Assembly (NCBI GenBank): GCA_032768795.1 | Contig: CP136493.1 | Span: 496,001 to 560,000, forward strand | From: Tremella fuciformis | Taxonomy: Eukaryota > Basidiomycota > Tremellomycetes > Tremellales > Tremellaceae | DNA length: 64,000 nt | Direction: 5' to 3' | Shown: positions 1 to 64,000 of the stretch, one piece after another | Position numbering within the stretch: the first letter of the stretch is position 1 | How the letters are laid out: each line of letters begins with the position of its first letter | Program-made: the position numbers and the translations under genes | Notes under the pieces: model-generated | The model's database searches: none | Told to the model about the DNA's origin: nothing | The model's input: only the letters and a program-made list of their open reading frames with translations

Positions 1-1290
1 TTCGTCCTGATTTGCGGCATCTTCTTCTGTCCCGAGTCTCCCCGTTGGTTGATGAAGAAGGGCAGATTTGTCCAGGCGTTCGAGTCTTTCCAGAAGATTC
101 GTGCCCACCCTATTATTGCTGCTCGTGACTACTACTATTCGTTCGTCATCTACGAGGAGGAACGCCATCTTGCCGCGGGCTCCACTTACTGGTCTCGTAT
201 TGCCGACTGCTTCACCATTCCGCGTATCCGCCGTGCCAACTACGGAGCATCGACTGTCATGATTGCCCAACAGATGTGCGGGATCAACAGTGAGACATCA
301 TTACCCAGGCCATGGACAGCTTTCCTGACCACATAGTCATCTCTTTCTACAGCTCCACAATTTTCACCAACGCCGGCTACACCCCGTCGCAAGCGCTCTA
401 CGCCTCGCTTGGTTATGGTGCGATTCAGGTCTTGGCTACCATCCCGACGGTGTTCCTCATCGACACCCAGGGTCGCCGCAAGCTCACCCTCATCGTGTGT
501 TCCCTTGTATTATCAATCCGCTGATCGCTGATCGGTGACAGACATTCCCGTTGATGTGCATCTTCCTGCTCGCTGCTGGTCTATCCCTTCTCAACCACCA
601 GGGCAGTCGAGGCGGCCAGATCGGTCCTGTCGTTTTGTGAGTAGCGGTTGTACTCCAAAATGGTTGAGATACTGACATAGCAGGTTTGTGTACCTCTTCA
701 CCATCTGCTATTCCCTCGGCGAAGGTCCTGTTGCGTTCCAGTACTCGGCTGAGGTCTTCCCAACCATCCAGCGTGAGCAGGGTATGGCTTGGGCCGTGAC
801 TATCAATTTCCTCTTCGGTGAGTTTCATGATAGGGAGTGTCACGGATCAGAACTGATTCCTCAGCCGGTGTCCTCTCCATCACCTTCCCGCGCATGAGTT
901 CGGTCATGACTCCCACTGGAGCATGTGAGCATTCTGTTGCATGTGTCTTGACCCGATAACTGACCGTGCAGTCGGCTTCTACGCAGGCCTTAACCTCATC
1001 GCCTGGGGCATGATATTCTGCTTCGTCCGTGAGACAAAGCAGCTCACCCTTGAGGAGATCGACCGTGAGTGACCTGTGTATTACCCTGCATTTGCGGCTG
1101 ACGCATCGCAGAGGTCTTCTCTGTACCGACGTCCGAGTACATCGCGTACGAGACCAAGGTCTGGCTACCTTGGTTCATCAAGCGATACATTTTCTTCCGT
1201 CATGTCCCGAAACCGCCTTCGATCATCGCCTCCGCTGATGAGTCGCGCGGTGTCAACCGACGCAAGTCGTACCACGCTGGAGATGCCTAG
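1..1290 (+). CDS. MFS sugar transporter, C-terminal part (5' end outside window)
   Basis: The reading frame is open from base 1 and begins in the central loop of a sugar-porter MFS protein: the first exon carries the P-E-S-P-R-W signature that follows transmembrane helix 6. Later exons give helices 7-12, a D-T-Q-G-R-R-K loop and a [13 protein letters not shown] segment typical of fungal hexose or glycerol proton symporters. Introns that keep phase are 290-336, 495-541, 637-683, 797-845, 925-971 and about 1064-1111. The protein ends [11 protein letters not shown] before TAG. It should act in the plasma membrane; the substrate cannot be told from this half. The Tc1/mariner element begins only 135 bp past the stop, so it may lie in the 3' untranslated region. 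Confidence 0.88.
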
Positions 1291-1425
1291 AAGACATTTT
1301 AATCAGAGATGTCGTCTCCTGGCCCGGAACGTCAGGTCGAGTAAGGGGGCGATCTGATTGAGCCCAAAAGTCCAGAACGTCTTCAGTCATCCTATGTCCA
1401 TCTGATAACCCTTTGCCATGCAGTA

Positions 1426-1455
1426 CTCGTCGGCGACATTGGTATGAATGTGGCA
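1426..1455 (+). repeat. Left terminal inverted repeat of the Tc1/mariner element
   Basis: Thirty bases starting at the TA target and matching the reverse complement of 2718-2747 exactly. A partial echo of the inner end (GTGGCAATGTGGCAC) follows, perhaps an additional transposase-binding repeat. Confidence 0.92.
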
Positions 1456-1540
1456 ATGTGGCACCGTGGCTCGGACCATCATTCAACTGTTTCATCCCCT
1501 ATGAGCCGGACAAACATTGCTCTAGCTCTTTCAATTTTTC

Positions 1541-2590
1541 ATGCATTGCCTCAATATGAAGGATCTGAGTGGTGACGTCCGCGGTCAGATCACTGGCATG
1601 CAGAAAGCTGGGTGTTCTCAAGTCGAAATCGCCAGAAAACTTGACATCCCTTCAGGCTCTGTGGCCACCACCCTGCGACGTTTGAAAGCGACCGGTTCCA
1701 CCGATTCACGCCCGCGGGGCAAACGACCTCTGAAGCTCGATAAGCATGCACGTCGACGAGTGCTCAGTGACATTGAAACGAACCCTCAGCAGTCTTGGGA
1801 CGATCTTGGGCAGAGAGAAGGAGTCAGTGGGAAAACCGTGGCAAGAGCAGCCCATACCGAAGGCCTTCACAAGAGGAAAGCGAGGGCCAAGCCATTCTTG
1901 AAGCCAGAGCACATGGCCAAGCGACTTAGGTGGGCGTCTGAAGCAGTGGGACGCAACTGGGGGGATGTGATCTTCACGGATGAGGTGATCTTTGAGAAAG
2001 GGGAGAAGATTGGAGCGACCTGGACAATCCGGCGTGCTGGCGAAGAATTTATGATCAAACACCTGATCCCAACATTCAAGCAGGACCGGGAGACCCTCAT
2101 GGTGTGGGGGGCGGTTGCGATTGGCCACAAATGGCCTCTACTTCGACTCACGCCTTACAATGTCAATTCAGAGGATCCTGCCAAAAAGATCGACCGCTTT
2201 GCCTATGTCAATCATGTTCTGGAAGAGCGCCTGGCGGGGTATTGCTCAGAGCTGAGGAGAGAAGGGATCATGGGCGTCATGACACTGGAAGATGGGGCCG
2301 GTCCGCACCGATCCCATCTTGCAAAACAAGCAAGAGAAGAACTGCACATCAGACAACTGTTCCATCCCCCCAACTCGCCAGACCTAAACGCCATCGAACC
2401 GCTCTGGGGCATCGTGAAACGCCGCGTATCGAAGCTTCGGCCTGTTGCCTCGACTCTCGACAAGCTTTGGGAACAGATAGAGATGGTTTGGGGCGAGCTA
2501 GATCAAGGGACAATTGATAGGGTACTTGGGGGGATGGAGGAGAGGAGGAAAGCTGTCGTTGCAGCTAAAGGCGGACACACGCGATTCTAG
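1541..2590 (+). CDS. Tc1/mariner transposase (DD34E), intact
   Basis: Cut-and-paste transposase of up to 349 residues with no intron. The N-terminal 110 residues form a paired helix-turn-helix region (Q-V-E-I-A-R-K-L-D-I-P, later G-V-S-G-K-T-V-A-R-A) followed by a basic linker with R-P-R-G-K-R. The catalytic domain shows F-T-D-E (first Asp), L-E-D-G-A-G-P-H (second Asp) and S-P-D-L-N-A-I-E-P-L-W (Glu), with exactly 34 residues between the second Asp and the Glu, the Tc1 arrangement. The annotated ATG is the first in frame; a second ATG at 1556, just before K-D-L-S-G-D, is equally possible. There are no stops or frameshifts, so the protein could be functional. Confidence 0.93.
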   Translation: MHCLNMKDLSGDVRGQITGMQKAGCSQVEIARKLDIPSGSVATTLRRLKATGSTDSRPRGKRPLKLDKHARRRVLSDIETNPQQSWDDLGQREGVSGKTVARAAHTEGLHKRKARAKPFLKPEHMAKRLRWASEAVGRNWGDVIFTDEVIFEKGEKIGATWTIRRAGEEFMIKHLIPTFKQDRETLMVWGAVAIGHKWPLLRLTPYNVNSEDPAKKIDRFAYVNHVLEERLAGYCSELRREGIMGVMTLEDGAGPHRSHLAKQAREELHIRQLFHPPNSPDLNAIEPLWGIVKRRVSKLRPVASTLDKLWEQIEMVWGELDQGTIDRVLGGMEERRKAVVAAKGGHTRF

Positions 2591-2717
2591 CTCAGGTATG
2601 CAATTATCACACCCCAATGCATGACCGTACAAAGTCTCATGAGCCTAGCTCATGTATTGCATGCATAACAAGCGATAATAGACAGAAGAAGATGGGTGAG
2701 CAAGAGCGCCGGAAGGG

Positions 2718-2747
2718 TGCCACATTCATACCAATGTCGCCGACGAG
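2718..2747 (-). repeat. Right terminal inverted repeat of the Tc1/mariner element
   Basis: Exact reverse complement of 1426-1455, followed by TA and then TATAC. The transposase stop codon lies about 130 bp inside this end. Confidence 0.92.
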
Positions 2748-2749
2748 TA

Positions 2750-3534
2750 TATACTGTTGCTCTTGCTCGGAAAACTGATTACGAATACCCAATGCCGGTT
2801 TGTGAATGTTGTGGGTGCGTGAGCGGCTTAAATGCTCTTTTTGGGCCTGCAACCTCCGGCAACCCCTGGCCTTCACTTTTGCTCCTAAGAGCTCCAGACT
2901 TGGCAGATGAGTGTGAATGCTCAGAGCAACTCGTGGCCGTCATCAGATGCGCAGCACGTCCCACACGCATTGGATTAGGCGCAGAGTCATTTTGACTGAG
3001 TTCGGTTGATCTCCTCACGCTCGATTCTATGGCTAACTAATGCCAAGCTTGCCAGAGCAACAGCAAGAGGTCGCCAACCTTTGGACCACTGTTCTTATAC
3101 TCAAGCATGCCCCAGCACCACATGCGTGTACAATATGGGTCGGACGGGGTCAAATATCATGCACACCAAATCTGGAAGCGCTAGCTGCTGATCTAAGCGA
3201 CCTAGCTCGATGCCAAGAACAGGCAGGCTCTCGAAATGTAAAGTCGATGGGACGACCTTGACTGGGTAAATCTTGCTCTCATACCCAGTCTGCTGGCCGT
3301 CTCTCACCTGGAGTCGGGTCTTTGCGCCCTCTCCCCCCCCCCCCCCCCCCCCCGGGTCCTCTTGGATATAGTTAGGCTAGCTCCATCAATCCTAGCAGGG
3401 CGTACGATTCGGCTCATCTTCGGTCAAATGCCCGACGGTGAGGGTTCTATTAAACCGGTTCATTGCACGCTTCTTGTTTCGCCTGATGTTCACGCGTACC
3501 AGTTCTCGAGGAGGATACGCGGCCATGGTCCACA
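2750..3534. other. Intergenic region with a C21 homopolymer, upstream of the ABC transporter
   Basis: No credible gene is seen. Short open frames on both strands lack family resemblance. The segment holds the outer flank of the transposon, a run of 21 cytosines and the presumed promoter of the ABC transporter. Confidence 0.6.
3333..3353 (+). repeat. C21 homopolymer tract
   Basis: Twenty-one consecutive cytosines preceded by CTCTCT-type sequence, about 180 bp before the ABC transporter start codon. Such a run could form G-quadruplex or i-motif structure and is likely to vary in length; its exact length is also vulnerable to sequencing error. Confidence 0.9.
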
Positions 3535-6500
3535 ATGGGTCTCTGCGCCAATGACCTTACGTTCGGACCCGTGGCATCTTGCCGCAATCTCGACTTCACA
3601 CTTTACTTTTCCAATGTGTAAGACGTCCGTCCCCACAGGCCCCAGGATGAATGCTGACAATCAGATTCCTCATCTTCGTACCGGCACTCTCTCTTTGTAT
3701 TCTCACCGTCCCTACTCTTTTCGGTTTCCGTCGGGCTTGCATCAAGGTGCTACCCTCCAAACAGCAACCGTGGAGCAGCCGGACACTCCTGGCATCACGC
3801 GCCACCCTGGCGATAAGTTTGGTCGCGGTAGAGATTGCCCGATATGTCTCGTACCAGACTCAGCGAAGCTTGTCTCACGACTGGACCGGCGTGTCGGCAG
3901 GGATTTTAAGCATCGTCTCAGTCGTAGGCTTTGGTGAGCCGTACCGAGCCCTCGCTCATACCAGGTTGTGCTGGGCATCATTGTACTATTTGAACACTTC
4001 CATCGCTCCAGGCCTTCCATTCTGCCAGCTTTTTACCTTCTCGTTTCGTGTCTCTTCTATTCTACGCAGCTTCGCACAATCGCCCTCATTGGAGTATACC
4101 CAGCGCTGGAGCGACTCTCTGCAACGTCACTTGCTCTCCGCTTTGCCTTCTTCCTCTCTCTGCAAATCTCCAATCGCCGGGCTTTGCTCGAGCCGGACGG
4201 CCCCCCATCGGCAACTGCAGGCCTTGTCGAGCGGTATTTCATAGCCTGGGCCTTGCCTGTTCTATGGAGAGGGTATCGCAAACCTCTCGACTTCGCCGAT
4301 CTTGGGGCCATCGACGACAGCCTTCACTCCAAAGCAACGTTCAACGCTTTTGGGCCAAAGTGGCACAAGTACAATTCAAGCGGAGCGTCTCAGCCTCTCT
4401 TGCGCACTTGCGTGTTCGCATTTGCACCAACCATTCTCGCACCGGTCATCCCTTCACTCGTCTACGCCGTGGTGGGCATAGCACGTCCGTTGATTCTGCT
4501 ACGCACAGTCCAATTCGCAGAGTCGTTTGCCACATCCGCACCGGAACCTCTGAGTCATGGGTGGGGCCTGGTAGGAGCGGCGTTTTTGACCTATACGGTA
4601 TTCGCGCTCGCTACTGCAATATCCGGAGTCGCCGTTCAGCGCTCCGCCCTGGCCATACGTGGCGCACTCATGGAAGCCATCTACCGAAAAGCTCTGCTCA
4701 TCCACGCGGAAAGTGCGAGGGAGATGGGTTCCGCCAAAGCCAGCAATCTGATGAGCGTCGATGTCAACAACATCGTCACCCAGCTTCCAAGCATACACAT
4801 GGGCTACACAGCATTAACGAGCACAGGACTAGGCCTGTATGTCATCTGGACTCAAATAGGGATCTCCTTCGTATGTCGGGACAGGCAGACCCGCTGAGCT
4901 GACGTTAAGCTCGCAGCGGTTATGTCTGCTGTCGTTTTCTTCACAGTGCTCTTTCCCCTGGCCCGGGGTGTCGGTCCGAGCAGAAGTGAGCATACCCATA
5001 CGAGTAAACGCTGAGGGCAAGAAATGTGGGGAGAGACCACCGACCGACGCGTCAAATTCATGTCCTCTGTCATCCGTCACATCAAGGCGGTCAAGCTATC
5101 TGCTTACGAGCCCACCATAATTCGCAAGCTCGATACTCTTCGACAAAATGAGATCGCAGCTCTGATCAAGTGGACCAAGGCCATTCTGCGAGTATCGATC
5201 CTCACAAATTGGCTCGCGAACTGGATTGCAGTCACTACTGTGATTACCTACACAGCGATATCCATCAACACTACTAGTTCAGGCGCTGCTGTACCGACGG
5301 CCAAGATCTTTGCAGTGATATCAACGATCAACCTCATCTCGGAGCCCCTTCTCATGCTGGGACAGAGCTGGGGAAGTCTTGTAGGCGCATGGGCGTCCTT
5401 CAAGCGCATTGAGACATTTCTGCAAGCGGCTGAACGTCTACCAAGAGAGTCGGGCAGGGTGAGCGAAGTGATAATGAACAAGGCCTCTTTCGGTGCGGGT
5501 GATGGCCTCACCCTGCTGCACGAGGCGAATATTCGTGTCACGCCCGATCTGTGGATGATCATCGGTCGCGTCGGCAGTGTGAGTAACGCTGTCTGAGGGA
5601 CTTGAAGCTGATGAGCAGGGAAAGAGTGTCATGCTACAATCTTTATTGGGGGAGCTTGACCTGTTGTCGGGGACGTGTCAAGTTCGGCTTGGAACGGTTG
5701 GATATTGCTCGCAGGACGCATGGTTGCGAAATGCCTCGTCAGTCCGCGAGAACATCATCTATGCCTCAGAGTATCAACCTCGGTGGTATCACGCGGTCAT
5801 GGCGGCCGTAGCTTTGGATCGTGATATGAACGAGCTCGCACACGGCGACAAGACTGCCGTTGTTCAGTTGTCCGGTGGGCAAAGACAGCGGTGAGTGTCA
5901 CACAGTCGAATTCTCATTGATCTTCAGTGTGGCCCTTGCTAGGGCAATCTACGGTCGATTCGACACGTATGTTCTCGACGATGTCTTTTCCGCCCTGGAC
6001 GCAGACACCGAAACTCATGTATTCGAAGCGTTGTTCGGAGCACAAGGTTTGCTTAGGGAAAGTCCTGTCGTTCTCGCCACAAATCAGGTTTACCGCCTCT
6101 CTCACGCATCTCACATCACCGTGCTCAAGAGCGGCCGCATTGTTGAGCAAGGACGATATGCCGAACTGATGACGCGAGATGGCGAGACAAAGGCACTTGT
6201 TACCGAGTTCTCAGCTGGCCATCATGAGAGAATGCCCAACTCGGAGGTCTCGAGAGGAGCTCTGCAGGAACCGATATCTGAAGCTGGCTCGCATGTCATG
6301 TCGGAGGAAGCTGCGGTCGGGCTGGAAGCCAAGAAGCGGGGTTCCACCTCGTGGTCAACCTATCGCCTCTACCTCAAAGGCATGGGCTACTTCTCCTCAG
6401 CCATATGTGAGCAGTCCGTCCCTTGCTCATTGCTCACATCAGGGGTCGGCCTGGTCTTCGTCACGTCCGGTTTCAATACCACCATCAGCATTTACCTACA

Positions 6501-8298
6501 AGCGTGGACCACCAAGCTGGTCGACGTGCCCAGATCAGCTTACATTGCTTTCTTGGGAGGATACGCCGGAATGCAAATCGGCTATCTGTGCATCTTCTCG
6601 GGCGCAATCTTCTACGCTTTTGTCTTTTCCCATCCGGTATCAAGCTACCGCCTACATGAGTGGCAGATTCGTGGTTTTCTCGCGACCTCTTTGAGCTTTG
6701 CCGAGAGCCATACCGCGGGACAGCTCATGAATCGCTTCAACTCGGATCTCAATACCATCGATTTCGAATTGCCAAATGCCGCAGTCAACTTTTTCTATGG
6801 TGCGACGATGGCCGGATTTGGCTTCGTCCTGATGGCGGTCGCCGGTCCTTACATGATTGCAGTCATCGTCGTGACGCTCGGTGTAATGGTCCTCGTTCAG
6901 CGATTCTACGTCCGAGCAGCTAGAGAGCTCCGTCGACTCGATCTGACGGCGAAATCCCCAATCTACGACCTGTTCGGCGAGACAATGGACGCAAATGGAT
7001 TAAGCACCATTCGTGCGATGCAGACCGAGGAAGCTTGTCGAGACTTCAACTCCAGTCGAGCGACTGCTTCCCAACACCCTGCATGGCTCTTGTTCGCTGT
7101 GCAAGCATGGCTAGAGTTGGCGCTCAACCTATGCGTGATGGTCATCAACACAGCACTGGTCATCATCGCCGTCGCCACTCGTCGCTCCATCTCGATTGGT
7201 ATACTGGCTGTGGCAATGAGCGAGGCAGCAAATCTGTCTCTTGCACTGCAAACACTCATTATGGAGTGGACCAGTCAGTACGCTTGCGGTATGAGTCATG
7301 TCACTGAGAGACAGAGGTAGAAGTAGCCATCACGTCGGTTGAGAGGGTGCAGGAATTTATTGAACTTCCCCCACAAGACAACACCTCCGTCTCCGCGGAT
7401 CCCTCATGGCTTGACTGCGGTTCTATACGGTTCGACCGTGTCTCGGCTAGGTATCGACCGGACCTTCCTCCTTCTATCACGGATGTTTCCTTTGTCGTCA
7501 AGGCCGGTCAAAAAGTTGGCATTTGCGGGCGGTCGGGCTCGGGCAAGAGCACGCTTCTCGGTGTGCTTTGGCGCTTGATAGAACAGGATGCAGGGGAAGG
7601 AACAGAGCACGCTTTCCATGACGGCGGCATATATGTGGATGGCAAGGAGATCAGGGATCTTCCTTTGTCCGATTACCGCAGCGCGATGTCTATCATCCCT
7701 CAAGGTGAATAAGGCTGCTTGAGTCCAGACTAATGGCCAGACCCGCTGCTGCTCGAAGCGACCATGCGGGAGAATCTCGACCCGGAAGACGTGTGCAGTG
7801 AAGCGGATATATGGGCAGCCGTGGAAGCTGCGGAGGTCGGCTCTTCCCGCTGCCTCGTGCTGGCTGACATTCAGCTCAAAGGAATCGTGAATAACTTGGA
7901 CGAGATGATGAACGCAGATGGTGCAAGCCTCTCACGTGGCCAGAGACAGCTGTTGGCGCTAGCCCGTGCGATTCTTCGCCGAAGGAAAATCCTCGCGCTC
8001 GATGGCAAGTGCCAGGGAAGGACCAGTGGTTTGAAGCTGAGAGATAGAAGCTACGTCCTCGATAGACGTCGAGACGGATGCCGCAATTCAACGAACAATA
8101 AGGGATGCTTTCGATAAATGTACCGTCTTGACGATCGCACATCGGATATCGACCATCATAGATTACGATGTGGTAATAGTCATGGAGGCCGGACGTGTCG
8201 TGGAGATGGGTCCGCCCGCAATCTTGTTGTCGAATGCTGGGGGAATCTTCAGGAAGCTGGCTCTGGAGAGCGGGTCGGTGCCGTCAGAACACCCATGA
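3535..8298 (+). CDS. ABCC-type (MRP-like) ABC transporter, full length
   Basis: Eleven exons join to about 1,456 residues, the usual size for an ABCC exporter with an extra N-terminal membrane domain. The start ATG leads into the characteristic C-R-N-L-D-F-T-L-Y-F N-terminus. NBD1 has Walker A G-R-V-G-S-G-K-S, signature L-S-G-G-Q-R-Q-R and Walker B L-D-D, the Asp variant normal for NBD1 of this family. NBD2 has G-R-S-G-S-G-K-S-T, L-S-R-G-Q-R-Q and L-D-E-A-T-S-S-I-D. Introns used: 3618-3664, 3924-3964, 4871-4909, 4986-5021, 5579-5618, 5891-5927, 6407-6442, 7289-7326, 7705-7740 and a GC-AG intron 8005-8047. The total divides exactly into codons. It probably exports conjugates or xenobiotics across the plasma or vacuolar membrane. 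The 7289-7326 intron is the least certain. Confidence 0.9.
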
Positions 8299-8820
8299 GA
8301 TGCATCGTCTGTTTAGGTGACAGCTGAGTTTGTGCTGCTGGGCAAAGTGGAAACGCAGTCTATGCTGCTGTCTTGCGGGTTCTCTGAATTGACCTCATGA
8401 TCGGCAGTCTGCAATTCCACGCACGTAAGTACGACGTGCGGAACTCCCTCGGAAAGCATTTGAGCAGATGTGCCAGAACCGCATTTAGGGTTGTTAGTAC
8501 TGTTCGGGCGCGTCTCGCATAGGCCATACCGATGCCCACGGCAGCGGATCTGCGGCGTCAATCCGTCGCATGGTGCACGCTATCGGGCCTACCTAGATGT
8601 GTACTCTGCCTGCTCCGTTCAGCCGCCTGACCAGCCCCTTTACCGAACACCGCACCGAGTCCCTTGGTCAGTGCCTTCACCACTCCATTGCTCGACAAGA
8701 CAAGCGAGTTCCTCATCAACTTCACCTCACGCCTCATTTCACGCGTCCGTCGAATCCAGGACAGAGGCGGCGGGCATCGTGCGAAACATGAGGAAAGGCA
8801 CTGTCCATGTCGATGGATTC
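8299..8820. other. Gap between convergent genes
   Basis: Shared 3' region of the ABC transporter (+) and the DJ-1-like gene (-). A minus-strand frame of about 96 codons overlaps the end of the DJ-1-like gene but resembles nothing and has no supporting context. I see no gene here. Confidence 0.6.
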
Positions 8821-9705
8821 TCAAGCAAGATTGTAGTATTTCGACCATGGGTCAACTTCGGCGGCGCTCTCACTGCTGATCAGCGGCATGTGCGGATGAG
8901 CACTCCATCACCTCTACTCACATCACCTCTGTCACCCCTAGTAGGTGGTCCGCGACCTCCTTTGGCTCCTTCTCCTGTTCGTACAGAGCCACGTAGTGCC
9001 GCACGAAGGCAGCCGCCATATCTTGGCCGGCCGTCACCCCTGACGCGGTCCAGAACCTGTCGGAAATAACATAGCTGGCCGATCAGCGATCCTACTTTGC
9101 CCACTGACATGCCCTCACCGAGCTGACGGGACCCATTCGACACCTTGGTCCTTGTTGTGTTCCTACACCCAGTCAGCTTCGGCTTGCTCTCGCCAACAGC
9201 AACCCCACGCACGACGCAGGCCGCGTAGGCTGCCTTGTTGGTAGTCGCTCTTTGACCTCTGAGGAGTCCTGTCGACGCCAACAGCCAGCTCCCTGTACAG
9301 ACTCGGGGATCAGATTGCTTCTCTCCTCCCGAAGCGCTCTCTCTCATGCGGCTCACCAGTCATGACGTACTCGCAATGCGGTACGACGGCCTTTAGAAAC
9401 GCTACACATCGCTTGTTCCCCTCATGCCATGGTCTCGCTCCACCACCTCCGGGCACAAGAACCGCATCCCACTTCTGTCCAGGTGCCTGTGCAGCATCAT
9501 ATGTCATCTCGGGCACCATCCGCACGCCTCCACTAAGGCGGACCGCCTCGAGACCATCCCCGAGAATGACGAGCCGGATGGCATATGATCTCGATGGACT
9601 TGGCCGCACGACGTCCAGTATGCTGTGGGGACCGATGAAGTCCAATGAGAGGGCCGCAGGGAATATGCAGACTGCTGTTCGTAGGACCCGTGGAGGTCCG
9701 CTCAT
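8821..9705 (-). CDS. DJ-1/PfpI (class I glutamine amidotransferase-like) family protein
   Basis: Five exons give 227 residues, the normal size. The N-terminus V-C-I-F-P-A-A-L-S-L-D-F-I-G-P is the first strand and loop of the DJ-1/PfpI fold. V-C-T-G-S-W-L-L-A-S-T-G-L carries the nucleophile Cys at the elbow, split by the first intron (9302-9356), and is followed by R-A-T-T-N-K. Then come V-E-W-V-P-S-A-R, F-W-T-A-S-G-V-T-A-G-Q-D-M-A and the C-terminus V-D-P-W-S-K-Y-Y-N-L-A. Other introns are 9163-9215, 9075-9118 and 8873-8921; the joined length is a whole number of codons. This subgroup includes isonitrile hydratases and stress proteins; the substrate is unknown. The start is the Met of M-S-G-P-P-R; an earlier in-frame Met exists 48 nt upstream. 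Confidence 0.85.
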
Positions 9706-9906
9706 TGCAGCGAAAGCCCTGCCGAGTACATACGGACACATGAGCAAGGACAACGGAAGAAAGGCCCGGGCACACCGCCGATGGCATTCATAGGCTAAAA
9801 AGGGGGGACAAACTATGAATGGTCCTGCCTATGCTTTGCAGGTTATTAGCATAGACCTGCTCTGAGACTGCTCATGTAGACGCATGCTGGCGGAGCCCAC
9901 ACTGAT

Positions 9907-11840
9907 TTACGGCGTGTAGCGGAAACCTGACCTGCTTCAGCTTGGACTGTCTGAAGCTAGATAGAGAAGACCCACCAGTCGCCCTATCGTAGTTGGGGAC
10001 GATCTCGAGGCGCATGTCCTGCGGAGGCGGACCGCCTTCCACTTTGTCGCGACGACGGTTCTCGTATCTGCCGCAAGTCAGCAGTCTTTCTCGCACACTC
10101 AAAACGACTCGCCGGTACCACAGCGACATGCCTCCGGCAAGCACCAAGCCGAACGATTGGAAAGCCAGATTGACCTTGCAGCCCTTGGTGTACTGCGGCC
10201 CTTCGGCGCTGGGAAACAAGAAGGCAGCGAGGACAGAGAGGCACTGGCCGATCGAGTTGAGCATACCGAGCGAGGTGGCCCGCTGGGACTCGGATGGGCA
10301 GTTGTTCGATTGCCACGCTGTATAGTCAGTCTTTGCTTCGGTATTTATAGCGAAGAACGGGGAGACATACCAATGATCAGAGGTATATTGACATATCCGG
10401 CGGTCACGATGAGACAACAGGCAAACTGCAAGTTAGTCTATGACCGGGGTTGAATAGTCGAACGGCCACTCACGTAACGCGCTGAGAATTGCTGAGAAGT
10501 GATGTGCGAGGCGGGTACGGTGAGGAGCACCGACCATCCGATGATGCCTAGAACGAAAATGCTCATGACGGGTATGCCACGGGTCTGACGCCAGTCGGAG
10601 AACGAGGTCAAAAGCAGCATGACCACAAGGGCGACCACGTAGGGTGGCACAGTGAAAAGCTGCGCATCGGCGTCGGTCTTTCCGAGCCCCTTGATGATGG
10701 TTGGCAGGAAACCGCCGACAGAGCCTATCCGTCAGCACACGAGCTCACACCGAAGAGGACCAACCAAGAGTCAAGTTCATGCACGAATAGCTGAAAGTCA
10801 GCGGAGAGCCTGTGAAGCGACTCAAACAACTCACGCCAGACTGACGGTGTACGTCTTCCAGTCGGTCAAGCAGCGCCTCACGGCGGCCCAGTCGATCTTG
10901 ATCTGGCTCTCTGCGCTGATATCCCTGTTCAAGCGGGTCAAGCAGAACGTGCGCTCCTCCTCGCTCAGGTACCGGCTGATTTCCGGGCGTGACGGCATGA
11001 ACAACGCCGTGCAGATTGCCAAGACGAAACTCGGCAGTCCTTCGATCAAGAACAGGATCTTGTACTGCATGATGCGTGTGTTGTGCAGATTCGCAACGCC
11101 GTAGCTGATGAGGCCACCGAAGGCCCCGGACACGGAGCCTGCAGAGATGAAGAGACCGACACGCTTGGCGAGGTCTTGCTTGGTGTACCAGTAGGAGAGG
11201 TGAAGGGCCATGGCCTGGCCGAACATGGCTTCACCGACCCCGACAAACAAGCGGCAAACAAAGAGACCGGCGCGGTTGAATGCTGCGGCCTGGCATGTCG
11301 CTGCGATGGACCAGATGAGGGCGCCCGCTGCGATAGAGTGCGAGGGGTTGATACGTTTGGCGAGGAGGGTGCCGGGGATGGAGAGGACAATGTAGGTGAT
11401 GAAGAAGCACGAGAGGGCGATGCTGTAGTTGGTGTCCTTGTTGTCCAAGACGCCCTTTTCGAGCCCCTGGAGCCTCGCATTGGCCAAGTTGCCTCGGTCG
11501 AGGTATGCACTGAGGTAGAGCAAGACGGCAAAAGGCAAGATGGCCACATCTGATGGTCAGTTTGAGCCACACTGGAAATTCGCCACACACCAAGTTTGAG
11601 GAGCAGTTTTCGCTCGGCCTTGCGGTACGCGGCAGAGTGAGCACGACCCGATTCCGAGTCTGCATACTTGCTGCCCTTCTCTGGATCCCCCGTGGTGTCG
11701 GTGGCCGCCGTCAGCTGGCGGTCGATGTGGTTGTGGGTGTCTTTGTCACCGAGGGGGTCGGCAAAATGCGCACCGCGGTGGCCGTGGGGAGGGGTGCCGG
11801 GCCGCGAGTGGGCCTCGGACACGACGGCCATTCCAGACAT
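9907..11840 (-). CDS. MFS anion:cation symporter (allantoate-permease-like)
   Basis: Multi-exon minus-strand gene. The first exon encodes a polar N-terminal tail of about 80 residues; the first intron (near 11548-11592) joins K-L-D to V-A-I-L-P-F, giving the hallmark L-P-F-x-V-L-L-Y-L-x-A-Y-L-D-R-G-N-L-A-N-A-R of the ACS family. Further motifs: R-L-F-V-G-V-G-E-A, G-L-I-S-Y-G-V, the long central loop with R-Y-L-S-E-E-E-R, and N-C-P-S-E-S-Q-R-A-T in helix 10-11. The last exon is tiny, G-F-R-Y-T-P. Family members import organic anions such as allantoate, nicotinate, pantothenate or small peptides across the plasma membrane; the substrate here is undetermined. It follows the DJ-1-like gene on the same strand, 200 bp apart. 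Confidence 0.88.
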
Positions 11841-12834
11841 GACGACTCGAGGGCTGGGCTTGGATGCGTCTATCGGGAACGATGGGAAAGAAGGGGAACA
11901 GGACAAGAATGGACAGACCTATGAGGGAGGGCGTATTTTGTATGCGCTTCCCAGGTCGAGCGACACCCATGGGGGTTTTGGGGCCTCTCCGGGGGCATCG
12001 GTCCGCGACGACCCAAAACTGCAATCTTCTGCTGCATGCTGGCATCTGTCTCGCGGCGGGAGGACCAAGGGGACATCGCAACGCGGCTAGGTTCAATCGT
12101 CGCTGCAGGTATTTCGAATTCCGCATGTGCCTGTTACTCGCAGGCAGAACATACCGAGGGCAGTAACCGAGATCTCAGGTGACGCAGGTCAGGTGTCGAG
12201 CTATCGTTCCGGCGGCAGGTTTCGATTCCCAGCCCACCACTTCCAGCGACATGCACCAGCCCCGCGCGAGCCAAAGCTTCTCGGGAAGAGCCGTGTGGGC
12301 TATTTCCTGAACAGCTGCCAAGTCAGACACCATTCCACAAATCACTAACCCCTTCAGGCAACCATCATTGACCCTTTCAGCCCTTTCAGCCGCAGCATCC
12401 GCCTGGGCCGTTTACGCCGACCCGCTTTCCCTCAACGTATGGGTCCCCGCATGTCACAAGACGTGTCTTGGTGCACTGTCGACGGGTTTACTCGGAATCA
12501 CCGGGTGAGGTCGGCCATTCTCAACTGCTTTCCAGTTGTTCTCTGTCTGCGAACAACGGGGATGCGTGTTGGATCAAGTCGGGCCCCGAGGGGCTGCGTG
12601 GGCTGTTCTCACGATGCTGGCGGGGTACGACCCAGCTGCCAGACGCCATGGGGCAACATCTCTCCGGTGATCGGGGAGGTGTTCGGGCATGTGCATCGCA
12701 TGATGGACCGATCAAACATGCGTCTCTCACCGGCTGAGCGAGACTTTGCATTGACAATGTCAGGACGCCTGACTGATTGCACTACCACACCTCGTCTAAT
12801 CGATTCTAGATCGCCACTGGAGCGTGACGTCTTC
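11841..12834. other. Intergenic region upstream of the MFS symporter
   Basis: About 1 kb between the 5' end of the MFS gene and the 3' end of the potassium transporter, both on the minus strand. Plus-strand frames of up to 134 codons occur but have no recognisable domain, and the longest runs into the potassium transporter stop. Probably promoter of the MFS gene. Confidence 0.5.
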
Positions 12835-15500
12835 TTAAATTGAAGCGGCCACCGCAACGTGCAGCACATCCGCAACAGCGGCGTTGGGCGCACTTGACCA
12901 GTCCGGGAACACGACCCTCGCGCGACCATAGAGGTCTTCAACCAACAGCCGCCTGACCCAGTCCCACCACCTATACGGTACCTGTCGCGAAAAGATCGAG
13001 TAACTTGGCACTACGTGCGTCACCAGCCCCGCCTCGGCCAGCTGGGCAATCTGTGCCGCCCGCTCTGGCGTTCCCGTGAGGAGGCGCTGTAGATACGGCA
13101 CGAGCTCGAGTATGGATGGCACGGCATGATCGAGGTAGCCAGCACTGCTGGTCAGCCCATGTTCTCGGCGTACGGGAGAGGAGGAAGAGGCGCACCGCAT
13201 GGTGACAGTGAAGAAACCGTCAAAGGTCCTGACTTTGGTGACGACGTATCTGTCCTCCAGCGGGACATGGGGTACGCCCACGACGCGCGTCGAGAGGAAG
13301 ATGACCACCTGTGGGAGGGCGGGATAGCGCCTGACAAAGCTCGCGAATCCGTGTGGGACACCGCGGCCCGCCGAATCGTTTCGGTAGAACAGGGCAATGA
13401 CCGGTACACGACCCAGCTCGGTGACGTTGCCATGCCCGCGCTCGACGTACACCTTGTGCATCCTCTCGCCACTGATGCTGGCCGCAGAGACCGGCCCATC
13501 GCTGGTCCCCTCCTCGTCGAGGTCGGTCGAGATGACCTGGCCAAGGCGCTGGGTGTTGTTCTGGTCAAACTTGTCTTCGAGCGTGCGGCCCCAATGCCAA
13601 AAGGACATGAGAATGCACAGCAGACCCCCGAGGCCAAGTGGGAACCACGCGCCGTGAGGAACCTTCTTCAATGACGCGCCCCAGAACAAGCCGTCGAAGA
13701 AGCCGAAGGTGAGCAAGAAGACTATGCCCAGGAAGTACGGGAGGCTCTTGACAAAGGGGATGGAGACGGAAATCAGGGTGGTCGTAACGAACAGCACAGT
13801 GGCAACAGCAAACTGCTCTCAGTCTTGGCAATATGAGTTTGACCAGAGACTCACGCCGTATGCGAGAGTCAGCGCGGCCGACGATCCAAAGCCACCGACA
13901 ACGGCGATGGTGCCGATCATCAATAGCCAATTGATGGGGCCAATATACACCTGTCCGGCGGTAAGAGTGGAAGTGTGCTTGATCCTCAGTGACGGGAAGG
14001 CGTCCATCCCGATGAGCTGGTGGACCAGCGAGAAGGTAGCCGTAATCATTGCTATGGTTCAGCCTTTCTTCCTACAAGGTGACTCGAAAACCTTACCCTG
14101 TGAGGCGATCAGAGTGGCGAGGATGGCAAAGACAAAGACGATCCAATAGAGGCCGCCACCCGTGTCACCCGGGATGGTCAAATAGAAGATGGACGAGATT
14201 ACGGAAGGGTCCGTGATCAGCCTCGCACCCTGTCCTAGATAGGCCAGCACGAGCATGGGGTACACCAAGAAGGAGAAGCCGATCCGGATGGAAGCCTTGT
14301 TGAACTGGCCGAGGCTGCTGATCAGCGTCCTACGTCGGTGTCGAGCAGTTTGTAGTTTGAGACCTACTTCGCACTAGTCTGTCAGTAGTGTGTCGAGTGA
14401 TGACTGCTAAGACTCACAACATGGCTTCGCATCCGGTGATGGCGAGCAAGACACCCGCAAGATTGTCGTAGTCCTTTGTGCGCACAAACCCTACCCATCA
14501 GCCACAATTGCAGGCGCAATAGCCTGTACCAACATAAGATAGCCCGGGACGGATCCCACGCGCGCCATATCCCAGGGAATTGGACAATGTTGTAAATGCT
14601 GCTTCGTCAGTGGCCACGACCGCAGAGCCCAGGCGAGCCCACCCAGTACCGCCGAGTAGCAGAAGCCAGATGGCCGTGACTGACGATAAGCATTACGACT
14701 CATCAGTCGCTGCTCGCAGGTACTGACTCGGCGCGAAGGCAATGGAGAGCTTGGCTGTGCCCCATCGCTGGATGAAGAACAGAAGCAGGAGGAAGGCAAT
14801 GGATACGGGCACGACTGAGTGCGTGATGCTCGGTTTGGCCACGGCGATGCCGCCTACCGCACTGGTGACTGAAACCGCGGGTCTTGAGATCAGCTGAGGG
14901 CACTTTCCCTCGACGATGAGACTCACGTCAAGACACCATCAGCCAATGTGAGAGAGGTGCCGAAGATGGTCCAGATGAACAAAGGCCATTTGAATCGCCT
15001 GAGCTTGTCCCGTCTGTCGCCTGTGCCGTGCAGCGAGAACAGGTTGGTCGGATACGTAGTCAGGCTTCGTCCGTCGTCGCGCGGCTCGCGAGTGGGGAAA
15101 AGGGTCATGAATAGTGCAAATGGTCCGCCTTCACCCGGACCAGTACCAAATTCGAGAGCGAATCCCACCTCCGCGAGTCAGTCTCCTAGAAGCAATGTTT
15201 CGAGCTGCTCACATATTTGATCAAGGGAATGATGGTGATGGACCACACAATCGCTGACACACCCCCGATGACATCCTCCCTGTCTGGCGCGTCCCCGCTA
15301 GCGGACCATATTCCGTTCAGCACGTACAGGGGCGATGTGCCAATGTCCGAGTAGATGATGCCCAGAGTCGAAAAGGCGAGTGCGAAGATCTTGACTCCGC
15401 GCAGCTTGAGCGGGCGGCGGTCGTACTTCTCCAGGTCGACAGAGGACGCATCTTGGGCCACCCCTTCTGGCTCCTTTTCCACAGGTAAAGCAGTGGCCAT
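12835..15500 (-). CDS. HAK/KUP/KT-family potassium transporter
   Basis: Several exons joined by short introns. The first exon has an acidic leader, then G-V-K-I-F-A-L-A-F-S-T-L-G-I-I-Y-S-D-I-G-T-S-P-L-Y, the signature of KUP/HAK transporters in helix 1. Later exons carry G-E-G-G-P-F-A-L, T-L-A-D-G-V-L-T-P-A-V-S-V-T-S-A-V-G-G and V-P-V-S-I-A-F-L-L-L-L-F-F-I-Q-R-W-G-T. The large last exon (from 13797 down) ends the membrane domain and gives the cytosolic tail with G-R-V-P-V-I-A-L-F-Y-R-N-D. The estimated 700-800 residues fits the family. It mediates high-affinity proton-coupled potassium uptake at the plasma membrane, typically induced under potassium limitation. Internal splice sites between 13.8 and 15.2 kb are approximate. 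Confidence 0.88.
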
Positions 15501-16713
15501 CTTCGTGGCAGTAGGATCGGGAAAAGTTTCTCGTTAGATGGGAGGCTGGGCGGTCTTGTGTTCTCCTAATCTGGCTCTTGTATTATGCGCCGGCTGGCTC
15601 ACTGTGTGATCTTTTCAACGAGAGGCTGGTTCCACGCGCGTTTCTTTCCCCAGGGTGGCGAGAGAACAGGAGGAGCTTTTGGCTTTATCCCCTCGAATCC
15701 CGTTGGTCAGCGGGTCAGTCGGGCGGGACGAGTGACGCTCCTCGAGAGCTTGCCGCAATGAGCGGAGCGCGAGGAAGGTACAAGTGACATTGCAGCCCGA
15801 CTACTCGGGATCTGATCTGAGCTCATGCTCATACAAAATCCCTCAGCACGAATTTGGGACGTAAGTATTCTGTACCGCCACTGACACTGCGCCACGTTGC
15901 GGCATGTTTGCATGGTATAAAGGCTCTCTCATTGTTGCGGGATTTTCACCGGATTGGAGTAGAAATAAAAACCTCATCCTGGACATTTGCATCCTGGTTG
16001 CGGGACTTGTTTCTGCCCTTCCGAGCGTGACCGCGCAGGTAGCAAGCTATAGAGCACGGGATGAGAGCATCAATAAGCGCAAATGTATCGATATTGGGGC
16101 CGAGAGCTTGGCTGTCGCACTCGAGACACATTGCGGTGACTAGTTATGCTGCCTCTGACACCTCTTTCAGACCGCCTGTCTCGCATTCAGGCGCTCTTTC
16201 ACCTCAGCTCGTCTCGGCGGGCACTGGACATGCGCTCCAATGTCCACCATCAACACTGGATGGTGCCCTCGAATCCAAGCTACGATGCCGCTGTCAAAAC
16301 GCTCTCTCGGCTGCATCCCTCTCACCCAGGAGAATCGCCATGAGGACATGCGTCCAATCGTGCGCGACTGAATTCCAGCCAGGCGCGGCCAGCGAGCTGC
16401 AAAGACCCCAAGAGCCCTATCGCCCTTGACCAGCTGCCAAATACACACTCATATCCCAGCTGTTAGGCTTCGTTTCCCCCCACGTGTGCTGCGTTCAGCC
16501 TCAGTCCCGAGCAAACGCTTGCGCCGTTATCCAGTCCGGGGCACGAAGCGCCCCCGGGCGCCCCATTAGCATCACGGTGGGACACATGGCATGAACCACT
16601 CCCTTCGAGGCTATCACCACAAGTGTGTCAGTGAACTTTTTTCTACCGCACTCGCCGAGTCTTCACTCCGATCTAGTACATCGCACCTTCCTGGTCAGCC
16701 CCACTCCTTACAT
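15501..16713. other. Intergenic region upstream of the potassium transporter
   Basis: Contains the presumed potassium transporter promoter. A plus-strand frame at 15904-16143 (79 codons) overlaps a TATAAA at about 15914 and includes a hydrophobic stretch I-C-I-L-V-A-G-L-V-S-A-L-P-S like the secreted proteins further right, but only internally and with no cysteine core. I do not call it a gene. Confidence 0.45.
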
Positions 16714-17042
16714 ATGACAGGACGATCCTCGCCGCGCTCGCCACTCTGAGCACTGTCGACTTCGCCTGAGGGCGCGTGCAACGTAGGCCATCAGTTGCTG
16801 CCCCGCATCGCTCTTCTTTGCAACCCTCTCATGCGAGGACAGCCACCAGGCGTGGTCCTACACAGACTCACTGCCGCAAGGCATCGTTCCCAGTCTACTG
16901 CTCCGGCTGTTGCGATTGGGAAGCGGAGAAAGTCTGGACTGTGAACATGTGGAACAAGCGCCTGAATCACGATGGAGATAGGCCATGCGATTTCCGAGAG
17001 CCGACTTTGGAGCAGCAAGCTTTCAGCCAGCTGACTGAATAG
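16714..17042 (+). pseudogene. Probable decayed member of the small secreted Cys-rich (SSP) family
   Basis: From an ATG at 16714 the DNA resembles the SSP signal-peptide exon (encoding I-L-A-A-L-A-T-L-S-T-V-D-F-A) but only after a frame change, and that frame hits TGA near 16769. Downstream in the same frame is C-R-K-A-S-F-P-V-Y-C-S-G-C-C-D-W-E-A, reminiscent of the SSP core C-x3-C-x-C but with compressed spacing, then a distant Cys and a stop at 17042. It lies directly upstream of the intact SSP run. The resemblance is weak and could be chance; it is offered as a relic, not a gene. Confidence 0.3.
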
Positions 17043-17487
17043 GAAGCGTGGCCTGCTCGACATGTATCTTCATGAGGCGAGATCAAAGGCACAGCTGAGC
17101 TGCCGTGGCGAGGGATTGGCTGCCGCTGGATCACAGGCTGAGCGTCGTTCGAGCTTCAAATCGCTCTCGCAGATCCACGAGCCGAGCCCATTAACACAGT
17201 TGGAGCATTGCTTCCGGGTGCTATTGCCAATATCGTGGGCCGAACGAGGACATGCCGGCGCTAGAGATCATGGAGAGCATCGCTTCCAAGGGTCAAGTGC
17301 CGCACCCACGTACGTCTGACCCTCCGCCTTAAAGGCGGTCACCTGTACTGACCGGGCGAGGCCAGAGGCAAAGACGACTCATCGCTGCTGTCCCCAAGCC
17401 CCGCATCAGCTACACTGAGGACCGATGAGCGCGAGACACAATTCGCTAACGAGACCACCCTCTCGCCAAGCGTACGAAGCATGATCT

Positions 17488-17706
17488 ATGGAGGTCCCTC
17501 ACCGGATCGTCGGGCTATTCGTGGCAGTCCTCGCAAATGCCGCCCCAGCGAGTGGAAGAGATCGACTGGACCTGGAGGGCGAGCAAGATCTCATCAGCGG
17601 CTCACCCGATTGGCTCTCCGGTGCGTTCGTCGAGGAGGCGTCGTCGCCGGCGCCGCTCTGTTTGTACTGTGCAGCATACTCGGACCACAAGCAGGAAGGG
17701 CGTTGA
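17488..17706 (+). CDS. Candidate short secreted protein with C-terminal C-x2-C
   Basis: An uninterrupted 72-residue frame. The first 20 or so residues look like a signal peptide: M-E-V-P-H-R, then hydrophobic I-V-G-L-F-V-A-V-L-A-N-A-A-P-A-S-G. The rest is acidic and small, ending P-L-C-L-Y-C-A-A-Y-S-D-H-K-Q-E-G-R. The terminal C-x2-C resembles the extra pair that follows the core in SSP-E, -G and -H, but the central six-cysteine core is absent and there is no intron. It sits 150 bp before SSP-A. It may be a truncated paralogue, an unrelated secreted peptide, or a chance frame. Confidence 0.35.
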   Translation: MEVPHRIVGLFVAVLANAAPASGRDRLDLEGEQDLISGSPDWLSGAFVEEASSPAPLCLYCAAYSDHKQEGR

Positions 17707-17853
17707 GTCGAGACTGCATTGCACCGAGCGTGCGCGGGAATGGGCGAGAACGATATTGTATAAATCATACGCTGTTCATGGTGGGACCTGCTCGCCCGCT
17801 GCCCCTCCTCATATCTTTCCTCGCCTTACCCAACTTCGAGCTCGAAGAGTGCG

Positions 17854-18244
17854 ATGAAGGCCTTTTCTCTGCTCGCCCTCATCTTGGCGACTGTCAATGC
17901 CACTGCCGTCATAGCCAGTTCCTCCTTGAAAGACAAGTCAGCCAGCTGCTTTGCTCGCTTCACATGGGCTACAAGCTGAATGCCTCACAGACGCTTGCCC
18001 GACCCCGACCCCACATACTGCGGCGATGATGATTCCACCGGAGTGCTCTGCCCAGACTGGTGCAACTGCGTGCCCATCGATCAGCCGGACGGCAGTGTCC
18101 ACTACACCTGTGTTGTGCCGGGCACCCACGACCTTTGCACTCTCGAGTCAGTCCTTTTCACGCTGTTGTGATGCATGCGCTGACACGGTGCATTACTACA
18201 ACAGTGATCGTCGAGGCCTCGTTATGAATGCTCGAGTCCAGTGA
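17854..18244 (+). CDS. SSP-A: small secreted cysteine-rich protein, 92 aa
   Basis: Three exons (introns 17937-17990 and 18147-18204, both phase 2). Exon 1 encodes a signal peptide, M-K-A-F-S-L-L-A-L-I-L-A-T-V-N-A-T-A, and a short spacer ending K-D-K. Splicing creates Lys-Arg at the exon junction, a possible Kex2 site. Exon 2 is the mature domain: Y-C-G-D-D-D-S-T-G-V-L-C-P-D-W-C-N-C, then cysteines in H-Y-T-C and H-D-L-C, six in all. Exon 3 adds a basic tail, R-R-G-L-V-M-N-A-R-V-Q. TATAAA lies about 95 bp upstream of the ATG and the shared 3' element about 80 bp past the stop. The protein is presumably extracellular; its role is unknown. No named family is recognised. Confidence 0.75.
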
Positions 18245-19139
18245 ATCAGTGAGCGAGCCCACGGCTCTGAGGCAATACTGTAGGTTCCTCGTCGGTCGGT
18301 GCCCGTAGTCAGTTCTCGTGCATAGTCCTCAGACTCTAGATTCTTGCCCTGGCCATGCATGTCGATCAGCTCTCCCCCACTCTCTCATTCCCTTTGTGAG
18401 CGCATCGGTGAGTGACTATGGATGACGCCGATGTCCTTGTGTGGCATGCTCCACGGCCACTCATGCACCCATCCGACCCGCGGATTGATTGATCTATTCT
18501 CGACCTACTGACCACACGTCGCAAGTTTGCCTCTTGGTAATTCCCAACATCGGGGGGGGCGCAGATTGGCAAGAACATTATCAGAAAAGGTTCCACGGCG
18601 CCAAGCCTTTCTCTGACGGTGACAAACGTGCCGAGGGCGCAACCGAGACGCGGATTGATGGGAGCGGGGCCTATTCCGCCCTCAGCCATGCGCATCCCGA
18701 GTCGGACCATGGTCTTATTCGTATTTACATGTCAAATGCAGCTCTTTTGCGGTGCAGAGATTGCCAACTGCGAGCAACGGCTCCACAACTTGGTCACCGC
18801 TTTCACGTAGCGGATTGTCTCGCCGGGGTCGACGTAGCCTCCCTGCTCGCCGTCATACCGCGTGCCGATGTCGCTCGAGATCTGCTCCCACGAGCGAGGA
18901 ACCTCGCTACGATACGGGGGCCGAGCTAGCGCTGTAACTGTCTCGGGCTCTGGTCACCGGGTGGGGGAACAGCAGATGTTGGGGACGTTGCCAACGGCTC
19001 GTAGACAGGGGGATCGTGGAGTATAAAGCAACGCCTTGGCCGGCTCCCTCTTCCTCACGAGCTCTCTCAAGTCTCTCTCTTCGAACGCTCCCTACCCGCC
19101 TACCAACGCACCAGCTCACTCACCGTTTCACTCGACAAC
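18245..19139. other. Gap between SSP-A and SSP-B
   Basis: Holds the SSP-A 3' element and the SSP-B promoter (TATAAA at about 19021). Frames of 60-146 codons on both strands lack signal peptides, cysteine cores or recognisable domains. No gene seen. Confidence 0.5.
18323..18367 (+). promoter_or_regulatory. Shared SSP 3' element (copy after SSP-A)
   Basis: Block 1 TAGTCCTCAGA followed 25 bp later by block 2 CATGCATGTCGATC. The same two blocks follow SSP-B, -C and -E. Position after the stop suggests a 3' untranslated or polyadenylation signal (inference). Confidence 0.5.
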
Positions 19140-19534
19140 ATGAAGGTCATCGCCGTCCTCGCTGTCCTGGCCTCCACCGCCCTCGCCATGCCCTCGCTCC
19201 TCGCCAAGTCAGTGCCCCTTAGCGACGCGAGGAGATGCTGACTGTCAGGCAATACTACGACGACATCGACTACTGCGGTCCCAGCGAGCCCGGCTACTCC
19301 TGCCCCGAGTCGTGCGTCTGCCAGCAATCCGTCAGCCCTGACGGCGCGACCTACTACGTCTGCACCGACAAGACGAGCGGCTACCTCTGCGAAGGCTGGG
19401 GCTACGGGTGGTGAGTTCTTTCCTCCTCTACCTCTACCTCGGCAGCGTATGAAATGCAGCGCTGACTAGACAGGTACAACAAGCGCGACCAGGGCCTGGA
19501 GGGCCGCGACATCACTGAGGGCAAGGCCCTTTGA
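19140..19534 (+). CDS. SSP-B: small secreted cysteine-rich protein, 96 aa
   Basis: Three exons (introns 19208-19248 and 19411-19473, both phase 2). The signal peptide reads M-K-V-I-A-V-L-A-V-L-A-S-T-A-L-A-M-P-S. The mature domain has Y-C-G-P-S-E-P-G-Y-S-C-P-E-S-C-V-C, Y-Y-V-C and G-Y-L-C, the six-cysteine pattern of SSP-A with near-identical spacing, so A and B are the closest pair. Here the exon junction is Lys-Gln, not Lys-Arg. Aromatic residues are frequent (Y-Y-D-D, Y-Y-V, G-W-G-Y-G-W-Y). Exon 3 gives an acidic, charged tail ending E-G-K-A-L; it contains N-K-R-D, another possible dibasic cleavage point. TATAAAG lies about 120 bp before the ATG. Function unknown, extracellular by prediction. 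Confidence 0.8.
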
Positions 19535-20716
19535 GGGTCAGCTTACAGCGAGCCTCCGTCCGCCTTCCTGCACAGCTGCTGGGGGAGGGTCCGGTGCCAT
19601 GGTCTCTCGTTTGCTTCGTTGATACGGGCTGGAAAGAGTCTATAGTCCTCAGAGCTGCTTCGAGTTTGGACTCGATATAACTCGTCATGCATGTTGATAA
19701 TCTTCTCGCATACTCTCTGGCCACGCGTTCCCCCCCGCTACTTACGCGAAACAAGTCCCGATCGTAGAACGTTGCACCGTGGGATTTACTTCCTGACCAA
19801 GCAGGGCGGGGGAGATTTCTGCCCAACCGATAATCTGCCTTGATCACCTACGTGCGATTGAAGCGGGCGTCGTATGAGGCTGTAGCCGCATGTGACACTG
19901 GAAACTTGCGTGCATGTACGTACGTGAGCACTTCGCCGGCGAATCCAGCCTGCCCCGCTATGTTTGCGGATCCCTTTGCCTGGTCAAACCGACACGTAGC
20001 TTCACTCCGCTGGCCCGCCAAGCATGAGTCGACAGTCTGATTTCTCGCTGGTACAGACGCCCCCGTACGATCGGGGCTACCGTATATGAACGTCATCACT
20101 CCCCCATGTACCATCACGATCGGAAGTAGTAGGCGCAAGGCTGTACATAGCCGGCACCGATGACCCGTGCGTCGTGGTTTCTTTTGACCTGATTCCTGCG
20201 GAAGCTGGTCAGCGAATCTGACTCCCGGCATCTTGCGGCACATGCGCTCTGCTGGAGTCACCGGTCAGCAGGAATAACTGCGTCCGAGGCGACTACGCCC
20301 CGAATGCCACAGCGGGCGAAAGTGAGAGTCGCACTCGATCAGCGGCACATACAATAGTCGCAGGTCACGTCAACCCGGTATCTCATGGTCCTCGTCGTTT
20401 GTGCGGCACCTAGATCGCTTCTCCGCCCGCTCCACAAATCAGCCACACTGGCGCAAGTAGAGCGCTGCCGAGACGCTGCCAACTCGGCGGGCATGCGCGT
20501 CGGGCGGTGACCTGATAAGCAGATAAACGCGAGGTGACACGACGACCGAAAATGCCGACGACTCGCGAGTATATAGAGCCCGCATGTTGGCCTCCATCAT
20601 CTTCACGACTGCTACTCTCTACTCTCCCCGTTACTCTTGCTCCCGGGGCAGTCTCCAGGTCAAGCAACCCTCGATACACTCTGCAGCCCGCCGTTCTATC
20701 TGGACATCGCCTCGTC
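19535..20716. other. Gap between SSP-B and SSP-C
   Basis: Contains the SSP-B 3' element near its left end and a TATATAGA promoter motif for SSP-C at about 20571. Minus-strand frames of 111-137 codons occur but show no domain, start context or splice pattern that persuades me. Confidence 0.5.
19643..19703 (+). promoter_or_regulatory. Shared SSP 3' element (copy after SSP-B)
   Basis: TAGTCCTCAGA followed 37 bp later by CATGCATGTTGATAATC, starting about 110 bp past the SSP-B stop. Confidence 0.5.
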
Positions 20717-21105
20717 ATGAAAGCCTTTCTCCTCCTTGCTCTCCTCGCTGGCATCGTCGCCTCTCCCGGCCCCGCCATATACTCCAAGTGAGCTCGAGCT
20801 TCGTCTCTTGGTTGTCTCCTATCCGCATGGTCACGATACTGAATCTCAGGCGTGACCTATTTTGCGATCCCGAAGACCCCTCTCCCTGCCCGGGGGATTG
20901 CGAATGCACCGTGTTGCCACTCCTCGGTGTCGGAGTTTGCTTTGAACCTGGACCGGACCTCCTGGACTGCATTCTGGAACCGCCGTGCGTCACTCTTGTC
21001 TCCAACAGCGTAGAGAAGGTACTTATGACCAGTCCCACCGCAAGTGCCAGTACCACCAGTACCGCGCCCGGTGTCGGTGCGACGGCTTCGGTTTCAGTGG
21101 CTTGA
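20717..21105 (+). CDS. SSP-C: small secreted cysteine-rich protein with Ser/Thr-rich tail, 108 aa
   Basis: Two exons (intron 20788-20849, phase 2). Signal peptide M-K-A-F-L-L-L-A-L-L-A-G-I-V-A-S-P-G. The junction forms S-K-R-D, again a Lys-Arg pair. The core is F-C-D-P-E-D-P-S-P-C-P-G-D-C-E-C, then G-V-C, L-D-C and P-P-C. Instead of splicing to a third exon, the frame runs on through a tail rich in Ser, Thr and Ala (T-S-P-T-A-S-A-S-T-T-S-T-A-P), a likely O-glycosylation region, ending V-S-V-A. A possible GT donor after E-P-P could create an alternative C-terminus, but no comfortable acceptor was found. The acidic core and neutral tail set it apart from A and B. Function unknown. Confidence 0.75.
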
Positions 21106-21800
21106 GCGCCGTTGCTTCGCTTCTGCCCTCGTGGCGTCTGCCGTCTCTTGATAGTCGTCCAGTTTGACCCGTCTATAGTCCTGAAGAAGCTTCATATGCC
21201 TCGACATGAATGTACATCTCCTCCCCGCCCTCCGTGACCTTGCTGGCAAGGCAGATCCATTCGCCATTGCCACACACTGTTGGGCCACCTTGAAGGGTAG
21301 ACGTTCCACGCTCAAGTAGGTTTCACCTGATGTGCCGAATGAAGGCCAGCGCATGCAGAATCCCCTCGTATACTGCCGCGCCGCGGCCTTGCGGAGTGAA
21401 GAGGCCCTGGACGTGGACCTCAGTCCCGCAATGGGTACAGGTGTCTGCCATCTTTACGGTGAGGTCGTAGCCACCTGTGGGATGAGGTGACGACCGACCA
21501 CTTCCGGTACCATGAGGGGAGCATGTCCTCTGTGTGCGAAACGCACAAGTTGTCGTACTGCTGCTTGACCCTTCCCATGCCAATCAATCCACGCACCGCT
21601 TTCGCCCATGCGAGCCGATGTGCGGAAGGGGCCGATCTATGTTTGCCTTGCCCCACGTTGGTCACCAGACCACTCCGCCTGCTGCCGAGGCCAAGGCCTT
21701 CATCTGTGTGGCCGAGACCCCGAACGTGTGCTCATTCAGTCCACCTACCAGCAGGCTCCACCTACCAGCAGGCATGGTAAGATGTCAGATATCCTCCGCA
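21106..21800. other. Gap between SSP-C and SSP-D
   Basis: Contains the SSP-C 3' element and the SSP-D promoter region, with a short duplicated stretch (CCACCTACCAGCAGG twice, about 21740-21775). Frames of 80-97 codons on both strands lack recognisable features. Confidence 0.5.
21176..21218 (+). promoter_or_regulatory. Shared SSP 3' element (copy after SSP-C)
   Basis: TAGTCCTGAAGAAGC then CATGAATGTACATCTCC, about 70 bp past the SSP-C stop. Confidence 0.5.
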
Positions 21801-22168
21801 ATGCGCACCGCTCTGCTCACACTCCTCGTTTTCGCAGCCGGGTCAGGCCTTGTTGCGCCGGGGTCCACTATCATGTGAGATGGTCAGAGTCCCCGACTTG
21901 AGACGCCTAACCAGTGCAGCATTCGCAATAATGACTGCAACCCTTTCCAGGATACCGACACATGTGGCCCCGGCTGCAATTGTGTACTGGTCCCACTGGG
22001 CGTTTCAAATGTGTATGGGGTGTGCGTGACGCCCGAGAACAACCCGTGCGGTTCCAGCGCGACGTGAGTGCTCCACCTCTCCATGACCACGCATGCCCCT
22101 GACACCACAGCCAGCCTGGATACGACAGAGGCATTCCTCACGACGTATATGTGGAGATTCGGGGTTGA
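21801..22168 (+). CDS. SSP-D: small secreted cysteine-rich protein, 91 aa
   Basis: Three exons (introns 21875-21919 and 22064-22110, both phase 2). Signal peptide M-R-T-A-L-L-T-L-L-V-F-A-A-G-S-G-L-V-A. The core is D-C-N-P-F-Q-D-T-D-T-C-G-P-G-C-N-C, then Y-G-V-C and N-P-C: six cysteines, with Gly in place of the Pro that follows C2 in most paralogues. The junction residues are Ile-Ile, so no dibasic site is present at the splice point. The tail, T-Q-P-G-Y-D-R-G-I-P-H-D, is unlike those of A, B or E. This is the most diverged intact member in the first run. The TAGTCCT element of its neighbours was not found downstream. Confidence 0.65.
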
Positions 22169-23011
22169 TGGGTCTAGCGTGACAAGCTAAGGGACGTCAT
22201 TCAGCCATTCCATTGTAATAGATGCGTGCAGTCTCATACTTTCCCCATGAGGTGAAGCACGGCTCATTCCCGCGCTCTCAGGAGCTTTTGGTTACAATAG
22301 AGTGACCCTCAGATAGTTCCCGCAAGAGATGATCTGACTGGGGAGACCGATTCGACCTGTTCCTTGACAAGGTCGTCCCCTCTGACCCATGGTTCCGGTT
22401 CGCATTGCCAACCTACCATGAGATTCCCAATTGCTCGGGCGCGATGTTGCCTCGCCGCGGGCGAGAAGGCGATCGTTCCGCACTCGCTGTGCTGAGCGAT
22501 AGAATATCGAAAAGAGTGCCTTTTATTGACCGCTTGACAAATCAGGCCGGCCTGAGCTACAGCCGAGGGGCGAGTTCCTGATCAGCATCGCACACTTCGC
22601 CCCACATAGGAGCCCCGTGTGCGCACGCACAGTTTTTCACATTGTCAGCCGTACATCAGCTGTATCAAGGGTCGCCAGAATTCGTGCTAACGCTCGAGGT
22701 CTCGGCCTCGGCCCCAATGTAGTCTCGTACGTTGCAGAGCCAATGATCAAGCTATTTCCTCTCAGAGGATCGCCCCGGGGCGACGCCCAGCGCTGAGCGT
22801 GCTACGTCCTATCTTGGACAAGAAGTTATTCACTGGCGGAGTGATTTCCGTTCACTGCTTCTTCCGGTCCGGGGGCCGGCGGAAGCCTGCAGTCAGTAGC
22901 TATGTATTTGAAGGCTCTTGTCAGATGTCAGATCCCATCCCCATCCCCATAGCCCCATTTAGTCTCTCACAGCTCTTGACCTCCGCGCTTCGCGTCACTT
23001 CTGACTCCATC
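22169..23011. other. Gap between SSP-D and SSP-E
   Basis: No convincing gene. The right end is the SSP-E promoter, including a CCCATCCCCATCCCCAT triple repeat at about 22935-22950. Confidence 0.5.
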
Positions 23012-23429
23012 ATGAAGGTCCTCGCCCTACTTGCGCTCTTGGCTGCCATTGCCTCGGCGACCCCATCGCCGCACGTCAAGTGAGTGCCGCGTCTGCTTCT
23101 CATCTTCGTCGCTCATGACCCAGACGCGTGTCCGTGTCGACTCTTATCGGCAAGATACCCTGCTTGACCGATGCAAACTGCTCTGGCGGGTGCAAGTGTC
23201 TAAAGTTCACGACCTACGATGAGTTCACTCAAAAGATTGGGATCTGCTCGGACCCCAAGGGTAACAACCCGGCGTGCACCTCTTGCTTGGCCTCTGCCTC
23301 GTGAGTCCTGACGCGATGCTAGTCACCGACTCGGAGCGCCGACCCAACAGGACACGCGACCTGTTCGAAAGGGAGGCGGAGGCGTATGATCTGAACGCCA
23401 GGGGTCAGTCCGATGCCGCGGACTGGTGA
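23012..23429 (+). CDS. SSP-E: small secreted cysteine-rich protein, 107 aa
   Basis: Three exons (introns 23080-23123 and 23301-23350, both phase 2). Signal peptide M-K-V-L-A-L-L-A-L-L-A-A-I-A-S-A-T-P. The junction gives V-K-R-V, a Lys-Arg pair. The core is P-C-L-T-D-A-N-C-S-G-G-C-K-C, then I-G-I-C, P-A-C and T-S-C: the usual six plus a seventh in C-T-S-C, as in SSP-G and SSP-H. Exon 3 encodes a charged tail with E-R-E-A-E-A-Y-D. The E-A-E-A after Arg recalls the dipeptide spacers of fungal pheromone precursors, but this is a single copy and may be coincidence. Exon 1 is 68 nt, exactly as in SSP-B and SSP-F. Confidence 0.78.
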
Positions 23430-23518
23430 GACTTGGACAGAAACCCGTCCAGCTCCTCGCTTTCCGGGTTTCCCTTCGCTAGTGCTCTTCTCTCAGCTCG
23501 TAGTGCTCAGACTGTGCG

Positions 23519-23586
23519 TAGTCCTCGCGGGTCTTGATTTAGGGGGGTCTATCATCAGGCATGAATGTTCATCATCTCCCCGCACT
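23519..23586 (+). promoter_or_regulatory. Shared SSP 3' element (copy after SSP-E)
   Basis: TAGTCCTCGCGGG then CATGAATGTTCATCATCTCC, 90 bp past the SSP-E stop. Confidence 0.5.
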
Positions 23587-23595
23587 CGCACCTAG

Positions 23596-23931
23596 TTGCA
23601 TGACTTGCTCAGCATCAGTTGGCGTCCTCGATCACCATCACTGTCTGTCTCTTGGCCAGACCGTGGATCAGCGATACTGGTCTCGAGACTCGTGTACCTT
23701 CTGCAAACCAGATCTCCCGCACACACCGTGACTATCACGGACAGGTGTCACGCACATATGGTCACTCTGCGAGGAAACTCCGATTGCAGTGTCGGCGAGA
23801 TGCCTCTGCGATGTTCAGCGGCCGAAATCTGCCTCGGTACCGAGGAGAACATGATCTGGGGAAGCGTCGCAACATGCACTCACAAACACGCTCGCCCGCG
23901 GCGGTGCAGTCCCATCAGGCGGCCCATGTGA
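23596..23931 (+). pseudogene. Degenerate SSP paralogue lacking the third core cysteine
   Basis: The second half of this frame (cysteine core 23785-23907) reads D-C-S-V-G-E-M-P-L-R-C-S-A-A-E-I-C, then cysteines in V-A-T-C and R-R-C. Spacing is C-x8-C-x3-E-x-C-x14-C-x9-C: the SSP pattern with Glu exactly where the third cysteine should be. The first half is not a clear signal peptide, and no AG acceptor upstream restores the phase-2 junction seen in every intact member. Position, between SSP-E and SSP-F, supports descent from the family. Either a pseudogene or a strongly altered copy. Confidence 0.45.
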
Positions 23932-24093
23932 CTCCATGTCGGGGACAAGCGAGGCTTGACGAGGTGGTTCTTTCACAGCCGGTAATGGAACAGGCATGGG
24001 CTTGCATATCAAGCCCTTCCTTCTTCTCCCTTGCTTCTCTCTTCTACTTCTAGGTCTTTCATCCTTGACTTGCAACGGTAAAGCACAGGCAAG

Positions 24094-24398
24094 ATGAAGT
24101 GTTGCACCTTTCTGATCCTGCTCGCCATGACGGTTTGGGCGATGCCCAAGGTTGAAGTGGAGTGAGTTCTCATTGACCTCGTTTTGTATCACAGTCCATG
24201 GAGCTCAATGTCAGACTCGATCAAAGAACTGAGCTCCCTATCCTTACTCGCGGAGACACATGCAACGACGAGCCGTGTCCAGCCAGCTGCGAATGCAAGC
24301 TCTGGGAAGTAATCTTGGGGGAGCCCAAGTACAGATGCGAATGCCCCGACAAGCACAATGTAGGTCTGACCCCATCCGTCGCCACGAATCACGCTTAA
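24094..24398 (+). CDS. SSP-F: small secreted cysteine-rich protein, 83 aa
   Basis: Two exons. The phase-2 intron is 24162-24214; using the earlier AG at 24194 would shift the frame and lose every cysteine, so the later acceptor is preferred. Signal peptide M-K-C-C-T-F-L-I-L-L-A-M-T-V-W-A-M-P, itself with two cysteines. The core is T-C-N-D-E-P-C-P-A-S-C-E-C, then Y-R-C-E-C. Here the last two core cysteines are only one residue apart, unlike the 6-10 residues in the other members. The tail, V-G-L-T-P-S-V-A-T-N-H-A, is read through without a second intron. A poor match to the shared 3' element lies about 140 bp downstream (24531-24566). Confidence 0.7.
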
Positions 24399-24903
24399 GG
24401 AGCAGCGCCACCAGATTGAGAGCAGCTGAGATGGCTTGAGGGGAGAGCCGTACCTCTCACGGGACTGGGGCCCAACCGTCAGGCGGGAGTTATGAAGTGT
24501 ACTGCAGCATAACCTGCTTCTCGGCTTGGGTATAGCAGTCTTCGTCAAGGGGCATGACATGTACTACGAGTTGAACCACCAAACTGCTCGTCGTTGCGGC
24601 TCAACAGCTCTCCTCTGACGAGTTTGGGTGACTACCTGCTCTGCCTGAGTCACAGTTCACTGGACGCTTTCGGAAAGAGAGCTGCGATCTTGCAACAGGA
24701 GACAAGCCGTGAGATTGGCTTATGTTCTGTGTGTTCTGGGCTGCTGTGTGCTTCGAAAACCTCGTCAACGGCTCTGTAGCAACACCCAATACAGCTTCGA
24801 GGCACGATAATTGTAGTTCTTCACAGTCTGAGAAATGTCACCCGAGCTCATTCATCTTCGCGCGATGACAAGCCCTATTGCGCGCGCGCACCGGAAGCAA
24901 TCC
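24399..24903. other. Gap between SSP-F and a convergent regulator gene
   Basis: No gene seen. A degenerate form of the SSP 3' element (TATAGCAGTCTTC, then CATGACATGTAC) occurs at about 24531-24560. Confidence 0.5.
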
Positions 24904-27292
24904 CTAAAACAGGGAACTGAAGTCAAAGTCGAAAGACTGCTCGCCGATGGAGGACTGCAAGAACTCCGGAAACGCAAGGTGCGTAAAAGTGTCCCCAAGG
25001 TCTCCCCATCCCGCCGTGTTGTCCAAACTGGCCACTTCAGGCATCTCTGCTTCCTTGGCATGTCGGGCTGCAGCTTTCGACCGATCCAGCATCTGCCTCA
25101 AGACCCTGGCACAAAACTTTCCAGGAACGTCTTCCAAGAGCTTGATGCTCTCCTCTAAGATTGGCTCGACGTCTACTAGGCGATACTCCGACGGTAACAG
25201 GTGCGTGATCTTGATAAGGAAGCTGGCGCAGTAGGCAAAGGAGACATTTGTGACTTCGGACACGTATGCGATGACCGGAGTTTGAAAGTGTGTAATCGCA
25301 GTTGTGAGCTGGTTCTTGGCTGCATGCACTGCAAGCATCAGCGCGTCGAGGTGTGAAGCATGATGATCCAATTCACCAGCCTTGACCAGGGCAGTCTTCC
25401 GTCCAGGAGTCACATCAGCGGGCGATTGGATGTTTTCCAGCATCGGATAGCAGATCTGCAGCTTGCCAAGCCAATAGTGCGTAGTGATGCTGGCCGTCCC
25501 GCTGAAAACACCATCTTCCTCGGACAGACTGTCTGGCACTGGTCAACACGAGCATTCCCGGCGCACTCCCTCTTGATGACACTCACCTGCCCATAATTGC
25601 CATTTGTGATGCCAGCGATCCAGAAACGTTTCATACAGTTCTAACTGCCTTGTCGTGGCGAATGCATCACTTGACAGACTGGTCTCCCGCCTTTGCATTT
25701 CCGATTGCATTCGTGCTAGACAGCCATTCAGCCCACCAGTCGCTAATTTGGTAGGGGGGATCTCGCTTACAGACAGCGAGGCACAGCTCTAGTTGTGCTA
25801 CTATCCGGTAATCTTGGAAGCGGGGTGACGGAATCGCAAGCAATCGTTGGGCGTCTATTGTCATCTCGTCATCGTGTATCAATCGAGGTCTTGCGGAGGT
25901 GATCGAGTACCTAGGTAGCTTCAATCTCTCATTCTCGAGCATGCATTCGCACTGAGGGTGACAATGACTTACGCCACGTCGCAGAAGACGATCTGGGCCC
26001 ATAACCTGAAGTTGTCGATCCTCATTTTGTCGTATCCAAGCGCAGTCAGATCATCTCCACTTCGATGGAGATTGAGCTCATAAGCCATGGCAACGAGGTG
26101 CCCAGGCGGTCTGACGGGTTGCAGCCAATGCGTGACAAGCATGCACCCCTTAATGTCATCCATCGTCGGCAGAGATCCTCCCAGCGTTTTCCGGACATTC
26201 TCGACGGCGAGACTGGCGGCAAATCTGTATGTCTCTGCTAATTCGGCCGCCACACGAGATCCAACGGCAATAATTGCCCAATAGAGGGTCTCGGAACTGG
26301 ACCTGATGGCTTCCATGGTCTGTTTCTGCCAGTCAAAGTCGATGTTGACGCTGCGACTGCATCGCGCCCGGAATCTGCAGAGAGATCAGCAAAAGTCCTT
26401 GATAACCTTCTGGGTTGGAAAGGAAATTTGCGTGGAGAAGAAGATGGCGTACATATCGAAAGCCGTTTTCTGCAGATCCTGCGAGGGCTCGCCGCTGTCC
26501 CGCTGCCCATCTGCCATTCGTTTCCTCTTTCTCGAGTGCGGGGACAGGGCCGACGGCCGAGATAATGACAGATTGGTGCGGATGAAATCGGGTGAAGCGG
26601 GATGGTCAAGATTCAAAGTCTCTTCGCCTACTGCGATCTCCTCGTCCGAATCGTCTGCACTCTCCGATGCGGTCGTGGCATTTTCATGCTGAACAGGTAG
26701 CGTTAACGGACCTGGCGATCGGCCGATCAGAGCATCAAGGAGATCCCGGTTGTCGTCATCCGTTGCACGTGTCGTGGCCGCCAGACTGGACCGTGACTCC
26801 AGAGCGAACAATCGTTGTTCGAGGTTCTGGACTTGCTTTTGCAGTGTGTTGATCTGTGTCTCGTGGTCACGCAATCGACTTTGACTCTCAGCACACTTGC
26901 ACCTCCCTCACGTCATTGTTGATACACTCACGGGACTGGGACGGGGGCAACAGGCGCTTCAGGTGTCCGACATTCATGCCTATCATGACATGATCAGTGT
27001 CGCGTCCTCTTGGGAAGCCCGGTCATCCAGAGCTTTGTTTATAGGTATATGTTGAGGTATGTGCGTCGACTTACTGCGTTTCCTCGCATCTCTGACAAGG
27101 ATGAGCCCGACCTGTGCTTCCCGGCCGACACTTTGTCTTGAGTCTGTGACACCTCAAGCAGGCGCGGCCACTCAGAGCTGTGCTCCCGGAAGCGGCAAGG
27201 ACTGAGATACCTGACTGGGAGTTGGTATGCGGTAGGCTCATGAGAATACTGTCTATCTGGCTTGACCGGATAATGACTGAGCTATGGGACAT
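24904..27292 (-). CDS. Zn2Cys6 fungal transcription factor (cluster regulator candidate)
   Basis: The first exon carries A-C-L-R-C-H-R-L-K-T-K-C and P-C-Q-R-C-E-E-T-Q; splicing into the next small exon supplies H-E-C, completing C-x2-C-x6-C-x11-C-x2-C-x6-C. A linker, V-A-P-V-P-V-P, leads to a coiled-coil-like stretch (I-N-T-L-Q-K-Q-V-Q-N-L-E-Q-R-L), the usual dimerisation element. An acidic, Ser-rich region and K-R-K-R follow, then a middle homology region with W-A-I-I-A-V-G-S-R. The last exon (from about 25539) ends F-D-F-D-F-S-S-L-F, an acidic-aromatic tail that could be an activation domain. It acts in the nucleus. Its 5' end faces the aminotransferase, so it may control that gene group. 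The start could be the first Met or one 51 nt later. Confidence 0.83.
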
Positions 27293-27385
27293 TGTTTGAT
27301 CACCCGTATATCTGTTACGTAAGTGCTCCGTGCAGCAACGGCAGTGGCGGGGAAACCACGAGATGTTTTCTTGCGCAGGAGCACT

Positions 27386-27679
27386 TCATAACCACCAGGA
27401 TTGTCGAGAGCAAAGAGGCCTCCACATCCACTTCTGGGCGCTAGCTTTGCTACAAGAACACGTCCGGCCGAGACATCGGGAATCACTCCATCTCTCATCA
27501 AATTCTGCCAAATCCGAAACCCATGGTGATCCATCTTGAGCCTTACACGAGGTGATGGATTTCATCGCGCTTGGGGCTTTCAGGCAAGTGCATGTGCGCG
27601 CTGCATACACCAGGCCTGAAGAAGGTGGTCCACAAGTAGCAGCGGATGACGGAGCCTGACAGTGATACCCGACCGACAC
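27386..27679 (-). other. Open frame with two R-T-C-[ST]-C-x-K-A repeats; coding status unknown
   Basis: A 97-codon minus-strand frame in the 400-bp gap between the regulator promoter and the aminotransferase stop. It contains nine cysteines and two related segments, R-T-C-T-C-L-K-A-P-S-A and R-T-C-S-C-S-K-A-S-A, about 40 residues apart. There is no signal peptide and no evident promoter. It may be a small gene or a chance frame. Confidence 0.2.
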
Positions 27680-27696
27680 CCTCTCTCTGACATTCG

Positions 27697-29520
27697 CTAC
27701 TTGCTATCGGGTAGAACGGTCGCTATCGCCTGTCTCACCACATCCACCAAGAAAGACAGCTCTTCCTCCGTCACGGTGTAAGGCGGACTCAACAGCACAT
27801 GATCACCTAAAATTCCATCCGCCTGAGCAGTCAACCTCACTGCGGGTATGCAATTGGCTTGACGACCTACCGCTCCTTTCATTCCGGGATAGATGACGGC
27901 CCCCAGTCGGATGCTCTCCTCCGCTAAAAGGTCGGCCAGAGGGAAATCAGCGGCAAACGGCTCTTTGGTCTCCTTGCTCTTGACAAATTCAATACCCCAG
28001 AAAAGACCCATGCCCCTGTGAAACCATGAGCAAGCCGAGGGGACCCAAGGACAAATCGGACGCACCGCACGTCTCCCACATTGGGGAGTGGCAGGATCCG
28101 CTCCACCAGCAGCTTCTCGAGTGCCTTGCCGCTTTCGTGGCAGCGATCTATCCTATTCCCTGTCAGTCCAAGCTGCCTCCCTTGCACGTCCGGATAGGCT
28201 GACAGACTGTGCTGATTGATAAACTTGTAACACTCCAGCGCCGCTCGGCATCCCATCGCACTGGACTGGAAGGTGTAGCCGTTCATGAACGCTCCGCTCC
28301 CTTTCCTGAATCCGTCTACCACCTTTTCGCTAATCAGAACGGCCGACAAGGGCGAGTAACCGCTGTTAAGACCTTTGCCGAGGACTTGAACATCCGGTCG
28401 ACAGTCCTCCCATTGCCAGGCGTGAAGTTTGCCGGTACGCCCAAACCCACACATGATCTTTCAGACATTCAGCTCCGGTGTCCTCTTGATCACGACGAAC
28501 ACAGAACACACCTCGTCGGTCACGAAGAGAGCCCCGTGTTTGTGACAAACTTCTCGCATTGCCTGCATATATCCTGGAACAAAGGGCACGCATCCAGTGG
28601 CAGCGCCAACAACTGTTCACATCAGCTCTGTCCGTACAGAAAAACGACGTCGACTGACCCGGCTCCATGAAAAATGCTGCAACGGTATCCGGACCAAGCT
28701 CGAGGAACTTGCTGTCCAGCTCGTTTGCCAGTCTCCCCACATACTGATCCATTGACTCGCCCGGCTTGGCGTGTCTGTAGTAGTAACATGGAGATACCTC
28801 GTGGAAAACCGGAGCGAAGAGGGGCAAGAACAGTGCCCGTCGCCGGGTATGTCGACCTAGCTCCAAAGCTACGTCTGTCAGTCTTTCCCTTCGGCGAAGA
28901 CTCAAAACAACTTGCCTCCAAGACTCGTTCCGTGATACGACTTTTGCCTTGCGATGAATTTGACTCGCTGAGGCTCGCCCTTCTCCACATGGTACTGCCT
29001 GCACAGCTACCCAATCAGCCGACATTCGGCCAAGAAGGGGAAGGGCAAGCCTCACCTTGATCGCCGACTCAATCGACTCGCTACCGCCGTTGAGGAACAA
29101 CGCTTTCGACATCCCCGACCCTTCGCACAACATGTCTGCAAGCTCTTCGGCAGGCTATGGAGGCCAGCGTCAGCATCATTTCGGCTGACGGCAAAGTCTG
29201 CGACTAACCTGATGGGCAAATGTAGCGGAATTAAGATAAGGAAGTTGGGCGACTTGCTGCGATATGCCTTCTACGATCTGCGGAACACAGTGGCCAACAC
29301 TGACCACGGCTGCTCCTCCACAGCCGTCCAAGATCTTCCGGCCGGTGTCCTGCTCATACAGGTAGTTGCCTTGGGCTCTTGCAATAAAGATCGGCTCATG
29401 CGAAAGCTTTCGGTGGAACACCTTCGAATCTGCCATGGTCTCTCCGTTCCTCATCTTGCCGTTGATCTGCCCAGCTTCAGTCTCGACGCTTGTGTGGGAA
29501 GCCGGAATGGGGATCGACAT
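27697..29520 (-). CDS. Class III pyridoxal-phosphate aminotransferase
   Basis: Multi-exon gene of roughly 450 residues. N-terminal region: I-F-I-A-R-A-Q-G-N-Y-L-Y-E-Q-D-T-G-R-K-I-L-D-G, the entry of class III enzymes. Then F-L-N-G-G-S-E-S-I-E-S-A-I-K (phosphate-binding turn), A-A-F-F-M-E-P, F-V-T-D-E-V-M-C-G-F-G-R-T-G-K (the D-E-V segment contacting the cofactor) and V-L-G-K-G-L-N-S-G-Y, where the Lys should form the Schiff base. The C-terminus holds G-L-F-W-G-I-E-F-V. These enzymes move an omega- or alpha-amino group to a keto acid; the substrate is not evident. It is divergently transcribed from a carboxylesterase across a 251-bp gap. Splice sites are inferred from motif continuity. Confidence 0.87.
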
Positions 29521-29771
29521 CTTTGGGCTGACCAGTATGGAGGCGGTCTGGAGCTGTCCATCACCTTTTGTAAATCCACAGGCGCATCATTAGCACAATC
29601 CGGCATTGCCTGGCCCCGTCGGTGTGATACCGGCGCCGTCTTCGCCGACGGCACGTTCCTGCTCCGAGCGCCGTAGGGCGGTCCCGTTTCTCAAAGCTCG
29701 GCACCTCCCTTGGCCGATGCCGTTGTTGGCGCAACTGAGCGACAGGCGGTGCTACAAAGACACGTCCAGCT
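29521..29771. promoter_or_regulatory. Putative bidirectional promoter, aminotransferase/carboxylesterase
   Basis: The two divergent genes are separated by only 251 bp, so their control elements must overlap. It contains GGCGCCG-type and CGGT-rich sequence, but I could not identify a specific Zn2Cys6 site with confidence. Confidence 0.4.
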
Positions 29772-31842
29772 ATGGTAGGCGGTACTCAATTTGCAGGCCA
29801 GATCTGTGGAAAAATGACAAATCCAGTCAACGATTTGGGCGGCTACGAGAAAACCACTTGGAAGATTGAAGGATTGGGCGAGATCATAGGATGGAACAAC
29901 CCGGATAGAACAATCCAGTCAGTCGTCTCTCATATCGCTCGACTTGCCATCGAACGATAACACCAGGTTCTTCGGCGTCCCGTATGCCGATCTGGAAGCC
30001 CGATTTCGTCACTCCACGCTCAAGACCACATGGCGCGCGAATGCTTGCGACTGCACCAAACTTCGAGGCTATTGTCCTCAGCCACACCGGGCATTCTACC
30101 CGTTCTTGATTGCCGATCGCCCCAACGCCGGCGAGATGTATATTGACGAATGGGACAGCCTGAACATGCAGATTACCTTGCCCCCAGGCACAACCCCCGC
30201 GGCCAAGCTGCCTGTGTTAGTGTATATTCATGGCGGCGCGTTCATCTTCGGCACCGGCAACTACAGCATACTCGACGGCAGGGCCTTGGCCAAACTGGTA
30301 AATTAACCATCATAGAGGGGCCTCGAGGAGCTGAGCAGTCCAGTCGGCGGAACTCGAGATGCCCACCATCATCATTTCGATCAACTACAGAACCGGCTTC
30401 TTCGGCGTCGGTTGCGATTCGAGCCACGCTATCATCTCTGGCTGACAAGATGCAGTTCCTGTGCTCTGACGACATTGCGGCGGACAACCTCGCCTGTGGC
30501 TACAATCCCGGCAATTACGCTCTGAATGACCAAAAGAATGCCCTCTTGTGGATCCACAACGTGCGTGTCACTTGACGCGGCGCGAATCTGATACTGATCC
30601 TCCTGAAGTATATCGGCAGCCTTGGTGGGGACCCCTCAAGAGTGTTGGTCGCCGGCCAGTCCGCAGGCGCGGGTAGGTTTTTCGTGAGCTTCACAGTCGT
30701 GCCGCTTACTCTCCCAGCTTCGATGGACGTCCATCTTCGCGCACCGCACAACAATCTCTTCTCGTCTGTCATTCTGCTCTCGGGTACTGCTCCAATCTGC
30801 GGTATGTATACGCCCAAGGAGTACGAAGTATTGTACTACAAGCTCCTCCGCGTACTTGGGATCTCTCAAAACCTTTCCCCAGAAGAACGGCTCAGTCAGC
30901 TACGTGCTGCGCCCCACCAGGCACTCAGCAGAGCCGCATATATCGTCTTTCAAGGTGTAGACGGACCTCAATTCGGTATCGGCACCGACGTTTCCGTGTT
31001 TGGCCAAGATTTCGAGCTGCCCAGACCGTCCCAGTATCCCGGCAGTAAGCTGCCTTTCAACGGCAAGCTGATAATGGGGGACTGCAAGCGTATGTCTGTC
31101 TTCTTCCACGTTCCAGCGCCGACCACTGATGGTCTAGACGAAGGAATTATCTATTCCCAGGCATTTCAGCATCACACGGGAGCTACAGCTATCGAGACGA
31201 TCAGCAAGTATCTCAAAGAACCGTTCTTATCTGAGTACCTTGCGCACTACGGCATCAACGACAAGCAGGACGAGAGGAAGGTCATGTCATGCATTGAAGC
31301 TCTGCTCTCCGACAGCATGTTCATTGCTCCGCCGTACTTCATCGCCAAGGCCAACCCCCAACAGTGCTACGCCTACCACTTCAACCAAGCTTCCCGGTTC
31401 GACAATGCCTGGGGCGGGAAGGCACACCATTCTCTCGACTACATGTGTGCGTTCTCAACCCGTTCTGCTCCCAGAGCACGCCATGACTGACCTTGCAGTC
31501 ACTTTTGGCAACCTCGCCGAGCGGCTCACAGAGCCGGAGAACGCACTGGCGCGCCAGATGGGCAGCGACTTCATTTCGTTCGCCAACGGAGTCGACCCAT
31601 ATCCGCCCGCCGGGGAGGCGCATCGGGTTTACGGGCCTAACGAGGTTTGCGAGACCTCTCGGGTGAGCCCCAGGGACACCGAATGGTTCGACAAGATGGC
31701 GCCTCACATGGACGAGCTCATGAAGATGGCTGCAGACTTCAATGTCCGGCAGCCCGAGCTGCTGAGCGAGGAGTTTGGTCCGGGGACAAAGAACGAGCGG
31801 GAAGTGCCTCAACTGAAATTTGAGCCAGAGTCAATCGCATAA
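29772..31842 (+). CDS. Type B carboxylesterase/lipase family hydrolase
   Basis: Six introns link an alpha/beta-hydrolase. Exon 1 gives W-K-I-E-G-L-G-E-I-I-G-W and joins (intron 29918-29966) to Q-F-F-G-V-P-Y-A-D, the N-terminal signature. L-V-Y-I-H-G-G-A-F is the oxyanion hole, S-I-N-Y-R-T-G-F-F-G follows, N-Y-A-L-N-D-Q-K-N-A-L-L-W-I-H-N precedes the elbow, and V-A-G-Q-S-A-G-A contains the nucleophile Ser (G-x-S-x-G). H-H-S-L-D-Y-M-F near the end supplies the catalytic His. There is no signal peptide, so an intracellular location is likely. Alternative start at 29814. Intron boundaries around 30299-30349 and 30402-30449 are inferred. It is neighbour to the aminotransferase and likely co-regulated with it. 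Confidence 0.87.
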
Positions 31843-32381
31843 GTAGGACATAGAGCTTCGGTTTGTCATGGCTACACTATGGTCGCCGTGGCTGATGGAT
31901 GCATCAATTGCAGCCATCTCGGTCTGAGATGCTGCCTTCGCAAAGCTCCTTTGTGGATTTGGTGCGGGTCTAGACTGGTGAACATCTCTGCGAGCGCTTT
32001 CACCTGACTGTACAGAGGTAAGCCAGAGAATAGCACGAAGAGCGTCATTCTCGGCGGACCATGGGCGTCCTTGACGAGCGTGCTAACGAGGTGGACGGGG
32101 CAGACTTGCATCACTCAGAGCGAGGCCACACTCATTGTCTGTCCGCCTCCATCACTTGACATACGAGTCTAAACCGCTATCGTCAAGCCAGCATGGACGT
32201 CCAGCGCAATATTAGAGCGAGTACCAAATCATTCATGAAGCATCTAATAAGAGAAAATCTATGTATCCAACTTGAATATGTCAACGTGTTCTAAGGCGAT
32301 CGACCCCTCAACGGTCTCCGCGCTCCGCCTCGTTCGCCCCAGACTGGCTGCCCCAACCCGCGGTAGAGCTAGGTCCATCGA
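31843..32381. other. Gap between convergent esterase and MFS genes
   Basis: Short frames only, no gene recognised. The AT-richer stretch at 32160-32290 is probably 3' untranslated and terminator sequence for both genes. Confidence 0.5.
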
Positions 32382-34330
32382 TCAGTACATATAACGGAAC
32401 AGTGGCGACTTGTCCCCCATCTCCTCCAGCTCTTCGGAGGAGAGTGGAGTCACCATCATCCTTTTCCTCTTGTTGTCCCTGACACAGATGTACCAGTTCA
32501 TCAAGGCAGCCAAAATCGCGAGAACGGCCGCCGCCTGTTTGAGGTCAGGCGCGCCCCGACCTTCCTATACACCATGGTCACTCACGATGGAAATGCTATA
32601 CCCGGTCTTGTAGGAGGGGGCCTCTCTTCCCAGATAGATGTTGGTGCCGACTGCCGCAGAGATGTTCCCGATACTGAGCGCCAAAGCAGTTGAGATAGCC
32701 CTCTTGCCTCGGCCTGCCGCATTATTCGCTGAGAACGAGTCAGTCCAAGCTTTGATGAGAGACTACCAATGAGGGCATATTCACCTTGCCATGCGAGCGA
32801 GGCTGGGTAGCCCGCATAAAATCCAGCCGGGATGAAAAACAGGAACCCGTATCTGGTCGCAGCCATACGGTCCTTCGGCAGGGCGAACTCGGCAATCAAG
32901 CCAATCGTCCCCAGAGTAAAAGGAATGATGACCGCAGGCGCACGTCTCCCGACCTTGTCCGAGATGAAGGCCGTGGTGATGGTGACCACCGCCCCGACTG
33001 CATAGAGCGGAACAGTCATAAGTTGAGCGATCTCCGCCGTGTAGCCGAGCTGAACGAGGACCGTTGGAAGCGAGTACGAGAAACTTATAGTTAGCGCCTG
33101 GTAGCGGACAGGCGGGAGGAGGCGCACCCATAGATGGGCACATTGGCGCCGACGCCGAGGATCCCACATAACCAAATTTTGATATCCTTGACAGCGTCCA
33201 AGAAGTCCTTCTTGCGAAAAGGCGTGTGTGCAGCCCCGGCATCTCCCGACCTGACGTTCACAGCGTCCAAGTACTGCTTTTCGGCGTCGCTCAGCCATCG
33301 CGCGGAGAGCGGGCCGTCTGGTAGGACGAAGTAGACAAGCGGGGCAAGTGCGCACGTCACCATCCCCTCCAAGAGGAACAGCCACCCTGTCCAGCCATCA
33401 GTCACTCAACTTCCTGTCCCAGCCAGACTTAGGGTCACGTACGCCACGATGCCAGACCGCCCACATTCTTCATGTGCGCCACGCCGTAGGCGATCAACCC
33501 GGAGAAACTCCCAGCGAGAACTCCGAAGGAGTAGAATATGCTTATGCGAGATTGCAGCTCTTCCCGAGGGTACCACGTTGACACAAGGAAGACCGCCCCC
33601 GGCTATTTCACATCAGCTGTGCTCTACCAGCACACGGGATGTAAGGAGACCCACGAAGAAGCCGGCTTCAGTAACACCTAGGAAGAGCCGAGCGCTGAAA
33701 GCCTGGGTCAGCTCTCTTGTCGGTACGGGTAATGATGGGCTCACGTAAGGGCACCGGCGTAATTGTGCACGAGACCGCTGCACACTGTACAGACGCCCCA
33801 AGCGAAGGTGATGAGCGCAATCCACAGGCTGGGCCGGACTGTGAAGCTCCTTCAGCAATCATCCAAGGTGAGAGAGTCCCCGGTGTGGACCGACCTTTCT
33901 GCAGCAGTATGTTTGAGGGTATCTCAAATATCACGTACGTGAACAAGAAGACAGTGGCGAGCAGGTTGTACTTGGTCGTATCGAGACCCAAACTCTGCTT
34001 GATGCCGAGGATTGAGGCGTTGGCCAAAGTCCCTCGGTCAACGAAACTAAAATCGATCAGCTCATGACCGGAAGGGGTCGATCATTGCCCCATGCCTCCC
34101 GGGACTCACCTGATGAGATACAGCGCGACCAATGGCGGGAGAACATGCAAGTCGACTTTGAGGAACAGCTTGCGTCGTCTCGCCTTGTCCCATCCTGCCA
34201 AGACAGCTTCGTGCTCGACCGTACGAAGGTCTTCTGCATCGGTCTTGTCGTTGAGTACCGTCACAGTCACCGGGGCGTCCTTGAGGTCTGGCACGTTGTC
34301 GTGGACTGGGTCGTTCGCCATCATCGCCAT
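32382..34330 (-). CDS. MFS anion:cation symporter (allantoate-permease-like), second copy
   Basis: Minus-strand, multi-exon. The acidic N-terminal tail (M-A-M-M-A-N-D-P-V-H-D-N) leads to K-V-D-L-H-V-L-P-P-L-V-A-L-Y-L-I and, after an intron, F-V-D-R-G-T-L-A-N-A-S, the helix 1-2 signature of the ACS family. Later exons give F-E-I-P-S-N-I-L-L-Q, W-L-F-L-L-E-G-M-V-T, a central loop with R-W-L-S-D-A-E-K-Q-Y-L, helices 7-10 (L-G-Y-T-A-E-I-A-Q-L-M-T-V-P), K-V-G-R-R-A-P and helix 12. The tail ends E-L-E-E-M-G-D-K-S-P-L-F-R-Y-M-Y. It is related to the 9.9-11.8 kb gene by family only. Lying between the esterase and the lipocalin, it is the likely importer for that gene group. Exon joins in 33.4-33.9 kb are uncertain. 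Confidence 0.85.
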
Positions 34331-34875
34331 TCTGATTATGCAGGGGCCCTGGACTTGCGTGATGCACGAAGGCCCGAGCAGTCCATTGCACATGTTTATA
34401 TGCACTGAGCCGGCGCAACTTGCTCGTTGAGCTTATCGTGCCAAATGTCCAGCCGGCAACGGCGAACGGACCAGTCGGCAGCCGTCGGTCCGGAGGGGGA
34501 AGAACCAATTAGATGGCGCCGTCCAAGGCATGGCGATGGACGGTGCGGCCAGTGAGCGCCGGCCCCAGGACATGTCTCCTCGTGAGCTCAGACTCGCAAC
34601 ACACGACAGCCAGAATGTATGCCTATACGAGTGAGTGAGTAAGAAATTTGGGTATGTACAAGCGCAAGGGCGAGACACCATAGGACATCACGGCTGGGCG
34701 GGTGCGGCAACCCCATCCTATTGTAATTGGAGTCACTTCCGAGCGTTTCACGACGAGATCCGACCACTTTCCAGAAGTATCTTCTATCCGGTGGAGAGCC
34801 AGGTCCCATTGAATCGAACATGGCGAGAGACAATCGCAGAGCCATATAGTCGATGCATTTTTGTGATCCCTTCCC
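34331..34875. other. Promoter region of the second MFS symporter
   Basis: Between two minus-strand genes. Frames of 80-148 codons are antisense shadows or lack features. No gene seen. Confidence 0.5.
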
Positions 34876-35457
34876 TCACAGCTTCCGCCAGGTGAGCACC
34901 GCCAGCCGTTCCTCGCCCTTTACTTTTATGGGACCATCTGTGCTGAGGACAAGAGTATTACCCTCCTCCAATCGGAGCACCCTCCTCGTCTGTACCTCGC
35001 CAAGCCAGTTCGGGTAGGAGCACACCTGCATGGTGTGCTTCACCAGCGCTCCTCCGTCCGCGCCCTCTTCCACGCTGAACGGTCCCGAGTAAGCAAGGTA
35101 GCGAGAGCCCGCGTTGGCCCATTCCTCGGTGCTACCTGAGAGGACATCGGGTCCAGCGAAGCGTTTTGCGCCGGGCGCCATGAGCTGGGCGGACCTGGCA
35201 ATCATATCAGTGTCTCCAGAGCAGACAGAGTGCATGTACTCACATGTAAGCGTCCGGGGTGTACATGATGACCTTTGGCGGGTCAACACAGCCTCCTGAC
35301 CAAACGAAAATGCTCTTACCCCAGTGGCGTCTTTGGTCATTGGGTATATGACGTCTTCTCCATTGCCATCGCCAACGCCTTTTGAGCTGATGGCCCGTGT
35401 CGCCACGTACGAGACCAGCTGCCAGGAGCCGATGAGCTTGCTTTTGAGGTCACTCAT
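34876..35457 (-). CDS. Lipocalin-like domain protein, 161 aa
   Basis: Three exons totalling 161 residues, the normal size for this fungal and bacterial lipocalin-like family. The N-terminal L-I-G-S-W-Q-L-V-S-Y is the G-x-W strand that closes the barrel. Splicing recreates the family's most conserved stretch, Y-P-M-T-K-D-A-T-G-V-I-M-Y-T-P-D-A-Y-M-S with A-Q-L-M. Later strands give Y-L-A-Y-S-G-P-F-S-V and L-S-T-D-G-P-I. Members are small cytosolic barrel proteins often found beside metabolic genes; some catalyse late isomerisation or hydration steps, others have no assigned reaction. The Met chosen lies 45 nt inside the longer frame and fits family length. It forms the right edge of the 25-35 kb group. 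Confidence 0.85.
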   Translation of the reverse strand: MSDLKSKLIGSWQLVSYVATRAISSKGVGDGNGEDVIYPMTKDATGVRAFSFGQEAVLTRQRSSCTPRTLTCEYMHSVCSGDTDMIARSAQLMAPGAKRFAGPDVLSGSTEEWANAGSRYLAYSGPFSVEEGADGGALVKHTMQVCSYPNWLGEVQTRRVLRLEEGNTLVLSTDGPIKVKGEERLAVLTWRKL

Positions 35458-36468
35458 GCTGTCAATGCCGTTCAGAGGGAGATAAGCCCAGAAAGCACGC
35501 ACAGTAAGATATATATGCCGTCCGCGGGTAACTTAGGAGAGGCGCATCGGGGGGCTAGACGTCCGATCGCCGACCCAAGTCTCCTCAGGCGCCTCATTGG
35601 CCACCGTGTCAGTACGTACGTCCAATGGCATTAGCAGCGACTACCGGGCAAAGGTGTCGCTGCATAGCCATGAAGCACAGGTCTGGGCTTGACGAGACAG
35701 CGAGCGAGGAACTAGTGATGGTCGCGTTACATCTATGTGTACGGCGCGTCCCGTTTTTCAACCTTCCTGTCGATCCGTATGTGTGGTTTCATCTGACGCC
35801 TCTGTCTTTGATGGCCGGATGTCAAGGATTTTTAAGAGAGTCTGGACCCTCTGGTCGTCCTCACACGACAGGTTGTGTGCGTGACATTCACGGGCCTGAA
35901 CAACATTTCTTTTGCAGATCGGCTCACACACATCTTCACGGCGACTCGATAGACCGATACTCACTACTGTCGACTAGGACCGTGCGCGGACATACATCCG
36001 GTCCAAGTCCACCAGTTTCACCGACATCCACCAGTTCAGAACAGTACAGCTCGACAGTTCAGGCGCGTCGGAGGACTACTGTACCGTCCCTCTCAAGACG
36101 ACGCCTACTCGCTTCACTCGCTGCACACAAAGTGATCTACATGAGGCAGGGAATAGTCGAGGCAACAGGGCCGCGCCCACTCCGTGCCTCCTTGTCTCAC
36201 TACTCTCCCTATAGCCATGTCTTGCCTCGCTTGTGCGACCGCCGTCCGGACGGAGGCAGATAGCTCGAGCAGCGCCAAGACTCCCTCGAAGGGCGCCGTG
36301 TAGTTCCGCCGCTCCAGGCGTGTTATGGTGTCGCAGAGCCGACGGTAGCACGCTGTATATACATACAGTATCCCTGTCCCGCCTGCCTCTCAAAGTACGA
36401 TTCATATAGTCATAGTCACTCTCGTCAGCCATTTGACCCATACCATATTAAAGACTCCTCCGGACAGG
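35458..36468. other. Divergent intergenic region, lipocalin/SSP-G
   Basis: About 1 kb between divergent genes. Frames of up to 212 codons on the plus strand have no recognisable domain. TATATGCC at about 35511 may serve the lipocalin gene; TGTATATACATAC at about 36355 and CCATATTAAA at about 36442 precede SSP-G. Confidence 0.5.
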
Positions 36469-36905
36469 ATGAAAGCCTTCGCCATTCTCTCTGCGCTCAT
36501 GGCCACTATCGTCCTCGCCTCGCGCTCTCCCTCCGAACGCCGCAACGGGCGAGCATGATCCCTTCAGGAGAGCACAGACCGGTGCTGACTTTCAGCGAGG
36601 TGACCATCGACGATCTCTCGAACGAGCTGATCTGCGACCCCCTCGACAGCCAGTGCCCCGAGTGGTGCTACTGTCAAGAGTGGAAGGTGGCAGGCTACAA
36701 GAAACACATCTCCACTTGCGTGAGCGTGTTCGGCGGGTACTGCGACCCCTGCTCCTGGGACTATGATACCGAAGCGTCAGTACTTATCTTCTTTGACTTG
36801 TCGCGCTGATCGCACAGCGAGGCGCTCCCTTCTGATTCGGCCTCTACCGCCAATTCGACCGCTCCGGCCAAGGCGAGGCGCACTCGCGCCCCTCTCCAGG
36901 GCTAG
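36469..36905 (+). CDS. SSP-G: small secreted cysteine-rich protein, 115 aa
   Basis: Three exons. Intron 1 is best modelled as GC-AG (36549-36595, donor GCGAGC), which restores the phase-2 junction of the other members; intron 2 is 36776-36817, also phase 2. Signal peptide M-K-A-F-A-I-L-S-A-L-M-A-T-I-V-L-A, spacer with E-R-R-N (a dibasic pair just before the junction). The core is I-C-D-P-L-D-S-Q-C-P-E-W-C-Y-C, then S-T-C, G-Y-C and D-P-C: seven cysteines with the extra C-x2-C of SSP-E and SSP-H. The tail is Ser/Thr/Ala-rich then basic (A-K-A-R-R-T-R-A). It lies 12 kb from the main run, past the metabolic gene group. Function unknown. Confidence 0.72.
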
Positions 36906-37413
36906 CTTAGCTCTTGACAGTAGGTTTCTTCCCAAGGCCGGTCCCCTTGTTTGCGATACTGAGTTGACAGGCTCTCGTGCCCTGATCCCGACTCGCTGGA
37001 GCAGGAGGAGCGCAAGATTGGCCTGACGATTCCGTTTCTTCTTCTCGTTCCGTCTCTACGTAGTGGTCCCGCGTACCTCTACTCTCATGCATTCATTTGG
37101 GAGTCTGTTCGTGACTGAGCTGCCGCGGGACCAGGATAGAGATGCGCACATGGGATTACCTGTTCATCTCGTCAGCCACTCTCATAGCTCGTGACGCCGC
37201 TCGTCTCTCCCCGGTGCCGGCCTCCTCTCCGCAGACATGTACGCTTTCTTCTCTCTAACCCACTCACTGAGAGCCCGAGGGGAGATACAGGACAATCACA
37301 AGGCGAATGATGTAGTCTGTACGGAATACACGTCGTTGAGCTGGAGCCTGTCAGCCTATACAATACATCGCTTCGTTCGTTCTTCATTTGCTCATTCTCC
37401 ACCCGCATCCGAC
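36906..37413. other. Gap between SSP-G and SSP-H
   Basis: No gene seen. A weak version of the SSP 3' element (TAGTGGTCC at about 37061, CATGCATTCAT at about 37086) is present. Confidence 0.45.
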
Positions 37414-37788
37414 ATGATGTACAAGCCCTTCGTAGTGCTCTGCTTCTGTACAGTGGTATGGGCAGCACCAACGACTCTGAAGGACCGGTGAGACTCTCGA
37501 GTTGCGGGATCCACTAGTCCGGCTGATCATCAGACCTCTACGGCCCAGGTACGACGACTGCGAGTACAACTGCAACATTTACGAAAAGACCTGCCCGGTG
37601 GGATGCACCTGCGTGGAGGATGACGGTGGGTCGGGGCACGGGACTTGCATGAACGTGAAGTTCTGGACGCCTTGTCCGCTGTGCGACCTCGGGCTGTGAG
37701 TGTTCCTCCTTCCTCCTCAACTCAAGACGGCTAATCCCTCCCTCCCGAGCTAATACGAAGGGAGCGAGACGAAGGCATCGAAGTCTGA
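37414..37788 (+). CDS. SSP-H: small secreted cysteine-rich protein
   Basis: Exon 1 encodes M-M-Y-K-P-F-V-V-L-C-F-C-T-V-V-W-A-A-P, a signal peptide with two cysteines, and a spacer ending K-D. Phase-2 intron 37488-37533; the junction gives D-R-P-L-R-P-R-Y. The core is D-C-E-Y-N-C-N-I-Y-E-K-T-C-P-V-G-C-T-C, then G-T-C, T-P-C and P-L-C, with one extra early cysteine and the terminal C-x2-C. Reading through gives TGA at 37697-37699 (79 residues). That stop overlaps GTGAGT, and splicing 37696-37760 gives a charged tail, E-R-D-E-G-I-E-V, ending at 37788, matching the three-exon plan of SSP-A, -B, -D, -E and -G. The longer form is annotated. Confidence 0.7.
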
Positions 37789-38494
37789 CAGGCGCCGCCC
37801 CTTGGCAAAGATTGGGGAGCAGAAGGCGGTTTTGGGAGCTGGTTGGCGGAGAAGAAGAGTCACTCGGATCTCGATCACGTCCCGTTTGACATGACACGCA
37901 AGGGGGCGACTGCAGAACTGACTGAAGCGAGCGTCAAGCCAAAATGACGCGAACCAGGAGAACAAATACTCACCATTCCCTAGCCGGCTCCCACTGAAGG
38001 TTCCACAGCGCACCCCCGCCAATTGCTGAAGGACATCGCTAGGTCTGCGGCCGCCAAGGGGAACTAACATGAAGGAAGTAAAACCCGACCATTGCTGACT
38101 TTGTCCGCGCGATGACACTAGTGACAGGCAGGCATGTATCCCCTTCTTGAAGGAGATGCGCCAGCTCCAAGACGACTCTCTTGCTCGACCTGATGAGACC
38201 GGCACGTAGTACAGCCGACACTGCCCCGCACCAGAGATTGGGTTCCCTCCGCCTTGTACCTGTACCTGTATCCAAGTCTTGGCAAACCGTCGCCGAAGGT
38301 TCGCTCCGAGCGTCCGGGCCGGGCTACACTTACCTCGTCATGGGGCGAATCCTCTCAAGTGGCGGTGCTTGACTGGCGGGCTGCGAAGGGGGCCGATCCG
38401 GGGCTCATAAGCGGGCTCCTCTCTCCGGATCCATGGATGGACCTCTGTCAATCGCCTTCTCTCGCCTGTAGACCAGTGACTGCTACTGTACAGA
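37789..38494. other. Gap between SSP-H and the lectin gene
   Basis: No gene recognised. Minus-strand frames of 119-151 codons lack domains. The right part is the lectin promoter. Confidence 0.5.
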
Positions 38495-39610
38495 ATGCTC
38501 GTTGCAGTACTCGTCCTTCTGCCAGCGGTTACCTGGGGCTACCCGACCCCTCTGAATCCCTACTCTGGCAAGCTGATCAAGTCGTATCGGACGGGCGGTT
38601 GCCTTTCTCCAGCTGGCGGCAAACAACAGGTCATCGACGGCCAGGTATCCAACGGCACACCTCTGACGACTATTGAGTGTGCTCAGGCAGCGTTCTGGGA
38701 CATCAATCCAGGGTCTGGCTCAGTCGTCTTGGCTGGGACCAACTATGCCCTCGACGCCGGTGTGGACCCGCACAACTTTGTCGGCGCAAAGGTGAGCGGC
38801 GGGCGTGATCGATCGTGGCTCATCGCAGGTCTGGCAGTCATACCCGGGCCTGTTCCAGCAGACGTGGTATCTGACCGACGATAACCGCATCGCCGTCACC
38901 GACGGCTACGTCTGTCTGGATGAAGGCGACAACGGACCTCAGACGTATCAGTGCACGACGGGAAATACCAATCAGAGTGGGGTGGTTTCTGGTACCCCAG
39001 CTACACTTGCTGACTTCCAGTCTGGTATGTGTATGCCGGTTCTGACGATGGCAGCGGAGGTGGCGGGGGAGGCGGGGATACTGGCGCTGTCTATCCCGAC
39101 CCGCCCAACGGTGGCCGCCGCATTCACCCTTACCAACGGGCCGACCTCTGTGTTGCCGTCATGGACGCCAATCCCGTCCAGGCAGAAGACGTCGATATCG
39201 TCCAGTGTGTCCCGAACGACTCCCCTTATGCGCAGTACCAGCTATGGGACATAGCCCCCGGGTTCTCGGGCGAGCTGAAATTGACGGCCTCAAATGGCTG
39301 CTTGTTCGGCGGGACGCTCCCCTCCAATGGCGGTCAGGCGAATATCGATTTCTGCGGGACACCGTACGTTCCTCTCAACTGGACCTTCACCAGTAACGGG
39401 AACCTCGTCACTGCGGGTGAGTCCTCTGTTCGGGGCCCTGAGCCGCAAAGGCTCAACGATCGAGCTCATCATGCAGAGGACCAATGTCTTGATGTCCGTC
39501 TTGGCTCTGGTCCGGGCTCCCAGTCGCCATACCCATCCGTCCAGACTCTACAGACATGGGCTTGCTCCCCTGGCAACACGCAGCAAAGCTTCTTCCTCTA
39601 CGACTCGTAG
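38495..39610 (+). CDS. Secreted ricin-B-type (beta-trefoil) lectin-like protein, 324 aa
   Basis: Four exons (introns 38792-38828, 38977-39020, 39417-39476) join to 324 residues. The N-terminus M-L-V-A-V-L-V-L-L-P-A-V-T-W-G is a signal peptide. Two beta-trefoil-like halves carry the Q-x-W repeats of this fold: F-W-D-I-N, Q-Q-T-W-Y-L and Q-I-W-Y-V in the first, then Y-Q-L-W-D-I and L-Q-T-W-A-C in the second. They are separated by a flexible S-D-D-G-S followed by seven glycines. Such domains bind galactose or related glycans; no enzymatic toxin chain is attached. It is likely extracellular. It lies 700 bp from SSP-H on the same strand, extending the stretch of secreted-protein genes. Confidence 0.82.
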
Positions 39611-40219
39611 TCTGTGGCAGAGACAGTCGAGGTGTCAAGGGACAATGAGTGAGTCGCGAAAGTGTGTACTGTTGCGGGGAATGGATAGCGGAAGTCGGGT
39701 TGTGTCTTGGACAATCTGGACATGTCGTGATTCATAATGGCTTGCTCACTATGCACGATGTATATCCATCCGAATGAGTGACAAGCCCATGAGACTGGTT
39801 TGCGTGTACTGCCGTCCTAGAAGACCCATTCTCCCTTCACCCAAGACAAAGAAGGTCTTTGGAGGAGACTTCCCCTCTGCGCAATGTTAGGCGTTCTGCA
39901 AGAGCGATGATTGGCCCACCTGACTCTAAGCATCTGCACGACCCATTGGCGCTGCTGCAGCACCACGGGTCAGTCCCAGCTGAACAGCCCCGACTCGAAC
40001 GAGAGACGGGGCCAACGAAGGTGTACATGATAGTGCGGAGCGGAGCAACAAGGGTCAAGCGCACCAAAATAGAAACAACCAAGGCCGAGTTCGTTTCGGC
40101 GCAGATTCCAGATTTCTGATCCTCATCGCCGAGGGAATAGGAGCTTGACACCGTCAAATACAATGCAGCATGCGATCGGTGCAGCTTCGTGTTGACTCCT
40201 CATCTCACTCAACACTGAC
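39611..40219. other. Intergenic region, lectin to cytidine deaminase
   Basis: Minus-strand frames of 108-185 codons overlap the deaminase gene antisense and are treated as shadows. No gene seen. Confidence 0.5.
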
Positions 40220-40929
<710 letters not shown>

Positions 40930-41363
40930 CCTCATAGCTCGTCGACTCGTAGCGCTGAAGTCAAGTAGTAGAGTATGTGTCAAAAGTAAGGGGATTCCTG
41001 AAAAACCGGACAATTTTGGTGAAGCATGTGCTCCGCTCTCTCACACCGTCTCTCTGTCTCTGTCTCTCTTTCTCTCTTACTCCTCTCAAGCCGAAGACCA
41101 ATGCCAAGCCCCGGACGCTGGAAGCATGTCTGAAAATACATACGCTCACGCTGGCTCTAGCCCCATTCCTGAACCTTGCAGCAACGGGCCAATTTCACTC
41201 GTCACTCGCCCGTAGCGGACCATGCTGCTGATAAGGGATGTAGCACGCGGTGTCCCAATCTATGTGCCCCACTCATAAATGCCCTCGTGAATGCTCGAAA
41301 CTGGGACCGAATCGTCAGTTCTCACTGTCTGTGAGTGACGACTGACCCCATTTGCTGAACATA
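40930..41363. other. Intergenic region with a CT-rich tract
   Basis: Promoter region of the permease. About 41040-41090 is almost pure pyrimidine on the plus strand (CTCTCTGTCTCTGTCTCTC type), a common core-promoter feature in fungi. No gene seen. Confidence 0.5.
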
Positions 41364-43309
41364 ATGTCGCGATACGAGCTGCCTCTGGACGACAAGGCCG
41401 AGGCCAACGTCGAGGCGCAGCCGATGGGCTACGTGTACGATGGGTCTGACGCCGAGCCCGCCGCCGTGCGGGAGGACGAGGTCGTCCATTCCAACCAGCT
41501 CTTCCGGGCCCTCGACAGGCTCTTTGAGAAAGGTGTAGAGGCGAGAGGCATTGAGCGCGTGCCCGAGGATGAGCGGGACAGCACGCACTCGATCGGCCTC
41601 TTGCTGCTCTGGTGGTCGGTCAACATGGTGGTCTCCACCCTTCCTGTCGGTGTGAGCCGTACTCCCCTTCTCGAATGGGATCCCTGGCTGATGGGGTCAG
41701 CTACTGGGTCAGGCGTACTTTACCCTCACCTTTGCTTCCACCATGGGCAGCACCCTCGTTTTCTCGGCTTTTGGGGCGGCATGCACGGCTTTCATCGCCC
41801 TCCTCGGCCCCAAAACCGGTCTCCGAACCATGGTCATCTCGCGATACGCAGTCGGCTACGTCGGCGGGGCGATCTTTGCGCTGCTCAACATCCTCACGCA
41901 GCTCGGGTTTTCCTGTACCGCCGTCATTCTCGGTGGGCAGCTCCTCACCAGCGTCTCGGACGACAAGCTGCCCCTGGAGGCGAGTATTGTCATTGTGGGC
42001 TTTATCGCTCTCGTGTTGTGCTTTGTGGGATATGACGGTGTGTCCGAGCTCGAGCATGGATGTGGAGGAGGCTGACAGGCAGCCGTGCATTACTGGGAAC
42101 GATACGCCTGGATGGTACTCACCGTCTTTTACCTGTTCATGTGGGGCCTGGGGGCCAAGCGGGGCTTTGACACGGGCGCACAGAAGGCGTTGCAGGACAC
42201 TGGACTGGCGTACGCTGGCGACTTTCTCTCTTACGGCGTGAGGCTCTCCCCTCGCCTCTCTCCTCGTGCCCATTGGCACGCCTCGTCGGCTTCGAGGAGC
42301 TGGGCTCGCCGCGCTCGCTGTCGCTGACTTACCCAGGGTATCGTCTTCTCCGGTATCGCAGGCTGGGCACCCATCGCCGCCGACTTCAACTGCCGCCTCC
42401 CCGCCAACACATCCCAGGTCAAAATCTTTTTCTTGACGTGGTTCGGACTCATGGTCCCGTGCATCTTCCTGACCGCCCTCTCAGCGGCGCTCATGACTGT
42501 CCCGGACTATGCCGCAGCATACGAGACAGGCGATGCGACGGGTCTGATCGCCGAGGTTTTCCGACCGTGGGGTGGGGGCGGCAAGGTGCGTCTCCCTCCT
42601 GACCAAGAAGAATGAATGATGCTAAGGCGCAGTTCATCATGGTCATCCTGTCCTTCAGCATCATTTGCAACTGCACCCCCAACACCTACTCGGCAGCTCT
42701 CTCGTGCCAGACCATTCTCCCGGTTTTCAAAAAGGTCCCAAGGGCCCTGTGGTGTATCCTCATGTTTGCCATCTACAGCGAGTCCCTCTTTCCCCTTCAA
42801 TGGTTACCAGCTGACACCGACAGCCGTGGCTGCCGTCGCCGGACGAGAACACTTCAGCGAAGTCCTGACTGATTTCCTCTCGATCCTAGGCTGTGAGTAT
42901 CCTGTCCTCTCCGCCAGCTCGTGAACAAACCCAGCCCTTCAGCTGAGACCAGATTGGATCGCCTTCTTCATTGTCGTTGTCATGGAGGAACACGTCATCT
43001 TCCGCCGTCGTATAGGGTACGACTACGCCGTGTACGACTCGCCCCGCGGGCTCCCCATCGGTCTCGCAGGCATCTTCGCCAGCTGCTGCGGTGTAGGGCT
43101 CGCCGTAGTGGGTATGGCCCAGACGTGGTATATCGGTCCCCTGGCTGCCAAGTTTGGGCCGTACGGCGGTGATCTGGGCTTTGAGCTGAGGCGAGTCACT
43201 GAGAACAATCGCACGACTGTCCTTGTGAGCTGACTAAAGCAGTGGAGCGGCCACTGCGCTGGTGTATCCGCCGTTGCGATACCTCGAGCTGAAACACTTT
43301 GGGCGTTGA
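41364..43309 (+). CDS. NCS1-family purine/cytosine permease
   Basis: Multi-exon membrane protein of about 500 residues. The hydrophilic N-terminus contains R-G-I-E-R-V-P-E-D-E-R, the sequence preceding helix 1 in Fcy2-type permeases, then L-L-L-W-W-S-V-N-M. Later segments: G-L-R-T-M-V-I-S-R-Y-A-V-G-Y, I-A-G-W-A-P-I-A-A-D-F-N-C-R-L-P in helix 6-7, C-N-T-P-N-T-Y-S (C-T-P-N as written in the DNA) in helix 8, and E-E-H-V-I-F-R-R near helix 10. The last intron (43191-43242) is GC-AG and leads to G-A-A-T-A-L-V-Y-P-P-L-R-Y-L-E-L-K-H-F-G-R. It imports cytosine, adenine, guanine or hypoxanthine with protons at the plasma membrane. It is adjacent to cytidine deaminase on the same strand. Confidence 0.88.
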
Positions 43310-43524
43310 GAGGCCAAGGCGCAGTGGCGGATGACAGAGTCGAGTGGAAGGATAGGGGTTGTAGAGTCCTGCGGCGGCGATCGGGTCGTGGCGTGCTTTG
43401 GTCTTGTGGTGGTAGAGAGTCATGCACCGCCCTAGTGGCGTGCTACATACTCAGAGTTGCTGGGCCTGTCATATTGGCCGCTCTCTGTCGATTGACACCA
43501 ACACGAGGTAGGGTTGGATGATAT

Positions 43525-43559
43525 GCCACTCGCCACTCGCCACTCGCCACTCGCCACTC
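43525..43559 (+). repeat. (GCCACTC)x5 tandem repeat
   Basis: Five perfect 7-bp units about 170 bp before the P1 start codon. A minisatellite-like array of odd unit length in a promoter region. Confidence 0.9.
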
Positions 43560-43726
43560 AACCCTTCTCATGTCAATCAGCACTGACCACCCGTCACCTC
43601 TACTGCCTGCCTTTACTCCATCTCCGCTCTCGAATACAGCAACGCGACACTGTCGCGGGGCGAGCGCAGTCATCGGTCACTCACAGGCGCATTCCAGCCC
43701 GCCCGACCCTCCGGCGCCCACTCGGC

Positions 43727-45281
43727 ATGTCATCCATCTCTCCCTCCCCATCACCTTCCGCCGCCGCACGCGCTTGGGCCATCGGTCCCATACGCCTCAG
43801 CATCCTACGCAACCTCCATGGCCGAGGCAGCATCACCACGCTCCTTCTGAGCAAAGGGACCTTCGAGGAAGCCGCTGGGGCAATGTACGAGTACTTCGAC
43901 TATAGCGACTGGAGACTGCTCAGAGACCGGGTCACCAACCTGGTAAGCCGATCACCCAGTGAGACAAAGCGGACTTGCAGCTGAGATGCAGCAACGCCTC
44001 GACCTGTACAAACGCTCGGTGCGGCACCTGCGCACTGTTCATCCCGCCGACCCGCCCATCGCCAGTTACCTCTACAGCTTTCCATTCCTGCGGTCGTGCT
44101 CGGGCTTCAATGATATTGACACCTTGAAGGACGACACCCTCGCCTCGCCGCCGTTTCTGGCTCCTCGCCGAAGTTTCCGACTGTACATCCACCCCGGTGA
44201 CCCCTTTGGCCGTACGACAGCTACCGTTGTCCCCAGCTCGCCCGTCTTGATCGACGCGACTTCTCCGTCATCTACGACTGCCGAAGCTCAGTTGGAGTGT
44301 TATACCGACTATGACGTTGACCGGCCAAGCGTCGTCCCGAAAGGGATCCAACTGCAGCTCCATTATGCGTTGGACTTGACCGGCGACACCGCCAGGAGCC
44401 TGCTAGAGGCTTGGCCTAAAGGTCTCGGTCCCTTCGCCAAACCTCTCGAATCACTCGCTTCCCATTTTCCCGTCGGCATGGACAAGGTCACCCAGGCAGC
44501 AGCGTACGTGGCATATCATCGCCCGAGCGGTATCCCCCGCTACTTGAGCGTGGTCGAGACGGTAAGCAGCACCAAGCAACTCCGCCAGCTGCTCAAGCAC
44601 TGTCGTGGACTGGATTGTCTCGATCTCAGCGGCCGCCATGTTCGCGTCTTGGGGTCTCCGGACGAAGCCGTGAAGTCAGCCATGACTCTGGGCACCCTGC
44701 TCGCCGCATCCGACCGCGACCTCGCAGCTATGCGAACACTGAAGCATCTCACGCTCACCCTACGCGAACCGCGTCTGTCAGCTTTTCGACCGCGCTTTGC
44801 AAACATGGCCGACTTTATGCAGGCTGCCGCTAGCAAACGTGCCACAGACATCATCCCGGAGACGGTCCCATCGCATTGCGAACCCCTCGCCTTGCACTCG
44901 TTGACCCTGTACATCGCTGTTCCGTTCACGCAGGACGTCCAGCACAATCTCGTATTCGGCCTCGTTCCGGGCGTCGTGGACACTTCGCTAAGCAGCGCCC
45001 AACGAACGTTGCTCGACCTCGTCACTCCCACTCGCGCCCATGTCGCGCGTCTCGTCGCCTTTGGAGGGGAGCAGTGCACGTATACGTACAGGCTCGCCTT
45101 GCCTGGGTCCGAACAATTGCGCCTGCTTCAGCGAGATCAGTACAAGAAGCTGAATGACTGTCTTGTCACGCGGGTGCAGGCGATGGTCACCCAGGAAAAG
45201 GCGAGGATGCGGCTCGAGAGGGACGGCGAGCCCGGTACTGGCTGGAGAAAGCTGAGTGCGGAGGAGAGGGTGGGACAGTGA
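43727..45281 (+). CDS. P1: F-box-like family protein, 503 aa (subfamily II)
   Basis: Two exons; intron 43943-43985. Exon 1 (72 residues) starts with a Ser/Pro/Ala stretch, then I-G-P-I-R-L-S-I-L-R-N-L-x6-S-I-T-T-L-L-L-S-K-G-T-F-E-E-A-A, an amphipathic region reminiscent of an F-box. Exon 2 opens M-Q-Q-R-L-D-L-Y-K-R-S-V-R-H-L, the motif found at the first junction of every P gene. Further on are L-K-H-L-T-L-T-L-R, P-R-F-A-N-M-A-D-F-M-Q-A-A and L-H-S-L-T-L-Y, paralleled in P5. The C-terminus is G-W-R-K-L-S-A-E-E-R. If the N-terminus is an F-box, the protein would be an SCF ubiquitin-ligase substrate adaptor, with the repeats of hydrophobic L-x2-L as a leucine-rich-like region; this is inference only. 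Confidence 0.75.
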
Positions 45282-45748
45282 CAGACATGGGTCAAGTGAA
45301 CGAGCAGGTTCTCGTTTGTGCACACTGTACATATCCGGCGATGAAATGAAAGGGGCTTGACATGGCTCCCGATCCAGCACACGGCAAAGTCTCTGGCCCC
45401 AGCACCTGACCAGGGCTCCGGAGGCGGTGCCGTGGGGCGTCCGGCTTGCACACATAATGAGATCAAGATGCTACGGCTTTGAGGCAAAGTCCATTCCAAT
45501 TCCGCGAAGGGGCTGCGAGAAGATCAGAATGACCGGTATCTCTGGCTTGAGAGGGAGAAGCGCGCCAGTCAGCGGTCATACGAGGGACATAGGCTGTACG
45601 GTCCGCTGTACCGAACAAGGCTCATGAGTCAGAACCAACCCAATCGTGAAGCGTTTGAGACGATTTAGAGCATGATGTGCTGATGCAAGGATTATGTTCG
45701 TGGGACTGCGCTTGCCTCGTGAAATGTTTCATCTCCTCCGCCGTCCTG
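45282..45748. other. Gap between convergent P1 and decarboxylase genes
   Basis: Minus-strand frames of 120-155 codons overlap the P1 end antisense. No gene recognised. Confidence 0.5.
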
Positions 45749-47320
45749 TCACTCCACCACGCACAGCTTTGCGCGGATCGGGACGTTGTGCTCCCTGGTC
45801 TCCGGGAAACCGGACACCTTGACGCCCTTCTGGAAGAGCACGCAGTGCGTCGAGCCGCCAAAGTGGAACATACTGCCCGGTCAGCTCACGCCATCTCCGA
45901 AGATCAAGGGAGCGTACCCGATTTCGTCACCCTTTTTCACCTTCTGCCCCTCTTTGACCGTCGTGTCGCAGGTCGATACCTCGGTCATGCCAATCCCAAT
46001 GAACGCCACAGTACCCAGCTTCTTGTTATCCGCTTCGATCCAGATGATCGCCCTGGTGGCCACCGCACTCAGATACTCCTGGCTGGTGTTCTCTCCGTCG
46101 GGGTCCGCGCCACTGTCGGCGGAGAAGTCTTCCCAGAGTGGCTCCGAGTAGTACGTGCCCTCAACCAGGCGGACCTTCTTGATGGTCCCGCTAACAGGGC
46201 TGTGCCATCGATGGTACGACAACGCACTGAGGAACGCCTGGTATACTGTTCCGCCCACGAAGCTCTCGGCAAGCTCATCGTATGCCAGCATGTCGAGCAC
46301 AGAGTACGGCTGACCCTTGATCCAGAACTGGTCTTTGGCATGCACGTCGCGCCCCACTTTGTAAAACTTGCTTTCGCACGCGTTGGCTACGACGTTGTCG
46401 TCCTCGGGAGAGGCGACGGGTCGGATACCGTCTTCGAATCGGAAGTGCCGGGTGAAGAAGTCGTCCCATGATTTGTACCCATAGTACTTGGCTTTGGGAT
46501 CGCAGTGGAAGAGTTCCGCGTAAGAGTGAGAGGTGCCCGAGGCCTTGTTGGCAACTTCTTCCAGGGACGTCAGGCCGTGCGGGGAGAGCCATGATTCATT
46601 TGAGTTTCCAAGAGCGACCTCCCGTGACTTGGGCGAGGACAAGAATTGGCCCCATGCGTCGAGAATCTTCTTGAGCTGCAAATTAGCATGCATGATTGCC
46701 CGACTGTTCGACAAAGCCCACTTCACGGTTCACTTCTGGATCTTGGAAGACCGCAAACCCGGCGGGAGTTGCCATGGGCCAGTCCAAGATTGCATTCACC
46801 GGGACCCCGACAAGACCTGCGCCGTGAGCCGCATCCGTCCAGCACGGCGCGGTGGTCAAGACGTGATTGATGAGCTGGACCAGGTGAGGAAAGTCGCGGA
46901 CTTGGGACTGGCCAGTAGGATCGGTCAGGTACGGCTTGGCCTTGGGGATCTACATGTCAGCCGCCCGCAGCTTCGGGTGACCTAGACGACCTGCCTCGGA
47001 GAACATGCTTTCGAACAGCATCCGCAGTCTCGTGTCATTCTGGACCTTGTCCTGGAACGCCTGCAGCACCTCGTGCAAGTCTTTCGGGTGTGCGTCGACA
47101 TATTCGACCGTGTCGTTCAGGAACTTATGGTGGTGCCGCTTGTCCTGTGACAGCCAGTGTCCAGTCTGCGGTCAGCACACATACGCTCAAGCATCAGTAC
47201 TGAACCGAGCCTGCCCTCGGCCACGGCCCGAGGCGGTAATGATTTGCCTCGACAGGCGACTCTGCTCACCCGTTTGACGCGGTGCTCGGCTGGCACATTG
47301 TGATTCGGAGTGTCTGTCAT
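45749..47320 (-). CDS. Phosphatidylserine-decarboxylase-like enzyme (soluble, PsiD-type subgroup)
   Basis: Four or more exons. The N-terminal domain (F-L-N-D-T-V-E-Y-V-D, L-H-E-V-L-Q-A-F-Q-D-K-V-Q) is the extra region of the fungal PSD-like subgroup that lacks a mitochondrial leader. The core gives Y-Y-G-Y-K-S-W-D-D-F-F-T-R-H-F-R, A-N-A-C-E-S, Y-H-R-W-H-S-P-V-S-G-T-I and G-M-T-E-V-S-T-C. The last intron joins D-E-I-G to M-F-H-F-G-G-S-T-H-C-V-L-F, placing the self-cleavage Gly-Ser bond that makes the pyruvoyl cofactor in G-G-S-T. There is no transmembrane segment. The subgroup includes decarboxylases of free aromatic amino acids as well as lipid head groups, so the substrate is open. Confidence 0.85.
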
Positions 47321-47481
47321 CTTGTTACTGCTTCACCGAGCTAGCAAGGTGAATGACCATCAGTTCGCTGCGAATACAATGCAATGCATAGAAGCCAGAC
47401 TGACTGAAATAGACACCAGTGACGATGCTAGTACTGTACAGTGCGGGTCATATGACGTCATCTCCTCCAACCAGTCTTGAC

Positions 47482-49427
47482 CTACGAGTATGGCGGAGTA
47501 GGCAGTCTCTCGTGTGGTTCCAGCTTTCTCCAACCCAGCTCCTCGTCGAGTCCATTTTCGTACATGCTGACGAAAGGCTGGTCCAAGAAGACTCTAATGA
47601 ATATCTTCAAGGCCAAAGGGTTGTCAAAACCGGGCACTCCTTCGAGAAACATGAAACATGGTCCGAGCACCGGGCCAAGTATATTTATCACGTCGAGGTG
47701 CAGTCGGTCGACAGCGTCCTGCGGAGCGATCATGTGAGTCTGTGCCCCATCTTCCCCCGGGTGGCCGTGAAAGGTCAGATGGAGTCGAGCTAGATTGAGA
47801 CTGGCGCTTTGAGAGAACGTTGACCGAGCGGCCTTTCGAGCCAGGTCTAGCTGCTCGGGCGACAACGGGGTCGCTTGTTCGTCAGACGACTGGGCTGGCG
47901 GCATGGTGACAGGAAGAGCGTATATCTTGCACTTGTTTCCCAGGCTCCGCCACCGTTCAGCCGCGCGAACACTCCACAGGTCGTCCAGACGGACTTGCAA
48001 GATTGCGGATGCGCCCCGGGCGCAAAAGGATACCTGCAGTGATGACACATTGCGGGAAGCGACAGCCTTCAATCGCCATAAGTCTTCGGCCGTCACCGTG
48101 CCGTCGGCACAGAGCACCAGATCGTGTGGCCAGAGTTCTGGCCGGCCGGCCTGGTCGAGGTCCTCCAAGAACGCTATGAGTTCAGGCAGGAAGATCGGAT
48201 GCTCGAACTGCACCAACTCGATGGGCAGCACCCACAAGCCCTTGCCTTGCTTGGATGGTCACGTGATGCAGAAGTGACTTGAGGGCTCCGAGCGAGGTTG
48301 AGACCGTCTCTCAACCGTCACTCTTGCAGCCGTCGAGACCATCGCCAGCACCGCCGTCGCCGCCGACTTTGATCGACCGCCCGCCCGCCCACGATCCGTC
48401 GCGGCATACGGAGAGGGACAAGGGGGAAGAAGAAGAAGAGGAGGAGGAAGAGGCAGGAGAGGGTGGAAAGAGGAGAGAGAGAGAGAAGGGGCTGAGCGTC
48501 GTTGGGTGGGTGCGTCCCACCCCGAGGCACGCGGGGCATCCCCTGGTGCGACGACGCGGCCCATGGAGAGGTAGGATGGATGGCACAACGGACCTTACTT
48601 ATGTACTTGGATAGCATCCCTGCCCGCCCGCAGGCCGGAATGCAGTCTTGCCCCAAAACCACCAATGCAAAGCAACGGCGAGAGACGAGAGGAGGTGCCT
48701 CCATGCGTCGAAGAAAGGGCCGGGACCGTCCTGTTTGTTTTGAACCCAAACCCGTCCCAGACCTTTTTTGTGAAACGGTTCCTCGTCCACACCGAGCTCG
48801 GGGTACGGGTACTCCATCGAACAGGACGTGGGGGACCCTGCTAACATTCCCCACCACTCATATGCTGGACGCCTGTCGCCTCTTTGTATCCGATTTATCC
48901 GGAATGAGCCCCGGGAGCTGTACTCCGCATCGGCCACAATCGAGTAATTGGGAAAGATCACGGTCAGACTGTCGAGCCAGGCCAAGGCCTGGTAGGTCTC
49001 ATCCTCATAGGCCGACCTTGCGAAGGGACCCCAATACCCCCTGTACCTCGGAAACCAAAACGGTAAATACACCAATTTGACGTGCTTGAGGTAAGGCTGC
49101 AGTCTGTCCTGCTGATCAGCTCGCGCCCCGCGGCACTGGCTAGTTCAGAGGAAGCGACTTGGACGCCTCGCTCGGCAGTGTGGCAAACACACGCACGAAC
49201 GAAAATGTGGACAGCTTCTTGGAGAGATCACGCATACTGTCGTGGACGCAAAAGGACCACCAGATGTAGCTTGCAAGCTCGTCGAATGTCTCTTTGCTGA
49301 TCAACAGCAGATAGGCGTTGTTTGAGAACTTCCCCTCCTCGATGTTGAGCGCATCCAAGATCAGACCACGCAGGTAAGGATTACGCCGGACTCGAGTGGT
49401 GGCCGGTACAGGCGCTTCTGCCTCCAT
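47482..49427 (-). CDS. P2: F-box-like family protein (subfamily I)
   Basis: Exon 1 encodes R-R-N-P-Y-L-R-G-L-I-L-D-A-L-N-I-E-E-G, then Y-L-L-L-I-S-K-E-T-F-D-E-L-A, the F-box-like N-terminus. After an intron in the 49.10-49.15 kb region comes R-L-Q-P-Y-L-K-H-V-K-L-V-Y-L-P. The C-terminal exon (48237-47482) holds D-L-W-R-L-K-A-V-A-S, L-G-N-K-C-K-I-Y-A-L-P-V and the end motif G-W-R-K-L-E-P-H-E-R, closely matching P3 and P4. The stretch 48250-48600 contains a purine repeat and stops in all frames, so it must be a long intron or an insertion; the exact middle exons are unresolved. Transcribed away from P3. Function unknown. Confidence 0.65.
48410..48490 (+). repeat. Purine-rich (GAA/GAG/GA) low-complexity tract
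   Basis: About 80 bp almost free of pyrimidines on the plus strand (GAAGAAGAAGAGGAGGAGGAAGAGG and GAGAGAGAGAG). It lies inside the presumed long intron of P2, where in the sense strand it is a strong polypyrimidine tract. Confidence 0.85.
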
Positions 49428-49951
49428 GATGAATGCTGGGCACTTGCGTAATGCCTAGAAGCTGGTCGATATTGGGTGCCCTCAGAGTACGGCGGGGAAC
49501 GATATGGAGAATGCTGCAGAGCGACACTGCAATGTCTTGTAAATGGGTGCAAGAGTATCTCTTGGAACACACTGCTGATGGAAGTGCTGACGCGTCGCAT
49601 GCGGACAGGCATTTTGGTGCCCAATGATGGTGTGGTCCGCGTATCAGAAAAACGACGCGGCCGCATGGCATGGCCCGTCCCCCCACCTCGCCTTCAGTCG
49701 CCGCCGAACAAGCTGTATGCAGTTTCGTGCTATGGATGTAATTCTTACTCTCAGGCTATAAGACTTCGATCTACTCTTGCGCTCTCAGCTCTCAGTGCTT
49801 ATCAAGAAAGATACCCGACGTATCGACAGCGGTCGCGCCGACTGTTCCATATCTCTCCTGTGTCGAGAAAGTATGGGCCGAGCCACATCCTCGCCGGGTC
49901 ATCCTGCGAGAATACGTCCAGAAGCTGGACAAGAAGAAATTCTCTGTCGGC

Positions 49952-51479
49952 ATGCGCCTGTTGAACAAGGCGACCGAGGATGACCTTCTTGACTTGATGT
50001 ACGAGCGGGTTTCGTATGAAGACATCAAGAGACAACTTGCATCGACAACAGTGGTGGGATGCGGCCTCGCCACTACAGCCCCCTGTGTGCTGAATTGCAG
50101 GAGCGAGCTCGCATGTACTGTGCCCGTGTCCGGCACCTCACAGTCGACATGACAACGGCATTGGTAGGGGACGAGATGCACACGATTCCATCAGCTCTTC
50201 TTAAACTGAGCAGGGAGCTCCCTAATGCGATGGAAATCGTAACGGAGTTGCGTGGCAATCCGGGTCCTAGAATCATTCGGGGGAGGACCAACTGGTCGTA
50301 TTACGGCTATCGCGAAGTCTGCCACACGGGCGCGACTGCGAACACCCAACAGGCTACATGGGCTCTGCCTGAAATCTTCGACTTCAAGGGATTCGCGTGC
50401 GTTCGCGTACATTTCGACACCGACAACCTTCCAAGGGACTATGATCTGACAAAACATCTTGCTACGGACGCGCCCCTGCCCCTGCCTTGGTTGCAGGACT
50501 GGCGAGCTGGGATAGGAACCTTTTCGACCGAGCCGATCGAGGTTCTTCTGCTGGAGGGCGAGGTTCACATGAGCATGCTCGTCGAGACAGTCGAGTATCT
50601 CAAGCTCCATAGAGCGTCGGCGCTTCCCAAAGACTTCCGTGTTCACGTCTCCGGTTATGTCGCCGAAGGACTCCTGTGGCGCCTGCTGCGCGTCGTCTCA
50701 GTATACTGCGACTCACTGCAGCTCTCCGTGCACCCAGTGCGTACCACCATCGAGCCGACCGTTCACTGCATGCTCGGACTTGGATCCGCGCCGCACTGGC
50801 GCCGCCTGGGCCGCAAGTGTCGGAATTACACTCTGCCAATCAGGGACGTGGGCTGGTCCACAGAGGAAGCCGGCTGGAACATTGTTCCAGACGAAATCGA
50901 GGCCGCATACTCCATGAACGGTATTTGTCGCCCCTGTCGGTCTTGAGAGCCTGACTCTTGGAGGTCCACCCTGACCATTCGCTCAGTTTCCCGGCGGTCC
51001 AGAAAGAAGCAGGGCACCCGACATCCCAGGATCTCACGCTTGCTCCGCCAGTGATGGACGAAGCGGCCATCATCCTGCTCGACCTTCTCGGTGACCGGTG
51101 CAAGGTGAACCTGCGGCCTGCTTTGCTACCTCAGAGCCAGGAACGCATGACAGGCGTCGCTGCACCCGACTGTCCGCTCCATCTGGGCTTGATCACCCAG
51201 CACCGTGCCGTTCGCTTCCGGCGACGATTTTTGAAGCAGAGAAGACACGCGGCGGCGCATTCAGAGGGGGACCCTCCGAGCTGGCGCAAGCTTGAGGTCC
51301 ATGAGCGACGAATGGTGGGAAGTGAATTGCGGCATGATTCCAAGTCGCCTGATTTGGCTGCTGTTACCGAGACTAGCGGTGCGGGGAAGGAGCGGGCTGT
51401 GGCTCATTGTTTCGCTAGGCGAGAGCGAGAGGCGTTCGCTGGATCCACAAGCTCCAGCATGATGTATAGAGCTGTATAG
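49952..51479 (+). CDS. P3: F-box-like family protein (subfamily I), 5' end unclear
   Basis: The annotated ATG starts M-R-L-L-N-K-A-T-E-D-D-L-L-D-L-M-Y-E-R-V. Upstream in the same frame, family-like sequence continues (P-H-P-R-R-V-I-L-R-E-Y-V-Q-K-L) back to about 49800, just after a TATAAG at 49759, yet no in-frame ATG precedes it. Either an upstream exon, a non-AUG start, or a lost start codon is implied. A 46-53-nt intron near 50053-50100 joins to E-R-A-R-M-Y-C-A-R-V-R-H-L. Then come L-L-W-R-L-L-R-V-V-S, L-G-R-K-C-R-N-Y-T-L-P-I and S-W-R-K-L-E-V-H-E-R. Another intron at about 50920-51007 is needed. The tail beyond the end motif is about 50 residues longer than in P2 or P4. Confidence 0.65.
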
Positions 51480-52072
51480 AGGCATCGTACGATCAGTACC
51501 GTATAAACGGTCCCATCCCATTCACATGCATATGTGACGTCGACTCTCGCTTGCTTTCAGGACTTTTTGCAATCCGTGCGAGAACTGGCTACAGTCAGTC
51601 TGGCAGGCATTTACAGGATATGGCGTGTTTTGCTGTTGATATCTGGAGAGCGTCTTCTAGGAAAGCACCACCCTCTCAATGCCCATGGACTATCGTGTCA
51701 ACACGGGCGAAGGATTCTGCAGATTCTGCAGCATGCGTGTCGTAGAACGGCCTTCGTAAATGGTCCGCCACTGTCCGTGCATGTGCAACGTGCGCTCGGT
51801 GGCCACGCCTGCGAGAGAAATGCCACACTATCATCTTCAGATTCGGCTTCGAGATTTGACAGATCATTTACCAGTCCGACTTCTCTCACATCAACATATT
51901 TCCTACGGTCAGAAGTATAGAATAATGGAGCGTTTGGCCGGTCAGGCGCTGCGTCAGCCAGCCACCTCACTCCCCAACATTGACCGTGTCAAAACATATT
52001 CAAGGAGTCTCTCCCTTCCCCAACGGCTTATCTGTGCTTTTGAAGACGGTCGAAGTCAGCAAACTCCCCAGT

Positions 52073-52111
<39 letters not shown>

Positions 52112-52452
52112 AACCGTCATGCTTCTTTGCGCCCCAAGACGTCAGATGTTCTACCTCTTACCTTTGGTGTCTCACGTCACATATATGAGGTGGGCACAGA
52201 GGGGGCATATCCTCTATGTGCATCTGAAACGGACAACACTATGCATTAATGGTGAGAAGACAACGAGAAGCACGATGAGCAGGATGACGAGTACCATGAC
52301 GCAATGCTCTTGGCCATTTCCTGTCATTCTTAGCCCAGATGGACCAGCCATATCTTCCACGCTCAGACTGGGCCCGCATTCTTCTGAGCCGCAGTTTCAA
52401 GCTCTTCAGCTCGACAGAGGTGTTCATCTCAACGTGACCCACCCACGCCGCC
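51480..52452. other. Intergenic region with a G37 homopolymer
   Basis: Nearly 1 kb between P3 and a small gene. Frames that run through the G tract are artefacts of poly-glycine coding. No gene seen. Confidence 0.55.
52074..52110 (+). repeat. G37 homopolymer tract
   Basis: Thirty-seven consecutive guanines, the longest homopolymer in the window, about 340 bp before the next start codon. It could fold into stacked G-quadruplexes. The length is likely polymorphic or imprecisely sequenced. Confidence 0.9.
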
Positions 52453-52926
52453 ATGGCTTCAAATTACAGTACCAACTCTCGTATCCAGCAGATCATCAGC
52501 CAGGATTTCTCTGGTATAGCGAGCAGGATCGAGAGATACCGGAGCAAGACTTTCTCGGAACTTCTCCAACTCATGAGGGAGAAACATGCCAATGGTCAGC
52601 CACCGAGTCGACCAGTCAACAAGGAGACCTATTCCTTTCGGAACCGCAGGGACACGAGTGACTCCACGGTGACGTTCGATAAAAGGCATCGGACTGTCAC
52701 CATCGATTATCCTGATGGCAGTCGCTTCGAGCTCAAAGAGGGCAAAGAGCTGGTCTTCGTTATGGTCAACGATAAGAATCAGAATTTTCAAGAGACTGCG
52801 AAGCAAGGCAGAGCTTCCGTCACGATCTTCAGGGGCGGAGGGGAGACGACGACCTTCAAAGTTCGTCCTTCGCAGCTGTATTACTGCCGCACGATCGAAT
52901 CAACGTCCTGCTGCGGCCTCATGTAA
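52453..52926 (+). CDS. Hypothetical protein, 157 aa
   Basis: A single uninterrupted frame with a good Kozak-like context (GCCGCCATGG). The N-terminal 45 residues are probably helical (I-S-Q-D-F-S-G-I-A-S-R-I-E-R-Y, E-L-L-Q-L-M-R-E-K). The rest is beta-rich and hydrophilic (V-T-F-D-K-R-H-R-T-V-T-I-D-Y-P-D-G-S-R-F-E-L, A-S-V-T-I-F-R-G-G-G), perhaps a small sandwich fold, ending S-C-C-G-L-M. There is no signal peptide or membrane segment. I do not recognise the family. It sits between P3 and P4. Confidence 0.6.
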   Translation: MASNYSTNSRIQQIISQDFSGIASRIERYRSKTFSELLQLMREKHANGQPPSRPVNKETYSFRNRRDTSDSTVTFDKRHRTVTIDYPDGSRFELKEGKELVFVMVNDKNQNFQETAKQGRASVTIFRGGGETTTFKVRPSQLYYCRTIESTSCCGLM

Positions 52927-53590
52927 GCTTCAAGCCACTTTTAGCTGCTGCAGTCTGTCGACATCGGCCTAGACTACAGAAGGCCATCTGCTCTTGCATG
53001 CATATTCTAGTCACATCATTCTCTAAGTCCCACTAGAGCTTCTTCCCAGGAGTTAATGTCTGCGTCCGAGAATGGCAAAGTCGAAGACTCTGACTCCGCA
53101 GGTCTACGCGACCCGTTTGAAGCTGGAGAGGTTTCGTGTTGATTATGGCGTGTGCGACTGCTTCAGCATGTTGGACGACCAGTACTTGCGACACAGAGCG
53201 GACCGAGGCCTTTTGCACCAGTCCTACGGGAATGTATCCGGGCTTCAATGCCGAGGTGTCCCGTGCCGATGCTTACTCCCGTTCCGTGCAGTCGTACAGT
53301 AAAGGGCTGAGAGCCATGGGACCTGAGGGGCTTCGTATCAGAAGAGACATACTACCCTGTTCAGAAAGCACCTTGTGTTCCAGTTTGCTGAGTGAGTCTC
53401 GCGGAAAGCACATGTGGACAAGTGCGCTTACACTGCGCCACAAACAGCTCTTAAGCCTCAGTCTGCCGGTGATCCGGTGCCTAGGTGTTCCTGAAAACGG
53501 CGATCAGTGCTTCCGGGGGAAGAAAGCGGGGGACTAATCCCTCTCTCCCAATCCGTGTCTTATCTCCATGACCATCGCAATATCATCATA
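52927..53590. other. Intergenic region upstream of P4
   Basis: A plus-strand frame at 53136-53537 (133 codons, ten cysteines) and an overlapping 76-codon frame occur here; neither has a signal peptide, domain or plausible promoter. Probably non-coding, with low certainty. Confidence 0.4.
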
Positions 53591-55072
53591 ATGCAAGGGA
53601 GGCTGAGCGCAGCACAGCGACTATGGGAAACGCCGGACCTGCGCAACCAGGTCTGGACTCACCTCGGCGTCAAACCATACACCCTCGACCAGTTGTCCCA
53701 TCTCCTGCGCATCTCCCGCTCGACCTTTCCCGAGCTCGCAGAAATCCTCTACAGACGCTTCCGCGCGCCCGACTTTGATACGTTCCGCGCCAACGTCCCT
53801 CCTGAGCGCCGTCTCCTCTACCTCTCCTTTGTGCAATACCTCGACGACTGCCCGTTCGACTCGCGCGACCCCCCAGACCAGTTCATGGCCGAGATCGACA
53901 CCCTCCTGAGCGGCTTCCCGAACGTGCTCGAGATTACGTCCCCCATCATCTCAGACAACACCACCTCGCTCGTACGTACTCCGAGCGTCACGCCAGAGGG
54001 GGAGCTGCCGCGCTTCGTGCTGCACGACACGTTCGGCTGCGACATATTCGAGATCGACCGCGAGCAGGAGGACCTCGACGAGGACTGGGCCATCCCGGAG
54101 CGCATCACGCGCGGCGGCCTCAGCAGCCTCGAGTTCATCCGCGACGTCCAGCCCGACGAGCCGCCAGAGTTGAGAGAGAGCGAGGAGGACACGGAGAGGG
54201 CGCTCTGGGTCGCGTGGGAGCACGGCGGGTCGTATTTCTGCTGGGGCCGCGTGGAGGAGTTCCAGCTCCGCGTCGCCGTGGACATCGCCACGCTCGCCAC
54301 CTTTCTCGAGCGCATGGAGCGCACCAGACCCGCCGTCTTGCCTGACCGCCTGGGCGTCGACGTCTACGGCGACGTCAACGTCCACGTCCTCTGGCGTCTT
54401 ATGCGTTTCGCATCCCACAATTTGCAGAGCTTCGAGCTCCGACCGGACCCTGCGCGGGCGACCGTGTCTGTCCGCCCGGGACACCTCATTGGTTCGACAG
54501 CCCGCAGGCTGTGGGAGGGCCTCGGGACCAAGTGCAAAGAGTACAAGCTGCCCGTGAGGGCTCAGGCTCCGGCCACAGCCTTGCCCAGTACGGGCATCGC
54601 TACGACGGGGCCGGACGATGGACCCGACCTCCAGACTCTGCTTCCCGAGCTCGACGCCCGAGGGGAAAAGGTCCCGCTGCCTCTTGACCTGAAGCGCATA
54701 GACCTCATATATGCGGACTACAATCCTCTTCGGACATTCGGCAACGGTGTGCGCATCCCGCTGGACGTTCCTGTGATGGACGAGCTCGCTGACTATGTCC
54801 TTGATGTGTGGGGAGGAGCGTGTCAATTCCGCCTGACAGTCACGCAGCTTGCGCCAGGGCCCGGAGCAGGATTGATGGGCCCGGCGGCAGGCATAGCCGA
54901 AGTGATCCTCAATGACCTCGTCCAGGCGCAACTCAAAGCCATGCGGTCACGAAGACACGCTCAAGAGGCCGCGAGACGACGGGCAGCGGATCCAGCCAAA
55001 CAGAAGGACGAAAACGCATCTGCTCCAGACGTCAGGGGGTGGAGGCGGCTCGAACCCCACGAGCGAGTATGA
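53591..55072 (+). CDS. P4: F-box-like family protein, 493 aa, intronless (subfamily I)
   Basis: One open frame, so the cleanest view of the family. Residues 10-50: W-E-T-P-D-L-R-N-Q-V-W-T-H-L-G-V, then L-L-R-I-S-R-S-T-F-P-E-L-A-E-I-L-Y-R-R-F, the F-box-like region. P-P-E-R-R-L-L-Y-L-S-F-V-Q-Y-L corresponds to the junction motif of the spliced paralogues, so the intron has been lost here (or gained elsewhere). A charged middle section has D-L-D-E-D-W. Then V-L-W-R-L-M-R-F-A-S, L-G-T-K-C-K-E-Y-K-L-P-V and a basic stretch (R-S-R-R-H-A-Q-E-A-A-R-R-R) before the end motif G-W-R-R-L-E-P-H-E-R-V. The start is the first Met in frame after upstream stops. Confidence 0.82.
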   Translation: MQGRLSAAQRLWETPDLRNQVWTHLGVKPYTLDQLSHLLRISRSTFPELAEILYRRFRAPDFDTFRANVPPERRLLYLSFVQYLDDCPFDSRDPPDQFMAEIDTLLSGFPNVLEITSPIISDNTTSLVRTPSVTPEGELPRFVLHDTFGCDIFEIDREQEDLDEDWAIPERITRGGLSSLEFIRDVQPDEPPELRESEEDTERALWVAWEHGGSYFCWGRVEEFQLRVAVDIATLATFLERMERTRPAVLPDRLGVDVYGDVNVHVLWRLMRFASHNLQSFELRPDPARATVSVRPGHLIGSTARRLWEGLGTKCKEYKLPVRAQAPATALPSTGIATTGPDDGPDLQTLLPELDARGEKVPLPLDLKRIDLIYADYNPLRTFGNGVRIPLDVPVMDELADYVLDVWGGACQFRLTVTQLAPGPGAGLMGPAAGIAEVILNDLVQAQLKAMRSRRHAQEAARRRAADPAKQKDENASAPDVRGWRRLEPHERV

Positions 55073-55208
55073 TTCTGCCTCGTCGACGGTACTCTAGATA
55101 TCTTTTGGGCATTGAGAGGCACGGATCGATAGCATCTGATAGCAAAAGCGGAACAGACCTGTGTTATGTGTATCTAATACACCGACCAGCCGCCAGAGAC
55201 GAAGGGGT

Positions 55209-56249
55209 CTAGACGATATCACGAGTGTTCACGACGGGGCGGCTCGCCAGTTTGGTCATTCCCTCTCTCCCGCCTTTCTCCCAATCCTCATCCGTCATAC
55301 TGCTCAACCAGAGATCCTGACTCTTCTTGCCTTCTTCGCCCTTGCGGCGCTTATGGGGCGGAACAGGCCCACCGTAGTTTCGTAGTACTCCCTCCTCCTT
55401 GAAGCCGAATCGCTTGGCAGCGCGGATGCTCGCGTCGGCAAACAAGACCGCATCGTACTGGACACGCAGGAGATGCAGGTCGTCGAATAAGTACGACAGA
55501 GTCAGGTGCATGGCGTGCGTGTTGATGTGTGTACGGCGGTACTTGGGATGAATGTTGATGAGACCAAACAGGGCGCACTGGAATCAGCGACAATTACAGG
55601 GTGAAATAGAAACCCACCAATTCGGTGGGATCGACCTCCCACAACCCATATACACCTGCAAAACCAGGACAAAGACTCTCCGAGATTACATCGGGGTTAT
55701 TTAGAGCCTCGGCCTCGGCCTGCTTGTCGATAACGGCCAGCAAGAGACAGGTCTCGTCCTGTCGAAGCTCTTCGATGTCCTCCAGAGCTGTCTTGCGGAC
55801 ATACGGGCCTAAGTCGCCCATGACTTCCCACGATTCGTCGGGAAGGCTAAGGTAGCCTTCGAGGTGCTTCGACGGCTACGATTAGCTAGTGGTGAAGAAT
55901 CGGGAGGATCGGTACTTACGATGAGGGGTTCAAGGCGGACATAGTCGTCCTCCAGACCTCGGAATGGCATGTTGAAATTTATGTCGTACAAATACCCGGG
56001 GGTCTTTTCATTATACGTCAGTGGGGTCGGATCCGGCATGTACAAGTTTAAGAAGCCTGTCGATGGACTCCGCTCGGCCAGATTGGAAATCTTTGGGATC
56101 GGCACCGGCTTGACGTGTGCCGCGACAGGCTTGGGCCGCGGATTCCGCTTGTTAAAGCGGCATTGTATGATAGGCAGGGCAGGCATGGCAGGACGAGCAA
56201 GCGATGTGGATGTGGCTGATAGTCGGTCGAATAGGTCAATATGAGGCAT
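55209..56249 (-). CDS. GNAT-family N-acetyltransferase
   Basis: The N-terminal exon encodes a basic, Pro-rich leader (P-K-P-V-A-A-H-V-K-P-V-P-I-P-K) then F-R-G-L-E-D-D-Y-V-R-L-E-P-L, the R-L-x-P entry of RimJ/YdaF-like acetyltransferases. Middle exons: E-T-C-L-L-L-A-V-I-D-K and G-V-Y-G-L-W-E-V. The last exon supplies the family's key stretch, D-A-S-I-R-A-A-K-R-F-G-F-K-E-E-G-V-L-R-N-Y, followed by W-L-S-S-M-T-D-E-D-W. It transfers acetyl from acetyl-CoA to a small molecule or protein amine; the acceptor is unknown. The leader could be mitochondrial targeting (inference). Two short introns (about 55584-55620 and 55875-55920) are needed. A Met 57 nt upstream is an alternative start. Confidence 0.82.
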
Positions 56250-56724
56250 ATGCGTTGTAAGAGATGAGAGTCGAAAGGATGACGCTGATCGCCAAGGCCC
56301 GCTCATATAAGACCCCTCCTCCCTCGCTTAGTCGTGAGGAGGCGACCGACTCGGGGGGCCTCCCGCACTGTTCCAAGCCCCGACGTACTCGGTGGCAGGA
56401 ATGAAAGGAACAGCGGGTGCGTGTGAAGGAGCGGCCTTCGAGTGAAGTAGCTGAGAAAGTGCTCGATGACGCTCCCTGCTGCTGCAGTTTCGAGCGAAAT
56501 GAGGGGCAGGTCGTGGTGATCCTCACGGACGTGATCCCTTGTGCCCCCGGCCCATACCATTTTGTGTGACGGGGTCGACCAGCCATAGTCGGATATCCCA
56601 AAAGTTCCCAAATGACATGCTCATCCGAATCCCAAAAGACTGCTAGACGCCACCATCCCAACGACTTGAGTTGGACGACCACTCGAACAAGGCTAGTCAA
56701 CAAGCCAAATCCCCTGTACGACAG
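56250..56724. other. Intergenic region upstream of the acetyltransferase
   Basis: Minus-strand frames of 102 and 155 codons occupy this gap. One has protein-like runs (L-K-S-L-G-W-W-R-L-A-V-F-W-D-S-D) that I could not match to any family or join to a neighbour. Possibly an unrecognised exon or a gene relic. Confidence 0.35.
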
Positions 56725-58951
56725 CTAAACTGTCACCAGCGGCTGAAGCGCCGTCTGAGTTGGCGTCGCAGACGCATCCGAGTCGTCTCCAGCTGGAGGC
56801 ATCTGAACAAAGGTGATGGCCGAGAACTGAAGTGTATCAGCGCAGACTAATGAGCGTCAAGTGAGCTTCACACACCATGTTACACCAGTCCCTGACGAGA
56901 TCCTGGTCTGCAGATGTCGCGCCTGTTTGAGACACGAGGGCGCACGCGATGTGAAAGACCTTGCAGCGAACCGACTCGCCATTTGATGCCATGTCTTCCA
57001 CCGGGATGCTCATCGTCAGTCTTATCTGCAAGGGAGAACGGATGCAAGGGAGGCAGAGAAAGAGGGAGGGCGCTGCTCACTTCATGAGCAAAGAGTGGAT
57101 CTCCCGCGCAATAGCCTGTCTCTCCCTCGCAAGGGACGATTCTGGCACATTCAAAATTGCTCGAAGGTCGTACTAGCAGTAAGCTGTTGCTCTGCCGTGA
57201 GTCAACAGGCAGCTGACTAGGGCAAATTTGGCAATAGCTGCTGTAATGAGAATGTTTGCACGCTGCATACCAAAGACCCGCCGATCGTCCTCGCCACTGA
57301 GACTCGCCGGGTCGAGCAAGGCCGGGGGAAGAGTGTGTAAAACAGCATGAAGCCTCCTGTCCGCATCTGCCGTCCAAGCCAAGTCGGTCGTCCGCAACCC
57401 GCACTGAATGCACCGATGATGGAAGAAGCATTCCGAGATGATGTGGAACACTTGGGAAATCGATACGAAACCGACCAGCACGGACGTCACGCCATGTGGT
57501 TGTGGAAAGATGCCCTGCGATGTGATGTATTCGTCGTCGACGGCCTCGGGCAGAGGACAGACCCCCTGAAAGTCGTTCAACAGCATCGGAAAGCCGGGTA
57601 TGGCGCGCGTCCTGCAGTCAGTGGCGGCCACTGGAAGTACCAGGACATACTTGTCGCTCGCATACAGCTGCCAAAATACCCTGCGCCGTAGCTGTACTTC
57701 GATGGCATCGAGACCAGAAGTCGAAGAGCGAAATTCGTCGTGCAGGCCCATTGAGAAAGCCAATTGTATCGCTTGTCCCAGTCGGCCGGCGGCCGTATGG
57801 CCAAGGCCAATCGAGAGGAGATAGAAGGTTTCGCTCGACATCAGCACAGGACATTTGCATGCGAGATGAACTTGCAAGATGATGGTGGTGATCTGCACAA
57901 GATTCGTGGCGCCATAGTATGTCCGCTGCAAAGCTCTGCAAGCCCGATGGCATCTCCGCTGAAGTCGCTTGAGTTCATCCACATCAAATGCCTCAGACAC
58001 GAGCCGGCTTGTGGGCAATTGCGATATCACATATGTGACTGTTGGTCAATGACGAAATCCGGAGATGTACAACCGCGCACCTATGCTCAGGAGTAGCGCT
58101 CGAAAATCCGAGTCCACCTTGTCTCGCCTCGTGGCGAGATCGTGGGAAAACGTAGGTCGATGTACGAGCGGCTCGAGTGGATATAGATAGCGTAAGAAGA
58201 GGCTGATGAAATGGGAGATGTTACCCCAAGTCGTGACGTCCTCGATTTGCGACTCTCTTGAGTCGGCCGGTACGGCGTGTTTGGCGGGACCTGCGGCTTT
58301 TGACGCTGCTGCCAGAACGCTCTCGGGCGACGTCTCCAGCGACAGCAGGTGTGCCTGCTCAGAGGGAAAGTGCTCGCTGAAGCCAATATCGGCATTGCCC
58401 AGGATGGCGCCGGCGGACCAGCCTCCGTCAACCATAGTCCCGAGCCATTCGGGATTCCCGCCGTCCATGTCGAGGGTGAAAGACGAGGTCACTCTCAAGG
58501 GCGCAACATGAACGCCATTGGGAGACTGGTAGGTGGCGGCCGAGTGAAGAGTATCGGCAGGAGTTATGGGAGGGGGGAACGGGATGGGCAGGCCATGAAT
58601 GCGAGGTTCGACGTGGGAGTCGGGAGAGCTGTAGGGATGAAAGCGACCCGCCTCTGCATCTTGAGCAGCTTTGACGCTCAGAGCGAAGCTGATGGTCAGC
58701 ATAGGCACGAGCCCAGAAAGATGTGGAATGTACTTGTTCTTCCTCCCGGGTTTCTTCTTGACGTACAAGTGCGTACATTCCAGCGAAAGCTTCTCGCACC
58801 CCTGGCAAGGTCCATCCAGCGTGTCACCCTCGACGCATCGTACCTGTTCGTCAGATGCAGTACTTGTCCCGCAGAGTGATAGTATGCTCACCTTGCGCTT
58901 GCGACAATTGTCACACGTCCGGGGGTTCTTTGCTGCCGCCCCATCCGTCAT
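56725..58951 (-). CDS. Zn2Cys6 fungal transcription factor with fungal-specific TF domain
   Basis: Exon 1 begins M-T-D-G-A-A-A-K-N-P-R-T-C-D-N-C-R-K-R-K; after a 48-nt intron it continues V-R-C-V-E-G-D-T-L-D-G-P-C-Q-G-C-E-K-L-S-L-E-C, a complete binuclear zinc cluster, then K-K-K-P-G-R-K-N-K. The middle region carries F-I-S-L-F-L-R-Y-L-Y-P-L-E-P-L-V-H-R-P-T-F, the start of the fungal-specific regulatory domain, followed by G-R-L-G-Q-A-I-Q-L-A-F-S-M-G-L-H and R-R-R-V-F-W-Q-L-Y-A-S-D-K, its most conserved part. The last exon ends A-L-Q-P-L-V-T-V. Estimated 650 residues. It is nuclear; target genes unknown. It is not adjacent to an obvious pathway gene. Confidence 0.86.
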
Positions 58952-59620
58952 CTCGTTGCGAGTGCCTACGAAAGTGTGCAATTCAAGCCCAAAAGACTGT
59001 GATTATAGTGCAGCAGGACGATGCTGATAGGTGAGCGGCAAATAGGGAGGACCCTTCATCCCCACAACACCGGTCTACCTCGAGCTTGATCTCTGCAGGT
59101 CGAGACAATCGGTTGTCATGAGTGAAAGGACGCGCCCGAAGTCGAGGAATCCGGGCCCTCGGTCGCTATGCCCTTCTTCTTGGCTTCGCGAAGCTGGGCG
59201 GGAGAAGCCCGTCGATCCTTCCACGATCCCTCTTCGCCTGTCGATGCCCGGCGGCAGCGCTCTTGGAGCGAGCTAGAAAGACGGACGATGATGGATGACA
59301 GGTGATGGATCAGAAGGGGAAACAACCAATTCGGGGTATTCTCGGCGTAATTCCTCCCAATCCAGCGCACTCAATGTTACATAGCCTATATTAGACAGCG
59401 CTTGAGCTGATGCTTGCCTGAGCGAAGCGCTGATTGCATGATTTCGCATGTGGTGTATTTACCTATGGCGAGACTTGGACACATGTAACCTGTGGTGCTG
59501 CACACTGTAGAGTCGGGAGAGCTGGACAACTCATTGACCTGGCATCACAGGCAGGGAACATTGACCATCGGGTTGAAGTGTAGTGTACGGTTACATCATG
59601 TGAGTCCGCCAATGCTGGCA
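58952..59620. other. Intergenic region between the regulator and P5
   Basis: A minus-strand frame at 59116-59370 (84 codons) ends with a hydrophilic stretch (A-S-P-A-Q-L-R-E-A-K-K-K-G-I) but begins with an unconvincing hydrophobic section. It may be a small gene; support is too weak to call. Confidence 0.4.
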
Positions 59621-61182
59621 TCAGGCCATGTTGGATTCCCCCTTTATCGATGGGCCGGTTGGTTCTAGTGTGTCTGGCGCCGTTGCTTCCAATCGGGATC
59701 GCCCCATCTCTGGATGATGTCGAGGAGGTATGCGTTCCGCGACGTCTCGGTTCAAACGCTCCTCCATATCCTGCATGAGCATGGCTCCTCGTGATGCGGG
59801 TGCATCGGTCGCCTGCCACAGTTTGAAAGAATATCGACAGTCGACAGGACCTATAGCAGCCAGAGCATCCATCTCAGAATCGTCCAATCGGACCACAGAC
59901 CACAGCGGGTCTCGTATCATGTCGAAATTCTCTGGCTCCAAGTCGTCATCCTCATCTATATATGCGCTGTCGAATACGGGAGGATCGACGTGCCACCACA
60001 GTGTGAGCTCAAGCGACTCGAGTTGAGGCAGTATTGGTGAATCCAGTCTCGGTGGGTGCTGGAGGTAATTTCGGGGTCGTCGTCGGACAGCGTCTGCAGC
60101 TTTTGCGAAATCGCCGGGATCCTCAAAGCGACGGGGAATCTGGTCCACTCGGTCATGTCGCACAATGAGGGACAAGTGTTTCAGGTCCTTGCAATGGCCC
60201 CAAGAGCCAGGATCCGAGCCGAGGAGATCCAAGAGCGTGAGACAGCCAGGATAATTCAGTCGGTACTCAGCAACTGCTTGTGCGAAGCTGATGCAGAGTC
60301 GCTCGAGTCTCGGGCTGTTCGCGAAGCTCATGATATCGTCGACCTCTGTTATCTTGTGCAAGCGGCATGCCAACTCCAGAGATCGCGGTATGAGTTCGGG
60401 TGCTCTGGCTTTCAGGGACCGCATTGCAGCTTCGAGCATGTCGAAGTCAGGTTGAAAGGTTAATGTGAGAGCCTCAATACTGGTCGTACCATCGAACGGT
60501 CCCAATCCTTCCTCGCAGAACTGGGCCAGTCCTGTACAATGACGAGGATGGAATATCTCATCGGATGGCTGCTTGTGCTCGAGGCGTACGCGAGAGCGCA
60601 ACTGCACATCCCAGCTGCTCGGTAGGATACTCCGCGGGATCCCGGCCGAAGTGAGACTGATCTCCTCATGCTCGACACTCAAGTCCTCATCGCCGGTCTC
60701 AGAATCGGGTACGATCCACTGCGCTTCCCAGCAGGATGTAGTCTCAATGATTGCTCCTGGGCGAATCATGCGCCGCCGGCAGTCGGGCAGGTAGATGAGG
60801 TGAGGACCACCTGGACGGGAAGTGTCGCGAATGATCCGCACGTTGGGGAAGACATCAAGGGTATCGATGACGCCTGCTCGATCCAACAGAGCTCTATCTA
60901 GCTCGTGCACGTACGACAAGCATGCCTTGTAACGAGTCTACCCGTCAGCGAATCCCCATGCTTCGCTCATGTCAGAAAGCGTCGCACCGTGTCCTCGCAT
61001 TTCGTCCGGAAGCTCGACAAGCATGTGTATTTGAAGTGCCGAAACCGCACTCGAAGTGCATCCTCTAGCGATAGTTTGTCTAGGAGTACAAGGGGCGCAT
61101 ATCCCTCTGGCGGACTTATGTACGAGTATATCATGGACCTCACGGTGGGATTGCCCCATGCTCGTTCGGCTGCTGTGAGCAT
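59621..61182 (-). CDS. P5: F-box-like family protein (subfamily II)
   Basis: Two exons; the intron (about 60921-60970) joins C-E-D-T to T-R-Y-K-A-C-L-S-Y-V-H-E-L, the P-family junction motif. Exon 1 has N-P-T-V-R-S-M-I-Y-S-Y-I and L-V-L-L-D-K-L-S-L-E-D-A-L, the F-box-like region. Exon 2 contains L-K-H-L-S-L-I-V-R, P-R-R-F-E-D-P-G-D-F-A-K-A-A and L-E-S-L-E-L-T-L, aligning with P1 rather than with P2-P4. The C-terminal half is acidic (Y-I-D-E-D-D-D-L-E-P-E). The W-R-K-L end motif of the other four is not seen; the protein ends G-E-S-N-M-A. About 500 residues. Confidence 0.75.
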
Positions 61183-61545
61183 GTCGTTGGCGGTCGATTG
61201 GATGTGAGGTTCGATGAGACTGCGCCCAGGGAGTGCCCCGAGGCTGCGTGCGCTTTGACCAGTCGGATATTGTACTTTGCTTCAGTCGGCAGACAAGACA
61301 GAAATGGTAGATGCGAACTAGGTAGATCGTGCGGGAAAGTGCGCGATAGGGCGTAGCTCGTTATTTCAATTCTTTTTTAGCTCCGAATTTCTAATCAGGT
61401 TTGCAAGTTACTGTTCTCAGGCAATTTGGAAAACCTAATGCAATTCTTTGTTTTTTGGTTCCGTTAGACATGGGGGTCCCGCCCCCCCCCCCAAGACCCT
61501 CCCTTGCGCCTAGCGGTGCAGCCATTGCAGCCCTTACGGGTCAAG

Positions 61546-61564
61546 CATCCGGCAAAGCCGGATG
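61546..61564 (+). repeat. Perfect 8-bp hairpin (CATCCGGC-AAA-GCCGGATG)
   Basis: Two 8-base arms separated by AAA. It lies in the repeat-like segment; no role is evident. Confidence 0.7.
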
Positions 61565-61793
61565 TACTGTAGGACATTGATTAGTTGCAAGCTAAAGCAC
61601 TTCATCAAGAGATGCTCAAGTGCTTGTTGGGCATGCTAGGCTGATCAAATGCTCATAGGCATACCAAGCTGGTCACAGGGGCTATGTCACAGCTGCCACC
61701 TGGCAAACCTGTTGCACAAGCCAGTTGGCACGTTGGCCACGCCTCCATGATCACCAACGCACGTCTACAACCCTCGTCCCAGCCCAGCACGCC

Positions 61794-62153
61794 TGTCAGA
61801 CACGTGAGAATACCGTCAAGCCTCAAGTAGCTTTGACGAGCCTCGAGTAGCCTCGACGACTCTAGAGCTGAAGCCTCGTCGATGGTGTTTCAAGGAGAAA
61901 GCCCAGGGCGGTGCAGAGGAGGGTACGGGTGATATATATACAAGTCCTCACCCGTAGACCGTCCTTAGCACCGTGGTATTGAGTCCCATGGATAGAAAGT
62001 AATGGCGCAGTCATGTTGTTGACGCACAAGAGGCTGTAGGACACACCCTCTTGTGAAGAACAGAGATAGATCGACAGAGAGCACGTGTGAGAGGGCCCAT
62101 CAGTCGACGACCGGCCTGGCCCCGTGTCACGAATAGGCGCGTGACACCTGACA
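61794..62153 (+). mobile_element. Possible solo LTR
   Basis: About 360 bp starting TGTCAGACACG and ending GTGACACCTGACA, so the ends are inverted TGTCAG/CTGACA in the TG...CA form of retrotransposon LTRs. A GATATATATAC box at about 61931 could be its promoter. The 5-bp flanks (ACGCC and ACCGA) do not match, so target duplication is not supported, and no internal retroelement genes are present. Confidence 0.25.
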
Positions 62154-63034
62154 ACCGACGTCTATATAGCTGGGATCCGAGCATGGGTGGCCATGAGTCG
62201 GATCATTGTGCCCTTTTGGTTCAATGGTTAGCAGCCAGCTATGCTATCCGGCGTGACACCCCGTGACGCCAGTCTTGTCAGATTTGCGCTATTGTAATCA
62301 TTTTGGTGCACTGACAGGGACGGGTCTGGCAGTAGCTATGTAGGCGATTGGTTTGGTTACAGAGATCATTCCATGCATCAGCCTCATGCATAGATCTTTC
62401 TTCTCTGACGAGAGGCAATTTGGGAAGGACACAATGCATATCAGGATTGTCCACTGAATCACGGAATTTCCTTATTTAATTCCCCCATTTACCGTTTTCG
62501 TTCCAGGGACACCCGCAGAAATTCGCCCCGTAAGAGCTACGCTGAAGCTACGCTGATGAATGGAGGTGTCATGTTGATGTGGCAGAGTGGCAAAGTGGAG
62601 GTCTCCATTTCAGGGTCATTCCTTCGTCTTCCGCCTGTTCCTCCGACGCCGCCAGTACCTGGACATAGACTTGGCGAAACCTTAGTCCCGCCGTCTTGCC
62701 GGGAGCGTCTCCTCGCAGGGACGAAACATCGCAACCACTACACTTCTCAAAGGTTCCAGCTCTCTTCTTCATACTCGACTTGAGGGAAGCTCGCCTTCGC
62801 GATCATCTCTGACCTCGAGAGCGTCGACTCTGGTGCTGTGCCTGGACTGCGATAACCCGCTAGAGCCCGGTTTGCCGAGAGTTCTCCGTGATCATCGCCG
62901 TCTCCGACCGCGAGGCGGTGATGGCAGGTCGGAGCACAGCCAGCGCTCCGATGACTACCCCTCGATACATTTAGGACCTGTCCGCGAGCGACATCTTGTC
63001 TGGAGTACAGTAGGACCAGGTTGCCGAGCGCGCG

Positions 63035-64000
63035 ATGGATCCGGTAGAGGGGAAGGAGGACCATTTGGGAGAGGGATCCTTGAGGGGACAGCCATGGCTG
63101 GACCTGGATCTGGGTGACACACCAGCGGTAGAGCCCCTAATGGGATACAAGGACTGGCAGATCACGCCGAATTCTGAGCTCCAGAAAAAGGAGTACGTAG
63201 CTCGTCATCACACAGTCGTCCAGAGCTGAGGCTGGCCTCCAGGCTGGGAACGCCAGTCAAGACCATCGAGGGGGCAGGTGATGGGGTCGGAACAGTCTCA
63301 CTTGAGAAGACGGAACCCCGTAGACGCCGAGGAAAAGGAAGAGCTGCAGACTCGGAAGTACTACCAGGGCCAAGGGCAAGGAAGAGGCGATTCGACATCT
63401 CCAAAGGCGCACACCGCAAGCCTTTCCCTCGTATCCCCATCCTGCGCTGGCCGAGCAAGCTAGATCCCAACTCCAAGAACAAGAGGAAACAGCCGTGGCT
63501 GACTCGGGAGACCGAGGCCACCGAGTGGCTCAGTCTCTTCTACGGTGCGACGTTCCTTGACTTGGTACCGGTCTGACGTCCAGATCTGGTCGTGGTCGCA
63601 GTGCTGTCCGTTTTCAGCGAGACAAACGAGCTATCCACGCCTGCTGCACTCCTCACATTCTTCTCTTACTACGTCCTCATCGCCTGGCTGTGGGCATCCC
63701 AGACGCACTACGACGTGCGGTACCAGGCCGAGGATCTGTTTCATCGGCAGTTCAAGGCGTTCCAAATTGGCGTGTTCATCTATATCGGGGCGGCTTCGGG
63801 CAACTGGGCGCCGGGCAGGATCCAGAATGCTGCCTCGATGCCTGATCTCACCAGCGACCAGCAGACACAACACAGTGAGCCCCGTCCTCCCATACTTACC
63901 CCATGGCTGACAGCCAGCGGCTGCCAATCATAGCTTCCTCACGGTGGTCATCGCATATGCAATCTCCCGGTTGATGCTCGCCTTTCAGTTTGCCGTCAGC
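63035..64000 (+). CDS. LtrA-family membrane protein, 5' part (runs off window)
   Basis: The first exon is hydrophilic (M-D-P-V-E-G-K-E-D-H-L-G). A second, strongly basic exon (R-R-R-R-G-K-G, K-R-R-F-D-I-S-K) ends with E-W-L-S-L-F-Y-G-A-T-F-L-D-L, the conserved W-x-E-L-F-x-D-L-x-F type entry to helix 1 of low-temperature-requirement A proteins. Then come F-F-S-Y-Y-V-L-I-A-W-L-W-A-S-Q-T-H-Y-D-V-R-Y, F-H-R-Q-F-K-A-F-Q-I-G-V-F-I-Y-I-G-A-A-S-G-N-W and, after another intron, V-V-I-A-Y-A-I-S-R-L-M-L, all matching this multi-pass family. Its biochemical role is not established. Splice sites around 63195-63230 and 63560-63590 are uncertain; translation might start further upstream. Confidence 0.72.

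Follow-up and report, generated by a model that had tools for sequence, protein, structure and literature searches.

The Melampsora larici-populina MLP124266/AvrP4 fungal knottins form a basidiomycete multigene family of 13 small members that carry a signal peptide, share six conserved cysteines and are built on a cystine-knot core, according to the available part of that report (PMC6889267). The disulfide-bonded cysteines of MLP124266 lie at residues 39, 44, 50, 55, 58 and 64, which we count from these residue numbers as loops of 4-5-4-2-5, and the general knottin spacing is given as C-x2-7-C-x3-10-C-x0-7-C-x1-17-C-x4-19-C in the same text (PMC6889267). In ascomycetes, Avr9 and the Histoplasma/Ajellomycetaceae KNOTTIN 'Fungi1' expansion are likewise expanded small secreted families with a six-cysteine core (PMC4503680, available part). 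The ascomycete plant pathogen Venturia inaequalis expresses, during infection, effector candidates that are predicted to adopt a knottin-like fold and show little sequence similarity to known proteins, and whose families were grouped by structure prediction (PMC9632046, available part).

Here we describe SSP-A to SSP-H, a family encoded in a stretch of 64,000 nucleotides of Tremella fuciformis DNA (the window), where a neighbouring gene likewise indicates a Tremellomycete. The family resembles the MLP124266/AvrP4 proteins in its small size, predicted signal peptide and membership of a basidiomycete multigene family, whereas the N-terminal half of MLP124266 is long and flexible, and its source is a plant pathogen (PMC6889267). 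The 'Fungi1' proteins, compared by description only, differ in having ascomycete hosts (PMC4503680), and the SSPs, unlike the Venturia candidates, are known from genes alone (PMC9632046). Among the literature matches listed, no title or abstract opening mentions knottins, or a family of this kind, from Tremellomycetes. The initial annotation had placed eight plus-strand genes at 17854–24398 and 36469–37788, with precursors of 80–115 residues. All eight are present there, and the spliced models encode 82–115 residues:

17854–18244, plus strand: SSP-A, 92 aa; exons 17854–17936, 17991–18146 and 18205–18244, both introns phase 2; core match 18019–18111; six cysteines past the signal exon.
19140–19534, plus strand: SSP-B, 96 aa; exons 19140–19207, 19249–19410 and 19474–19534, both introns phase 2; core match 19274–19363; six cysteines.
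20717–21105, plus strand: SSP-C, 108 aa; exons 20717–20787 and 20850–21105, single intron, phase 2; core match 20863–20940; seven cysteines, tail rich in Ser/Thr.
21801–22168, plus strand: SSP-D, 91 aa; exons 21801–21874, 21920–22063 and 22111–22168, both introns phase 2; core match 21936–22025; six cysteines.
23012–23429, plus strand: SSP-E, 107 aa; exons 23012–23079, 23124–23300 and 23351–23429, both introns phase 2; core match 23161–23247; seven cysteines; near-orthologue P0002.
24094–24398, plus strand: SSP-F, 83 aa; exons 24094–24161 and 24215–24398, single intron, phase 2; core match 24261–24338; six cysteines.
36469–36905, plus strand: SSP-G, 115 aa; exons 36469–36548, 36596–36775 and 36818–36905, both introns phase 2, intron 1 GC-AG; core match 36633–36719; seven cysteines; near-orthologue P0001.
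37414–37788, plus strand: SSP-H, 82 aa; exons 37414–37487, 37549–37695 and 37761–37788, both introns phase 2; core match 37571–37648; eight cysteines, the sole member with a cysteine ahead of the core.

Intron 1 is in phase 2 in all eight genes and intron 2 in all six that have one; the tail exon is not separate in SSP-C and SSP-F. Every precursor begins with a hydrophobic stretch and looks secreted, consistent with the signal peptide that had been assigned from sequence. The shared core, C-x(4-9)-C-x3-C-x-C-x(8-16)-C, is a pattern that we took from the initial annotation and that had itself been derived from these genes. It has exactly eight matches in the six frames of the window, namely SSP-A to SSP-H, compared with a mean of 0.11 and a maximum of 2 in 100 second-order Markov windows. 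The measured loops are Ca-x(4-9)-Cb-x3-Cc-x-Cd-x(10-15)-Ce, and a further cysteine, expected 6–10 residues on in most members, lies 7–9 residues past Ce in seven of the eight and one residue past it in SSP-F. The cysteine layouts form a graded series. SSP-H has a cysteine at the usual first place of a knottin (C-x3-C ahead of the core) and a C-terminal pair; SSP-E and SSP-G lack the first cysteine and keep the pair, so that one of their seven cysteines would be unpaired unless the protein is dimeric; and SSP-A, SSP-B and SSP-D have a single C-terminal cysteine where others have a pair.

The description of the family as previously unnamed agrees with the database searches, in which neither Pfam nor NCBIfam yielded a family that convincingly accounts for the genes. 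NCBIfam matched none of the eight precursors at E 1, and Pfam matched one, SSP-H to IBR_2 (E 0.0075); because the SSP-H core alone scores 9 bits where the cut-off is 27, this precursor match probably falls below the curated cut-off. At gathering thresholds, Rfam had no match in the window. Lack of a family match is what chance open frames would produce, but eight cores against 0.11 expected, the common intron phases and orthologues with conserved cysteines leave that explanation scarcely credible.

Mean identity over the 28 pairs, with C-C columns excluded, is 21% for the cores and 35% for the signal exons, bearing out the strong divergence noted outside the cysteines. The near-orthologues are much closer: P0001 is identical to SSP-G at 52 of 60 positions and P0002 to SSP-E at 47 of 56, each keeping seven of seven cysteines. 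Taken together, these observations support a tandem, secreted-looking, cysteine-rich and fast-diverging family. The SSPs might instead be components of the fungus's own wall or surface, held by Ser/Thr-rich tails or disulfide cross-links and diverging under weak constraint. Such tails end SSP-C and SSP-G, and the odd cysteine counts of SSP-C, SSP-E and SSP-G, which we count against our preferred explanation below, could serve in cross-linking. Six of the eight members have no such tail, however, and constraint is not weak, because the orthologues of SSP-E and SSP-G are 84–87% identical with all cysteines kept; we regard a structural role as very unlikely.

The predicted mature parts are acidic in all eight members (pI 4.05–4.89, net charge −2.3 to −9.3 at pH 7). 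The SSP-E core alone is near neutral (pI 7.76, charge about +0.7), which also counts against our preferred explanation. Cationic antimicrobial peptides carry a net positive charge, and CS-alpha-beta defensins combine a helix with a sheet; neither feature appears here, since all eight mature parts are acidic and the structure models of SSP-B and SSP-G are both free of helix. Antimicrobial peptides were among the roles first suggested for these genes, and small, secreted-looking, disulfide-rich, duplicated products would suit a membrane-active peptide. Because of the acidity the classical cationic type becomes less likely, notwithstanding the SSP-E core, and with the predicted lack of helix we consider membrane activity highly improbable.

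A resemblance to knottins had also been suggested from the C-x3-C-x-C step. The structure models give it weak support, whereas a profile match to plant knottins proved not to be robust. The SSP-B and SSP-G models, which share one set of sequences, are of middling confidence (pLDDT 69 for SSP-B), and a hairpin fold of the core is partly shown in them, as a prediction. Foldseek returned no match at E 0.001 for either model. For SSP-B a toxin ranked first (E 1.2), the others among the matches listed being unrelated; for SSP-G the toxin stood at rank 42 of 85 (E 7.4), beneath unrelated proteins. As a loose pattern, the knottin spacing in the available part of PMC6889267 fits four of the eight (SSP-C, SSP-E, SSP-G and SSP-H); the first loop of SSP-A, SSP-B and SSP-D is 1–2 residues too long, and the last loop of SSP-F is 1. 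In all eight SSPs the loop leading to C-x-C has three residues and the loop within it one, against 4-5-4-2-5 in the AvrP4 type, and the sixth cysteine of seven SSPs lies past the hairpin, with none ahead of the core, in contrast to MLP124266 (PMC6889267, available part).

Profile searches with one alignment matched AG41 (E 0.039) and MCoCC-1 (E 0.44); after addition of the two orthologues MCoCC-1 stood at E 5.1, and a six-member alignment matched nothing. In two controls with shuffled non-cysteine letters, the best matches were a large, unrelated fusion protein at E 0.25 and a hexatoxin at E 0.74. The E of 0.039 thus beats both controls, yet it fails across alignments, and because of this instability we do not use the match as evidence of descent. 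In the first alignment the plant proteins AG41 (8ahk) and MCoCC-1 (2knp) line up with the SSPs over a C-x3/4-C-x-C step, the predicted hairpin behind it and a final cysteine, whereas seven of the eight SSPs have no cysteine ahead of the core. For Pfam Albumin_I (PF08027, cut-off 27 bits), the best of the eight cores was SSP-D (10.9 bits, E 0.38), in a stretch outside the core; the fungus's own genome has four Albumin_I places, not one of which exceeds the cut-off, and matches also turn up in 3 of 14 control genomes. EGF-like and pacifastin-like spacings, compared by loop length and through Pfam, were set aside, their loop lengths differing from those of the SSPs.

Squash and pacifastin-type miniproteins inhibit proteases through an exposed loop between cysteines, and the SSPs could similarly be secreted inhibitors that block a foreign or own extracellular protease. 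The C-x3-C-x-C step and predicted hairpin fit small inhibitor scaffolds, as does the weak match to MCoCC-1, although that match is missing from a third alignment. No conserved loop stands out as a reactive site in cores so divergent, and no Pfam inhibitor family matches at E 5 (cores) or E 1 (precursors), which makes inhibition unlikely, if still credible. From the loop lengths, the family might also be read as a cystine knot caught rewiring: with loops of 4–9, 3, 1, 10–15 and 7–9, the knottin order might have been circularly permuted in nature (II-III-IV-V-VI-I). This would formally preserve the 1-4, 2-5, 3-6 pairing of knottins, in which one disulfide threads the ring made by the others, and we think it a distinctly doubtful idea.

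Decayed copies had been reported beside the genes. We scanned six-frame fragments of at least 12 aa from the window plus its two 20-kb flanks with core and signal-exon profiles; the clear matches were the eight genes only, and decayed copies are not supported. Upstream of SSP-A (16.4–17.7 kb), among the matches listed, the core profile scored its best fragment at E 7.6 and the signal-exon profile at E 14, and neither 20-kb flank held a further core. Genome searches with SSP-B, SSP-G, SSP-E, SSP-C and SSP-D singly found only self-matches, bar one frame for SSP-C (E 0.66) without the C-x3-C-x-C step; these searches miss even array paralogues and cannot exclude other members. Counted over the genome, a fixed codon motif for CPxxCxC is present at 297 places, against 204 for the reversed control. 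Among 100 matches listed, 83 were taken (17 dropped by eye), 63 passed the filter and 40 sequences were examined, of which one fitted the core pattern; by eye, from the DNA, the opposite strand there looks like a nucleotide-binding ATPase. The six-member alignment, A4, yielded no candidates for wider homologues.

A two-part 3' signature, first spotted by eye and counted afterwards, is common to SSP-A, SSP-B, SSP-C and SSP-E:

18323–18362, plus strand: SSP-A, TAGTCCT...CATGCATGT, 79 bases past the stop.
19643–19694, plus strand: SSP-B, TAGTCCT...CATGCATGT, 109 bases past the stop.
21176–21213, plus strand: SSP-C, TAGTCCT...CATGAATGT, 71 bases past the stop.
23519–23568, plus strand: SSP-E, TAGTCCT...CATGAATGT, 90 bases past the stop.

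In local alignments of the downstream regions, five of the 28 pairs fell in the top two of about 60 random scores, all within these four genes, and only SSP-C/SSP-E was clearly separate (score 36 against a random maximum of 24). DNA searches with the signature regions of SSP-B and SSP-E found only themselves, not even one another. The 8-base words common to the eight downstream regions show no excess over random pieces, which counts against our preferred explanation: the most-shared word occurs in three of the eight, and of 500 random draws 329 gave 3 and 29 gave 4.

That explanation, to which we give a little short of an even chance, is that the SSPs are paralogues from local duplication that make secreted, acidic, disulfide-locked miniproteins with a knottin-like hairpin core, binding foreign protein targets outside the cell. 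Local duplication would be the simplest origin of eight paralogues. The precursor would be modular, with a signal exon, then a cystine-core exon flanked by introns in phase 2, and lastly a short exon for the tail. Signal removal would be followed by trimming, putatively Kex2-type, at dibasic sites where present; we found such sites, by reading, on or close to the boundary of exons 1 and 2 in four of the eight (SSP-A, SSP-C, SSP-E and SSP-G), which limits this proposal. The released miniprotein, acidic and disulfide-locked around the hairpin, would most likely act extracellularly by binding target proteins that belong to competitors, predators or a host. Target binding outside the cell would lead the inter-cysteine loops to diverge quickly while the framework is retained. 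Secretion and the diversity of paralogues would equally suit mating or self/non-self recognition, but a partial Pfam scan, of 20 window frames, found no mating-type or pheromone gene, and we give that role very little credence.

Antagonism of other organisms by the SSPs is a conjecture that is directly testable with eight short genes, clean exon modules and two orthologues. In the available parts of the reports, the fungal knottin-like families in print come from plant and animal pathogens (PMC6889267, PMC4503680, PMC9632046). Arrayed in tandem in a Tremellomycete, the SSPs would provide a family of acidic scaffolds and perhaps an instance of cysteines migrating within a knot, and they would suggest a use of such scaffolds in other conflicts too, for instance of microbe with microbe or with a predator.

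SSP-A to SSP-H are a real family, and one without an existing name as far as the family libraries searched show. A scan of all six frames of the window (C4:496001-560000 of a 28.1 Mb genome in 11 contigs) for the core C-x(4-9)-C-x3-C-x-C-x(8-16)-C gave eight matches, all on the plus strand and precisely at genes A-H, versus a mean of 0.11 (maximum 2) in 100 second-order Markov windows, which bears out the eight plus-strand genes with a shared core that the initial annotation had proposed. A looser pattern gave no extra match in the window and no match in either 20 kb flank. With donor and acceptor sites picked by hand, all eight genes yield complete precursors (A 92, B 96, C 108, D 91, E 107, F 83, G 115 and H 82 aa), and the resulting 82-115 aa agree with the 80-115 residues first proposed.

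The N-terminal hydropathy of the models (best 10-residue stretch, 2.48-3.09 across A-H) is consistent with predicted signal peptides. In all eight genes the signal exon ends at a phase-2 intron (intron 1). Six genes (A, B, D, E, G and H) have an intron 2, in each case behind the core and again in phase 2; C and F have one intron only. The first intron of SSP-G (36549-36595) is of the GC-AG type, and GTCAGT or GTCAGC donors are present in A, B and G. In the gene models, intron 1 of A, C and E interrupts a Lys-Arg pair within its Lys codon, Arg-Arg lies shortly upstream of the first intron in G, and the tail exons of A, B and G carry a dibasic pair. Because such pairs occur in some members, Kex2-type trimming is plausible for only part of the family.

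MAFFT aligned five cysteines across all members. Mean identity over the 28 pairs, C-C columns excluded, is 21% for cores and 35% for signal exons; in the region of the signal exon, B and E share 70% identity across 81 bases. Of five candidates from a profile search against 5.8 billion proteins, two fell within E 0.1: P0001 (E 1.4e-8), the counterpart of G (52/60 residues identical, cysteines 7/7), and P0002 (E 1.5e-7), that of E (47/56 identical, cysteines 7/7). The substitutions in both pairs avoid the cysteines, which is the pattern that translated proteins should show. Searching again with a profile of the remaining six members yielded no candidate.

Core and signal-exon profiles run across the window and its flanks recovered the eight genes (E <= 6.3e-13 and E <= 6.8e-5, respectively). 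The next-best core fragment (E 0.53) overlaps the first exon of SSP-E in another frame; upstream of A (16714-17850), neither profile gave anything notable among the matches listed; and two signal-profile fragments in the downstream flank (E 0.0098 and 0.036) have no core behind them. The decayed copies initially described are thus without support, as both profiles clearly recover only the eight genes; highly decayed copies around these could conceivably exist.

Four members share a 3′ signature, TAGTCCT then CATGMATGT, 29-43 bases apart start to start and 71-109 bases downstream of the stop.

Occurrences of the joint 3′ signature in the window
18323, plus strand, behind A
19643, plus strand, behind B
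21176, plus strand, behind C
23519, plus strand, behind E

These are its only occurrences in the window, with none behind D, F, G or H; in the other DNA examined it occurs only at loci overlapping the same four places. The plus strands of 200 Markov windows contained none, whereas CATGMATGT by itself averages 0.93 per random window (maximum 4). Two less focused tests, weaker than the joint count, found 8-base words shared among downstream regions at the random level and 5 of 28 pairwise alignments at the top of the random range, all within A, B, C and E. We read the signature as the mark of a duplication-born subgroup or of a shared 3′ control element; it may act in processing or regulation and not be a mere trace of duplication.

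Cysteine loops of the SSP proteins
A: 9-3-1-13-8
B: 8-3-1-13-8
C: 7-3-1-10-9-5
D: 8-3-1-13-7
E: 5-3-1-15-9-2
F: 4-3-1-13-1
G: 6-3-1-14-7-2
H: 3-6-3-1-11-8-2

H alone has a pre-core cysteine, placed where knottins have their first; in the remaining members the sixth cysteine comes after the hairpin. With seven cysteines each, C, E and G are predicted to carry a free thiol or to form dimers. The family is perhaps knottin-like. That its core would be a natural circular permutation of the knottin order (II-III-IV-V-VI-I), an idea drawn from the cysteine loops only, strikes us as improbable.

A metabolic-looking group (28366-35502) lies between the two SSP blocks and splits the array. Between F and G, carboxylesterase and lipocalin-like (Lipocalin_5) frames score above cut-offs and a sugar/MFS transporter frame below. 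A secretory-looking start lies directly behind SSP-H (38492-39610, plus strand); there, frame 39029-39610 (plus strand) matches Ricin_B_lectin just under the cut-off (E 7.4e-6, 26.6/29 bits) and is possibly a further secreted factor of the region. A Tc1/mariner-type transposase frame occupies 1541-2590 (plus strand; HTH_Tnp_Tc3_2 E 3.6e-15, DDE_3 E 1.6e-10), and a long frame in the downstream flank (L004, 6480-7500) is, by eye, possibly part of a mobile element. A phosphatidylserine decarboxylase frame (45881-46726, minus strand) has 99% and 96% identity to two proteins; in a listing of 120 of the 7013 matches, the best named ones come from five genera of the Tremellomycetes, Kwoniella (72%), Naematelia (69%), Cryptotrichosporon (69%), Kockovaella (67%) and Cryptococcus (67%), and ascomycetes follow from 62-65%. 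On this one gene, a slender basis, the fungus is placed in the Tremellomycetes.

The mature parts, delimited by hand-placed cuts close to the exon junction or to the end of the signal, are acidic in all eight members (pI 4.05-4.89, net charge -2.3 to -9.3 at pH 7), the exception being the E core alone (pI 7.76, about +0.7). This acidity argues against cationic membrane-active peptides and favours roles in binding proteins. In the literature consulted, fungal knottins are effectors or candidates for that role: MLP124266 of poplar rust (PMC6889267), the expanded family of the Ajellomycetaceae (PMC4503680) and families in Venturia (PMC9632046). Predicted secretion and duplication in tandem, together with a leader that is better conserved and loops that vary, suggest that the SSP proteins act on other organisms, although which organisms these would be we can only infer. 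The family is of a kind ordinary for fungal secretomes, in an unusual lineage.
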